Shown here piece after piece: positions 1 through 64,000 of a DNA stretch of 64,000 nucleotides. Under the pieces are notes generated by a model, which was not told the origin of the DNA, ran no database searches, and worked only from the letters and a program-made list of their open reading frames with translations. How positions within the stretch are numbered: the stretch's first letter is position 1; the number at the start of each line of letters is the position of its first letter. Source of the DNA: Phellopilus nigrolimitatus (taxonomy: Eukaryota > Basidiomycota > Agaricomycetes > Hymenochaetales > Hymenochaetaceae); contig JAJOHG010000002.1 in assembly GCA_021029095.1 (NCBI GenBank), positions 1,922,001 through 1,986,000 of the forward strand, given 5' to 3'. The position numbers and the translations under genes were made by a program.

Positions 1-489
1 TGCCACCGACACAGCCATACGAGCTGTCCGCGCTTGTTGCGGACTTGGTGCGGCTTGCGCGCCACTTATTGCGTCCAGCCGGCCGGCTTGTATTTTTCCT
101 GCCGACGGTGACAGACGAATACGCAGAGGTAGATGTGCATGCGCTGCTCTGTGAGGGCATGGAAATCGTCGCGAACTCCGTTCAGGATTTTGGGTCATGG
201 GGGCGCAGGGTGGGGTGCACTCTTATAGCTCTGTTGATTAGCGCTTACGCTGCATTTTTATCACCGGCAGTTGATCACAATTAGGAAGACCACGAGCGAG
301 GAGTATGCCTCGCCTTTTGGCCACACAGCCGAGGGGTTTAGCGCAGAAGACGACAAGCAGATGAGAGAGGACGGCGAGAGCCGCATACCAGCGCATAAGG
401 ATTTCCGGGAGAAATATTTCAGAGGATTTCGAAAAGATGACGCCGATGAACATTCGGAACAGGAGCAGAAATCGGAGAACCGGGATTGA
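1..489 (+). CDS. TRM11: TRM11-like tRNA (guanine-N2-)-methyltransferase, C-terminal part
   Basis: This is the 3' end of a gene that starts before the window; the frame is open from base 3. Exon 3-209 carries the end of the methyltransferase fold (LLRPAGRLVFFLPT, then ELVANS-like and FGSWGRR). An intron at 210-270 (GT...CAG, phase 0) is followed by exon 271-489, beginning LITIRKTTSEEY and ending with a FREKYFRGF motif and a charged tail. Known family role: the catalytic subunit that, with TRM112, makes N2-methylguanosine at position 10 of tRNAs. The WGRR-LIT junction and the FREKYF end are typical of TRM11 proteins. The SAM-binding and NPPY motifs lie outside the window, so catalytic integrity cannot be judged. 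It is convergent with the complex I gene that follows. Confidence 0.85.
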
Positions 490-745
490 TGATATGTCCA
501 TAATGATGTGCTAGTGTCATCATAACTCCGAAACTGTAGAAGTCACACTTCTGTAATAGTACCGAATACGCGTAGACCAGGTCGTTGCGAAGCGGCGCTC
601 TTGTGAAGCCAATTCGGCTCTAAGACACAGCGAATTGCAATTGTCTTGTTTGACAAATTCAATTAGAAGAATACGGAGTGCTACACAGGGTTTAGCCACG
701 AAGAGCTCGAGTTGCCAGTGCAACTCACAGAACGCCATAACCCCC

Positions 746-943
746 CTAATGATGGCCGCCGTCCTCCTTCACCCTGGTCTTCGAGTAGACGTTGTCCGCA
801 ACAACGTAAGCGGTGAACGCGACGACAGCGATGCCAAAACCAGGGAATATGTTTTTGAACATGGCGGCGTTGGAGAATATGGGGTGCCTGCGCCACGCCT
901 CGCGCTTTGCCCATGGATCGCGGAAAAAAGGCTGCTGCGACAT
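746..943 (-). CDS. NADH:ubiquinone oxidoreductase B12 (NDUFB3-like) subunit
   Basis: A 65-residue single-exon protein. ATG at 943 gives MSQQPFFRDPWAKREAWRRH; the codon nine bases upstream in the same frame is GTG, so 943 is the first usable start. The DPWAKREAWR motif followed by a single hydrophobic segment (FPGFGIAVVAFTAYVVAD) is the hallmark of the B12/NDUFB3 accessory subunit of mitochondrial complex I, a one-span inner-membrane protein of the proton-pumping arm. Length and architecture match the family. It is divergent from TOP1, sharing a 320 bp promoter region, and convergent with TRM11. Another complex I gene (NDUFS7) lies about 51 kb away. Confidence 0.9.
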   Translation of the reverse strand: MSQQPFFRDPWAKREAWRRHPIFSNAAMFKNIFPGFGIAVVAFTAYVVADNVYSKTRVKEDGGHH

Positions 944-1133
944 GATGCACACTGCGGACGCATGTCAGCGCTGTGAAAGTGGGAGAAAGTAGTAGACTGA
1001 CGCTGTGCTCGTTGTGCTGTGGTCGTTGTCGAGAGTGAGCTCGGCCGCTCAGGTGACGCTTCTAGGCCAGTGACAGCCAGTTTAGGGCCGGCTCGGCAGG
1101 ACTTCGACAAATCAGACCCTATTTCCCCTTTCC

Positions 1134-1140
1134 TATATAA
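1134..1140 (+). promoter_or_regulatory. TATA-like element upstream of TOP1
   Basis: The sequence TATATAA lies about 125 nt before the TOP1 ATG, within the 320 bp region shared with the divergent complex I gene. Position and sequence fit a TATA box. The transcription start is not known, so the assignment to TOP1 is an inference from orientation and distance. Confidence 0.4.
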
Positions 1141-1263
1141 CCACCCTAGTTGTATTTCCCAGCTCTTTTTACTCCTTGCGCTAAACCCCATCGTCCCCTC
1201 CGCTTTTCTGTTTTATCATTTTTGCCTCCGTCGGTGTGTTGGAATCTGTGCCTCGCCAGCGCC

Positions 1264-4200
1264 ATGTCCAGCGACCTCACGATGTACTCGGACGACGACA
1301 AACCGCTTGGGCTCGATCCCGCTGTGCGTGCCCAGGCCAATGGACACGTCAGTCATGCGAACGGGGGGCACGCAGCCGACGAAGACAGCTCGATGAGCGA
1401 AGACGATGTTCCGCTCCTAGTACGTGGCCTCCGCATACAGCACGCACTACCACATGTACTCACAGAGGTCATATGCTTTCCCATACGTTACTCTAGTCGC
1501 AGTCTTCGCGCGTTAAAGCCGAGTCCGAGACGCCGAAACGTCCACAGAAGCGCAAGGTCGCCACGTACACGTCGTCTAGCGACGACGACGCGCCCCTCGC
1601 ATCTTCATCGCCCGTGAAGCATGTGCGCTCTGTGGCTGCGTCCTCACTCAGCGCGGGTTCCGCCACCGTCGTTCCCACAGATGTCGACGACAAGGTCAAA
1701 GTAAAGCGCAGCGCGAAGAGCCGGAGGACCGTGGCTGCGGACGCATTCAGCGATGAAGACGATGCACCACTCGGCAAGAAGAACCCTGCAACGAACGGCA
1801 AGGCGAATGGCTCGAACGGCAAGATAAATGGTACCAACGGCAAGGTAAACGGCACGAACGGAAAAGCGAAAGCGCCGCCGAAGAAAAGGGTGAAGAAGGA
1901 AGAGGATGAAGACGACGCTTTTGCGGCGGGCTCTGAGGATGAGAAGCCGAAGAAGAGGAAAAAAGCAACGACAGCGAAGGGCAAGGCGAAGAAGGAGGAG
2001 GCATCGGACGATGACAAGCCACTGACCACATCGAAAAAAGCTAAGTTGAACCCTGCTGACGACGACGAGACCAAGGCGAAGCCGAAGAAAAGAGCTACGA
2101 AGCCGAAGAAGGAGGACTCTGAGGTCCCTACGTCGCAGGCGAAGAAGAAAGGAAAGAAGGAGGATTCGGAGGAAGGAGAGGACGTCTTCCGCTGGTGGGA
2201 GGCCGAGGATCCCAATGGTGATGGCTCGATCAAATGGACGACGCTCGAGCACAACGGTGTCTACTTCCCTCCTCCTTACGAACCTTTACCTTCCGATGTG
2301 AAGATGAAGTACGCCGGTGCGTATCTACGAACCACCTTCAGCGCACGATTTCATTTAGCAGTATACTTTAGGCCGTCCCGTTGATCTTCCGCTAGAATCG
2401 GAAGAGGTTGCTGGCTTTTATGCACAGATGATTGAGACCGATCACGCACAAGACCAGATTTTCAACAAGAACTTCTTCAAGGACTTCCTCACGGTCCTCG
2501 AGAAGTATCCTCCTGTGTGTCTACGTTCTTTGTAACTCTTTTTTCATGACGCTAAATGTATTTTGCAGCGTGATGGCACGAAGATCAAGGACTTTGAGCT
2601 CTGCGACTTCCGTCCTATGTACGAGTTCTATGAGGCGGAGAAGGCAAAGAAGAAAGCTTTGAATTCAGCACAGCGGAAGGCCCTGAAGGCAGAGAAGGAC
2701 AAGCTCGAGGAGCCGTTCACTACGTGTGTCCTTGATGGACGTAAAGAGAAGGTCGGCAACTTCAGAGTCGAACCTCCTGGTCTCTTCCGTGGTCGTGGTG
2801 AACATCCTCGCAAGGGCACCCTCAAGGTGTGTAAGCTTCTCTTGCAGTATGCTCTCTAATGCTGAGTTCTATCATCGCTAGTTCCGTGTACACCCAGAGG
2901 ACATTACTATCAATATCGGTGAGGGCGTCCCAGACCCCACGCCGAATATACCCGGCAAGTGGAAGAACGTCATCCATGATCAAACAGTGACGTGGTTGGC
3001 GAACTGGACGGAGAACGTCAACGGCCAACACAAGTACGTGTTCCTTGCTGCAGGGTCGTCGCTCAAGGGTCAGAGCGACAAAGGGAAGTTCGAGAAGGCC
3101 AGAGAGCTGAAGGTAGGTATTTCTTCCGTCATAGTTTTTTCTTTATCGACCCAACACTTATCTTCGATCAAGGATCACGTCGACCGCATTCGCCAAGACT
3201 ACAGTGTCGAGCTGCGGACCAAGCTCATGGCAGACCGTCAGCGCGCGACAGCCATGTACTTCATCGATCGTCTTGCCCTTCGTGCGGGTAACGAGAAGGG
3301 AGAGGATGAGGCAGACACGGTCGGCTGTTGTTCGCTGCGTTGCGAGCACGTCACGCTTGAGCCGCCGAACCTACTCATTTTCGACTTCCTGGGTAAAGAT
3401 TCGATCCGCTTCTACAAGCGCGTCGAGGTCGAACCACAGATCTTCAAGAATGTCCGTATCTTTAAAGAGAACAAGGAGGATTCGGATGCGCTCTTCGATC
3501 GTGTCAATGTAAGATCCTTCTTCAATTGTGTCATCGCTTCACTCGGGTATTAAACTCGGTCATCGGTCTAGACTTCGCTCATGAACAAGCACCTCGCATC
3601 GTACATGAAGGGCCTCACCGCCAAGGTGTTCCGTACCTACAACGCTTCGATCACCTTCCAACAACAGCTCGATCTCTACTCGCCGAAGGAAGCATCCGTC
3701 CAGGAGAAGCTGAATGCATACAACAAGGCAAACCGCATGGTGGCTATTCTCTGCAACCATCAACGTTCCGTCCCGAAGACCCATTCGGCGTCGATGGAGA
3801 AGATGAACGACAAGGTAATGTCTTTTTGCCATTCTTCACTTCTCCATGTCGATCTGACGCTGGCTTAAAACGCAGCTGCGCGCCATCAAGTATGAGCGCA
3901 TGAAGATGCGCCACGTGCTGTTCGGACTCGACGCGAAGTACAAGAAGAAGAAAGAGTATAAGGATGACGAGTCGGACATCGACGACGAGTGGGTCGCACA
4001 GCACGAAGACACAATGAAGGAGAAGGAGATCGAGAAGGTCAAGAAGAAGTTCGCGAAGGACAACGAGAAAGCTGAGGCGGAAGGCGAGAAGCCGAAGCCT
4101 GAGTCTGAGTTGAACGAGCGTATTAAAGACATTGAAGCGGAATTCGAGCGCCTCGAGGATGAGCGCGGGACAAAGAGCGCGACCTTGAAGCGCACGAAGC

Positions 4201-4612
4201 CCGCAGAGAAGATCGAGGAGGCGATTGCTAAGCTGACTGAACGCATCAAAACGCACAAACTGCAGATTGTCGATCGCGAAGAGGGTAAGGAAGTTGCGCT
4301 CGGCACAAGGTTGGTCTCGTCGCTTCACATTGTATCTACTTTGTTGACACGACTTCCCGCCTAGTAAAATCAACTACCTTGATCCTCGGTGAGTCGTGGC
4401 TCTTCTGTAACTCATACCTCCTTTGCTCACGTTCGTATCTCCAGAATCACTGCAGCCTGGTGCAAACACCACGATGTCCCCATTGAGAAAATATTTTCGA
4501 AAGCTCTCCTTACTAAATGTATGTGCCCCTTCTCCATTTCTACCTTTTCGTGAGCTGATGTTACGCTTCAGTCCCATGGGCCATGGAAGCAGATTCCGAC
4601 TGGAAATTCTGA
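1264..4612 (+). CDS. TOP1: DNA topoisomerase I (type IB)
   Basis: Eleven exons give an uninterrupted 919-residue protein: 1264-1419, 1497-2316, 2372-2514, 2569-2826, 2882-3112, 3173-3508, 3572-3814, 3876-4309, 4365-4388, 4445-4518, 4572-4612. The enzyme relaxes supercoiled DNA through a 3'-phosphotyrosyl intermediate in the nucleus. The N-terminal ~290 residues are charged and low in complexity, with a run of NGK/NGTNGK repeats and Lys/Glu blocks. The core domain follows ([14 protein letters not shown], then [17 protein letters not shown]), including the active-site region around [21 protein letters not shown] long coiled linker ([11 protein letters not shown] to [11 protein letters not shown]) leads to the catalytic segment [11 protein letters not shown], with Tyr878 (codon 4375-4377) as nucleophile. 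The protein ends [13 protein letters not shown]. Degenerate fragments of this gene recur at 17.26, 20.8-21.4 and 29.6-30.0 kb; this is the only complete copy. Confidence 0.97.
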
Positions 4613-4987
4613 GCATCGTGTACCTCTGCTTTTTTTTGCACTTCTCACTGCTAGATTTCGAAGCGACTCGACCGCTTCGCTTCACCTTCTCTTCTGGGAC
4701 TTCTCTTCCCATCCTGATATTTTTTCGAGTCAATAGCCCATTCCCGGACACTGTTGTTCTACTGCAAACCTGTCGCATACTGTCTATACTTCGCAAACCC
4801 GCATATTCTTAAACCTCATCACAATATACGCATTGTTATCGAACTACCCTCTTTCGACGACGCTCTGTCTCAGACTTGCGTCTGAGATGGTGCAGGAAGA
4901 TTGCATTTATGCAAAGTGTGGATCAGGGACAACATTAGGAAACTAATTTATAGAGTACATCTTCTGACTGATAAATCTTGAATGAAG
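4613..4987. other. TOP1/SWS1 convergent 3' region
   Basis: A 375 bp stretch without a gene between two convergent 3' ends. It contains pyrimidine-rich 3' UTR-like sequence (TTTGCACTTCTCACTGCTAG and onward). Most of it is recognisable again, diverged, at about 21.37-21.74 kb, where it follows the truncated TOP1 copy, so it belongs to the duplicated block. Confidence 0.6.
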
Positions 4988-5560
4988 CTAATCGTTCAAC
5001 ACAAGCTGCGTACTCGGAATGTCACCATCGGTGATATTGCGCTCGGCGCACTTGCTGAGCCGCTGCGCGAGCTGTACGGCGAGCAAATGCTTGCACTGTA
5101 GCTCCATCGACAGCAGACACCGCAGGGAGCAATATTTTAGTGAACGGACTCTGATTCCGCTCTTAAAATTTGAGAATGCTTACCATCAGCTGATCCTCTG
5201 AGAGGATAACCGAGAATGCGAAAGATGGACAGCTGCAGTACGCCGGCTTGTGCGGCAGGAGGTCAGGCTGGACAGTATACGCCGACGTCGAACCATGAAC
5301 CTCGTAAAACGAATGACCCCACTGTGTTTTCAGATGCATCACTGTATTTATTCCCGAAACGTAATTAGAATTGGATTCGTGGTTTTCGATATCGGTCTGG
5401 AAGACGGAGAACTGGTATTGACCCCGCTCACGGTCGATGAGGTCCAATGCGGCTAAGAGCAGGTTGTCAGGGAAGAAGTGGCGCAGCTTTTGTATGCTGT
5501 CCTCAAATACTGTCCGACTCTTTCGTTGGTTTACGCGCTTCAGCAGATTGCTGAAAATAT
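4988..5560 (-). CDS. SWS1/ZSWIM7-like SWIM zinc-finger protein
   Basis: A small intron-split gene. Exon 5423-about 5550 reads FSNLLKRVNQRKSRTVFEDS, then KLRHFFPDNLLLAALDLIDRE. Intron 5342-5422, exon 5184-5341 (HLKTQWGHSFYEVHGS, then PAYCSCPSFAFSVILSED), intron 5096-5183, and exon 4988-5095 (CKHLLAVQLAQRLSKC to the stop). CSC plus CKH forms the SWIM zinc-binding pattern CxC...CxH, and ALDLIDRE...YCSCPSFAFSV...CKHLLAV matches ZSWIM7/SWS1. Family role: partner of RAD51 paralogues in Shu-type complexes that promote homologous recombination. The first coding exon and start codon were not found; an acceptor-like TAG near 5565 suggests another short 5' exon. A diverged 3' copy lies at 21.76-22.08 kb. 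Confidence 0.75.
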
Positions 5561-6091
5561 TGACGGGCTAACAATCGTTAGAAGACTGCGCGTCGCCGGA
5601 AGAATATCCAGCAGATTATGAGAATTGGCGAATAGCATATTAGAACTCGATATGCATGACCTCAGGAGTGCGGAGAAAGTTTGGCTATGGGACGTTGGTA
5701 TCTGTGTACTGGTTGTAGTTAGAGTTAACGTTATAGAGTGTCGAAAGGAGTGGCCTGCGGAGATTCCCTTTGTGATGCGTAGATCTCGAAGTTCGGATCC
5801 TAGTGAACGGCCCGTGGCCGCAGGACCGTCTAACTTTCCGATTTTGCTGCAGGAGATTCGGTATTCCGAAATAAAAGCTCATCAGAATCACACCAGAACT
5901 TGAAATTGATCTTGAAATTCAGTTTTGATGCATTCAGTTCTGGCAAGCTGGACGAGATTACATTGAACCCAACAAATGCCTCTTGGTATTCATCATGCTC
6001 AAAATATAAAAAGACAGTTCGAATGATGTACACTCGTAGCATGCAACACGTAACATCTGCTATGCGTGTCCTCGCAGCCGGGTATTCTTAC
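5561..6091. other. Stretch without a recognised gene
   Basis: About 530 bp between SWS1 and the carboxypeptidase pseudogene. Only short, unconvincing frames are present on either strand. It probably contains the SWS1 start region and 3' sequence of the pseudogene. In the duplicated block at 22 kb this stretch and the carboxypeptidase are absent. Confidence 0.5.
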
Positions 6092-8165
6092 TCAGGTAGA
6101 ACTCAGCGGCCCGCCCTTCATCGCCTGCTCAAAGAATTGTAAAGCAACCTGCCCAGTTTCGAGCCCCATGTTATTGTACACGGGTACCTCGTGCCCAGAG
6201 CCAAACATGCGGATGTACGAGAACGAGCCCGCGTTTTTGATGAGCCCCGCGGGCTGCCCCGCGACAGTGTAGTTCGAGAAAGACTGTTGCTGATAGAGCG
6301 AATTGAACTGCGTCTGGAAATTGTCGACCTGTAGAAATGACGTTGTGCAAGTTAGGAGCGTAAAGACGGCGGGCTTGATTTGGCAGCTCACCATCGCTTC
6401 GACGCCCTTGAAGTTCAGCATGTAATCCGCGTCTCCGTCGTAGATAACCGTACGGATCTTAAATAAAATACCTCAGTCAGAAGGGTAGTGAGCAGGAAAG
6501 ATTAAGAAAGCTTACTCCAGCATTGATGACAGCCTCAAGGTCAGGTGCAGAATTCAACACCCAGTCTCCGGTCTTGGCGAAGTTATTGAACACATCATTA
6601 TTTGTCTCTTGCCAGAAGCCCTGTGAACATAACTCATTATACACGCCTGGGTATAACAACGTTTGGAACGTACATGAAAGACGAGTCCTGCAGCAGGTCT
6701 GGTGGGTACGAACCGTTTTCGGGCTGGCGCACGTCTTACACGTCGTAGTCGCCCGACAGCACCGAGAGCACATTATTGTTGCAATTTGATTGTGCATCCG
6801 AGCACACCGACGTCGACTTGGTATCGTAGCACGATTGGATCTACGCAATACAACCCCGCTCACGTTCAATTTCGCGAAGCACCACCAATCCATGGGACGT
6901 ACCTGGGATTTGCAGCCGCCCGACTCGTAAGAAGAAGGACGTGTTGGCTTGCTCGATAACGCTGCTTGAGACAGTAGGCAGGTACGGATTGGATCCCGCG
7001 TACACCATATACTCTGCGTACTGCGAGAGCGGGTCCGTGAGCCCGTTCCCGACGCCGAGCGTCTTGAGGTTGATAGCCGTTCCCGTCAGCGTGCCTGCCG
7101 CGATCGCCGCATTCTGCTCGAGGAAGTAGTGCGCGAACGCCGGGCCGCAGTGCCCTCCGTATCTAGCAAGGAAATATTGTATGTTAGTACAATCCAGTGT
7201 TGTGATCGAGGAAGTAGCGCACTTACGACTCCGTCCAGAGTGAAACGTCGTTCTTCGCGTACGCGGAGACCGTGTCGTTTGCAAAAAAAGATATGAAGCA
7301 TGTTCCACACTGCTTCCGCTGCCTGCTTCGCTCCCGAGACCTCGAGGTCGCCGTGGGAGTAGCCAACGCCGACTGAAAACTAGATCAATGCACTAAACAC
7401 GATGCAAAAAGAGTGAAGGCTTCAGGGACTCGGTTGGTCGATGTAAAGCCTCTTCAATAAAATCAGTATGATCAAACCAGCTGTTTCTAGCAACACTCAC
7501 ATGTTCGCATTGTTGTTCCAAGAGTATTTATTCAAAGATACTGTTGCCTCATCTGTATTGATTCAACAGGGCTTCAGATTCTTCAGTCAAGTACAATAGG
7601 GAAGAATCAGAAGAAAAAGACGAACCCCGTTTTCTTGGAAAAGACCGACCATTGATGACGAGCCAGGCTGCGCGAGTAAAAAGCGGATGTTGAGGGGGGG
7701 AAAAGCGATTAGAATTGATACATGCTCTCACGCCGCCATTGAACCAGATCGCAGGAGTTGTTTCGGGAAGCGAAGAACCACCACCTAAGAAACCACGAAG
7801 TAAAGTTAACCGCATGACGATGAAAGCATACGCAAAACCAATTTACCACATGCTCTGGGAAGTCGTCAGGTCTGCATATCCGGAAGCCTAATAAACAACG
7901 GCAGTAGTATCTACAAGGATACGATTGAGAACGCAGCAGTAGCTTGAAGTTATAAACAAAGACAAACCAAAACGCCGAAGGTCTCGATAAAGCGCAATTT
8001 GCCGGCCACGGGAGAGCCAGACACTTGCGGCTTCGGGAGCGCGGCATCTTTGTTGACGCTGGATGCAGAGGCTGGGACACCACCGTGGACTCCGTCGACC
8101 TTAGGTATCTGACGCGAAGATACCAACAGACTCAGACAACCGATGAGCCAGAGACCTTTGCAGCG
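6092..8165 (-). pseudogene. Decayed S10 serine carboxypeptidase
   Basis: Exons in order (right to left) give a secretion-signal-like GLWLIGCLSLLVSS without an upstream ATG, then [83 protein letters not shown] with the catalytic Ser, LGVGNGLTDPL, IRTVIYDGDADYMLNF with the catalytic Asp, and GSGHEVPVYN with the catalytic His. These are S10 (carboxypeptidase Y/S1) signatures. Lesions: no start codon; a deletion with frame change before AIWFNGG (~7770); TGA at 7563-7565 where the family has Arg in GPCRIN; an extra T in a T7 run (~7282-7288); an extra T in the codon before ESGGCK (~6933); TAA at 6736-6738 in GDYDVYD; and a missing stretch before NNDVFNNF. The single T insertions could be assembly errors, but the two stops, the missing start and the deletions indicate a pseudogene. 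An intron reading could bypass the TAA. Confidence 0.82.
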
Positions 8166-9663
8166 AAATCAATCTGCAGGCTCTAAGTTTTTATACGTTT
8201 CTAGACGAACTACCGATCATTCACGTATCACAAACGAAGGACCGTCTGCGACCGCGTCTCGCACGCACGTCGCCCGGTTCCAGAAGACAAGGATACAGCA
8301 TGGCTAAGGAAGACATAGTCCAGAAACGATGATTCGTGTAGCCAGAGCATGAGAGCATAAGCTGGTAAAGCAGTACGACACAACGACACATATATGATCC
8401 TACCATGTGGAGATCGTAAGAAATAGCACGAGAAAATACGGTGCGCAATGCTGATTCAGCGCATGGATTGATGTAGCTGCTATTCAGAAGGCGATGACTT
8501 TCTGCAGATGCGGAGCTTTATATAAGCATGTGACTAGTACGGCACGCAATCGATACTCCATCCTTGCGCTCTCTCTCCTTGCTTGTTTGTATCTGTCTAG
8601 CATTGGCTCCAGCCCCCAATAGCCTCTAGGAATGCCTCGATCATATATCTTTCTCAAGCTCAGTCTAAGTTGTCGTATCGCAGGAAGTTGCAACTACTTA
8701 CCTCGATACCGCGGTGCTCAGGCTCGAGCGTGCGCAAACGTGAGTACTCGAGACTTGGTCATGCTTGACCGCTAGGCTGTTGGACGCATTTGCGGGTATG
8801 CGGATAAGCTTTGGAGGTCGGGAGCTTATTTGTGCGAAAGTAATGGCGGTTTGGTCTTACCGGTCGATGTCGAAGGCTTCGGGGACTTGTCGCAAGACAA
8901 GCGACTGAATGCGTCTCATCGTCTCACCAGTTCTCCGGGGACCTGTCCTAAGCTTTTATGCTTGTATCTGGATCACTTTGAAGTTCGACGCTGTGTTCTG
9001 GCTTTCAATTTCCCTACTCAGCTTCTATCGGGGCGACTGCTCGAGATCTGAACGTCAATACGCTCGTTTCAGAAACAGTGTCTTGTGCATACCCCGCCAA
9101 GTTTCGGTTGTATCCACGATAACCTCAAGACAGTCTCACTACTGTGTCTCAGAGACGCTTTATATGCATCCTAGTGCGTCCTAGTTATTTTGCGGAAATT
9201 TCAAATGGCAGACTCAACGTAATCTAAATCCCTAAATACAGGCTTTTATGAATACTCTTGCAAACTGTGCGACGTACAACGGTTTTCGGCACCAAGGTGC
9301 ACTCCCGACTTTTGGAGAAGAGTGATGTCCTCTGTGAGCTGTACATGATCGCGTCAGCCGTACGTCTTCTTTAAAACAGCACACCCCCGTCTCGGCATCG
9401 TGGTGCATGTTGCGCATAGGCCGCATGTGGTTCAACAGAGACGAGAAGCAGCTAAGCTGGTGGGGAAGGAAGTCTGTGCTATAGCGTCTTTGGGAGACGT
9501 ATCGGTACGTTGGCTTACGCTGCATGTCCCCATCACTATGTAAAGCTCACTTCAAATTATGTTCCACAGCCAAGCCATCCGAGGCTGCTCTGGCAGGAGG
9601 TGTTCTCACGCAAATCCCCGGCTTGCGCTCGCCTACAATTTGTGAGTAACGTCTTTGCACCCG
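8166..9663. other. Stretch without a recognised gene
   Basis: About 1.5 kb of sequence with only short frames on both strands and no family resemblance that I can see. It has no counterpart upstream of the second NLR, where SWS1-derived sequence joins directly to the equivalent of about base 9664. Confidence 0.5.
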
Positions 9664-9943
9664 AGCCGTTGGATGCGACAACATTCGTCTGCCGAGCAGG
9701 TAGGGAAGTTCACGAAGACAACTGTGATTTACGTGCTATATGCATAATCTATTGTAGCTGATGTACATAGCATGCTTTTGCTCTCGAATAAAAAAATAAA
9801 AAAATAAAAAATAAGGTTCAACGTTATCTTTAGAAATGCATGCATGCGGACGCATCGTGTCGTCGCATCGATAGCAACGACGCGCAACTTGCTCTCAACC
9901 ACCATCGTCTCGACCTCAAATCGTTGTTTTTTCACCGTTCAAC
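9664..9943 (+). repeat. Duplicated NLR upstream region (copy 1)
   Basis: This 280 bp upstream region is clearly related to about 22090-22358 before the second NLR: both contain GATGCGAC-ACATTC, GAAGTTCACGAAGAC, a CATAATCTAT-GTAG segment and CATCGTCTCGA just before the ATG. It includes an A-rich run (AATAAAAAAATAAAAAAATA, 9786-9815) and presumably carries the NLR promoter. Confidence 0.7.
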
Positions 9944-12900
9944 ATGTCGCAAATTCAGAACAATCCAAGTGCGGAGGAAGCCTGGTAAGTCGGCGAGCTT
10001 ATTTCTTAAAAATAGATCTTCGTCTGTTCTGATTTATCGCGTGTTTGTCCGTAGCTTCCTCCATCTGAAAGGTAACGAGCTTACTCTCGTTGTCGTATGC
10101 TGTGAGCAATGAGCACGTGCGTGTTGTACTGATTCTCCGTACAGAAATTATGGTGGACTTCAAAGTCCCGCACCCGAACTCGAAGTTTTCTGTCAAAATC
10201 GTCGAGGCGGACAAGTCTTATGAATCGCCCGTGTTTGGAAAGGAGGATGAAGTCAAATGGGAAAGCGATCTGTGAGTTCTACTCTTATTTCTGGGTTGCA
10301 TGCAAACGTCTGAGGTACGCTGCAGGTATATTGCATCTTCTGTTGCCATCGAGTTGGTTGTTCAGGAAGTGCATATCGCGAAGCTGGATATCAAGAAGCG
10401 CTATGCATCAGTCAAGAAGAGCTTTACAGCGAGCCAGATAGCTAAGAACAAGACGGTCCAAGCTGACGGTACATTCGCCATCATAATAATGCGAAATAAA
10501 ACTCATGGCTGTCCGCAGATCTTCCAAAGGTCACTGTCGATTTTACTTTTGCAGATTCGCAGTCTGTAAGCAAATAAGTGATGTATAAATATTGTTTGTA
10601 TATTTCTGACTCCTTCAAAGCTCCAGAACGTTGCTCGTCTCCTTGGTGAGAAAGCAAATAGTGCCCTTGCCTCGAAGGCAGATATGTTGGGCACGATGGG
10701 CAAAGTCCTTGACCATGGAGAAGTGGTTATGAAACTGGCAGAAGTTGTTGCTGAGGTATTTCTTGTTCCGCTTGTCTCCTCTACTGCCCCTCACTCAGAA
10801 GCATTACTTTTAGTTGAATCCATTTGCAAAGGTAGCTGTCGGAGCTGTCAAGATTGCTTTTGAGGTGAACCAACCACCCCGTATTTGTAAGTTGCACATG
10901 TGTTTCACTGACTATACATATAGAAGTGCAAGAAGATCAGCAAGGGCCATGAAGATGCTTTAGCTCTTATGGATGAGTTGGTGTCTCTGCTTCCACTGCC
11001 AGGCCTTGTTCAGGATAAAGTGAAGACACCTGAGGTCAAGATGATAATGGAGAGTTTTCTCAGTCTGGTAAAAGAAGCAGATGAAGCTCTGATCAAATAT
11101 GCATCTCCATCTAAGACCAGTGAGCAAATGTCTTTGTTGATTTGGAAATAATACTGACAGGTTCAAGGATTTTTGAAAAAGAACTTGACGTCTAAGCAGG
11201 ATGCATTCACCAAGTTGAAATCAAGACTTAATGCTATGAAGCCAAACATGAATCTTTATCTTGACGCAAGCATACAAGCTGTAGTTGTTCATATTGAAGA
11301 GGTTGCTGAAGCAGTTCTTAGAAACCGTGAGCTTCATGTATTTTCAGACAGAATCTGTCATTGACAGGACCCTTGTAGAAGAGCTCATTCTTAGCAACCG
11401 TAAGCTTTATGTGTTTTCAGACAGAAGCTGTCACTGACAGGAAACATTTGTAGAAGAGCACGTTCTACTCAAGGAGTTGCAGCCAGTCATTTCAGCTTAT
11501 TATGACCCAAAACATTCCTGTTTGTCAGGCACAAGAGTAGACCTTTTGCAGGAAATTGGTGACTGGTCCACTACTCAGGGTCAAACATCCAAACTTTTCT
11601 GGATGCATGGCATTGCTGGTTCAGGGAAGAGCACCATTGCATCCTCTGTTGCATCCATGTCCTATGCTAATAAGTGCCTTGCTGGATGCTTCTTCTTCAA
11701 GAGGGACATACCAGAGCACAGGAATCCACAATCTCTATTTCCTTCTTTGACTTACAGCCTTGCTATTCTCTTCAAACCTTTCAGGGATGCTATTTTTCAG
11801 GTGCTACAGACAGATCCAGCCATTGCTGGCAAGGCAGTTTCTCTGCAGTTTGAGGCACTCTTCAGAGGTCCAATTTCTAAATGCAGCCAAAGCTCTCCAT
11901 TAAAACCTATCATCATGGTTATAGATGCTTTGGATGAGTGTGGAGATGCTCAGGACAGGTCTATGATTGCTTCATACCTCACACAGCTGGCAAATCTTGC
12001 ACCTTGGCTCAAGGTCTTTGTTTCCAGCAGGCCATACCATGAGCTCCAGGACAGCTTTAACATGACCAGCCATCCCTGGGTTCACAAACTAGATCTGAAC
12101 AATGTTGATGCCAGGCAGGATATTTATACATTCACAGAGTTGCAGATAAAGGCTATCCTTGAACCAGACTCAAAGTGGCTCCAGGAGGAGAATGTCAGGG
12201 CACTCTCAGATAGAGCTGCTGGTCTCTTCATATGGATAAGCACTGTTGCCAGATTCATTGCAGATGAATATGAGAAAGAAACTGCACTTCAGGAGATCCT
12301 TCTTGGAACATTCTCAGCAGCAGATGGACCAGAAGTTGCATTGGATGAGCTCTACAGCTTTGTGCTTCGTGGAATCAAAGGCAGTGGACGAAACCAAAAG
12401 CTCTTAAACACTGTCCTTGGTGTTATTGTCAGTACAGCCAGAAACAGACCCCTTCCTGTGTCTGGGATATTTGATCTTCTACCTAGTGTCCTTTTTAGTT
12501 CTCAACCAGCTGTGCAGGCAATTTTAAAGGACCTACAGTCTGTTCTGTATAAAGATAGTGCTCTTGATGGAGCTATCCGAGTCTGCCATCCTTCCTTCCT
12601 TGATTTCATGACCAATAAATCGCGCTCAGGGCCATTCTGGACCAATCCTACCCAAGTTGATTCAGAAATGGCTACAAGGTGCCTCCAGATTATGCACTCC
12701 CAACTCAAGTTCAATATCTGCAAGCTAGAGTCCTCTCATGTGCCAAATAAGGACATCACAGATCTCCAGCACAAGGTTTCACAACATATTCCCCAGTCAC
12801 TCCAGTACAGCTGCAGATATTGGATGGACCATATTTCTTATTCAGAGGTTGCTGTCACTGTTCATCAAGTGCATGATCTAGTTCAGAATATCCTGTGCCA

Positions 12901-15373
12901 GCCAAAAGCTTTGTTTTGGCTTGAGGCTCTGAGCTTGATGGGAGAGCTGAAATCAAGCATTGACATTCTAGATAAGGCCTCCCTTGTGTTCAAGGTAAAG
13001 TGTCAACTTAAACTTGACTACAATAGTCACTCATGCATTTTATGTTCAGGATTCCAGTGGGATTGGAGAAGCTTCCACAGATCTCTACAGATTTGTTTCT
13101 GCATTTTATGAGGCTATAGCAACCAGCACACCCCATCTTTATGTTTCTGCCTTATCCTGGGCACCATCAGACAGTTATGTAGCCAAAGTGTTCTATGCCT
13201 CATTCTCCAATCAGTCTTTTTTTGTCTCTGGAAAACCCAAGACTTGGAGGAGCAATTTATGGTCAACAGACACTGGAAGCCTTGTCTCTTGTGTTGCCTA
13301 CTCACCAGACGGAAGGCACATTGTGTCTGACTTAGGTATCTGCAACACCATTGGCATTTGGGATGCTCAGACTGGGAAGCAAATAGGAGAGCCATTCACA
13401 GGACATTCAAGTTGGGTCAGAACTGTTGCATACTCTCCTGATGGAAAGCACATTGTCTCTGGCTCAGATGACAAGACCATCTGTATTTGGGAAGCCCAAA
13501 CTGGGAAGCAAGTAGGAGAACCATTCACTGGACATACAAAGAGGGTCACTTCTGTTGCCTACTCCCCTGATGGAAGGCACATAGTGTCTGGCTCGGAGGA
13601 CAGAACCATCTGCATTTGGGATGCCCAGACTGGGGCACAAGTAGGAGAGGCACTTACAGGGCATTCATCTAGGGTTTTGGCTGTTGCCTACTCCCCTGAT
13701 GGAATGCATATTGTGTCTGGCTCAAGTGACAACTCCATCTGTGTTTGGGATGCTCAGACTGGGAAGCAAGTAGGAGAGCCACTCAGAGGACACTTAGAAG
13801 CTGTTGAGTCTGTTGCCTACTCTCCCGATGGAAGGCACATTGTGTCTGGTTCATTGGACGACACCATCTGCATTTGGGATTCCCAGACTGGAAAACAAGT
13901 AAGAGAGCCGCTCACAGGACATTCAAGTTGGGTTTTTTCTGTTGTCTACTCCTCTGATGGAAAGCACATTGTGTCTGGCTCACATGACAAGACCATCTGC
14001 ATTTGGGATGCTCAGACTGGGAAGCAAGTAGGAGAGCCACTCACAGGACACTTAGAAGCTGTTCTGTCTGTTGCCTACTCCCCTGATGGAAGGCACATTG
14101 TGTCTGGTTCATGGGACAAGACCATCCGTATCTGGGATTCCCAGACTGGGACACAAGTAGGAGATGCGCTCACAGGACACTTTGAAACTGTTAAGTCTGT
14201 TGCCTACTCTCCTGATGGAAGGCACATTGTGTCTGGTTCAAAGGACAAGACCATCTGCATTTGGGATGCAAAGACTGGGAAGCAAGTAAGAGAGCCACTC
14301 ACAGGACATTTAGATGAGGTCACTTCTGTTGCATACTCCCCTGATCAAAGGCACATTGTCTCTGGCTCAGATGACAAGACCATCTGCATTTGGGATGCTC
14401 AGACTGGGAAACAAGTAGGAGAGCCATTCACAGGACATTCACGTATGGTTCTTTCTGTTGCCTACTCCCCTGATGGAAAGCACATTGTCTCTGGCTTGGA
14501 GGACACAACCATATGTATTTGGGATGCTCAGACTGGGAAGCGAGTAGGAGAAACACTCACATGGCTTTCAAATGCTGTCAATTCTGTTGCGTACTCCCCT
14601 GATGGAAAACACATTGTGTCTGGTTCATGTGAAATCTTCTGTATTTGGGATGCTCAGACTGGGAAGCAAGTAGGCAAGCCATTCACTGGACATTCAAGCT
14701 TTGTCAATTCTGTTGCCTACTGCCCTGATGGAAGGCACATAGTGTCTGGCTCGGTGGACAGGACCATCTGCATTTGGGATGCACAGACTGGGAAACAAGT
14801 AGGAGAGCCACTCACAGGACACTTAGAAGCTGTCAATTCTGTTGCCTACTCCCCTGATGGAAGGCACATAGCATCTGGCTCAGATGACAAGACTGTCCGC
14901 ATTTGGGATGCCCAGACTGGGACACAAGTAGGAGATGCACTCACAGGACATTCAGATTGGGTCACTTCTGTTGCATACTCCCCTGATGGAAGGCATATTG
15001 TGTCTGGTTCATGGGACAGCACCATCCGTATCTGGGATGCAGATACTGAATCAGAAGGTTTCCTACTGAATCAGCAACTTCCAAAGGAAATTTTAGGAGA
15101 TGGGTGGTACAGGACACCATCAGGTGAACTGTTGCTCTGGGTTCCTCATGAATATAGAGATGGATTCTGTGACAAGAGTGACATGTGCATTCAAGAAGCT
15201 CGGCCAAGGTTTCCTGCGAGGCTGGACTGGCCGAAGATCCTTCAGTATAGAGGTCCTAGCTGGACACAGATTTTTGATGAGCCTCGTTCTTCAGGTGTAA
15301 GTTACCATGCTTTTGTTGTTGTAGTTCGACTGTCTTACTAACAAAAGGAATTATTTTTTAGTCTGGAATATAA
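9944..15373 (+). CDS. NACHT-WD40 NLR-like STAND protein, copy 1
   Basis: Thirteen exons give an open 1578-residue protein: 9944-9984, 10055-10071, 10145-10271, 10326-10468, 10519-10565, 10621-10755, 10814-10864, 10924-11119, 11168-11326, 11379-11399, 11454-12994, 13050-15296, 15362-15373. Domains: a C2-like beta-rich N-terminus (about 25-125, MVDFKVPHPNSKFSVKIVEA); a helical adaptor (about 150-310); a NACHT NTPase with P-loop GIAGSGKST (about 364-372) and Walker B MVIDALDE (about 465); a helical arm; then 14 WD40 repeats of 43 residues. Family role: signal-transducing ATPases in which ligand sensed by the WD propeller triggers NACHT oligomerisation, linked to heterokaryon incompatibility and proposed immunity in fungi. 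The ligand and effector output here are unknown. The exon 8/9 join uses acceptor CAAG at 11167. It is convergent with a CDCA7-like pseudogene and about 70-90% alike (by eye) to the second NLR outside the WD part. Confidence 0.9.
11327..11453 (+). repeat. Tandemly duplicated intron plus mini-exon inside NLR1
   Basis: Intron 11327-11378, mini-exon 11379-11399 (QELILSN) and intron 11400-11453 form two tandem versions of one unit: both introns contain TTTTCAGACAGAA, TGTCA and TGACAGGA and end TTGTAG, and both following exons begin AAGAGC. The second NLR has only one such intron (23739-23790). The duplication therefore added a 7-residue, phase-preserving exon to copy 1. Confidence 0.75.
13275..15061 (+). 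repeat. WD40 repeat array of NLR1 (14 repeats)
   Basis: Fourteen 129 bp repeats encode 43-residue units built on SVAYSPDGRHIVSGS, TICIWDAQTGKQVGEP and TGH. Fourteen is exactly two seven-bladed propellers. Differences between repeats concentrate after GH (SSWVR, TKRVT, SSRVL, LEAVE, FETVK, LDEVT) and after SGS (DDK, EDR, SDN, LDD, WDK). Repeat 11 lacks one residue and repeat 10 has lost the GH pair. Repeats 6-7 and 12-13 resemble each other as pairs. Confidence 0.92.
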
Positions 15374-15734
15374 AGACGACTTCGATCCATACCGAAGATC
15401 TAATACGCTGGATTTTGTCCAGTAGGGTTGTGGAGGAGTAATACGAGATGGCCAAGTATGGATATGTAATAGTGTCGCATGTCAAATGTACTTTGTTTCG
15501 GAGACGCGGATGTATATAGTCGAAGAAATAGTTTTCACGCTAGGATGTTGCGCAGATTGCATGAACTTCAGGGTGTCTTTACAGAAAAGAAAGGGAAAAA
15601 AAGACACGACCTGTCAAAGACGACGTCGCGATATTGAACTGATTTATGAATTTAACTTGTGAGTATTCGGATAACTGAGTAAATTCTCCTTAAACGGGAG
15701 TAGACAGACCTTGGGTCAGACTTCCCTGTGCGTA
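15374..15734 (+). repeat. NLR 3' flank, copy 1 of 3
   Basis: Non-coding spacer between the convergent NLR and CDCA7-like 3' ends. It is related to 27649-28053 and 30230-30656: all share TCGATCCATACCGAAGAT-TAATACG, GTGTCGCATGTCAA and TGATTTATGAAT-TAACTTGT in order. No gene is visible in it. Confidence 0.75.
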
Positions 15735-17250
15735 CTACGGGTATACGGCGCAGCGTTGATTCATATAAGTTCCAATGGTGCTAACCTTCCATCCTGCCCC
15801 GCCTCTGGGCCACACAAGCAGCTCCGTATGCTCACCCCGAGCGCCTTCAGTTCCATGCGTGCCAGCCGCTGACCAGCAGTGAGCAAGTCCAGCGCACGTC
15901 CCTCGCTGTCGACGTCCATCTCCACCGCATGGGAGGCAGGCCTCCGAGGATCCACGTCCGCGTCCTTGCAATCTAACTCCTCCGTCGCTGCGATCCACTT
16001 TGCAAGCTGCCGGATCTCCGCAGGGTCCGCGAAGCCCCACCACCTCTCCTCTTCGGCACCGCCGCTGCTACCGCCCACACCCCACACAGCCAGAAACCAT
16101 CCCCATTTGAGCAGCCCCTCGCGCTCCTCTGCTTCCGAGGCCGGCGTCTGCTTTTTTGTGCGCCGGTGCGCGGATGCTGCACGTTCCCCCGCGCATCCCG
16201 CTCAAGGGCGCGAGGCACGGGTTCGCAGCCTGAAGCGCGAGCGCATGTGCGTGCTCGATCACTGACAGCCGCGCCTTGTCTTTTTCCGCGTCCTTCGCAG
16301 GAGGGCCAGCCTTGGCTTTCTTCGCGTTGCCTTCGTCATGGCCGACGCCCAGCCCCATCTCCGCCCCTTCCGCCGTCCACCTCTTGTTCACCTTCGCCCA
16401 GTACTCGCGGTTCTCCTCCCGCCTGTCCGCGCAGCCTTGCTCAATCTCCACGCACACCGACACGCCCGCAGCGCGTTCTCGCAGAGCGCAAGGAGCGGGG
16501 GGAGTTGCTGCGTCGCGTGCGTCACCGGGGGCCCGGTGGTGACGAGCAACGTGTCCTCCGAGACGGAGCGGTGGGACGGGCGCTGTGAGTTCGCGTGAGC
16601 AGATTCGCGTGCTCGTCCGTGGAGGCAGGATCGACTCAGACTCGGAGTCGGACACACTAGTTGGCGGTGGGAGTGCAGGGTCCGGGATCGACACAGAGAA
16701 GACGGCGTGTAGGAGTGTAGTGCGGAAGGCGCTAAGATGGACCCACAGGGACGCGGGTCTCACGCAGCGCCAGCAATGTTCTTGAGCGTATCCTTAATCA
16801 TCTAATTTTTAAAGAAGGACGAGTAGAGTAAGTCTCAGCATTTACGAGATTATCTTCCATAAGCGTTACCTCAACTTACCTTCTGCTCCTCCGGCTCGGT
16901 GTCTGCAGCAAACAAGTCGAGCACGTTGAGAACGAGCGACTTTGGTCATATGTCGCTCCAGGTATCAAACACATCGATACCCGAGGTTTCACACCGAACC
17001 TCAAGAGCGTCGCGAAGGATAACATGAGCTGTTAATGATATTATAAACGGACAATATGTAAAGCTAAAAGTTAAAGGACATACACGAAGAACCGGTTTTC
17101 CACCTGGGTCTGGTCAATGTCTGTCGGCACTGCAGCCTACCTGGGCTCGTGGACGGCCTTCCCCGGCGCAAAGCACGCGGCTCCGGCTTGATAGGTTCGG
17201 CGGGTTTCTCTGGAGGCTTCGTAATGGGAGGACGAGACCGAGACCGCAGG
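15735..17250 (-). pseudogene. Truncated CDCA7-like zinc-finger gene, copy A
   Basis: This is a diverged copy of the C-terminal half of the intact gene at 30657-33266. Recognisable pieces are the last exon (15780-16795, e.g. RWWGFADPAEIRQLAKWIAA), the DDT-like exon (about 16880-17030) and the exon before it (about 17080-17240, ITKPPEKPAEPIKPEPRA). The frame shifts several times in the last exon. The N-terminal VEIPPSP repeats and the zinc finger are absent. At about 17250 the sequence passes abruptly into a TOP1 fragment. It is inferred to be non-functional. Confidence 0.8.
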
Positions 17251-17340
17251 ACAGCCATGTACCTTATCGATCGTCTCGCACTTGGTGCAGGTAACGAGGA
17301 GGGAGACACAGTATTGAACTTGGGAGTTCGAGCGCTTCGA
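17251..17340 (+). pseudogene. TOP1 exon-6 fragment
   Basis: The translation RTAMYLIDRLALGAGNEEGD matches the TOP1 segment [20 protein letters not shown] at 3246-3305. Only about 80-90 bp of TOP1 is kept, fused on its left to the CDCA7-like remnant and on its right to unrelated sequence and importin-beta remnants. Confidence 0.8.
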
Positions 17341-20300
17341 AGGAGCGCGGAAAGCCGAGATGCGCTGACATAAACTGACCTAAGATTCGGCCCCTGACGT
17401 GCCGCTTCGGCAGCCTGGAGATCAGTCGATCAGGTATCGTGCGTTAGATAGCTTTCTGCTTGTCCGTGCTCGCTCTAATTCTCACTTAGAAATCCAAGAT
17501 ATCGAGCATGCAATTTATTGAGATCCTGACGACTGTTACACATGTAAGGAGGAGCCCTCGGTTGACGTTCAGCTCGCCCGCCATCAACGCTCTTTACAAT
17601 TCCTTAGGGTTTGTTTGCGACATCTTCGAGTGCGAGGTACGTGCCGACCGCGTTTTTTCTTTTCTTTTCTCTTACTGACCTTTCTCGCTTAAGGAGAGGT
17701 CAATTACATTATGCAAGTCATGTGTGAGGCAACACAAAAGCCGCCCGTACTCGTGCAAGTCGGCGCATTTGAGTGCCTTGTCCGAATAAATGAGCCTGAA
17801 GTGCGCCGCGTCGCGAGCAACGCAGCGAGCGTAATGTCGTGCGTACTATGCATGAGGATCTTCGACATGGTGCTGGCGATGCTCGCGATCAACGTGGAGA
17901 AAGCCAGAGTCAGTCGGGAATCCGGAACGGTGTTGGAGACGAGTACGCACATCAAGAGCGACGGCGTCGGCGGCAGCGACGACGACAAGGACGACGAACG
18001 ACGACGAGCGACGATAAAATGGCGTTTTATATGGACCGAGCGCTCTTTGGCGTGAGTATCACAAATATGAAATGAATTTCTATGCTGCGACGCTGATCTC
18101 AATGATCTATTTAGTCGACTGTCCTTGGCATGAAGCGCTCTGAAGAGAACCTCTCTTTACATCGACTTATGCAAGGACGAAATTGAGCTGACAATCGAGG
18201 CCACAGGTGCGTTTCCGCCTTCCGAAGTTTACAAGAACAAAGTATGTGACTAATTTTTTAGTCTCCGGAGTCGAAGTATGGCGAAGCACTGGAGACCAAA
18301 TCGAACAAGACAAGGACGCCGATGAGGACGAATGGAACGTGTTCAGCCTCGCGTTGCTCGCTCAGACCGTCGCGGACTCTACTGTGCCTGCAGTGTTCCT
18401 ATTCATCGAGGTGAACATCGAGGCGGGCGACTAGCACGAACGCGAGGCGGCCCGGCGACATTCGGTTCAATTCTCGATGGGCCGGGCCCGACAGTGCTCA
18501 CGCCGCTCGTCACTCAGGCGCTCGTTGACATGACGCGCGATGAGAGTTTGCTCGGTTGTGAAGGACACCGTCGCACGGACACCAGGCCTGCGACCTGCTC
18601 GTCATCGCACTCGAACCCGATGAGCACCTCCATCCGTTCGTCTTCACACTTGTGAACGCGCTCGAGGAGACAAGCCTCGAATCGTCGCGAACTGCTGTTG
18701 GGCGCTTATGAACCTCAGCAATCACAATTGACTTGGTTCGTTCTACAAGGAAGAAGGCTTGACGTCAAGCGGCATCCACTCGCGCTGTACTACGAGGGCA
18801 TCGTGACTGCTTTATCTCGTGTCACTGACAGGTAAGTGCAAAAGCGGCTTGTTCCTCAGTCGGTCACATCTTTAACTTAATTTATCGCAGGACCGACAAC
18901 GAGTCCAACTCCTGTACCTCTGCGTACGAGGCGCTGGCATCGTATACGATGCACACTGGTTCCGAGTCGATCACCGTAGCTCAGAACGCGGCTCTCGAGC
19001 AGCTTCTCGGCATGCAGAACCAGTTCCTCTGCATCGACAGTCGCAACAACTGGAATGAGCTGCAGAGTAATCTCTGCAGTGTACTGATCGTGCGTTCATT
19101 TTCCTAAACTTCAAATCGTTAAAAAGATGGTCTAATACTAATGTTAGGTTGATTGCTCTGCAATCCAGAGCGTTGCCCGCAAGCTGGGCAATGGCATTGA
19201 GCCTCTGGCGAACCAGATTAGGACCGTCTTGCTGGGTCTCTCATCCTATACAGTAAGACGTCGACCGTGCTTGAAGATGCTTTCCTCGGCGGCACCGTGT
19301 CCGCCCGCCCTCGAGCTCTATATTCAGACATTAGTGCTATTCCTCTACCCGGCACTCAAGATGCGAGACACGCAGTTGTGCACGATTATCGGTGCCATTG
19401 GCGACATCTCGGGCGCGCTCGGCGAGCAGAGTGTGCAGTATGCGGGTCCATTCATGTCGGTGCTGCTCAAAAGCCTGTCAAGCAAAAAGCTCAGCTGTAA
19501 CGTGAAGATTCCGATCCTGTCGTGCTTTGGCGACATCGCACTCGCGATCGGCCCAGGGTTTAAGCCGTACCTTGACCATACCTTTAAGCGGCGCACTCGC
19601 AGCCATATGCTGTGCGCACTGTCCCTGAGTCGTCACTGTATTTCAAGACACGGCCCTCGCTACTTTGTCGCGCTTGGATCAGCTCCTCGGCATCGACGAT
19701 CGCAAAGGCTGGGGACACACAGTTGTGCACAATCATGATCAGCGTCATTGGCAACATCTCGCGCGCGCTTGACGAGCGGAGCGTACAGCACGCGGGCCCG
19801 TTTGTAGTGACGCTGCTCTAGAGCCTGTCGAGCAAGAACCCGCAATCGTAACGCGAAGATCCCGATCCTGTCGTGCTTTGGCGACATTGTGCTCGCGATT
19901 GGCCTGAGTTTTGAGCCGTGCCTTGACCATACCAAGTGTCAAGCTTGCCGGCGCGCGCAAGGAGAATGAATGACGACGCGAAGAACAGGCACGAAAGGGA
20001 GCGCGCCGCAGCCGCGTGCGCAAAATCACAAATGAGCTCGATGAGCACCTCCAAACGCTCGTCTCCGCGCTTGTGAACGCGCTTGAGGACAGACCCCGAA
20101 TCGCCGCCTTATGAATTTCAGCGACCAGCTCAGTTCGTTCTACGAAAAGGGAGGCGCGATGTCGAGCAGCAACCCGCTTGCACTGTACTTGCGAGCGTGC
20201 TTTCAACAGCACTAATCGAAATGCGGCTGCCGCGAACGCTCTGTTCGGATTTCTCTAACAGGGGAACGTTATGCAGATAGATGGCCCAATGTCGGAGGCT

Positions 20301-20470
20301 CTGCGTCACTTCTGCGCTGCACTAAAGGGAAACCCCAAGAATACACTGGCTACTATTTGGCTTGCGCAGGTACAAGTTAAGAATGGTGCGCCTCCTGCAA
20401 TTACGTTTGTACGCCTACTGACTTCTGTACCGTAGGCAGGATTCTGGCTTCAATACACACCCTCGACAGT
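17341..20470 (+). pseudogene. Mosaic importin-beta (KAP95-like) remnant
   Basis: Broken pieces of an importin subunit beta appear in the expected order: EATQKPPVLVQVGAFECLVR, YMDRALFG/TVLGMK, KDADEDEWNVFSLALLAQTV, then VPAVFLFIEVNI, TFGSILDGP-GPTVLTPLVTQA, YYEGIVTALSRVTDR, TDNESNS-YEALASYTMHT, NNWNELQSNLCSV, and KIPILSCFGDIALAIGPGF. The 3' part is present twice: DTQLCTI...GDIS.ALGEQSVQYAGPF at 19365-19460 and again, more decayed, at 19715-19810; likewise SNPLALY-type sequence near 18765 and 20170. Exon-intron structure is retained (e.g. GTAAGT-like junctions near 18835), so this is a DNA-level duplicate and not a retrocopy. Many stops and frameshifts are present. No intact importin-beta gene is in the window. 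Confidence 0.8.
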
Positions 20471-20780
20471 TTGATGCAACCCCCAAATCCACGGCGCTCG
20501 TTGGAGGCGACGGTAATGCGCGCATCCCTCGGGGCTTATCCACGTCCAGATGTCTCTTCAGCTGACGCCACTATCGAGCCACTGTCGAGCGACAAAAGGC
20601 CCGCAGCTTTTTCGAGCACGTTCCGAAAGCACTCGATCTCATTGGCTCGGCTGGCGTTAACGGAAACACTGCGCGCTCGAACTCCGAAGCATACGCACAC
20701 TGCAAGGCAGTCGCGAATTTTGGCGACGATGTTGAGCTGCTCGCCAAAGTCGCTCGCCTGCGGCAGGACGAAAATCTCCC
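20471..20780 (+). pseudogene. Unidentified degenerate coding fragment
   Basis: Between the importin-beta and TOP1 remnants, frames such as KARSFFEHVPKALDLIGSAG and SEAYAHCKAVANFGDDVELL look protein-like but change frame and are not joined to any start. I do not recognise the family. It may be another captured gene piece of the same mosaic. Confidence 0.35.
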
Positions 20781-21372
20781 ATGAGGATGACGAGTCGGAC
20801 ATTGGCGACGAGTGGGTCGCGCAGCACGAAGACACAATGAAGGAGAAGGAGATCGAGAAGGTTAAGAGGAAGTTCGCTGAGTGCAACGAGAAACTGAGGC
20901 GGAAGGCGAGAAGCCAAAACCCGAGTCTGAGTTGAACGAGCGTATGAAAGACATCGAGGCGGAGTTCGAGCGCCTCGACGATGAGCGCGGGACAAAGAGT
21001 ACGACCTTGAAGCGCACGAAACCCGCAGAGAAGATCGAGGAAGCGGTTGCTAAACTGACCGAACGCATCAAAATGCACAAACTGCAGATTAGAGGTTGCG
21101 CTCGGCATAAGGTTGGTCTCGTCGCTTCACATTGTGTCTGCTTTATTGACGTGCCTTTCTATCAACTACCTTGATCTTCCTTTGCTCACGTTCGCATCTC
21201 CAGAATCACTGCAGCAAACGCCATGATGTCACCTGTCAAAATATATTCGAAAGTTCTCTTTACTAAATGCATGTGCCTCTTTCCAGCATTTCTACCTTAT
21301 GTGATTCGTGAGTTGATGTGTTACGCTTCAGTCCCATGGGTCATGGAAGCGGTTCCGACTGGAAATCCTGAG
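20781..21372 (+). pseudogene. TOP1 3' fragment (exons 8-11)
   Basis: [20 protein letters not shown] to ERIKMHKLQI copies TOP1 exon 8 (3961-4265), followed by decayed versions of exons 9-11, including AATCACTGCAGC and CCCATGGGTCATGGAAGCGG. A one-base loss breaks the frame after KRKFAECNEK, and the exon carrying the catalytic tyrosine is damaged. The copied sequence continues into the TOP1 3' flank as far as about 21740. Confidence 0.85.
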
Positions 21373-21738
21373 CATCGTCTTCCTCTGCTTTTTTATGCGC
21401 CTCTCACCGCTAGATTTCGAGACGACTCGACCGCTTCGCTTCAACTTTTCTTCTGGGACTTTTCTATCCATCCTGATATTTTTTTCGGCTCAATAGCCCA
21501 TTCCCGGACACTGTTGTTCTATCAAAAACCTGTCGCATACTGTCAATACTTCGTAAGCCCGCAAATCCTTAACCGTCATCGCAATATACGCATTGTTATC
21601 AAACTCCTGATAGGACGCCACTCTGTCTCAGACTTGGTCCTGGAAAGGCTATAATTGCCCACGAAAGCGTTCGACAAGCATAAGAGAGCATTGGAGACTA
21701 AATCTTAGAAGGTCCTTCCTGTGACAGACAGATCTTGA

Positions 21739-22082
21739 ATGAGCTACTCATTCGATACAAGCTGCGTACCCAGAATATCTTCATCGGTAATACTGCGCTC
21801 GACGCACTTGTTGAGCCGCCGCGCGAGCTTTACGGCGAGCAATTACTTGCACTGTAGCCCCATCGACAGCAGGCTCCGCAGGGAAGAAATCAATATTTTC
21901 AGTGGACAGAATCTAATTCGCTCTGAAAATTTGAGTGCTCACCATCAACTGATCATCTGAGAGGAGAACGGAGAACGCGAACGATGGACGGCTGCAGTAC
22001 GACGGTATGTGCGGCGGGAGGTCGGGCTGGACGGTATGCGCCGACACGTCGAGCCATGAACCTCGTAGGACGAACGACCCCA
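21739..22082 (-). pseudogene. SWS1-like 3' fragment
   Basis: A copy of the last two exons of the SWS1-like gene. The exon at about 21950-22080 reads GSWLDVSAHTVQPDLPPH and then SYCSRPSFAFSVLLSDDQLM, and the terminal exon lies at about 21755-21856. The first zinc ligand pair CSC has become CSR, and the upstream exons are missing. At about 22082 it joins directly to the NLR2 upstream region. The change of a zinc ligand supports loss of function. Confidence 0.8.
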
Positions 22083-22358
22083 GTGTGTCTCGTTTGATGC
22101 GACGACATTCATCTATTGAGCAGGTATGAAGTTCACGAAGACATTTACATGCAATATACATAATCTATCGTAGCATATGTGCATAGCATACTCTTGCTCG
22201 AAGAATAAACATAAAAAGGCATAATAAAATAAGATTCTTGCTATTTTTAGAAATGGATGCTTGCGACGCATCGTGTCCTCGCATCGATAACGACAACACG
22301 CAACTTACTCTCAACCACCATCGTCTCGATCTCAAGTCGCTGTTTTTCACCGCTCAAC

Positions 22359-25300
22359 ATGTCGCAAACTCAGAACAATCCAAGCGTGGATGAAGCCTGG
22401 TAAGCCGGCGAGCTTAATTTAAAAAAAATAGATTTTCGTCTGTTCTGATTTATCGCGTGTTTGCCCGTAGCTTCCTCCATCTGAAAGGTAACAACCTTAT
22501 TCTCGTTGTCGCACGCTGTAAGCAATGGGTGCGTACGTGTTGTAATGATTCTCTGTACAGAAATTATGGTCGACTTTAAAGTCCCGCTCCCGAACTCGAA
22601 ATTTTCTGTCAAAATCGTCGAGGCGGACAAGTCTTATGAATCGCCCGTTTTCGGAAAGAGGGCTCAAATTAAGTGGGAAAGTGATCTGTGAGTTCTACTC
22701 TCATGTTTGGGTTGCACGCAAACGTCTGAAGTACGTTGCAGGTATATTACATCTTCTGCTACCATCGAGTTGTTTGTACAGGAAGTGCGTAGCTCGAAGC
22801 TACATATCAAGAAGCACTATACCTCAGTCAGCAAGAGCTTTATAGCGAGCGAGACAGCTGGGAACAAGACAGTCCAAGTTGACGGTACGTTCGCCATCGT
22901 AATAATGTGAAATATAAGTCATGGTTGTCTGCAGATATTCCTGAGCGTGCAAAGGTCACTGTCAACTTTACTTTTGGAGATTCGCAGTCGGTAAGCAAAT
23001 CTGCGATGCGTGTCTATTTGTTTGTAGATTTATGACTCTTTCAAAGCTCGAGAATGTTGCTCGTCTCCTCAGCGATGAAGCAACTAGTGCTCTTGCCTCG
23101 AAGGTTGGTCTGCTAGGCAACATTGACAAAGTGCTTGAGTTTGCGGAAGTGGTTTTGAAGATGGGAGGAGCAGTTTCTGAGGTAGTTCTTGTTACGTTTT
23201 CTTGCCTCCTTAAACTGCCCCTCACTCCGAAGCATTGCTTTTAGTTGAATCCAATTGCGAAGGCAGTTGTTGGATCTGTCAAGATTGCTTTTGAGGTGAA
23301 CCAACCGTCCCTGTGAGTTGTATTTGAGTTTCTCTGATTATACATATAGAAGTGCCAGAAGATCAGCAAGGGTCATGATCACGCTGTGACTCTCATGAAT
23401 GACATGGTCTCTCTGCTTCCACTGCCGAGCCTTATTCAGGATATAGTGAAGGAACCTGAGACCAAGAAGATAATGGAGAGGTTTCTCAATCTGGTAAAAG
23501 AAGCAGCTGAAGCTCTCACTAGATATGCATCTCCTTCCAAGATCAGTGAGCAAGCAATAAACTCTGTTGATTTATGAACAATGCTGACAGGCCCAAGAAT
23601 TCTATGCAAGGAACTTGTTGAAGTCTGAGCAGGGAACATTCACCAAGTTGAAAGCAAAGCTCAATGCTATGAAGCCAAACATGATCCTTTATCTTCAAGC
23701 AAGCACACATGCTGTAGCTGTTCAGATTCTTGGTAACCGTAAGATTCAGTGTGTTCTCAAGATAAGATGACACTGACATAACATCTGCAGAAGAGCTAGA
23801 CTGGCTCAACAGGTTGAATCCAGTCATTTCAGCTCATTATGACCCAAAACATTCCTGTTTGTCAGGCACAAGAGTAGACCTTTTGCAGGAAATTGGTGAC
23901 TGGGCCACTACTCAGGGTCAAACATCCAAACTTTTCTGGATGCATGGCATTGCCGGTTCAGGGAAGAGCACCATTGCATCCTCTGTTGCATCCATGTCCT
24001 ATGATAATAAGTGCCTTGCTGGATGCTTCTTCTTCAAGAGGGACATACCAGAGCGCAGGAATCCACAATCTCTATTCCCTTCTTTGGCTTACAGCCTTGC
24101 TATTCTCTTCAAACCTTTCAGGGATGCTATTTCTCAGGTGCTACAAACAGACCCAGTCATTGCTGGCAAGGCAGTTTCTCTGCAGTTTGAGGCACTATTC
24201 AATGGTCCAATTTCTAAATGCAGCCAAAGCTCTCCATTAAAAACTATCATTATGGTTATAGATGCTTTGGATGAGTGTGGAGAGTCTCAGGACAGGTCTA
24301 TGGTTGCTTCATACCTCACACAGTTGGCAAATCTTGCACCTTGGCTCAAGGTCTTTGTCACCAGCAGGTCAAATTCTGAGATCCATGATCAATTTGATAA
24401 TATGACCAGGCTTACTCGGGTTTACAAACTAGATTTGAACTCCATTGATGCTGTGCAGGATATCTATAACTTCACAGAATCTCGGTTGAAAACTATCAAT
24501 GGACTGGAGCCAAAGTGGCTTCAAGAAGAAAAAATCAGGGCACTCTCAGATAGAGCTGCTGGTCTCTTCATCTGGATCAGCACTGTTGCAGAATTCATTA
24601 GAGTTGAACTTGATAAAGACACTGCACTTCAGGAGATTATTGAAGGGACCTCTGAACCAGGGGACGGACCAGAAGCCACATTGGACACACTCTATAGATT
24701 TGTTCTTCAGGGAGTCAAAGGCAGTAAAAGGAGCCAACAGTCTTTGAAAATGATCCTTGGTGTTGTTGTTAGCACTGCCAGAAATAGACCTCTTCCTGTC
24801 TCTGGGATTTTTCACCTTCTTCCAAAAGATCCCCCCAACTACATCATTCCTGAACAAGCAATACATACACTCTTGAAGAACCTGCAGTCCGTTCTGTATG
24901 AAGACAGTGCTATCGGTGGAGCTATTCGAGTCTGCCATCCCTCATTCCTTGATTTTATGTCTAGTGAATTGCGCTCAGGGCCATTCTGGACCAATCCCAT
25001 TGAAGTCAACTCAGAAATGGCTACAAGGTGCCTCCAGATCATGGGCTCCCAGCTCAAGTTCAATATGTGCAAGCTAGAGTCCTCTCATGTCCCAAATAAG
25101 GACATCACAGATCTCCAGCACAAGGTTTCCTATCATATTCCCCAGTCACTCCAGTACAGCTGCAGATATTGGATGGACCACTGGCATATTTCTCATCCAG
25201 GAGTTAATGTTACTGGTCATCGAGAGCATAATCTAGTTCAGAATATCCTGTGCCAGCCAAAAGCTTTGTTTTGGCTTGAGGCTCTGAGCCTGATGGGAGA

Positions 25301-27648
25301 GCTGAAATCAAGCATTGACATCTTAGATAAGGCTTCCCTTGTGTTCAAGGTAAAGTGTCAACTTAAACTTGACTACAATGATCATTCATGCATTTTATGT
25401 TCAGGATTCCAATGGGATTGGAGAAGCTTCCACAGATCTCTACAGATTTGTTTCTGCATTCTATGAAGCTATAGCAACCAGCACACCCCATATTTATGTT
25501 TCTGCATTATCTTGGGCACCATTGGACAGTTATATAGCCAAGCAGCTCCATGCCTCATTCTCCAATCAGCCTTTGATTGTCTCTGGAAAATCCAAGACTT
25601 GGAGGAGCAATATATGGTCAAAAGCCACAGGGAGCCCTGTCAAATGTCTTGCATACTCACTAGATGGAAGGCACATTGTGTCTGGCTCAGGTGATGGCAC
25701 TGTGTGTACTTGGGATGCCCAGACTGGGAAACAAGTAGGAGAGACACTCACAGGGCATTCAAACTGGGTGGTTTCTGTTGCCTACTCCCCTAATGGAAAG
25801 TACATTGTGTCTGGTTCATGGGACCATACCATCTGCATTTGGGATGCTCATACTGGGAAACTAGTAGGAGAGGCACTCACAGGGCATTCAGAACCTGTCA
25901 GTTCTGTTGCCTACTCCCCTGATGGAAAACATATTGTGTCTGGCTCAAATGACAGGACCATCTGGATTTGGGATGCCCAGACTGGGAAGCAAGTAGGAGA
26001 ATCACTCACAGGACACTCACATTCTGTCAATTCTGTTGCCTACTCACCAAATGGAAGGCATATTGTGTCTGGTTCATCAGATGACACCATCTGCATTTGG
26101 GACGCTCAGACTGGCAAACAATTAGGAGAGGCACTCACAGGACACTCACATTCTGTCAATTCTGTTACCTACTCACCAGATGGAAAACATATTGTGTCTG
26201 GTTCATGGGACCATACCATCTGCATTTGGGATGCACAGACTGGGAAGCAAGTAGGAGAACCATTCACAGGACACTCACATTCTGTCAATTTTGTTGCCTA
26301 CTCACCAGATGGAAAACATATTGTGTCTGGCTCAAATGACAAGACCATCTGGATTTGGGATGCACAGACTGGGAAGCAAGTAGGAGAATCACTCACAGGA
26401 CACTCACATTCTGTCAATTCTGTTGCCTACTCACCAAATGGAAGGCACATTGTATCTGGTTCATCAGATGAGACCATCTGCATTTGGGATGCTCAGACTG
26501 GCAAACAAGTTGAGGAACCATTCACTGAACATCCAAGTTCTGTCAATTCTGTTGCCTACTCCCCTGATGGAAGATACATTGTGTCTGGTTCAGATGACAA
26601 CACCATCTGCATTTGGGATGCCCAGACTGGGAAGCAAGTAGGAGAGCCACTGGCAGGACATTCAAGTTATGTCAAGTCTGTTGCCTACTCTCCTGATGGA
26701 AGGCACATTGTATCTGGTTCATGGGATGACACCATCTGTGTTTGGGATGCTCAGACTGGCAAACGAGTTGAGGAACGATTCACTGGACATTCAAGTTTGG
26801 TTAATTCTGTTGCCTACTCACCAAATGGAAGGCACATTGTATCTGGTTCATGGGATGACACCATCTGCATTTGGGATGCTCAGACTGGGAATCAAGTAGG
26901 AGAACCACTCAGGGGGCACTCATATTCTGCCAATTCTGTTGCCTACTCCCCGGATGGAAAACATATTGTGTCTGGCTCAAATGACAGGACCATCCGGATT
27001 TGGGATGCCCAGACTGGGAAGCAAGTAGGAGAATCACTCACAGGGCATTCAGGATATGTCAGTTCTGTTGCCTACTCCCATGATGGAAAGCACATTGTGT
27101 CTGGTTCATGGGACAACACCATCTGCATTTGGGATGCCCAGACTGGGAAGCAAGTAGGAGAGCCACTCACAGGGCATTCAAGCTGGGTTAATTCTGTTGC
27201 CTACTCACCAGATAGAAAACATATTGTGTCTGGCTCAGATGACAGGACCATCTGGATTTGTGATGCTCAGACTGGGAAACAAGTAGGAAAGCCACTTACA
27301 GGACACTCATATTCTGTCAAATCTGTTGCCTACTCCCCTGATGGAAAGCACATTGTGTCTGGTTCAGGGGACAGCACCATCCGTATCTGGAATGCAGACA
27401 CTGGATCAGAAGGTTTCCTACTGATCCAGAAACTGCCAAAGGAATTTCGAGGAGATGAATGGTACAGGGGGCCATCAGGTGAACTGTTGCTCTGGGTTCC
27501 TTTGGAATTTAGAGTTACATTCTGTGACATGAGCAACATATGTATTTCGAAAACTCGGCCAAGGTTTCCTCCGAGGTTGGACTGGCCGAAGTTCCTTCGA
27601 TATGGAGGTTCAGGCTGGACACAGATTTTTGATGAGTCTCGTTTTTGA
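22359..27648 (+). CDS. NACHT-WD40 NLR-like STAND protein, copy 2
   Basis: Eleven exons give an open 1569-residue protein: 22359-22399, 22471-22487, 22561-22687, 22742-22884, 22935-22990, 23047-23181, 23245-23295, 23350-23545, 23598-23738, 23791-25349, 25405-27648. The architecture is as in copy 1: a C2-like N-terminus (MVDFKVPLPNSKFSVKIVEA), a helical adaptor, NACHT with GIAGSGKST and MVIDALDECG, a helical arm, and 14 WD repeats. It differs by three extra residues in exon 5 (PERAK), a single intron where copy 1 has the duplicated mini-exon, and a stop (TGA) directly after DESRF, whereas copy 1 splices once more. The stretch before the WD array, including KASLVFK-intron-D and the exon after it, is nearly identical in the two copies, which suggests recent duplication or gene conversion. 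Its ligand is unknown. Confidence 0.9.
25631..27419 (+). repeat. WD40 repeat array of NLR2 (14 repeats)
   Basis: Fourteen 129 bp units, again two propellers' worth. Repeats 3-4 (NDRTIWIW...ESLTGHSHSVN, then SSDDTICIW) recur as repeats 6-7 (NDKTIWIW...ESLTGHSHSVN, SSDETICIW), which looks like duplication of a three-repeat block (387 bp). Repeats 9 and 10 share SWDDTIC. Variable residues again lie after GH (SNWVV, SEPVS, SHSVN, SSYVK, SYSAN) and after SGS. Confidence 0.92.
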
Positions 27649-28053
27649 GGTGTACGTTTCCCCGCATCCTTTGTTTGTAGTTCGACTGTCTTGCTAACGA
27701 AAGTAATTATTTTAGTCTGGAATGTAAATATGTCATCGATTCATACCGAAGATATAATACGACGGAATTTGTCCAGTAGGATCGTGGAGGGGCAGTGAGG
27801 GATGGCGAGGTATGGGTATGTAATTGTGTCGCATGTCAATTGTATTATGTCGTTGTATATAGCCGAAGCGATATCTTTGACGCGAGGATGCTGAGCAGAT
27901 TGCGTGAATATTAGGTTGTCTCTACAGAGAAGAAAACGGTAGCCTGACAGACCGAGTCGCGATGTTTAACTGATTTATGAATATAACTTGTAAGTGTTCG
28001 GATAAATGAGTATATCATCTTTAGAGTGTAGACAGACCTCGGTGTCGTGCGCA
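27649..28053 (+). repeat. NLR 3' flank, copy 2 of 3
   Basis: Non-coding spacer homologous to 15374-15734 and 30230-30656 (shared landmarks TTAGTCTGGAAT, CCAGTAGGATCGTGGAG, GTGTCGCATGTCAA). No gene is visible. Confidence 0.75.
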
Positions 28054-29610
28054 CTAGAGGTATATGGCGCAACGTTGATTCATCTTAATTGCCAATGATG
28101 CTAACCTTCCATCCGTTCTGTCCGCCCCGCCGGGCGCGCCACACAGCAGCTCCGCATGCTCGCCCAAACCATTCACGAGCGTCTTCAGCTCCACGCGCGC
28201 CGGCCGCCAACCAGCAGCGAGCAAGTCGAGCGTGTGCTCCGCGCCGTCGACGTCCATCCCCACCGTATGACAGTCAGGCCTCCGAGTGGCGGCCGAACGT
28301 CCGCATCCTTGCATTCTAAGTACTCCGTTGCGGCGGTGCACTTTGTGGGCTTCCGGATCTCCGCAGGGTCCGCGAAGCCCTGCCACCTCTCCTCTCCTCC
28401 CGCGCCGCCGCCGCCGACACCTCACACAGCTAAGAACCATCCCCACATGCGCAGCCCCACGCGTTCCTCTGCGTCCGGGGACCGCGTCTGCTTTTTCGTG
28501 CGCCGGTTCGTGGACACCACGTAGTAGTACACGTTCGCCCGCGCATCGCGCCAGAGCGGCCCGAGGCGCGGGATCGCAGCCTGAAGCGCGAGCGCGTGCG
28601 CGTGCTCGAGTACCGAGAGCCGGTCCTTGTGTGCTTCGCGCGCCGCGCGGTGCGCCTTGTCTTTCTCAGTGTCCTTCGCAGGAGGTCCAGCCTTGACTTT
28701 CGTCTCAGACTTCTTCGCGTTGCCCTCGTCATGGCCGGTGCCCAGCCCCATCTCCACCTCTTCCGCCGTCCAATCTTGTTCATCTTCGCCCAGTACACGC
28801 GGTTCTCATCCCGCCCGTCTGCGCAGCCCTGATCGATCTCCACGCGCACCGACGCGCCCCGCAGTGCGTTCTCGCAGAGTATAAGGAGCGGTGGAAGGAG
28901 TTGCATCGCATACGAGACCCGGTGATGGCAACCGACATGTCCTCCAAGTCAGATCGGCGGGACGGGGCGGCGGCTGATGCAAGTTCGCATGCGCTGATCC
29001 GCGTGCTCGTCCATGGAGGTGGGGCAGACTCGGAGTCGGAGTCAGAATCGGACTCAGCAGTTGGCGGTGGAAGCGCAGAGTCCGGGATCGGCACAGGAAA
29101 GACGAGGAGTGGGAGTGTAGCGTGGAGGGCGCTGATATGTGCCCTCAGAGCCGCGGGTCGCACTCCTGTGCCAGCAAGGACCTTAAGTGTATCCTTAATC
29201 ATCTAATTTTAAAAGAAGTCCGAGTAAAGTAAGTTTCCAAATTTACGAGAGTATCTTCCATTAGGCTGTCGCCCACATACCTTATGCTTTTCCGGTTTGT
29301 CGTCTGCAGCGATCAAGTCGAGCAAGTTGAGGACGAGCGACTTTGGTCATGCGTCGCCCAGGGTATCAAAGACGTCGAGATCCTCGAGGTGCGTCATGCT
29401 AAGCTTCATGAGCTGCGCGAAGCGTAACACGAGCTGCTAATGATTATTATGAATGGACAACAACCAAAGCTGAAGGTTGAAGGGCACGCACAAAGAACCA
29501 GATTTTAGCCTGCGTCTAGTCAAGGTCTGTCGGCACTGCAGTCCACCTGGGCCTTCTTCAGGCGCTTTGAGCGCGACATCGGCCCCATGGTTTCGGCGGG
29601 TTCCTCTGGA
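28054..29610 (-). pseudogene. Truncated CDCA7-like zinc-finger gene, copy B
   Basis: A second diverged copy of the C-terminal half of the CDCA7-like gene: the last exon at about 28100-29205 (IKDTLKVLAGTGVRPAALRA near its start, AEDVWKVRKDGP-type decay near its end), the DDT-like exon at about 29280-29430 and part of the preceding exon at 29490-29610. Frames are broken repeatedly and the zinc finger and N-terminus are missing. As in copy A, it ends by running into TOP1-derived sequence. Confidence 0.8.
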
Positions 29611-30060
29611 GACTTGGCGATGGGGGTTGAGAGGCGAAGCCGAAGAAAAGAGCTACGAAGGTGAAGGAGAGGGATTCCGATGTCCCTAAGTCACGGACGC
29701 AAAATAAAGGGAAAAAGGACTCGGAGGAGGGCGAGGAACATCCTGCGCTGTCGGGAGGCCGAGGACGCTCGAGCACAAGACTGTAGTGTAAAGCATGGCA
29801 GATCGAGCGCCTCGCACTTGGTGCGGGGAGAGGACAAAGCAGACACGGTATTTGAATCGGACATCTGTCTAGACAGGCACCTCGCGCCATACTCGAATGG
29901 CCGTTCTTCACTTTGCCATGTATAACGATGACGAGTCGGACATTGACGAGGAGTGGGTCGGGCAGCACGAAGGCGAGAAGCCGCGGAGGACGAAGAGTTG
30001 AATGGTACAGTTTGAGCGAAGCCGGGAAGCGCTGACATAAACTGACCGAAGATTCGGTCC
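29611..30060 (+). pseudogene. Scrambled TOP1 fragments
   Basis: Short TOP1-like blocks occur in gene order with large internal deletions: exon 2 (GAAGCCGAAGAAAAGAGCTA at 29637, then GGGAGGCCGAGGA), exon 6 (CACTTGGTGCGGG-GAGAGGA, near 29815), exon 7 (AGGCACCTCGCGCCATAC, 29875) and exon 8 (GATGACGAGTCGGACATTGA, 29928). Nothing is translatable as topoisomerase. It is followed by a 60-70 bp piece shared with 17360-17412. Confidence 0.75.
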
Positions 30061-30093
30061 CTGACGCTCGCGTGCGTGCCGCTTCGGCAGCCG

Positions 30094-30656
30094 CCATCGA
30101 AGTTCCTTCAATACGGTGGTTCTGGCTGGACACAGATTTTCTATGAGTCTTGTTCTTCACGTGCAAGTTCCCCTCCATTTGTTGTTGTAGTTCAAATGTT
30201 TTGCTAACGAAAGGAATTATTTTAGTCTGGAAAAATGTAAATATGCCGTCGATCCATACCGAAGATGTAATACGATGGGATTTCTCCAGTAGGATCGTGG
30301 AGAAACATTATGGGATGGCGAGGTATGAATATGTAATTGTGTCGCATGTCAAATGCACTATGTTCCCGAGACGTAGTTGTAAATAGTCGAAGCAATAGTT
30401 TTGAAGCGATGATGCTGAGCAGATTGCATGAATATTAAGATGTTTTTACAGTAAAGAAGCGAAAAACTGACAGAGACGATGTTGAACTTGATTTATGAAT
30501 GTAACTTGTAAGTATCTGGATAGCTGAGTACATTATCTTTAAATGTAGACAGACCTTGGAGTCGGACCTCCCCGTGCGCATTAGAGATATATGGCGCAAC
30601 GTTAATTCACCTAGACTCCATCGATGCTAACCTCCCATCCGTTCCGTCCGACTCAT
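30094..30656 (+). pseudogene. Orphan 3' end of a third NLR plus its 3' flank (copy 3 of 3)
   Basis: Bases 30098-30160 (AAGTTCCTTCAATA, GGTGGTTCTGGCTGGACACA, GATTTTCTATGAGTCTTGTT) match the last codons of the two NLR genes (FLRYGGSGWTQIFDESR). They are followed by the characteristic 3' intron-like segment and spacer seen after the other NLRs. Everything upstream of the NLR C-terminus is missing, so a third NLR once stood here or only its end was copied. Confidence 0.8.
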
Positions 30657-33266
30657 CTATACTTCTACCCCGCCGATGCGCCACGCAAGCAGCTCCGCAT
30701 ACTCGCCCAAACCCTTCACGAGCGCCTTCAGCTCCGCGCGCGCCGGCCGCCGACCAGCAGCGAGCAAGTCCAGCGCGCCGTCGACGTCCATCTCCACCGC
30801 ATGTGGGGCAAGCCTCCGAGCAGCGTCCGCATTGCTATCCACATCTGCGTCCTTGCAATCTAACTCCTCCGTCGCTGCGATCCACTTTGCAAGCTGCCGG
30901 ATCTCCGCAGGGTCTGCGAAGCCCCACCACCTCTCCTCCCCTCCCGCGTCACCGCCGCCGACACCCCACGCAGCCAAGAACCATCCCCACTTGCGGAGTC
31001 CCTCGCGTTCCTCTGCGTCCGGGGCTCGCGCCCGCTTTTTCGTGCGCCGGTGCGCGGACGCCGCGTAGTACACGTTCCCCCGCGCGTCCCGCCCGAGCGG
31101 CGCGAGGCGCGGGTTCGCAGCCTGAAGCGCGAGCGTATGCGCGTGTTCGAGCGCCGAGAGCCGCGCCTTGTGTGCTTCGCGCGCAGCGCGGTGCGCCTTG
31201 TCTTTCTCAGTGTCCTTCGCAGGAGGACCAGCCTTGACTTTCTTCTCAGACTTCTTCGCGTTGCCCTCGTCACGGCCGGCGCCAAACCCCATCTCCGCTT
31301 CTTCCTCCGCCCACCTCTTGTTCTCCTCGCGCACCTTCGCCCAGTACACGCGGTTCTCTTCCCGCCCGTCTGCACAGCCTTGCTCGATCTCCACGCGCAC
31401 CGACGCGCCCCGCAACGCGTTCTCGCAGAGCGCAAGGAGTGGCGGGAGGAGCTGCGTTGCGTGCGTCACCGGGGGCCCAGAGGCGGCGACGAGCGTGTCC
31501 TCCGAGCCGGAGCGGTGGGACGGGGCTGCGGCGGCTGCAAGTTCGCGCGCGCTGATCCGCGTGCTCATCCGTGGAGGCGGGACCGACTCAGGCTCAGAGT
31601 CGGACTCACTGGTAGGCGGTGGGGGTGAAGGGTCCGGGATCGGCACAGGGAAGACGGCGTGTGGGAGTGTAGTGCGAAGGGCGCTGAGATGTGCCCACAG
31701 AGCCGCGGGTCGCGTTCCTGTGCCAGCAATGTTCTTAAGCGTATCCTTAATCATCTAATTTTAAAGGAAATCCGAGTAAGGTAAGTTTCCAAATTTACGA
31801 GATTATCTTCCATAAGCGTCTCCCCCGACTTACCTTCTGCTCCTCTGGTTCGGCATCTGCAGCAATCAAGTCCAGCAAGTTGAGGACGAGCGCCTTTGCG
31901 CACGAGTCACCCAGGGTATCAAAGACGTCGAGCTCCTCGAGGTGCGTCACGCCAATCTTCATGAGCGGCGCGAAGCGTAACATGAACTCGCGAAGCTTTA
32001 GATGAATATTAAAAACGGACAACCTCTAATGCTGAAGGTTAAAGAGTACGCACGAAGAACCGGTTTTCCGCCTGCGTCTGGTCAAGGTCTGTCGGCACTG
32101 CAGTCCACCTGGGCTCGGGGACGACCTTCTTCGGGCGCTTTGCACGCGGCTTCGGCTTCACGGGTTCGATGGCTTTCTCAGTGGGTTTCGTAATAGGGAC
32201 GCCCAGAGCAGATCCGCCTGCTGGATACGGTATGTACTTCACGGCGCCCGGGACATTCGAGAGTTTTCTGCAATAAATTGAAATAAAACAGAAACGGGAA
32301 TAAATAAGCCTTGAAGACAATACATAAAACCAGAGAGAGCAGACGAACCCCGTGGGCTCAAGACCCTTCGCTTTCCGACAATTGCGGCAGTTGCACTTGT
32401 CCGCACATTTAGGACACCTAGATCGGGTTTTAAGCATGTGACAGAGGGGGAAAAAAAGCGTGATGCATACGTCCAGTGGTACGCGTCGTCGTCAACGTGC
32501 TTGCTGTTCTGCTGCGTGATTCTGCGCCGCCTGATCTGCTCGGCGTCCTTTCCGTAGCGATTGTTGATACATCTATCGCAGTACTTCTGTCTGCAACGCA
32601 GTCCGGATTTGAGCGTGCAGTGCAGACCCACTGCATATAGCCGTTAGTAAAAACAGTCCGATGCGAGAGCAAGAAACGTGACTGCTTACGAGAATTGTCG
32701 GTTTTCCTCCGGCACTGGTGGCAGTAGAAGGAGCCATTCGGGAACGTCTCTTCGCTCTTCGCAGTCTTCGCGGACCCGTCTGCGAGCTTGACTTTTTTGA
32801 GCGGCGAGCCCGACCCTGCGGTGGCGGCGGGCGTGTTCGCGTTAAGCGCCTTCGACGCGAGCAGACTGCCCCTCCCGCGCGGCACTGCAGCGCGGCTCTT
32901 ATGCGACGCGTGCAGTGGCGACGGCGGGATCTCGACATACACCTGGAATTTGCTCTTGAAGGGGCTCGGCCCCGGGGCGCGCGCGGCGCTGGGCGTCGCT
33001 TTGGGCGTCGTGCGGTGCAGGGGCGACGGCGGGATCTCAACAAAAACTTCGAGCTTGCGTTTGAGCGAGTTCGCGCGGGAGATGCCCGCGGTGGGCTTAG
33101 GCTTGGGTTTGGGCTTGGGGGTGCTTGCCATTGGCGCGTTCACGGATGGGGGCGCCGTGCGCCGGTGAAACGGTGATGGTGGGATCTCGACGAAGACCTC
33201 CATGCGCCGCCTGTGGGCGGCTGAGAGCCGCTGCGTCGAGGAGGACGACGACGACGCTGCGGACAT
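30657..33266 (-). CDS. CDCA7-like zf-4CXXC_R1 protein with DDT-like C-terminal region
   Basis: Six exons give an open 759-residue protein: 33266-32690, 32630-32471, 32417-32349, 32267-32054, 31995-31834, 31754-30657. The N-terminal ~150 residues hold three copies of VEIPPSP followed by F/L-H. The zinc finger has YCHQCRRKTDN, LHCTLKSGLRCRQKYCDRC, INNRYG, then after a ~26-residue insert WTCPKCADKCNCRNCRKAKG, the R1-type finger of CDCA7. The next exons (LREFMLRFAPLMK, LEELDVFDTLGD) and PRLAPLGRDARGNVYY resemble DDT/WHIM-type regions. Known for the family: CDCA7 recruits the HELLS remodeller and senses hemimethylated DNA; fungal members with an inserted R1 finger are thought to co-occur with HELLS and maintenance methyltransferases. 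This is the only full copy; two C-terminal pseudocopies precede it. It is divergent from TIM17 across 192 bp. Confidence 0.87.
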
Positions 33267-33458
33267 TTGTGTTTTCAAATGGTGGTGATGGTTCAACTTC
33301 AACTTCAACTTGGTTGAACATGACGCGACTAAATTAGCTTACAACCACCACGCGTGTGATCACGTGACTCACGCCGTTAGACCGGCCCTAAACCTGCGTC
33401 CAAAAATTGGACGACACCGTTTTGCAGTTGCTGGCCTCATTCGTCGTCGACCTATAGC

Positions 33459-34119
33459 ATGGCCCACGCCGACCACACTCGCGATCCCTGGTCCGTCTCG
33501 TTCATTTATTGTAATTAAAAATGAAAACTAAATTCGTCATCGTGCAGTCCATGGGTGATCCTCAATGACTTTGGCGGTGCGTTTGCCATGGGCGCCATCG
33601 GCGGCGGGATCTGGCATGGTATCAAAGGCGCACGCAACTCGCCACGGGTATGACCATTCTCCGTTTTCGTATATTCACCATATCTCCGGAAAACTCAATG
33701 AATACCTCGCATCGCAGGGTGAGCGCCTCGTCGGCGCCGTCTCCGTCATCAAGGCGCGCGCGCCCGTCACGGGCGGGAACTTCGGCGTGTGGGGCGGGAT
33801 GTTCTCCACGTTCGACTGCGCGGTCAAGGGCTACCGGCAGAAGGAGGACGCCTGGAACGCGATCATCTCTGGCTTCATGACCGGCGGCTGCCTCGCCGCT
33901 CGCAGCGGGCCCAAGTCCGCGCTCGGCTCGGCGGTCGCGTGCAGCATTCTGCTCGGCGTGTTCGAGGGTGTCGGCGTGCTCCTCAACCGAATCTTCTCCG
34001 AAGGGAACAGGCAGCAGCTCCCTCCATGTGCGTATTCACCTTCATTCCCCGGTGCCTAGCTGACCTTTTGCCCCTATCCAGTACCCGAAAACATGACGTC
34101 CAGCCCGTCGCCTGTATAG
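33459..34119 (+). CDS. TIM17: Mitochondrial import inner membrane translocase subunit TIM17
   Basis: Four exons (33459-33490, 33548-33647, 33718-34027, 34082-34119) give 159 residues. [13 protein letters not shown] at the start, [46 protein letters not shown] and [11 protein letters not shown] are TIM17 signatures, with four hydrophobic segments and a conserved acidic, Cys-containing start. It forms the presequence translocation route of the TIM23 complex in the mitochondrial inner membrane. Length and all conserved glycine motifs are intact. It is divergent from the CDCA7-like gene. Confidence 0.96.
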
Positions 34120-34394
34120 CTCCCGTTTTACTCATCGACCTCCGCATCTTAGACCTATGTATTTGTGCACTTGCATTGTCCATAACCCTACTCAGCTCTC
34201 GTCGCATAATACAATATTCTCGTTTCGTTCTGGAGCTTTTTTCTAACAACCAATACTTATCTTGTGTGCTCCTCTGTCGCAAAAAGAGGGAGAAGGAAAA
34301 AAAAAATGGATAAAGTGACGTTGCAGGTCGTCGGGATCTCCCGGTCTTACCGTCTGCTCACCGTCCTCGATGCACAGCTGCGGTCCATACGCAT

Positions 34395-36694
34395 ATGTCT
34401 CCCTATGTCTCCGCGCCATGGTCAGCAGTGGCGCTAGCCCCGCGGCACGCGCACACACACGTCCTCCAGCGCACGCTAAGCCTGGCGCCGCGCGCGCTTC
34501 CAGGCAACAGACGTAGCCAGCTCAAACCCGCTCGGCTTCAGAAAGGTCTGGGACGAGGACTCGCACAGACAAGATATGCCTCGCAGTCTGCAGGCAGTGC
34601 GGGTGGACCTAGCTCCCATACGCTGCTGAAGGAAAAGGACAGCGCGGACAAGGAGAAGGACGCGCTGCAGCTCACCCACGCCGTGCTCCTCTCCCTCCCC
34701 TCGCGCACGCACCCGAGCCCGGCTCACGGGGTTGAAGATAGCATTGAAGAGACAGACCTTGCGGACCTCGTCTCTGTAAGCGAGGAGCTGCTGCATGCCG
34801 ACTCGCCTTCGTCGACGAAGGTGCGAGTTGCCGGTGCGTCCCTCCGAGTACGCACTTTTCTTCCCTGCTAATAAAAAGTGCAGTGTACGGCCCCGACGCG
34901 GCACCCTCTGCACGCACGCTCGTCGCTGCGCTACTCGACGACCCGCTCTCCACAGATGAGGCGTTGCACGATGCCATACGCGATCGGTGGAAGGACGCGC
35001 CGGATGACGTCCAGCAGTTCGAGTGCGTGCCATCTCACATTCAGACGTTGAATAGATGCTGAATACTTTTTTCAAAGACATGCCCCATCCATCTCCTCCT
35101 CTGCAGACACCACCGCGCTCCCATCTCCCTTCCTTACGCGCTTCGCCGGCCCAATATCCCTCACCGAGCTCCGCTCACCATCACCTTCACCCTCGTCCCC
35201 CACGCTCGCCCCCCTCCTCGCCGCAGACGTCCCCATCCTCGTGCGCACGCCCTTCCTCGCCGGGCCCTCCGCGTTCTCGCCCTACTTGCACAACCCGCAC
35301 GCGCTCCTCGTGCTCGACACCGCGCTCGACCCCGCCTCCGCCACCGGCACGCTCGTGTGCGCACGTGCAGGCGCCGCACACGGTGTATCCCCGCAGCGCG
35401 TGCTATGCATCGACGTGTCGCGTGCTGCACGCGGGCTCGCGGCACTTCGCGCCTCGTCGGGCCCCGCATCCGAGAAGGCGGACGCGGTGCGCCGGTACCA
35501 GTCGGACGTCCTCGGTTCGCGCCTACCCGTGCTGCTCTCCGCGCTCGAGGAGACGATAAGTCGCGGGCCGGTCTCTCTACACGCAGACGCGAGGGATGCG
35601 CTCGCGCGGCATGCGGTGGATGCAGGAGAGAACACGGTACGCGACGCGAAGCGCGAGACGGACGACGTACGAGCACGAGTGGGCGCGCTGCGTGCGCACG
35701 TGCTCGAAGAGAGGGAAAGGGCGTTCACGGAGATACTTGGTGGCGGTGACGCTGTGGATCTGAAGGAGGGGAAGGAGAAAGGCCCGATCGCGCAGGGTGT
35801 AGAGCGCGTCGCGGCCGACGTGCGGCCGACGCTCGATGGCCTTGCGTGGTGGCGCCTTCCGCTCGTCGTGGACGACGTCAGCACGCGTGTGGACCGCGCA
35901 GTCGGACGGACGTACGAAAAGCAGTTTGAGAATGAGGTACATAAAAATTCATTTATTTCTCCCATTAAGATGGACGCTAATGCATCTGCCTCCAGCTCGT
36001 CTTCCATACCGGCCGGCTCGCGGCCTTGCAGACGCGCTTCGTAGCAGACACCACCGCACTCGTCGCGGGCCTCCCGCCGCCGCTCCATTCTTCCGTTCTG
36101 CAGAACACCCTCGCGCAACTGGCCTCCGCACCCTCTTTCCGCCTCGCGCCCCCCACACCATCGCCCCTCTCCCCCTCCAACGCAGGCCTGCTCGCCCCGC
36201 TACGCGCACGCACCGCCCAGCTTGCCCACGCAACGCGCGCACTGCACCTCGCCGCGCAGCGCACGCTCCTCTCCTCCGCGCTCGCCACCGCGCTGTCATC
36301 CGCACTCGGCTACGCCGCGTGGCTCTCGTCCGTCCTGGACGGCGCGAGCGCGGCGGGCGCCGGCGCTCTCGGCGCGCTGCTCGGGCTGCGCTGGGCCGTC
36401 GGCCGCTGGGAGCGCGCGCGGCGTGCGTGGTGGGCCGACTTCTTCCGCGTCGGCGGGGGCCTGGAACGCGACCTCCGGAGCGGCCTGGGCGCGGTGCTGG
36501 AGCGGCAGGTCTGTGCGGTCCCGGAGGAAGCGTGTCGGGGCGTCGGGAGCGCCGTGCAGAGGCGCGAGGCGGAGGTGGGGCGGGTGGAGGAGGAACTCGA
36601 GGGCGTGCGAGGCGTGCTGAATCGGTTGTCTGCGGAGCAGGACACACCTGAGGCGTTGGAAAGAGGGGAAGAGAAGGCGGACGGCGAAAAGTAG
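34395..36694 (+). CDS. Mitochondrial Mmc1-like protein
   Basis: Four exons (34395-34833, 34884-35022, 35078-35936, 35996-36694) give 711 residues. The N-terminus is rich in Arg, Ala and Ser with no acidic residues in the first ~50 positions, a likely mitochondrial presequence. The middle has a P-loop-less alpha/beta region (VYGPDAAPSARTLVAALL, HALLVLDTALDP, RVLCIDVSRA). The C-terminal part is helical with hydrophobic segments (SSALGYAAWLSSVLDGASAA) and ends in a coiled coil. This layout fits the fungal Mmc1 family, considered a distant dynamin relative of mitochondria; I make this assignment from overall pattern and recollection, not from a diagnostic motif. The open frame across four exons supports a real gene even if the family name is wrong. 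Confidence 0.7.
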
Positions 36695-36877
36695 CCTTAC
36701 ATTATTTGTCTCTCAATCATAGTTGGATTCCGTGTAGAGGTTAAATGCACTCCCATATCTAAATATGTTCCAACTAAACGAAACAGCAAGTGAACAAAGA
36801 GTACAGTTCTACGGGAACTTTCAAGCGATTCCATATATTGTAATATAAATCGGGGGCACGTCGGGCGCATGCGTTCC

Positions 36878-37972
36878 TCATGAGTTCGTCACGACGATCT
36901 TCGGCCCTTTGTTCTCCTGGCGCGACGGCGGCGGCGATGGGTACCCCGGCGCAGGCCCAGGGCCAGCTTGCGAGCCAGGGCGGCTCCTTGACACCATACC
37001 ATCGTTCCCGTCCCCGTCCTCGTCCTCGCTATCTCCGATCCCAAACAGCTCCTCGCGCTCGTCCCACACATCGCCCAGGCGGATCCGGCCGCCCCTGTCT
37101 TTCCCCGGCGACTTTGGCGCCGTGCCAGGCTCCCCGTTCCGTTGGTCGCGATGCATGGGGAGGAGCAACGTCCCTCCGACATCCTCGTCGTCGTCGAAGC
37201 TGGCATCCTCGAGCGCGTCGGGGTCGAGCGAGATGGGGCGGTAGAGGCGCGCGATCTGGTATGGAGATTGAGATAAGGGTGCTTGGTGTTGCGGGAGGAC
37301 GGCACGTACCTCTCTCCGATGCCGGTAGTATTTTTCGAGATAGTATGCGGTCCAGAGTCCTATTGCAGATCCAATTAGGTTTGCCTGCATGATATGAAGG
37401 TTAGCTGTGGATTCTGAAACGCGAGGGAAGACTCACAGCTATGTTGCCCATGTGGATTTCTTTATGCTGGAATTTCTCCTCCGTTCAGCCGATATTATGG
37501 CGAGAGCGGGACGCGATACTCAACTGGAAGCAGCGACTGAACGATCTCGCTGACGATTCCTCCGAGAAGGAAGCATATTATTGCGGTCAAGATGAGTGGC
37601 GAATGACGCCAGATCCATATCCGCCGCGCTTCCCTGCAGGCATGCTGTCAGCACTTCGTCCAGCGGTTTCAGGATACAGCGAGAAGAGACGCACTCTTCG
37701 ACGTCGAAGATGAAGTAGAACACGGTCGTGGCGAGGCACAGGCATACAAGGTGGATGATCTTGTCGTTGAGCGGGAGCGAGTGCGCGAAGTTGGTGAAGC
37801 CCAGGAATGCGAGCAGCAGCATGATAAGCGCCGTGAACAGCACGAACCACTACGCACGATATCCCAGAACCTTTGAGTTGCATATCTCGTTGTCGGAATA
37901 GATTGAGAGACGCACTGGACGCAGCCGCAGGGGCAGGTCGTATTTTGGCAGTCTGAACTTGTGCGAGCGCAT
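36878..37972 (-). CDS. VanZ-like membrane protein
   Basis: Six exons (37972-37916, 37849-37695, 37633-37525, 37466-37437, 37384-37310, 37255-36878) give 267 residues. Four hydrophobic spans are visible: WFVLFTALIMLLLAFLGF, then KIIHLVCLCLATTVFYFIF, SPLILTAIICFLLGGIVSE and ANLIGSAIGLWTAYYLE. The pattern NDKIIHL...GGIVSEIVQSLLP...GNIAANLIGS is that of the VanZ-like family. The last ~130 residues are cytosolic-looking, acidic and disordered (SFDDDEDVGG, GDSEDEDGDGND). The family's biochemical role in fungi is not established to my knowledge. It includes a 30 nt exon. Confidence 0.85.
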
Positions 37973-38368
37973 GACCGCGCGGAACGCGCGCCTGGCGGAC
38001 CTGCGCACTCCCTTTTTGGAGCCCGCGCCTGCACCGCTCGATGGTGAAGACAGCCCGAGCATCGTTCACGCTGCTGCTGTTGTTTCGGCCGTCGTGGGCG
38101 TCGTTGCGAGGTGCTGGTGTATACGGAGCTCGCGGTCGGACTGATCGGACCCAAAGCGGAAGCGGTCGACTGCGCTGCCACGTGATGCACGTGGTTTTGT
38201 GATCGTCATTATCACGTGAATCTAAATTTAGTTACCACAGTCACCGAGGCTGGTCCGACTCCTATGTAGGCCTTGTTCATGTGGTCTACCTTGACCAGAG
38301 CCATTGCTGGTCGATACGCTATCAGCACACGCTCATCGCGCCTGATCTCTGCAAACTTGCATCGCAAG

Positions 38369-40427
38369 ATGTCTTTGATTTCTACCTCAGAGCCGCTGGA
38401 AACATACACCCTTAAAGGTACTTTCAATCTGACAAGCTTGACCTAAGGACACGTTAAACTAACAAGTGCTGTTCATTGAAGATGGTATCAAAGTCATAGA
38501 ACGGTTTTTCTCGCTTCCTCTGGACTACTCGAAGCCAGAGGGAGATAAGATTCGTGTTTTTGCGCGGAATCTGGTACCTTTGAGGAAAGCGGCCACGCCA
38601 GAGAAGGAGGCCGATCTGCCTTACAGTGACTATTTGTATTTTGTTAATGCTCGTCGCGACTAAACGAAATCCATCCAGTGTTGTATTTGCAAGGTCTCTA
38701 GCCTCCTGCGTACATGTGTTGTCTATCTCATACTGAAACTTGGAAAATAGGCGGCCCCGGTTTCGAGGTCGGTATGGGTTCTGCACGTTATCTTGCAAGC
38801 GAGGTAACTACGTTTAGTATATAATAAATCGGCTGGGAAACTGATCATAGACGCCCAGTTACACGAACGAGGATATCAGGTACAAGCAGACCGCGGCATA
38901 ACGCCAGTTAGTTATTAATGGTGCACAGACTCTCTGGCTGGACCAACGCGGCACAGGGCTCAGCACACCCATCTCCGCAGAGCTGCTCGAACCGAAATCG
39001 GATATCGAAAAGGCTGAATATCTTAAAAACTTCCGTGCCGATAACATAGGTAACTAGAAGGCTTTTCTAACCATACGTGTCAATTGTGAACAAACGTCCT
39101 GTCCCCGCAGTCCGGGATTGCGAGCAGATTCGCCAGGCTCTCTTAGACAATACTGACTCTGCGGACCAGAAGTGGTCCATTTGGGGACAGAGTTTCGGTG
39201 GCTTCTGCGCACTGAACTACCTTTCATTTTTTCCTGAGGGTTTAAAGGAGGTATTTCTTACCGGTGGCCTCGCTCCGATCGTCGACCACCCTGATCCGGT
39301 ATATGAAAAAACAACCAGTGAGTCTTCGACGAAAAAAGAGAAGTAGACGAGGAAATGCTGAGTTACATGTATCACAGATAGGGTTGCGAAGAGGAACAAA
39401 ATCTACTATGATAAATATCCGCAGGATGTTAAGCGGGTGCGGAGTGTACTTGCACATCTCGAGTCCACCGACGTCCGTCTCCCGAACGGAGGTCGGCTCT
39501 CCCCAAGCCGGTGGCTGCAGCTCGGTATTAAATTTGGTGAAAGCGGTGAGTCTTTTCACCAGTAAAATCCTTTGTAACCAAGACTCACAGCCAATAATCG
39601 ATGAAGGCGGAATTGACGCGGTTCACGGTAAATCATCCCCCTCACCAGCAATTCACGATTCTGCTGAAATGCATACTGTAGAAATCTTGTTCCGCGCGAT
39701 AAACGACCTCGAGCTCTTTGGAAAGCTCTCGTACAAGCTCTTGCAGTCCGTGCAGAACGAGTCCGCTTGTGATGGAAACCCGTTATATGCCGTACTGCAT
39801 GAAGCGATCTATTGTCAGGGGTTTGTGCTTATCTTCTTTTGCCTCGAGCGGGTGCTAAAGTTGCCATTCTAGTCGGGCCTCGAACTGGAGCGCCTCGCGG
39901 GTTCTCAGCAGAGATCACAGATTCTCGTGGGCGCATGCGAAGGCGCAGGCTGACACAGAACCCGTTTACTTTTCCGGTGAAATGGTGAGATACGTTCACC
40001 GCAATCATTCAAGCACGTACATCGAGCAACATCTTTTTTTTTTTTTTGCAGATCTTTCCGGACATGTTCGACGACTTCACCGCGTTGCGGCCCCTCAAGG
40101 GCGTCGCCAACCTTTTGGCGGAGTACGACGGCTGGGGAAAGCTGTACGACGAGGAGCAGCTTGCAAGGAACGAGGTCAAAGTGACTGCAGCCTCGTGAGT
40201 CGTAAATTTGTTCCTCCTATGCGAATGAAATCTACATGAGCTCCTGATCACTTTGCAGGTACATCGACGACATGTACGTCGACTTTGACCTCGCGCAGGA
40301 GACGGCCGCAAAGGTGAAGGGAACCGAGCAGTTCATCACAAACCAGATGTTCCACGACGGGCTGCGAAGGCACTCGAAGGAGGTGATTGGGAGGCTCTTC
40401 GAGATTTCAAGAAGGGAGTACGATTGA
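38369..40427 (+). CDS. Prolyl aminopeptidase (proline iminopeptidase), S33 family
   Basis: Thirteen exons give an in-frame 450-residue protein: 38369-38417, 38467-38625, 38679-38693, 38751-38771, 38851-38879, 38929-39049, 39111-39317, 39378-39545, 39607-39627, 39682-39820, 39873-39984, 40052-40194, 40259-40427. It removes N-terminal proline from peptides. Alpha/beta-hydrolase marks: LPLDYSKPEGDKI, LQGGPGFEV (oxyanion region), LDQRGTGLSTP, WGQSFGGFCALNYLSF (nucleophile Ser in GQSFGG), GGIDAVH, ASNWSASR, AAEYDGWG-like AEYDGWGKLYDE and the MYVDFDLA region before the C-terminus. The 38771 donor is chosen because the alternative at 38803 breaks the frame; it leaves the segment after GGPGF about ten residues shorter than usual, so this exon end is the weakest part of the model. 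Confidence 0.88.
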
Positions 40428-40970
40428 TGTTCCCAAAGTGTATGTTCCAAGGCTGTTACATAGGGTGAAAATGGGTAAAATACCATGGAATTCAAGCTTC
40501 TATTTCCTGGGTTACTTTTCGTGGAGTCGAGCGTGAATAACAGCTTTTTTACGCATTCGTATGCACATCGTGATGATACTTAAGCCTTAGCCATGCATAC
40601 TTCGCTCTCCCATAATATTAGGTACCCATATATATACATACAATCATAGTTTCTAAGATCATCCACATTACTTAAGACTTTGACGGCTGCTTCAATCTCT
40701 GACAAATTTAAAATTTAAAAGCTCTGCGTGGGCACGTGACGTGTCATCACGCGGCGTGTCCATAGACGCGCCGTACACACACACGTCTGCTTGACTTAAG
40801 ACTGTCTCCTACTGAAGGCTTTTCACCGGGCTTTACATTAACTTATTTTACGAGTTTGATTTTCACCCTGCAGAGTCTTCTGGTAGATAAATTCTATACG
40901 AGCGCCCTCTGCGCAGGATACACGTCACGCCTGGGAATTGCGGCACTCCTCCGCCCACGAAGGAGCTACA
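40428..40970. other. Intergenic region before the amino-acid transporter
   Basis: A 540 bp spacer between genes on the same strand. It holds AT-rich sequence including CATATATATACATACA at about 40626-40641 and a CACGTGAC-type E-box-like element near 40733. No gene is visible. The presumed transporter promoter lies here. Confidence 0.5.
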
Positions 40971-43075
40971 ATGTTCAACATATCTGGTAGACAATCAAAG
41001 CCCAACAACAGAGATATTGACACGCAGCCTCTTTTGAATGGAGAAAGCGACAATGACCCTGTACTTTTCTCTGTGGACGATGGTGGGGAGGGTCACGAGC
41101 CTATCCATAGCGACGACGAGGAGACGCCCCGCGAACGGACGAGGTCGGTCCGCTTTCAGGAGGATGTGCGTGTCATTGGTCCGCCATTGCGGTCGACCTT
41201 ACAGTCTCGAGAAACCGGTGAGTAAACGTGTGCCTTTTATTTATGCATTCCTCTGACATTTCGGCGAAGAGTTTGAACTTGACGCAGATGAACTCGACGA
41301 TTCTTCGCTTGATCAGCTACATGGCGCAGCAGGCAGTCGACGGCGAAATGGGGACCAAAATACCATGCCGCTGCTGGTCGGATTAATGGACTCCTCAACC
41401 GCTCGACAAAGCCTGGACATTCCATTATCGAGCAGCGGAGTCGGTTCTGCTGAGGATGGGTATCTCGACCTCGAGGAACTGGCATCCAGGAGGACTGCGG
41501 GCGGAAACATGATTGATTCGGTGGCAAATATGGCGAACTCAATTTTGGGTGCAGGTAAGTCATCACTGTTGGCTAGTCTTTATTGCGTCTAATAATACAG
41601 TATAGGCATTATAGGTACATTTCCAACCGCTGAGTGCTACTTGACGATGGTTCTTACCAAGAGATCCAGGTCTCCCATATGCCGTGAGCCAAGCTGGCTT
41701 CCTCACAGGAGTTCTACTATTGATCGCCTTAAGTGGTGTGACCGACTGGACAATACGACTCATCGTCGTCAACGCCAAACTCAGCGGCCGGAACTCGTAC
41801 ATCGAGATTATGAATCACTGCTTCGGCGCGAGCGGTCGCGCAGCGGTCTCCTTTTTCCAATTCTCCTTCGCGTTCGGAGGTATGCTCAAATAACTTTCTG
41901 CCCGTTCGCCCCGTCCTGACTGCCGCTTTGAAGGCATGTGCGCCTTTGGCATCATCATCGGTGCGTACGTGTTTTCTTTTTCGCGGAAATTCTAGGACTC
42001 AAACCGCCATGTAGGCGACACGATACCCCATGTCATTCGCCACGTCTTCCCCGCTCTCCAAACCATACCGGTCCTCTCGCTCCTCACCAATCGCCAATTT
42101 GTCATTGCCCTTTGCACGCTCGGCATATCATACCCGCTCTCACTCTACCGCGACATCCACAAGCTCTCACGCGCCTCGGGCCTTGCACTGGTCGGCATGC
42201 TCATCATTGTCACTTCCGTGCTGATAGAGGGCCCGCACGTCGCCCCCGAGCTCAAAGGTGACCCGTCGGAGCGCTTTTCCGTGATGCGTCCGGGCGTCTT
42301 CCAGGCGATCGGTGTGATCAGCTTTGCGTTCGTGTGCCACCATAACTCGCTGTTAATCTATGGAAGCTTGAAGACGCCGACGCTCGACCGTTTTGCGACG
42401 GTGACACACATTTCGACGCTGATATCACTCGTTGCATGCTGTACGCTCGCGATCTCCGCCTTCCTCGTGTTCACCGATAGGACGCAGGGCAACATCCTGA
42501 ACAACTTCGCGGCGGTACGTGTTCTTGTGCCTTATGACCGCTTCTGGGAACTAGACAATGCTAAAATGACAGTGAACAAAACAAACAGTCGGATACGCTG
42601 ATCAATGTCGCGCGCTTCTGCTTTGGGTTGAACATGTTTACGACGCTGCCGCTCGAGCTTTTCGTGTGTCGTGAAGTAATGGAGCAATACTTCTTCCCAC
42701 ACGAGGCCTTCAATCCGCAACGGCACCTCCTCTTCACGACCTCCATCATCGTCTCTTCCATGTTCCGTACGTGTCCCCTCATCACCCTCCGTGTCTTTTC
42801 CAATGCTAATCTTATATGCACTAGTCGCCCTGATTACATGCGATCTCGGCGTGATGCTTGAGATCACAGGAGGCGTGTCCGCGACCGCGCTCGCGTTCAT
42901 CTTCCCGCCCGCGTGCTACCTGCAGCTGCTCCCTGCGCACGTTCCACTTTTGTCGCGCACGAAGCTCCCCGCGCTGGCGTGTGCGGCGTTCGGCGTTCTG
43001 GTGATGACGCTCAGCCTCGCGATGGCGCTGGGGAAGATGTGGACACCCGAGGGAAGCGCGAAGATCTGCGCGTAG
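40971..43075 (+). CDS. AVT-type amino-acid transporter (Aa_trans family)
   Basis: Eight exons (40971-41217, 41270-41554, 41606-41614, 41670-41879, 41934-41960, 42015-42514, 42589-42766, 42825-43075) give 568 residues. An acidic, hydrophilic N-terminus of ~190 residues precedes about eleven membrane spans. NMANSILGAGIIGLPYAVSQ at the first span is the Aa_trans signature, followed by GFLTGVLLLIALSGVTDW, FGGMCAFGIIIGDTIPHV, HHNSLLIYGSL and NVARFCFGLNMFTTLPLE. The closest described relatives by layout are yeast vacuolar AVT and animal SLC38-like transporters, which export neutral amino acids from the vacuole. Substrate and direction are inferred. The GIIG codons are split by a 9 nt micro-exon (41606-41614). 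Confidence 0.92.
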
Positions 43076-43374
43076 GCGTTGACGTAGGTGCCATATCGGA
43101 CCTGATCTGTGCCTGGGACGCGTGGATGTTGACTTATTGTGTCGTACGATGTTTTGTAATCGCTTTCTTGCTTGCATTCCGCATATTTAGAAGTACATTT
43201 CTCTGCTCTTGTCACGGACTCTGTTTTCGATTCAGGACTACTTAATAGCAGGAGCGTAACATATTCAGAAAAGATCTGCACACTCAGACTATGTAAAGCT
43301 CTATTGAATCCACCTAGACAAACAAGACAAGACAACATTTGTAATTTATACATTTCTTCCATCATTCAACAGCC

Positions 43375-45217
43375 CTACACGTTCAGCGCCTCTTCAAGTC
43401 CAGGCACGTCCTGTACACGCTCGCGGCGTAGGCCCCTCGCGAAGCTCTCCGTCGCGCTCAGTGGAGAGACGTCGAGAGCGCTCCACCCCGCCCATACGTT
43501 TTCTACACGGCGCAACGGTGTCTCCTCCGTTATGTTTGCTGCATTCGAAGACGCGCCGGGGTCGAGCACGAGCACCCACACGGCGTCGTATCCACCCGCT
43601 GAAGACATTATCAAATCAGGATTTGTACAGTTGATTTTTGAGTATTTACTGAAGCTCACCGCCTGGGACACCGCCCCCGAGGACGCCAGCTTGCGCAACG
43701 CACGCATCGAGAAGCGCAGTCTGTTCTGGTGGTTCGATCGGCACGCCCGCCCGCGCGCCCATCTCGCGCATTTTCGCGCGGACATCCTGCAAACACACAT
43801 TCAGCCATTCGGTCTCTCTTTCTTCCTTGATGTACGTAATGAGAATCATAGAGGTGCCGCACGCACCTCTGCCAACCGGTGCGCATCGATCAGCATGTCC
43901 GTCACGACGTCGCGCGGGGTAATGGAGGACCACTGTGCAGCGGGGAGTTGCGCGAGGCGCGCAAACGCCACGGTGTACGTCTGTGCGTCCTGCGCGTGCA
44001 GCTCGGAGAGGCGCAGGAGCGCCTTTGCGAGCGCGTCATTCGAGGCGGCGAGGGCGTCCCATAGCGCCGTCGCTACTCGGCATTTATATTAGAAACAGCA
44101 GAAGAAAGTAAGGGAGAAAAAAGAAGTGCACCTTCGGCGCACGCGCTCTGGCGCCACTTGAGAACCCGGCCAACGAGCGAGGGTGTGTCGCTGCCCGCGT
44201 CAACGTCCGCAAGCATGAGACGGGTGGCAGGGGGCAGCTGGAAGGGTGCGACAGTGTGGTCCCAGTCAGCGTTCGCAGGCGCGAGGGCCGTACGGAGGGA
44301 TGGCTTCTTCGCTCCGCCGGCGTCGTCGCTCATGAGCGGCGCGAGCACGCGCGGGGAGAAGCGCGTGTAAATCTGACTGCCAAAGGACGCGGCCGCGACG
44401 TCGAAGCCGCTGCCGACCTTTCCCTGCGCGAGGCAGTGCGCGAGCTGCGCGGCGGCGTGAGTGAGCGCACGCCCGCCGCTACCCGCTGTATCGGACGCGT
44501 CGAGCGCGGTGGACGGGATGGCGGTGAGGTGCAAGAGGAGGGCACCGACGAGGGACGTGATGAGCGCGGCGGACGAGCCGAGCCCCGTCTTGTGCACGTC
44601 CTTCAGGGAGACGCCCGTATATGCGAACGGCGGGATCTGCGCGAGCGACGCGATGCGCGGCTCGAGGCCGAGTTCTGCGAGCTGAGGCAGGGTGTGAATT
44701 TCAATTCCCCCGATGTATGAAAGACAGGGACGTACCTTCGCGCGCTGCGAGTAAAAGTCGTTCGCGCCAACGATGGTGACATCGAGCCCGCGCGCGAGGG
44801 CGCTGTCGAGATGCGCCGCACCCGTGATTTCGCACGCGAGGCGCAGCGTCTGCTGCAGCGCGACGTACACGAACCTATTCGTCTGAGCGCTGCGCTTATC
44901 AGTATTTATCACTCTATTCAATCCCGACGGCAGCCAGAGACTTACCCGTCGCGTTGAGACACGCGCACATCACCCTCTTCCTCCTCTCCTCCGTTGACAG
45001 ATACGTCGTACTCCCACGACGCATTTTCAAACTGCGGCGAACGAACGCGTATGCCCTTCTCAGAGCCCGACCGGATAGCAGTGTAGAAGCGCGAGGAGGT
45101 GGAGACAACGACGCCGGAGTACTTCTGGTCAAGAACGAGGTAACCGCCTGCGATGAGGACCTTGCCTGGCGCGGAGACGACCGTCGGCGACGCGCCTTGC
45201 TCTTGCTCGGTGCTCAT
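43375..45217 (-). CDS. ERG8: Phosphomevalonate kinase
   Basis: Six exons (45217-44946, 44889-44736, 44681-44132, 44075-43867, 43786-43660, 43598-43375) give 511 residues. It phosphorylates mevalonate-5-phosphate in the mevalonate pathway to ergosterol and other isoprenoids. GHMP-kinase marks are SAPGKVLIAGGYLVLD near residue 15, DVHKTGLGSSAALITSLV (the ATP-binding glycine-serine loop), KVGSGFDVAAASFGSQIYTR, and GAGGYDAVWVLVLD near the C-terminus. Length and order match fungal ERG8. The start is the first ATG (MSTEQEQGASPTVVSAPGK). A 635 bp region separates it from the next gene. Confidence 0.95.
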
Positions 45218-45853
45218 GATGGATGTTTAGGGAAAAGTGGTACGACAAACGCCCGCGCGCCGAGCGGCGCGGTGAACAAGAGCGCGCGCTCGTCGGACGA
45301 TCCCTCATCTCATCGCGTCGATCGCAATTGAAAGTAAGCAACGCACATTATATTATATTCTACTTACTAGCGAGCAAAACGAAAAAGACAAAAAGACAAA
45401 AAGAACGACAAACGATAATGCGAATAGCAACATGCTGCAGCACCCAGACCGATCTTCAATTCAGAACCGTCCCAGCAAATCGGGGAAACGAGGGGAAAAA
45501 AGAAAGAAAGAAAGAAAAAAAACAGATAGAGAAAGAAAGCGTACAGGAACATTGTAGGGACAGCTTGGTTTAGAATGAGCGAGTGAGTGATGAGGGGTGC
45601 GACTGTCCGGCGAAAGTCCCAAAGTGATGTAAATGGAGGCATAATGCAAGAAAGCAAGGTAGAGGGCGAGTGCGAGCGAATGAGCGTACGTATTTCGATA
45701 GTAGAGCAGACAAACAGCAATCCAAATCTTCATCACATAGGTGAGAGAGACGGGGAAAAAACGATTAGAGGGCGCAGACACCCTCATTAGTGAAAAAAGA
45801 AATGGAAAAAAGAAAACGAACGAAAGAATAAGACAGCTCCTTTTTTGCGGGTG
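45218..45853. other. Intergenic region with a purine-rich low-complexity tract
   Basis: The 5' side of ERG8 and the 3' side of the large disordered-protein gene. Bases ~45370-45540 and ~45780-45835 are strongly A/G-rich on the plus strand (AAAGACAAAAAGACAAAAAG, GAAAGAAAGAAAGAAAAAAA). No gene is visible. Confidence 0.6.
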
Positions 45854-48800
45854 TCAGCGCAGCAACGCGATGTTCTGCTCGACACTCGGGTAGCGGTACG
45901 CGACGAAATTCGGGTCCTGGTCTACCAGCTCCTCGATCGCCCGCCGCGATGCGACAGACATCCGCGACGCCGGCCCACCGCCAGTGACCGCTAGCCCCGT
46001 GTGCCGCGACCGACTGCTCCCTCCGCCCGCACCGTACTCCGCCGTCGCCCCCGGTGACCCGTCCACGTGAGACTCGGAGCTCGACGGCAGCATCGTCTCC
46101 GCATCACGGTTCGCCATCGCCGGCGGTGCAGCACCGACGCCCGACAGCCGCGCGCTCGCGTCTCCCCCGCTCCCGCCGCTGCTCTGACTATTGCGGCCCG
46201 CGGCGCCCGTCATTTTTCCCAGCAGGCTTGCAAGGCCAAACCGGCTGCGCCGCTTTCCCAGGGCCTTGTCCGCGCCCTCGTCGCCTGACCCGTACCCGAG
46301 TCGGCCGAGCGAGCGCGACGGCGCCGCGACGCCCATTTCGGCGTACGGTGACGGCGACGGCGGTGGCACCTGTGCATACGCATACGCATCCTGCATCGCA
46401 AGCGCGGAGCGCGCGCCAGCACGCCCGCTATCAAGCGGGAACGTCGCAGGCGCGTCTGGCCGCGAGCTCATCCCACCGAAAGACTGCCTTCGCACGTCCC
46501 TTCGGAAAAACGGCTGCGGAGTTTCGAGCGTCTGCGGCTCGCGATCGTCTTGTGGACTCATGCTTACGTCGTACATCGTCTTGGGCCGCGGTGCGTCCAC
46601 AGGCGAACTCGGTATTTCGTTTGGTAGCGGCGGCAACGACTTGTGTAGCGAATACACGGAGATCGGACGCGGCGACGACGGCGCGCGCATGTGCTGCGGA
46701 GGTTGCTGCTGCTCCTGGACGCGCTGCCGTATATCTGGCTCCGACAGCGCTGAGTGGATGCCGCGCGGAGGCTCCAGGTCCGAGCCCAGGTACCCATTGC
46801 CGTTGCTGTACACTTCTTCCGCGTGTGCTGGCAAGACATGGTTCGACGGCTCAAGCCACGTATTCCGGATCGACGTCGGTGTGGGCAGTGCTGTGCTGGG
46901 GGGCGGTGCGACGGCAGCAGGGGGTATCGACGTCCGGCGCGACGCGGCTGACATCGAGCGCTCACGCGGTGTCGTGCGGTTCACGAGGTACGATAGCGGC
47001 GGTGGTGGCGCGAGCGGCTCGTCCTCCGACCGCTCGGTCGACTGTACTTCCCGCCCATTCCCGCGCTGGGCGTCGCCCTCCTTCGCGTTTTTGTGGCTCC
47101 CCGTGACCAGACACCAAATCTTCGCGAGTCCTCTTTTCTTCTTCGCCTTTGGTCTGTTGTCACTGTCCGAGGGCTGCACAGGGCAGTCGACGGACAAGGA
47201 CGCGCGGCGGGGCCACTGTCCGCTTGCGCGCAGAGACGGCGCATTGCTCCCCAGGTCGACCGTCTTAGGCCTCATCTGCATGCTCTGCTTCTCCCGGTCG
47301 AGGGCCACACTGTGCCTTTTATTCAGTAAACGCATCCCCTAAAACGGAACCAGTGTCCAAAAAAAAAGACGATAGACGCACTGCATATCCATCATGCTGC
47401 CCGAAGTTGACATGACCGCAGAAGGCGCGAAGCTCTCGCGGCTCTTCCACGCCTCGCTCCAATTCCGGAACGCGAAGAAGCGAGAGCGGCGGTTCGCACT
47501 CATGCTCGCCGAACTGAGGCTCTGCGAGTCCAAGAGCGACACCTGCGACTGCACGCGGCCACTCGGCGGGCGCGCCGAGCTGAGCCCTGACCCGGGCGGC
47601 GTCAAGGGCGTCGGCGTGGTCAGTACGCTCATCGGGCGCATGCTCGTCTGCGAAGCTGACTTTGGCCGATCGTGCTCGCGGGGAAGCACACCGACAGTGC
47701 CCGAGCCGATGCCACTCGACGCTGCGGTGTAGAACCCGCTATCTGTCTGGTGAGGGAGCGGGCTGTGCGCAGAGTACATAGACATGGCCTCCGCACCATT
47801 CCCGCCCGAGCCACGTGATGATTTGCGCGCGCGACTACGCTCACGCTCCCGTTCACGCCGCTCCTCGCGCCGACGCTCCTTCTCTTCCTTGCGCACATCG
47901 ACATGCTCGACGATCATGCCGTTCTCGAGTAGCGTTACCTCACGGCTTTGGTTCTGATGGCGCACATGCTGGGGTGCACCTTCGATGTTGAGCGGGCCAA
48001 GCGAAAGAGGAGCGGGCCCAGAGATCGAGCGTCGCGATGCGTGACTCGCTTTGAGGCGCGCAATACCGTCGTCGCCTGCCAAGGTGCTGGGAGTTGCATC
48101 GTACGTCGAGCGGCGGAGGCTATCGTAAGTATCCCTGAGCTTACTCTCGAGCAGACGCGACTCCTGCATCGCCCGTGCGCGCGCGAGCGCTTCTGCTTCG
48201 AGGAGCGCAGTCTGAGTTTTGATATATAGATCAATCGTCTGTTGGCGAGCCTGCGGCTCCCGTGGATTCTAAATAAAACATAGAGCAGAGATATTTAAGT
48301 AGGTATAGAAATAGCATGCTGCAAGTGACGTACCATCGACAACCAAAGCTTTAAGTTCGGCTCCGTGAGGCGATTTCCGCGCGCTCGTGGGCGGTTTGGG
48401 TCCGCGGTCGCCCTTACGACTACCTGCGACTCGGAGCTCGAATTCGACGTCCGTGCATGCGCACGCTCTTCTGTCTCTTCCAGCTCCCTGCGACACAGAT
48501 CGTGGTAGTACACGTCGCTCTCGCGCTCCCAGACACCAGGGCCCGTCACGTCGACGTCGGCCATGTCCTGGTCGCGCATCGCACACTCGACACAGACCTC
48601 TCGTCCGTCGGGAGCGTTGAACTGCGCGGTGCGATACGGCTGTTGGGCGTACACACCCGCAGGGGCGCGAATGGGAGCGGGGCGGACGGGCTCAGGGGCG
48701 TACTGGGCAGTCGGGTTGTACGTGTAGATAGGATTGACGGCGATGGGCGTGGGCGAGGATGGGGGCGTAATATACGTCGGTTGCTGCGCGACGGCACGAG

Positions 48801-49650
48801 TGTTTGGGGAGATGGAGATTGGTCTGTATGACGGGGACGCGCTGGCGGGGACGATCGGGCCGTATTGCTGAGAGTCGGGGCGCACGTTGCCTCCGCTCGC
48901 GGGGGAGATGGAGGGATGTCTCGGCATCGACGCGGACTGGGGCCGAGCGTTACTGTCATTGTCTTTGGCGAACTGCTGACGGCCGGGTGTCCCGCTGGAA
49001 TCGGAGGGAGAGTCGATGGGCGTGGCCGCTGCGGATCGCACGTCGGTGAAGATGCCCGAGTCATCTTTGGATTGACGGAAAGAGTCGCGTGCGTATGGCG
49101 ATGGGGTGAGCCGACGAGAGGCCGGGGCGCCTGTAGAGTCATATGGGGAAGGCAGCCCTTCTGTTCTGTCCTCGAACCCATTTTCTGGCTGTCGTCCGCC
49201 AGTGCCCCCGGACGGACCCACGTCGGTGTTTAAGGCCGACCTGTCGTGGACGTACTCATCGTACGATGGCTGTCGGCCTGCATTCATCATCACACCGCTA
49301 CCTCCTGCAAGAAGCGGCTCTCCAACCGAAGGATAGCGGACCCCGACTTCTGATTGTTTGCTTCCAGCGCCAGAAGACGGTCCCATGTTGGTGTCCAGGT
49401 CCGGTCTGTACTCAGAGTATGACGGCGAACGACCTGCATCCATCATTGCCCCGCTGCCGCCTGATATGGGTGGCTCTCCGAACGCGGGATAGCGGTGGTC
49501 GGTATACGTGCAGCTAGCAGTAGCGGCGGGGAGGGAGCGGGGGCAGCTGGACACGAAGTGCTGCTTGCCGGGGACGACGAACCCGACGGGGGTCTCGACG
49601 AAGGGCGCGATACGCCTGTCGACAACGGCAGGCGAGTACGCGGCGGTCAT
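45854..49650 (-). CDS. Large disordered protein with a conserved Cys-rich core, function unknown
   Basis: Three exons (49650-48334, 48268-47382, 47315-45854) give an open 1221-residue protein. Start MTAAYSPAVV. The first ~300 residues are Pro/Ser/Gly-rich with two related segments (RYPAFGEPPISGGSGAMMDA and RYPSVGEPLLAGGSGVMMNA). A compact core follows: GREVCVECAMRDQDMADVDV, then GPGVWERESDVYYHDLCRRE, and LTEPNLKLWLSM with a helical NPREPQARQQTIDLYI, then a coiled coil rich in Arg/Glu. The rest is Ser/Pro-rich and ends YRYPSVEQNIALLR. I have seen CVECxMRDxDMADVDV only in unnamed fungal proteins and cannot assign a function. At the last junction the canonical donor at 47381 with acceptor AAAAG at 47316 keeps the frame. 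Confidence 0.8.
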
Positions 49651-50330
49651 CACCGTCGGTGAAGAAGAGGATTTGAGAGAAAATAGAAGTCGGCGGAGAG
49701 GGCGCGGGGCTTTGTTGTGGTTTGATGGGTAAAGAAAGGACACCAAAGGACTAGCTCGTGATGGCGACGGAACTAAACGTCGGGCGACGACGATCACCGA
49801 CGCTTTTGCCGCTGTCAATGGAGGCGGCGATAGAGGTGGTGTGGTGAGCGGTAACGATAACGGTCGACAATGACGGCGGCGGCGACGAGGAGACCGCGCT
49901 CTCAATTCGCGTGGCCGCCGCGTGGGCTCTCGCTTACGTCCGACAAACCTTCCTTATCTGGACATATAAATAGATTTGAAGTCTTACAACCAGAAGCCAA
50001 ACAGAGATCTGTTCCTAATACGGACGTTTTGGGGGGATCTTGAGAAGCTAAAACCTGGGTAAAGATGTAGGGGAATCGGTCTCGAAAGGAGCAAGAGGAC
50101 CTATCAAATTCTGAACAAAATTGCCTGGATTTACCACGAACTAGGCGTGCAATGCATTTGTCATTCGGAAACTTCCGGTTTTCGGTTAGAAGATTGTTCC
50201 GCCCAACGCCATCCAAAATCCTATCGGATAAATTTGGTCAGAACTCAGAAATTTATGCCCAGAGTCCTACAACACGACATATTGGATATTTACAAAATAA
50301 AATAGAAAACAGAAAGCACCCATTCATATT
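49651..50330. other. Intergenic region, no gene seen
   Basis: About 680 bp: the 5' side of the large disordered-protein gene and the 3' side of the chromodomain gene. Only short unconvincing frames. Bases 49651-49905 are open in the frame of the downstream gene but are Arg/Pro/Ser-rich without a conserved feature, so I start that gene at 49650. Confidence 0.5.
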
Positions 50331-51746
50331 TCACTTCCTACGCTTCCTCACACTCTCAGTCCTTTTTTTCGATACTCCTCCCGCCCGCTTCGCGCGCCCC
50401 TCCTCAAATTCCTCAACCAGCGGCGCCGCATCCTCCCTTAGCTGGCCCTCCGGCTCCCATGTTCTCGCCGACGCGTCGTACCCGAGCCAGTCAACAAAGT
50501 ACCACACCTCACCGTCCGCGTCCTCCTGCCGATCAACGATTCCGCCCACCACATAGTGCTTCTCCGGCCGCTCGTACCGCCCCGGCCGCGGCCGCGTGCA
50601 GGAACGCACGGGGTCTGCCCACGCGCGTGGCAGTACTGGATAGCGCGGCATGCATTTTGTTGTCACAGCGTACTGTTTGACCTGGTTTTTCTGCTTCCAC
50701 GACGAGGGTAACGCCGTCCCCCCAAGGCGCGTGTACTTGTGTACTTCGCACAGCGTGTGCTCGACGTCGACGAGCGTCATGGGTCGCCCCTCCTTCCCCA
50801 GACGCGCCGGCGCGAGGCCAAGGCGCGCAAAGTGACGCAGTCTGCGTGTCCGTCATCCAGCGAATCAACGCCGGCTCGCTACCTGCCACAGACGCTGCAG
50901 GCGCGAAGCACTTCTTCAGCCCCTTCTGCGCGCCAATTCCCGCGACGACGAAGTCGTCCTCCCCGAAGCGTAGGAGTGGCGTATAGCTAAGGTTCAGCAG
51001 CAGCTGGAATGCCATGAAGTCCCCGAGGCCCGGGTACCGGAACAGCGTGTCAAACGCGTCCGCCATGTACGCGCACTCCGTAAGCTGCGTATGAAGGACC
51101 CTTGCCCATCATCACCTCCATAAGCGACAGGTGGTTCAGGAACGCTGTTCGATGGCCCAGCGTCGGCGCTGGCTTCTGGAACGCGCCTGTGTACACGCGC
51201 ACGTCGCTGTCCATTGCATCTTGCAGAACCGCCACGTACTTTTTGCGCCTGTACGATGCCCATGTAAGCGGACCCAGTTGCTTCTCTAGCAGTTGGTACG
51301 TCTCTATCCGCGTGAACATATCGTACAGCAGCACGCGGAAGACGATGTCCTCCGGTTTCTGCGAGTCCCTTCTCGATTACTTCACGGATAAGGAACTGGC
51401 AGCCGCGGTCTGCGACCCGAAAGACGCTGCAAAATTTATGCGACTGGAGTATGGGGTCTTCGGTCCACCTACGCCACAATAATTGAGTTATAATGGAAAG
51501 AAAGAGAAAAAGAAAAGAAATATCGGGGACCACTCACGGCTGAGGCTCTCCTGACCTTCGTTTCTCTTCCACCGCGTGCCGCTCGGCCGTGTACCGCCAA
51601 AACGTGTCAAATGCTGCTGTCGTAGTGAACACCTTGCCGTCCACATTCGCTGTCTGCACCGACGTCTTCTTTCTCTCCTTGACATCGTTGTCCTTCTTTG
51701 ACAGCTCCAAACGCGCCGTCTTCTGGTGCAGCGTCGGCTCCTTCAT
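50331..51746 (-). CDS. HMUDK-helical-domain protein fused to a chromodomain (frame interrupted)
   Basis: Exon 51746-51538 (start MKEPTLHQKTARLELSKK), intron 51469-51537, then coding to 50331. Conserved blocks follow the '5-hmdU DNA kinase helical domain' family common in basidiomycetes: TEDPILQSHKFCSVFRVADR, QFLIREVIEKG, PEDIVFRVLLYDMFTRIETY, LLEKQLGPLTWASY, VYTGAFQKPAP, YMADAFDTLFRYPGLGDFMA, FQLLLNLSYTPLLRF, DDFVVAGIGAQKGLKKCF, RHFARLGLAPA, MTLVDVEHTLCEVHKYTR. A chromodomain follows (HYVVGGIVDRQ, WYFVDWLGYDASARTWEPE), with its aromatic-cage residues, and a basic tail. In the phage proteins the helical domain belongs to DNA-base hypermodification enzymes; the fungal role is unknown. Three single-base insertions (near 51367-51369, 51089-51103, 50835-50845) break the frame; removing none is assumed here. 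Block spacing is otherwise exactly that of the family, so assembly error is as likely as gene death. Confidence 0.78.
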
Positions 51747-52306
51747 TGCGCAGCGTATAGCACGGGAGTCTCAGACAAGCAAAGGACCCAGGAAGGAGTT
51801 CAAAGAATGCAGAGTGACGCGGGCAGAAAGCGCGTCGAACGAGAAACAAAGCGCGTCGCGGCGTGACAGCACACGTCGAAGATGCTCGTGCACTGTCCGA
51901 GACGCGTTCGAGTGTGGTGTCGTAAAGGCACCCGCACGGGTGCAGATCGTGCAGATCGAATCGGCAGTCGCATAGTCAGTAACGTAACCACCACTGTGTT
52001 CTCAAGATTTCTTGAGGTCTCCAGTCAAGATTTAAGCTTCAGACATGAGCATAGAAGTGGAACAATCAGCTCCTTTGTTGGCGTTCAGTGTGCTTTTCGA
52101 GCTTTCCACCAGATCGTAGTTGTAAGGAGATTTTCAGCCATCACGCACTTCCTTTCTCGGAATAATCAATGCTCCACTAGAAGCACACGCACAAACAGAT
52201 CGAGCAAAGAAAAAATTCATAGTAGAAATTATGTATCGGCAGTCCTTTCAATATATCTACAAAGCTACCACAGTCCAGCTCTACAACGAAACCGTCTTCA
52301 GTTGCA
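51747..52306. other. Intergenic region, no gene seen
   Basis: About 560 bp between the chromodomain gene's start and the NDUFS7 3' end. No convincing frame, RNA gene or repeat was recognised on either strand. It should contain the chromodomain gene's promoter. Confidence 0.5.
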
Positions 52307-53384
<1,078 letters not shown>

Positions 53385-53678
53385 TGAAGATGCGAATAGT
53401 TAAACTCGTGAGTATATCTCGCTGCTTGGGCGCGAAGTAATACGTACCTGCGGATGAAGTGAAGGCGACAGAGACATGGAGGATGCGGAGAAACGTTGGA
53501 AAGCTTTGGCCAGTAAGAGTAGACCGATGGGTAAGCATCCAATACGGACATTAAGTAGATTACATAATCAGAGTGCTTCGGGGAATTCATTTTCAAAAAC
53601 GCTCTAATCTACGGAGTCTACCTGTCATTGTAGATCTAAAGGCTTGCAGCATTCTACTACATAAGATGAGCTGCACAT

Positions 53679-56600
53679 CTATCCATTGTGTTCTTTCTCT
53701 GACTTCTCTCTCTGTGTCTTTTTCCTTAACCAAATCGCCCGGAGCAGCTTCACGATCTTCTTCTCTCCCTCTACGAAGTTCGCCTGCAAGTGACGAGAAA
53801 ATATTAGAATCCGTATTTCTTACGCGAGCCATCCACTCTGCAGATGTCAGGAAGCCTCAACTCACCTCCTGCGACCGTCAGCAGCTTCTCTGTCTCCGTC
53901 TTCTCCATGCTGAAGCTCCACGTCGACACGCTCATCGGGTCGAACCCCGGCACCGCCTCGTTCGGAATCAGCGGGTTGTACACGATCGCGATGCCATCGC
54001 GCGCCTTGCAGATCCTGCTCTTCGAGATCGTCCAGACGCGACGAATCCTGAAGGCCCGCTGAGGAGCCCATCCAGATCGTGCACGCGCTCATGGGCCGCG
54101 TACCCGGAGCTATTCTCGCAGCTGCATCGCCTTCGGTACCCTCCCCGGGAAGGGACTGACTATTCTCAGAGCTCGGGACTTTGGGGCTCGATGACGAGGA
54201 CCTATCAACCGCGTCCAAACGCGCTTGCTCCCTGCCGTCGCGCTCTCCGGCCTTCCGTGCTTGCTCGCTCGCCTCTCTTTCTTGTGCCTCTGCCAACGTG
54301 CGGTTTGCCGTATCCGAGGACGTTCGCGGAGCTTGTGAGCCTGGCTCGAGGCCGGGTTTCTTCTCGGAAGGCTGAACGAGCGCAGGCCAGCGCGCGCCTT
54401 TTGGCCAGGTAGAGATCCCGCGTCGTGCAGCATATTCTAAAATCGCAAGCCGTCAGCCGTGTAAAGGATACACTGAGTAGATATGGGGCTTACCCTCGGC
54501 GCGGGTGAACCACAGGTCCTGACATAAGACTCAAAATTAAATTTGCACATCGGAAGAGAAAGAGAATTGTTCACCTGAGAGTCCGCACTAGCATCCAATG
54601 AAATTATACAATCGACATCACGACGGAACAGTGGATAATAAGGAATGTTCAACTCGGCTATACCGGAAAATAGTCAAGACAAGATTACGCGAAGGAGTTC
54701 ATAGAAAACTTACCGCCCGCGTCCTGAACAAAGAGCAATTAGCTCAGGTTTGTTCGACTGCTCAAACTGTCCAGCGCTCACCATAAATCCGAGCGTCTCC
54801 CTTTCTGTGATATCCGGGGGACTGTTTTCACGCAGCTGTCCAGCCATTCCTTTCACAAAGTTGGGCAGCTATCAGGACTGAGCAAAGCTTCTCATAACGT
54901 TGTAGAGGTTTAATGAGTTTACCTCATCAGGTTCGACAGGGTGCAGGACGCCAATTTCCTTGCTATTCTCCATGACGATGTCATTTAGCCATCCATATAG
55001 CTGGGTTGGCAGCTGACGCAAGACGGGCTGCACTTCGTTGAAGTAGTGCTACAATAACTTGTAGGTGAAGAGAATATTTAGACAAAAACACGCAGATAGG
55101 TACCTGTAACGAGGCACAGAAAGCGGAGGCGTATATCCTGGCGAGTGGACGTCGGTAAATGGTATATGGAAGGTCAAGAAGCTTACCCAGTGAGAATGGA
55201 GAAACTGATTTCCGGCTGAAAACGAAGCCTTTAATACTTAGACAAATGCTTAGAAAATAAGAATTCGAGCAGCTTACATTCCGACCAACTGATTTTCCGT
55301 TCTCAAATCTCCGGCCGAGAGACCAAGAGGGAATCCAAGCTGTACATCGAGCATCAGTCTACGTTCCCCGGGAATCAAACAAACAATGATGTACCGCCTA
55401 ATTCATCGCAGCCGACCTCGAATGGCGTGAATTCAAACCACAGCCAAGACGAAAGCTTTTCGATTTGTTCTTCTTCCCGCTTGAAAAGCCGCCTGCGCTC
55501 CGAGTCGACCGCGAGCCGTTGCGCGCCCTGAACTTCTGCAAGCGGCTTCTCAAGTACAATTGGTATCTCTAAACGTCACTTTTAACAAGACGAAACAGGA
55601 GGGAAAAAAAAATAGCAACAGAACAAACCATGGCGGATCGCAGTGAAGATTGGCATTGGGAGTATCCCGCTATCGACGTTCTTCCTGAAGTGATGAAGGG
55701 AAAGGAATTGTGCATCGAGTCGCTCAATATCGCTCGGCACGAACAACCGTGCGGCAATGAGTGTGCCATACAGGTCAACCAGCGACACTGCCCCTGCCGG
55801 GCCATTAGCTTTGCGCAGAAGTCCGGAAAGTAGGTACTTTAAACGACGAAGATGAAATTGAGCCAGAAGATGATAAGTGAATTAGTGAACCGACCTTGTT
55901 AGTAGGAGGGTTGGTCAACATATCCAGAGTACTCATGTCGACATAGCTCGTTCGAATCCGTTCGGTGATGTGCTCCGCCGCTGCCTTCGGCTCTGTGGTA
56001 CCTGCGACGCCAGAATAAAGAACACCAAGCGCCCAACAGCTCCCTGTCGGGCGGATCATCTAGATAAAAAAAAAACCACTTCTGATGAACGGAAACATAC
56101 CAGATATTCCTGCCATGTATGTAGTGCAATCGAAAATTCCTGACTTCTTAGCACCAACCAGTGAGCCTGTCGTGTTGACCATAGCACGGAATCCTTACGG
56201 AAAGGTAAGCACGATATCATCTGAGTAGAATTTCGGGGGGAGAACACGAACCTCCTCCAGAGCCCGCAATGGCCACGACTGGAAGGTCTCTCTCATCCAG
56301 TTCACTCTCATCGACACCAAACAAATGCGAAAACGCTCTCCGCATTTTGCGCTTGCGCTCACGCAGGAACGCGCGCTCGCTGACGCACAGCTCATCGCTG
56401 AGCCTCACCTCCGCGTCCCACTCGCATTCAGGATTCTCGCGCGGGTCCGGTGGATCGTTTACAATCTGCGAGAAGAGCGAACCAGGTCCGCGACTGAGTT
56501 CGAGGAGGAGAGCGGCTGACTTTTCTTGCAAAGCAGCGAGGGAAGCCGGCCATGACCACGAAGAGATTGCTGAGGTGATCTCATCGACGGATAGGGAAGA

Positions 56601-57249
56601 GCGCAAAAAGGACAGCCCATGCCATGGCTTATTCTCGCCGTCCTTTCGTTTCGCATTCGTAACCTAAAAGTTTTAAACAGCTATTTTTATGTAATGAATG
56701 AAGCTGGGGGGAAAAGGAACTCACGTCATCAGTTGAATCAAGGAAAACTAAGTTCTTGATATTTCTCGGAAATTTGTATGAGGTGCCTTCAGAAGGGTTC
56801 TGAGGCTGGCCTGTGGTAAGATTTACTGTATACTGGATATGAATTCTGAAAACAATACCTTAGGAGGCGTTTTATCTTCAGACGACGTACTGACGTGACG
56901 GTCCCATCGTCCTTGCGTGTGCGGAACCAAGGAAGAAGCAAGGGCCAGCACTGAACCTCCGGCTATTGTCAGTTTTATGAACGCTGCATTTGTTTAAGTG
57001 TTCAAAGGCACTTTGACAAGACACATTACTTACATTTAGAGAAATTGTTTGATCCTCTGGGTTGGCTGTGAGAGAAAATAGGGCGACATAGCTGTATTCG
57101 TTTCCGAGAATTTGATAGATTCTGATAGCTATATGTTGAAATAGATAAGAAAGGGTGATGATGGTGCGAGCGCATTGCCGACATCTTTCAATTCCTTGCT
57201 CATAAGGATCGCTGAGACCAAACTTAGACAATATTCTCCCAGTGCTCAT
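53679..57249 (-). CDS. Cytosolic phospholipase A2-like lysophospholipase (PLA2c domain)
   Basis: A gene of at least a dozen exons. ATG at 57249 gives MSTGRILSKFGLSDPYEQGI. Further blocks: WPLLLPWFRTRKDDGTVTS, FPRNIKNLVFLDSTDD, WHGLSFLRSSLSVDEITSAI, RERKRKMRRAFSHLFGVDES, VAIAGSGGGFRAMVNTTGSL (oxyanion loop and Arg), MAGISGSCWALGVLYSGVAG (nucleophile Ser in GISGS), PAGAVSLVDLYGTLIAARLF, WFEFTPFEVGCDELG, YYPLFRRDVDCIISLDASAD (catalytic Asp) and TRAEEYAARRGISTWP. This is the PLA2c fold; substrates are glycerophospholipids or lysophospholipids. The end MEKTETEKLLTVA is expected to continue ANFVEGEKKIVKLLRAIWLR to a TAG at 53679, but one extra G near 53870 puts the spliced exon out of frame; the other reading stays open for 79 residues without conservation. 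Several exon ends are approximate. Confidence 0.82.
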
Positions 57250-57957
57250 AGATTATTTCGATTCAGATAGCAAGTCTCTTCTGAACCCTATCCACAGTCC
57301 CTCGAGAATTTTTTGGTCCAAGACGGTTAAAAAAACAGTGCTGAGTCTTCGGCTTCGACGCCCGAAAGAACCTGCTCAAGCATAAATTTCCCAGCTATAG
57401 TCAAGTAACTCAGTGTATGTTTCTCACACTGCCTTGCGATGAGTGAAATCCAGCAAGATAGAGAGCACTAGATTCACAAGCAAGCGTTGTTGTTGTTCAG
57501 CGAGACTGGAATCCCCGACGTCATGGCACGTGGTAATTATGTAACGAAAGTGGCAGTCGCTGACGCGTTGGGTTTTTATTTATTTGTTGGCAAACATTTT
57601 TTACTAGCTACATTCCAAGCAAACCACCCGACAGCGGCTCAGTGGAGAGCGCAAGCACCTGAACATATGCTGATCTGGAAGAAGCTGCAGTCGTTTGGTC
57701 CATATTTATACCGGTTGAAAGACGGTAATCTGAGGTCTATGGTACGACGTGCACTGATAATGTGGTTTACAAGCCTCAAACTCAGGAAGGGTTTCTCCAA
57801 TGTATAATCTTTACGGACTTGAACAGGCGCTAACGAATAGCTCATGATTCGAATGTTTTCCTTCCACGACCAAATAGGTCCGAGCTTATGACCGTCTGTA
57901 CTGTTGTATATTACAAGCCCCGACAACTATCGCAAACTTCAAAGCGTCACCCGCGAT
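57250..57957. other. Stretch without a recognised gene
   Basis: About 700 bp upstream of the phospholipase gene and downstream of the glycosylase gene. A 106-codon frame on the plus strand (57487-57807, containing GFYLFVGKHFLLATFQANHP) and a 95-codon frame on the minus strand overlap each other; neither shows conservation that I recognise, so I call neither a gene. Confidence 0.45.
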
Positions 57958-59947
57958 TTATTGCTGCTTCTGGAGAGATAGCGGCTTCTTCTCCTCAACC
58001 ATATTTGCCTCTAGATCTGCTGGAAAATATGATTCGAACACATTAAGACCCTTTGTCGCCTTCGGCCAGTGCCCACATATAGAAAACAGCTACACAAACA
58101 GTGAGCTTAACGAGCTATACAGAAAGACGCTGCAACCTCACCTAAACTGCGGTACGGCTTCCAGCTTTCCGTAAGGTCTTCCATTTCCTTCGGCGTGAGC
58201 AGCACGCCTCTAGAAGAACGCACTGATAAGGTTTGTCATAACAGTGATAGACGACCTACGTACTTGACCTTCTTCTTTCCTTCCAGCCTGCTTTGTAGAT
58301 CGCTGATGGTCATGCCCTCTGGGAGTGGCGGAGGATGGTACTTCGTCGGTAAGACCTTGTTGAGTGTCCTATTGATGGAAGGTGTAAATGCCGGCGGCGG
58401 AGCGGGGATATCAACATCGTCCGCATCTGTACCGCTTCCTCTGGTGCCATTTTTGCGTACTGGTGTGACGGGAGCTGGAGGGAAAGTTGATGCGTCGGGA
58501 GTAAGAGCACGAGCAGGTAAAGCTACTTCAAGGCCATTGTCGACGTCCATGCGAGCGTCAACAGACGAAGTGCTCTGAGCTGGCAACGCGTCAGCCGCAC
58601 CCTTGTTTTCTTCCGTGTCTGCAGGCCCCTTAGGGAGTTTATTCGGGGCGATTGAATATGTGTGTTTGGGTGAATGAAGAGAAAGGAACCATCGAACGAT
58701 CCCGCGCTGGACTCCCAAATCCCCTGCAGAGATCGCAAGGTTAATGTGACGCTTAGATAGTGTTGGGACGTACCAACTGGAAGGATATCTGGACGGCGCA
58801 AAGAGAAAATCGCAAACATGTCGACTGGGGTTATGTGCTGAGAAAGAGCCCAACCTCTGCAATTGTTAAAAGAAGCAAACCTGTCCACTGAGTCCCAAAG
58901 AATCAGTCATGTTCGCAGTCACCAACGGAAGACGTTTCTTACTTTTCCAATTCCACGAACCGCGACGAGCATTTCGTATAATGCTTCATCATTGGCTTGC
59001 AAGATTTTGTTGTTTGACAATCTTCCGTCAGCAAATCTTGCTGCTAAATCTTGAACTGAGGTGTTGCATAAATCAACAAGATCATTGGGGAACGTGTACA
59101 GATAAAAGTCAAACGAACCATATTCAGCTTTCCTCCCACTAAGTCCGGCAGTACGCAAAGTAGGGATATCTAAAGAAGAAACTTGCTGCGCTGCGGGGAA
59201 AAATGTGTCCGGGTTGCTCGTTGAACTAGTGAGACATTCAGTCAGTGGATTGAAGGATATTATGTGAGGGATCACAAACCCTGAAGGGGCCGGCTTTTCA
59301 GGCATAGAGGGGTCGAAAAGGCGAATGAATTTGTGAGTGATTGAGCGTGCGGCGAGCCAAGATATCTGTTGGCCTCTGCTTCTTGTATAAGATCACGAAG
59401 CACTGGTAAATACGGGGAAATCTTAACTACTGACAAGATCGAGGTTGTCAATGTCCTGTGGTCGGATTTGTATCAGAATATATGGCAAGAAGAAATTGAA
59501 AAGTAATCGAAAAAGCTTCGGACCTCACCTAAAAGGATCGACCCGTTCCAAGTGTTCGAACGGACGGCATTTCATCTTAGAGAAAAGGTCATCGAAACGC
59601 GGATCGGCGTCTATAAGATGTTTCCTTGCATCATCAAACGAGAATGATAAGACAGCTGGAAGGAGGGCTGGAACCGACAGTGTCCCGTCAACCGGCGGAA
59701 CAAGTAGATGTGATGTCTTAGGATCGTCGATACTAGCACTGCTAACTTTATCAACCTGTTTGAGCTCTGCTTCCTTCTCCTTAGCTGGTGTCGTTTTAAT
59801 TGTACTCCTTGACTTCGTTGATGTCGCCTTCTTTGTTCCTTTTGCCGGAGTCTTCGAGCTTGACTTCGTGTTTTTGGTCAATGGGCGAGCATTTGCGTCA
59901 TTCGAACTTTGTCGAGTAACGCAAGTCGCCGAACGTGTTACCGGCAT
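57958..59947 (-). CDS. DNA-3-methyladenine glycosylase II (AlkA/Mag1-like, HhH-GPD)
   Basis: The start is taken at 59947 (MPVTRSATCVTRQSSNDANA); the frame is open upstream but this is the usual MPVTRSA type of start. A basic Ser/Lys/Thr-rich, probably nuclear N-terminus (SSKTPAKGTKKATSTKSR) precedes the catalytic part: AVLSFSFDDARKHLIDADPR, SWLAARSITHKF, LRTAGLSGRKAEY, LAARFADGRL, EMLVAVRGIGK (hairpin), VDMFAIFSLRRPDILPVG and DLGVQRGI with the catalytic Asp. A ~110-residue Pro/Ala-rich insert leads to LLTPKEMEDLTESWKPYRSL and YMWALAEGDKG, the usual fungal C-terminus. It excises alkylated purines in base-excision repair. Several introns are clear but not all boundaries were fixed. It is divergent from the O-acetyltransferase gene. 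Confidence 0.9.
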
Positions 59948-60235
59948 GACAGTAACTTGAGGACTCAGTCTCAATGTGCAGCACTTGAGCCGCCTGAGAG
60001 ATGACTGGCACAGTATCGTCCTTGCCGGTGGTATTGGTAAGAGGGAAAGATTCAACATTCCCGACCATTGACTCGCTCAGCGTCTGTGTTTAGCAACTAC
60101 CGTGCCGAGCTTCGTGAGATGACGAATACCGCTTCGAATTTCCATATGAGGAACACTTCGGAACATCGATCCCTCCGAGAAACATCCGTCATCTACCTTT
60201 CGCGGTGTGCTACATATTGGCATTTAGAAGTCGAC

Positions 60236-61303
60236 ATGCAAAATGGCAGCGCAGATTCCAACGAACACTTGTCCGAGCGCGAGAAAATGGTCAGAGGCCT
60301 TGCTTATAATGCCATAGATGATAGAGAACTCTTCGGACTTCGTCTTCGAGCGCGAAAGCTGCTGAAGGAGTACAACGTACGTCGTCAGCCATAGAATTAA
60401 CACCCCAGCCCTCATAATCAAATTGAGCGCCGATATGGATTACGTAGTAACTGATCTGAGCGTTTCAGGACTACCCACCGCCTGAATTTACACCTGATCT
60501 AAAGGCTGCAGATTTCTTCGGTCCAGATGAACGATTCCAAATCTTAGCCAATCTTTTCGGCATGAGTTTGAGTAGAGCTAGACTCCTCGGAATAGATCCT
60601 CCATTTCACTGCGACTACGGGTCGTACATCGAGTTCAAGGGAGACTTCTACGCCAACTTCAATTTGATTGTACGCCCTGCTTCTAGTGTCACATTTAGTA
60701 AATTGTTGAACGTTGAACCGTCGTTGAATCTCTTCCTTTCTAGATTCTAGGTAGGAGCACGCTGTAAAACCCGAAAGATAAATTGCGCTGATGTTATTTG
60801 CCTTCGCGTAGACTGTGCCAAGGTCACCATAGGTCATCGCGTTTTATGCGGGCCAAACGTTCAGGTAATCGTACCAGAGAATTTTTTCATTTAAATGGGC
60901 TTCTAAGACATTTTCGTGAAGTTGTTAAGCGCCACGCACTCAGTCGACGTAGCAGAACGGAAAGCAGGCTTAGAGAGGGCCTATCCCATTACGGTGCAAT
61001 TCTTATTCGTGATGAATTTTTCGTCATTCGACGAGACTGACTTCTCGGCAGATCGGCGATGACGTCTGGATAGGTGGGGGTGCGATAATTATTGGACCTT
61101 GCACAATCGGCAATGGCGTAACGATTGCGGCTGGAGCTGTTGTATGTTGTCTCTAAAGCTGGACAGCTTTTTATCTTGGTGTTGATCTATTTCAGGTTAA
61201 GGGTGATGTTCCCGATTATGTCGTAGTCGGCGGGGTACCAGGAAAAATCATCAAGCGTCTTGACCCTTTACCAAAGGAGGACGCAAATGCCAAGGACGAT
61301 TGA
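60236..61303 (+). CDS. Maltose/galactoside-type O-acetyltransferase (left-handed beta-helix)
   Basis: Seven exons (60236-60376, 60469-60669, 60744-60750, 60812-60864, 60922-60993, 61052-61141, 61196-61303) give 223 residues. Mac-type N-terminus (SEREKMVRGLAYNAIDDREL, RLRARKLLKEYN), then the hexapeptide-repeat helix: PPFHCDYGSYIEFKGDFYAN, ILDCAKVTIGHRVLCGPNVQ, SATHSVD with the catalytic His, AGLERAYPITIGDDVWIGGG, AIIIGPCTIGNGVTIAAGAV, VVVGGVPGKIIKRLD. It transfers acetyl from acetyl-CoA to a sugar hydroxyl; the natural acceptor in fungi is not known. Codons for ILD are split over a 7 nt micro-exon (60744-60750), without which the frame fails. Length fits the family exactly. Confidence 0.9.
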
Positions 61304-63348
61304 CGTTTCACATGTGGATTCTATTGTCGGTGTGTATGATAAACCATACTGTTGTCTGCCTTAGATTATAGAGCAGTTTCATGGGTAAAGCGGAGCAATT
61401 TAGCGACAATGGTCTCAATGTATTCTGGCTACTTTTATTTTTGTTTTGCTCTAAGCGAATCCTTCGCAGAGATTTCAGATTAGCCTAATGTAAGAAAGAT
61501 CAAATCCAACCTTGTCCCTCCTTCCGTACTGAAGCTGAATGCCACTCTTTGACCGCAATCTAAACGCGCGAGATTTTGAAGGCTTTCCGGATCATCGTAA
61601 CGGTTAGCGGTCCACAGATGGTAACCGACAAAGGGCAGTTTCTGCTACGCTTGAGATACACGCGGACCACATACGTGTTCATGGACGGTGCTATCCTTGT
61701 CCTGAGTACGGGGCATGCCCGTGAAAGAGTCGGCAGGTCTGCACATGAGACAGTTCAACCGGATAGGTAATACCAGCGTAATCCTTTACGACACGGTCAA
61801 AGCCATGTTCTAAGTCGAAGTTGCGCGCGAGAATATCTAGAAGTTTTAGGACGTCTGATGTGGTAGCCTGCGAGGTTCGTGCTGGGCTGCCAGAGGGAGA
61901 CACTTGATGAACTTTAGAGGTACGTGGATCGAAACACGACATTCTCTGAGACCTCTAGAAGCTCGGAAATGTACCCGTTAACGCGCATGAGTGCTTTCAG
62001 ATTGTCCTGCGAATTTTATGCTACGGTGGAGTTTCCGAAAATTGGCCTGTTGATAGTCAAAAAGTTTAACTTTTTTGAATATTCTTTAGCTGGTCGCGTT
62101 ATAACCCCTAGGAGATCGTAACTACTCAACCCTTTCTTCCAGAGTCGATTCAATTGTTCACGATTGCAAAATAAAGAACACTCCTGAACGCAAGGAACGT
62201 CCGCTGAGCCACTACTGTGCTCGTGAAAAGATATGATGTAATCAGAGATCAGCAGAAATTGAACTCCGAAGTCACCTCTACAACTTACCCAAACTGATTG
62301 GATTGATCTAAGCTTTATAATGGCACACATGCGAATTTTCTTCAGGGTAACTTGGAGGTCAAAGAGTCTCCATTCGCTGGCGATGTTATTGTCCATCTTT
62401 GCCACATAGTCATTTCGGAAGGCAACTGAACGTGTGCGCTATGTTTCTTCGATTGAAGATTTTGCTCACAAGGCTAATTGGATCGTTGTATACGTATAGT
62501 AAAGATAAGGAATCAACATCAAAGAGCTGGACTTTGTATATCGACGCCTTTCATAACTCGCTCTATTTGGAACCTTGCTGAAGAATGGTATTTTTACCTC
62601 AGGCAATTAAATGAGTCAAGATTGGCAGAACTCCCTCGATTTGCTCGCTACCACCTTCTTGTCGGGTTCAACTTGCATGGTCTTCTGCTTTCTATCATTA
62701 TGGCAAAAGGTTGCAGACTGAAGCAAGCGTTGCCGCCCATTTGGACTTCAGATTTGCATGATTGTTATTGACGTCATTGTGTAAGAGCCAAGCTTTTTCT
62801 ATGTCATATGAGAGTGTCATCCTCCCGGTGTGCACTGTTCGCGCTGTCGCGGATGCAACTTACCCAGACAGCAACGAGAGGATGTTAAATCAGACTGAGC
62901 CTGATCATCGATCGCGAAGAGGCTTGTCCGTCGATGTCGGACAGCATTGAATACATCAGCTATCTCTACTTTCCTGGGCCCATGATCTCACAATGGGCAG
63001 TACGATCATCGGCCCTACTGCTGTATTTTTATGCTCGAATGTAACTATCATGCACGACTGTCCTAATTACCGCACATTAGGATTCGCTCGATTATGCCGC
63101 GATGGTCGGGGACAAGCCAATAGCTTCGCACCATCTGACAGAGTACCTGCACTTGTTTCTGTTCAAAAGCCATTCATGGAGGTGCGACTATCGCTCTTCC
63201 ACGCAAGAAGATTCACCCTTCCGCACACATGACACATGGACGGTACCGGAGACAATGCTTTAAAGGAGATCCAGCGACGAGACTTTAAGACCATCTTGGC
63301 CGAATTTCACTTTACATTGCTTGCAACACGTCCCATACACACTGCAAT
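61304..63348. other. Two-kilobase stretch without an assignable gene
   Basis: Several mid-sized frames exist (minus 61691-61942 with SDVLKLLDILARNFDLEHGF; minus 62016-62405, start MAKMDNNIASEWRLFDLQ; plus 62478-62771), but none matches a family I know and none connects to others by clear splice sites. The minus frame starting at 61942 looks most protein-like. The stretch may hold a decayed gene or a poorly conserved one. Confidence 0.4.
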
Positions 63349-64000
63349 ATGGACGCGACGTTGAATGGTACGAACGGCGCGCATGCTTCTAGCATCGATG
63401 CTGCCGCGAAGGCGGCCATGGGCGCAAACCCAGGAGTCGGATACAATAAGGTCGCACCGCCGAACTCGACTGGTATCAAGGTTGTCATCGTCGGTGCGGG
63501 CTTCGCTGGCCTTGCGTGCGCAATCGAGTGCAAACGTAAGGGACACGAAGTTCTGCTGTTAGAGAAGTTTAAAGAGCTGAAGATTCTCGGTGAGTCGAAA
63601 CGTTCCCACGCCTGCTTAAAGTCGTTTGTTAATGCACCACTCAACTTTAGGCGATGTAAGCGGTATACTTTAAAGCTGCGAAGCCACGTTGACTCAAAAT
63701 TTATTTCCAGGTTATATCGTTTATGAATAATGCTGGCAAGATTTTCGAGCGTTGGGGCCTTCACGACGAGTGAGTCCAAGTAGGCGCCTCCATAACTATT
63801 GCTGAACTCTCTTTGTCTACCGTTACAGTATGTGGCCGTTATGCTCCCATGTTTTCGAGCTTAATCTGCATAACTCGAAAGGGGAGTTGCTCACCGTTCA
63901 GAAGGTACATAGCAAGATGTACGACTCGTATTCATATAATGGCCATCGCGGCCAACTGCACGAGTGTCTTTTCAAGTATGCAAAGGCCATTGGCGTGGAG
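63349..64000 (+). CDS. FAD-dependent monooxygenase (salicylate-hydroxylase-like), 5' part
   Basis: Exons 63349-63589, 63651-63655, 63711-63769 and 63829 to beyond the window end. ATG at 63349 gives MDATLNGTNGAHASS. The Rossmann fold KVVIVGAGFAGLACAIECKR with GxGxxG and the terminal Glu of LLLEK bind FAD; ILGDVISFMNNAGKIFERWG and RGQLHECLFKYAKAIGVE (GR/GQ-L region) are typical of PHBH-fold aromatic hydroxylases. The substrate cannot be told from this part. The Gly-Asp of ILGDVIS is encoded across a 5 nt micro-exon (63651-63655). The C-terminal half, including the second FAD motif, lies outside. Confidence 0.9.

Follow-up and report, generated by a model that had tools for sequence, protein, structure and literature searches.

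The genome of the wood-decay fungus Phellopilus nigrolimitatus contains an array of three collinear units with the order TOP1 (DNA topoisomerase I), SWS1-like gene, NLR and CDCA7-like gene, which probably arose by an old tandem triplication, followed by constraint on two of the NLRs and by later loss on one haplotype. The array lies in the window, that is, the whole stretch of 64,000 nucleotides of contig C112 that was analyzed, whose positions are used below. A preliminary description had followed the order three times, and this was borne out by self-alignment of 1-34 kb: collinear off-diagonals were present, with scores up to 5,418 bits, far above chance (an off-diagonal maximum of 37 bits across ten simulated order-1 Markov sequences of 34 kb each). 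The units were repeated in one orientation, as in tandem segmental duplication, with a mutual identity of 77-83%. The off-diagonals paired 3958-5327 with 20781-22088 (80%), 9667-11295 with 22091-23728 (83%), 11387-17228 with 23726-29624 (80%), 15232-17237 with 30098-32207 (77%) and 27587-29606 with 30098-32179 (80%); short ones within TOP1 paired 2074-2209 with 29632-29765 (79%) and 3232-3303 with 17235-17306 (83%). The features of the array are as follows.

1264..4609, plus strand: complete TOP1, left outer edge (Pfam Topoisom_I_N and Topoisom_I; deposited protein P0125 maps over residues 1-919)
4991..5567, minus strand: SWS1-like SWIM zinc-finger gene of unit 1 (hand-spliced query, Pfam SWIM)
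5328..9666: 4.3 kb of unit 1 missing from unit 2, with the 5' part of the SWS1-like gene, the Peptidase_S10 remnant and flanks
6095-7392, minus strand: Peptidase_S10 remnant (Pfam)
9944..15341, plus strand: NLR1, with an N-terminal part, a NACHT exon at about 11378-12994 and a WD exon from 13047 (deposited partial model P0044 mapped)
15839..17228, minus strand: CDCA7-like remnant of unit 1, residues 293-739, without the zinc-finger part (P0245 mapping)
17228..17313: junction 1, CDCA7 residue 293 fused to TOP1 residues 557-586
17435..19933, plus strand: importin-beta gene fragments (Pfam TPR_IMB1; importin beta in PDB, E 2.6e-14)
20185..20780, plus strand: TPR-repeat gene fragment (Pfam TPR_19, E 0.0012, below cut-off)
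20765..21351, plus strand: TOP1 fragment of unit 2, residues 752-913 (P0125 mapping)
21747..22088, minus strand: unit 2 remnant of the SWS1-like gene, truncated at 22088 (self-alignment; frames read by eye)
22359..27648, plus strand: NLR2, architecture as NLR1, NACHT exon 23778-25349 (residues of the deposited partial model P0020 map from 256 onwards; start set by alignment to NLR1)
28120..29625, minus strand: CDCA7-like remnant of unit 2 (P0245 mapping)
29625..29738: junction 2, CDCA7 fused to TOP1 residues 246-281
29921..29971, plus strand: TOP1 fragment of unit 3, residues 757-773 (P0125 mapping)
30098..30207, plus strand: unit 3 NLR tail, matching 15232-15341 of NLR1 (self-alignment)
30660..33266, minus strand: complete CDCA7-like zf-4CXXC_R1 gene, right outer edge (Pfam zf-4CXXC_R1; deposited protein P0245 maps over residues 1-759)

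The contents of the units agreed with those described before. The first holds a whole TOP1, the SWS1-like gene, NLR1 and a CDCA7 remnant starting at residue 293; the second holds TOP1 residues 557-586 and 752-913, an SWS1 remnant, NLR2 and a CDCA7 remnant; and the third holds TOP1 residues 246-281 and 757-773, an NLR tail and the whole CDCA7. The Peptidase_S10 remnant, the importin-beta and TPR fragments and a second haplotype are additions to that account.

Inner copies are truncated, genes at the edges are whole and the junction is common, as expected of tandem duplication. On the CDCA7 side the junctions were concordant, both inner remnants ending within about nine bases of one place of the whole copy (32198-32207), and on the TOP1 side they differed (residue 557 versus 246). 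The TOP1 catalytic domain was found at two genomic places, one on C112 and one on contig C7; the active-site motif SKINYLDPR of the whole gene is present in both haplotypes, and the fragment of unit 2 lacks bases around the active-site exon junction. The discontinuity of the inner TOP1 pieces counts against a tandem model in that many later deletions have to be assumed, and junction 1 requires a deletion beginning at the common breakpoint. The stretch 17343-17415, similar to 30014-30092, stands before the TOP1 piece starting at residue 752 in unit 2, its counterpart standing after the piece starting at residue 757 in unit 3, a placement for which the simple version of the model does not account.

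Synteny was judged from equal contig size, distances not being seen, in the nine other species present in both the TOP1 and the CDCA7-like listings. The two genes lay on equally sized contigs in four of them (Fomitiporia, Jaapia, Phlebopus and Plicaturopsis; among the best 120 of 6,472 matches in one listing), which fits an old linkage, and on different contigs in the other five, which, like the uneven dS of the NLRs and the P value of 0.058 given below, speaks against the tandem model.

The name SWS1 given in the preliminary description stands, since the hand-spliced 4991-5567 matched Pfam SWIM with E 7.6e-6 (25.8 bits versus a cut-off of 19.6); the unspliced query reached only E 0.14. That the segment after TOP1 is a Peptidase_S10 gene only was rejected: S10 is present, but the SWIM gene is separate from it. 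In unit 2 the counterparts of 5327 and 9667 adjoin directly, and kin of the intervening segment was found at 1883-1888, 1895-1896 and 1912-1914 kb of C112. No SWS1-like gene was found in unit 3. At 17.4-20.8 kb, inside unit 2, lie the importin-beta fragments, with an internal repeat (19367-19582 similar to 19714-19933) and related copies on other contigs, and the TPR fragment, with related DNA at 66.8-67.4 kb of C112. By eye the latter is CTR9-like; in the PDB, designed TPR proteins came first and CTR9 only at E 0.28.

NLR1 and NLR2 matched Pfam NPHP3_N, NACHT and WD40, and thus have the NACHT-type nucleotide-binding domain of fungal NLR (STAND) proteins. The 14 WD repeats previously counted in each were found again, the last one incomplete. 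HET-D and HET-E carry an N-terminal HET domain. A Pfam search with the partial models P0020 and P0044 yielded no HET family up to E 1, so that the NLRs were not filed as members of this group. At the N-terminus, where MLKL/HeLo-like effector NLRs carry a helical-bundle death domain, MLKL_N matched P0020 with E 0.078, below cut-off, and was unlisted for P0044. Structure prediction gave helices at 129-299 with block pLDDT of 54-80; the best Foldseek rows were AAA+/NLR cores and several long-rmsd matches. A C2 domain for the predicted N-terminal sandwich was considered too weak to name (otoferlin C2A, E 0.0041, rank 50 in Foldseek), and a second fold search, which barely covered parts outside 286-711, returned nothing for residues 1-130.

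Contig C7 is 95-97% identical to the array region, with conserved unit order, and is probably the other haplotype (haplotype B). In a tree, copies grouped by unit and not by haplotype, the three supports given all being 1.000. Over 53 kb aligned, only two structural differences above 1 kb were observed, both in NLRs and both on haplotype B:

11203..11210: insertion site of a hAT-like element in a coding exon of NLR1, at about residue 248 of P0044 (3.4-kb element at C7:45684-49085)
21615..25226: segment missing from haplotype B (3.6-kb loss), with an LTR element at C7:59538-67147 in its place

The hAT-like element, which interrupts NLR1 and carries gene fragments, is flanked on both sides by the 8-bp target duplication GCATTCAC and has the inverted ends TAGAGC...GCTCTA, of hAT type. 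At least five genomic copies of the 3.4-kb unit, that on C7 included, are 99-100% identical (40 of 271 candidates scored). Its interior matched pieces of other loci, one of them SMC2-like; for a frame judged phosphatase-like by eye, neither Pfam nor PDB gave a match. The loss in NLR2 removed residues 1-781 of P0020, that is, the N-terminal and NACHT parts. The LTR element beside it is an LTR retrotransposon (LTRs of about 505 bp, Pfam Retrotrans_gag), judged of Ty3 type by eye from its long frame, and is young; its LTRs are 99.4% identical.

Divergence between the haplotypes was patchy along the array and low where the NLRs lie (0-1.4% in each 500 bases), consistent with constraint or with a recent exchange of sequence by the haplotypes. 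Repeat-induced point mutation found no support as the source of the patchiness, there being no excess of transitions in the divergent stretches (60-68%, versus 72-76% in three quieter ones). Two forms of gene conversion were discarded: one affecting unit 2 or unit 3, since units grouped by position over the whole piece, single 150-column windows being irregular, and conversion of the importin-beta fragment by other copies, since its A and B versions grouped together with support 1.000. It is improbable that the two hits on haplotype B, made by unrelated mobile elements, reflect a selective advantage of shutting down a pair of cell-death receptors in one of the nuclear lineages of a dikaryon, with relief from somatic or inter-nuclear incompatibility, which would make the array a candidate basidiomycete incompatibility locus.

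Between units 1 and 2, dS was 0.301 for the NACHT exon and also 0.301 for the CDCA7 remnants, which as far as the sequences tell look equally old. In the WD exon dS was 0.399, and 0.14 and 0.28 in its short non-repeat ends, thus not uniform along the NLR. Frame and dN/dS tests covered the NACHT and WD exons, the N-terminal ones being left out. Open codons in these two exons amounted to 519 and 764 in NLR1 and to 524 and 748 in NLR2. By comparison with the whole CDCA7 copy, the last exon carries six frame-changing indels in the remnant of unit 1 (365 codons), and five plus one in-frame stop in that of unit 2. At this rate (11 indels in 985 bases), on a rough scale about 42 frame-changing indels are expected between NLR1 and NLR2; short non-triplet gaps occur in their DNA alignment, cancelling within open frames. 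At the sequence level, constraint on the two NLRs is supported, because their NACHT and WD exons are open while CDCA7 remnants of like age are broken. Values of dN/dS were 0.40 (0.34-0.48) for the NLRs and 0.56 (0.38-0.80) for the remnants (bootstrap P 0.058). This ratio alone was not accepted as proof of selection, the remnant baseline also being below 1, nor was dN/dS between haplotypes A and B, which rests on 14, 22 and 14 changes.

The preliminary description had ascribed the array to repeated unequal crossing-over under selection exclusively for the NLR. That one ancestral block was amplified in tandem is upheld by the common CDCA7 breakpoint and the like dS. Exclusive selection is not supported: in unit 3 the NLR has been reduced to its tail, and on haplotype B one NLR is interrupted and the other cut. 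Nor do whole edge genes and broken inner TOP1 and CDCA7 copies reveal selection, as had been argued; with breakpoints inside both genes, inner copies are truncated at birth and uninformative in this respect, an automatic geometry of tandem duplication. SWS1, entirely within the unit, is a fair internal control, as perhaps is the S10 gene, and SWS1 decayed. Pure geometry, that is, neutral amplification in which chance or a recent exchange left the NLRs looking intact, would agree with the truncation at birth, with the non-significant dN/dS difference and with the fate of NLR3 and of the haplotype-B NLRs. We nevertheless consider it unlikely in view of two NLRs open in both exons at dS 0.30-0.40, where some 42 indels were expected, and of the low NLR divergence between haplotypes, which fits constraint (or recent haplotype exchange).

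Still less likely, gene-capturing transposons brought the inner TOP1, SWS1 and CDCA7 pieces without tandem duplication. Such an element exists in the genome, namely the five-copy hAT-like one, and unit 2 contains importin-beta and TPR fragments, an insert for which capture may be the source; against this, gene order and orientation, introns and spacers are preserved over 7.5 kb, whole genes stand exactly at the outer edges, and no target duplication was seen by eye at the unit joints inspected. An assembly artefact is scarcely credible even with an assembly in 635 contigs, since two contigs share one three-unit order with differing internal insertions and the units are about 20% apart.

For triplication with later loss we infer the following order of events. 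A tandem duplication of the ancestral TOP1, SWS1-like, NLR, CDCA7-like order, with breakpoints inside TOP1 and CDCA7, would have generated a unit with whole NLR and SWS1 and flanking genes truncated from the start. Unequal exchange would then have produced at least three units before the present haplotypes parted, after which SWS1 would have decayed in the inner units and the third NLR been deleted to its tail. Purifying selection would have kept two NLRs as putative intracellular receptors. Each would have an N-terminal module, probably membrane- or death-related, followed by a NACHT domain acting as ATPase switch and by 14 WD repeats acting as the sensor, whose residues vary at the positions of HET-D/E variation. 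Later, on haplotype B, the gene-fragment-carrying hAT-like element would have inserted into NLR1, and the N-terminal and NACHT parts of NLR2 would have been lost to an LTR element accompanied by a deletion.

One locus thus preserves duplication junctions, a yardstick in the CDCA7 remnants and apparently both haplotypes, allowing birth, maintenance and loss of NLRs to be compared. Among the best matches of literature searches, no paper on NLRs of the P. nigrolimitatus genome, no basidiomycete hAT gene capture and no comparable NLR block were found, which is not proof of absence. The CDCA7-like gene has the zf-4CXXC_R1 domain, like the fungal CDCA7F-type proteins of PMC10538959. Transduplication of histone H3 by hATs is reported in Pyrenophora and Mycosphaerellaceae (PMC3538342, PMC6710886); the haplotype-B element resembles these in its hAT-type ends, captured host sequence and several copies, and in the 8-bp target duplication (PMC6710886), and differs in bearing pieces of several host loci and in its basidiomycete host.

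In HET-D/E-type NACHT-WD receptors (HNWD) of Podospora anserina, WD codons 7, 9, 25 and 27 are described as positively selected (PMC1805685). Like these, NLR1 and NLR2 combine NACHT with alike WD units whose variability is among the highest at the same positions (ranks 2, 5, 1 and 4 of 43 columns, own register), the 24 complete 43-residue units carrying 24 distinct four-residue combinations. Mean unit identity at the DNA level, incomplete and off-length units counted in, was 68% (NLR1) and 79% (NLR2), values that do not show the 85% threshold for high conservation given in PMC4986451 to be reached. Unlike HET-D/E, they lack a HET family in their Pfam matches, belong to a basidiomycete and have 14 WD units in both. 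According to PMC8229728 all current models of somatic incompatibility are ascomycete-based, and for a basidiomycete the array provides a candidate for self/non-self recognition that can be tested. NLR1 and NLR2 also satisfy the definition of an NLR cluster used for Sordariales in PMC12258605 (a pair of NLRs separated by under 40 kb and accompanied by fewer than eight further genes). The locus is of interest because paralogous clusters are few there, 16 of 272 by the count in that source; unlike most of those clusters, the pair described here consists of duplicates, with pieces of the neighbouring genes still attached.

Self-alignment of the window, which spans contig C112:1,922,001-1,986,000 of the Phellopilus nigrolimitatus assembly (56.4 Mb, 635 contigs), revealed three collinear units, numbered here from left to right; in 10 simulated sequences serving as a chance control, the off-diagonal score never exceeded 37.4 bits. 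Deposited protein sequences for TOP1 (919 residues) and the CDCA7-like gene (759 residues) were placed back on the window, with the following result.

Pieces of TOP1 and of the CDCA7-like gene in the array, as mapped with the deposited proteins
1264-4609, forward strand: whole TOP1 gene, left edge of the array
Unit 1: CDCA7 remnant, residue 293 onward
Unit 2: TOP1 pieces, residues 557-586 and 752-913
Unit 2: CDCA7 remnant, residue 321 onward (haplotype-B counterpart, residue 295 onward)
Unit 3: TOP1 pieces, residues 246-281 and 757-773
33266-30660, reverse strand: whole CDCA7-like gene, right edge of the array

The preliminary description had followed the order TOP1, SWS1, NLR and CDCA7-like three times, and the collinear off-diagonals it called for were present. 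Its outer ends (1264 and 33266) coincide with the mapped gene ends, its SWS1-like gene is real, and NLR1 and NLR2, the receptor genes of units 1 and 2, each contain 14 WD units on both haplotypes. Deposited models exist for these two genes, both partial; unit 3 retains an NLR tail only. A frame of the Tim17/Tim22/Tim23 family was observed at 33559-34056 on the forward strand, immediately right of the array.

Matches to the TOP1 catalytic domain were found at two places in the genome, C112 and contig C7, and C7:34,438-94,899 aligned to the window in three blocks of 96.3, 95.4 and 96.9% identity. Our reading is that C7 represents the other haplotype of a dikaryon (haplotype B, the window being haplotype A); C7 may instead be a recent segmental duplication. 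The array is real and old, and both haplotype contigs carry it. In a tree of the CDCA7 pieces, copies from the same unit clustered together, each of the three printed supports being 1.000, so the three units are older than the haplotype split.

Homology of the inner CDCA7 copies to the whole gene ends at one place, both copies within about 9 bases: at 32198 for unit 2, and at 32207 for unit 1, whose alignment ran on through weakly matching bases. A tandem duplication with one end within TOP1 and the other within CDCA7 would yield, without any decay, a whole TOP1 on the left, a whole CDCA7 on the right and truncated copies between. Intact edge genes flanking broken inner ones, previously taken to indicate selection for the NLR only, are by themselves no proof of selection, since breakpoints inside the two genes suffice to produce this pattern. 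dS was 0.301 both when the NACHT exon was compared between NLR1 and NLR2 and when the CDCA7 remnant was compared between units 1 and 2, and because of this equality these segments were probably duplicated in one event; along the NLR pair dS was uneven, with 0.399 in the WD exon and 0.14 and 0.28 in the short non-repeat ends of that exon. The mechanism is ordinary and the place interesting: an NLR flanked by two housekeeping genes was caught up in a tandem duplication, and of the resulting NLR copies two were maintained and later struck on one haplotype.

Ten species were common to the match listings of the two proteins (120 of 6,472 matches for one, 25 matches for the other). Among the matches listed, TOP1 and the CDCA7-like gene were on equal-sized contigs in four of the nine other species (Fomitiporia, Jaapia, Phlebopus and Plicaturopsis), which fits an old linkage and leaves the distance between the genes unspecified, and on separate contigs in five (Coniferiporia, Leucogyrophana, Mycena haematopus, Trametes polyzona and Dichomitus squalens, whose two records may be from different strains).

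SWS1 lies entirely inside the unit. Its unit 2 copy breaks off at the point joining the equivalents of 5327 and 9667, and querying the genome with window 4600-6000 yielded no copy in unit 3. Relative to the whole gene, the CDCA7 remnant carries 6 frame-changing indels in unit 1 and 5 in unit 2, and 11 separate the two remnants from each other in 985 bases. NLR1 and NLR2 are open over 519 and 524 codons in their NACHT exons and over 764 and 748 codons in their WD exons. dN/dS was 0.40 (0.34-0.48; 1,262 codons) for the NLRs and 0.56 (0.38-0.80; 313 codons) for the CDCA7 remnants; for the NLRs, the frame and dN/dS tests covered the NACHT and WD exons. Since the dN/dS gap reached only a bootstrap P of 0.058, open frames are the stronger sign of constraint on NLR1 and NLR2.

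Related copies were observed elsewhere. An inverted copy of the segment containing SWS1 and S10, the Peptidase_S10 remnant of unit 1 (6095-7392, reverse strand), lies about 40 kb upstream (L047, C112:1883300-1884900, and L048). Its halves are swapped, with window 6009-9635 adjoining 4955-5977, an arrangement such as a tandem array or circular intermediate would give; the SWS1 flank of this copy matches unit 2 as well. Importin-beta copies or fragments, present in unit 2 at 17435-19933 (forward strand), are also found on at least 10 other contigs (L039-L045), several appearing broken. Contigs C36 and C578, which look like another haplotype pair, harbor more NLR exon clusters (L012-L018), about 49-55% identical to NLR2.

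Across the 53 kb of alignment, only two haplotype differences are longer than 1 kb. The first, a 3.4-kb insertion on haplotype B (C7:45684-49085; L030:5684-9085) against window 11203-11210, interrupts an NLR1 exon, at about residue 248 in the deposited model. Its 8-bp repeat and short inverted ends mark it as a hAT-like element with an 8-bp target duplication. Among the 40 of 271 candidates scored, five genome copies at 99-100% identity were found, the C7 copy included, and the interior had matches to parts of other loci, most of them at 79-94% identity. Because of these inner matches, one of them an SMC2-like fragment, the element is a carrier of gene fragments from several host loci. At least two dozen additional sites show its end sequences. 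At the second difference, window 21615-25226 (3.6 kb) is absent from haplotype B, which has instead a young LTR element (C7:59538-67147; L031, L032) with LTRs 99.4% alike, a gag domain and no target duplication seen. NLR2 is left there without its N-terminal and NACHT exons; of the deposited model, 822 residues long, residues 782-822 persist, as does the WD part of the gene. NLR1 and NLR2 make up about 20% of the 53 kb, so that by our own arithmetic two independent, uniformly placed events would both fall in them with a probability of about 0.04; little weight is placed on this coincidence, since the deletion extends leftward beyond NLR2.

Divergence between haplotypes was patchy. Per 500 bases it was at most 1.4% over the NLRs and 5-19% in 5001-5500, 6001-7500, 18001-20000, 27501-28000, 30001-31000, 35501-36000 and 40001-40500, stretches that adjoin others below 1%; the S10 remnant stood at 8-12%, and part of the importin-beta fragments at 10-19%. 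Mutation spectrum and grouping tests gave no explanation for this pattern.

The NACHT core of the receptors is firm, based on Pfam matches and invariant residues, and in the predicted structure (mean pLDDT 80, pTM 0.64) it is close to NRC2 and Apaf-1. N-terminal to it, a beta-sandwich (15-123) and a helical segment (129-299) are predicted; Pfam MLKL_N matched in NLR2 only (E 0.078). A death-effector role for this part is plausible by analogy, since Goodbye/HeLo/MLKL-like is the commonest effector superfamily among basidiomycete NLRs, according to PMC9815663.

Within the WD units, differences between haplotypes touched the most variable columns, set out below, once, at column 42 of unit 6 in NLR1, and with this single variable-column change there is no sign that specificity is much different between A and B. 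For the HET-D/E family, PMC1805685 reports positive selection at four WD positions, and with the register set by us on the conserved V and D, all four fall within the five most variable of the 43 WD columns here, an overlap with a chance of 4e-5 assuming random placement.
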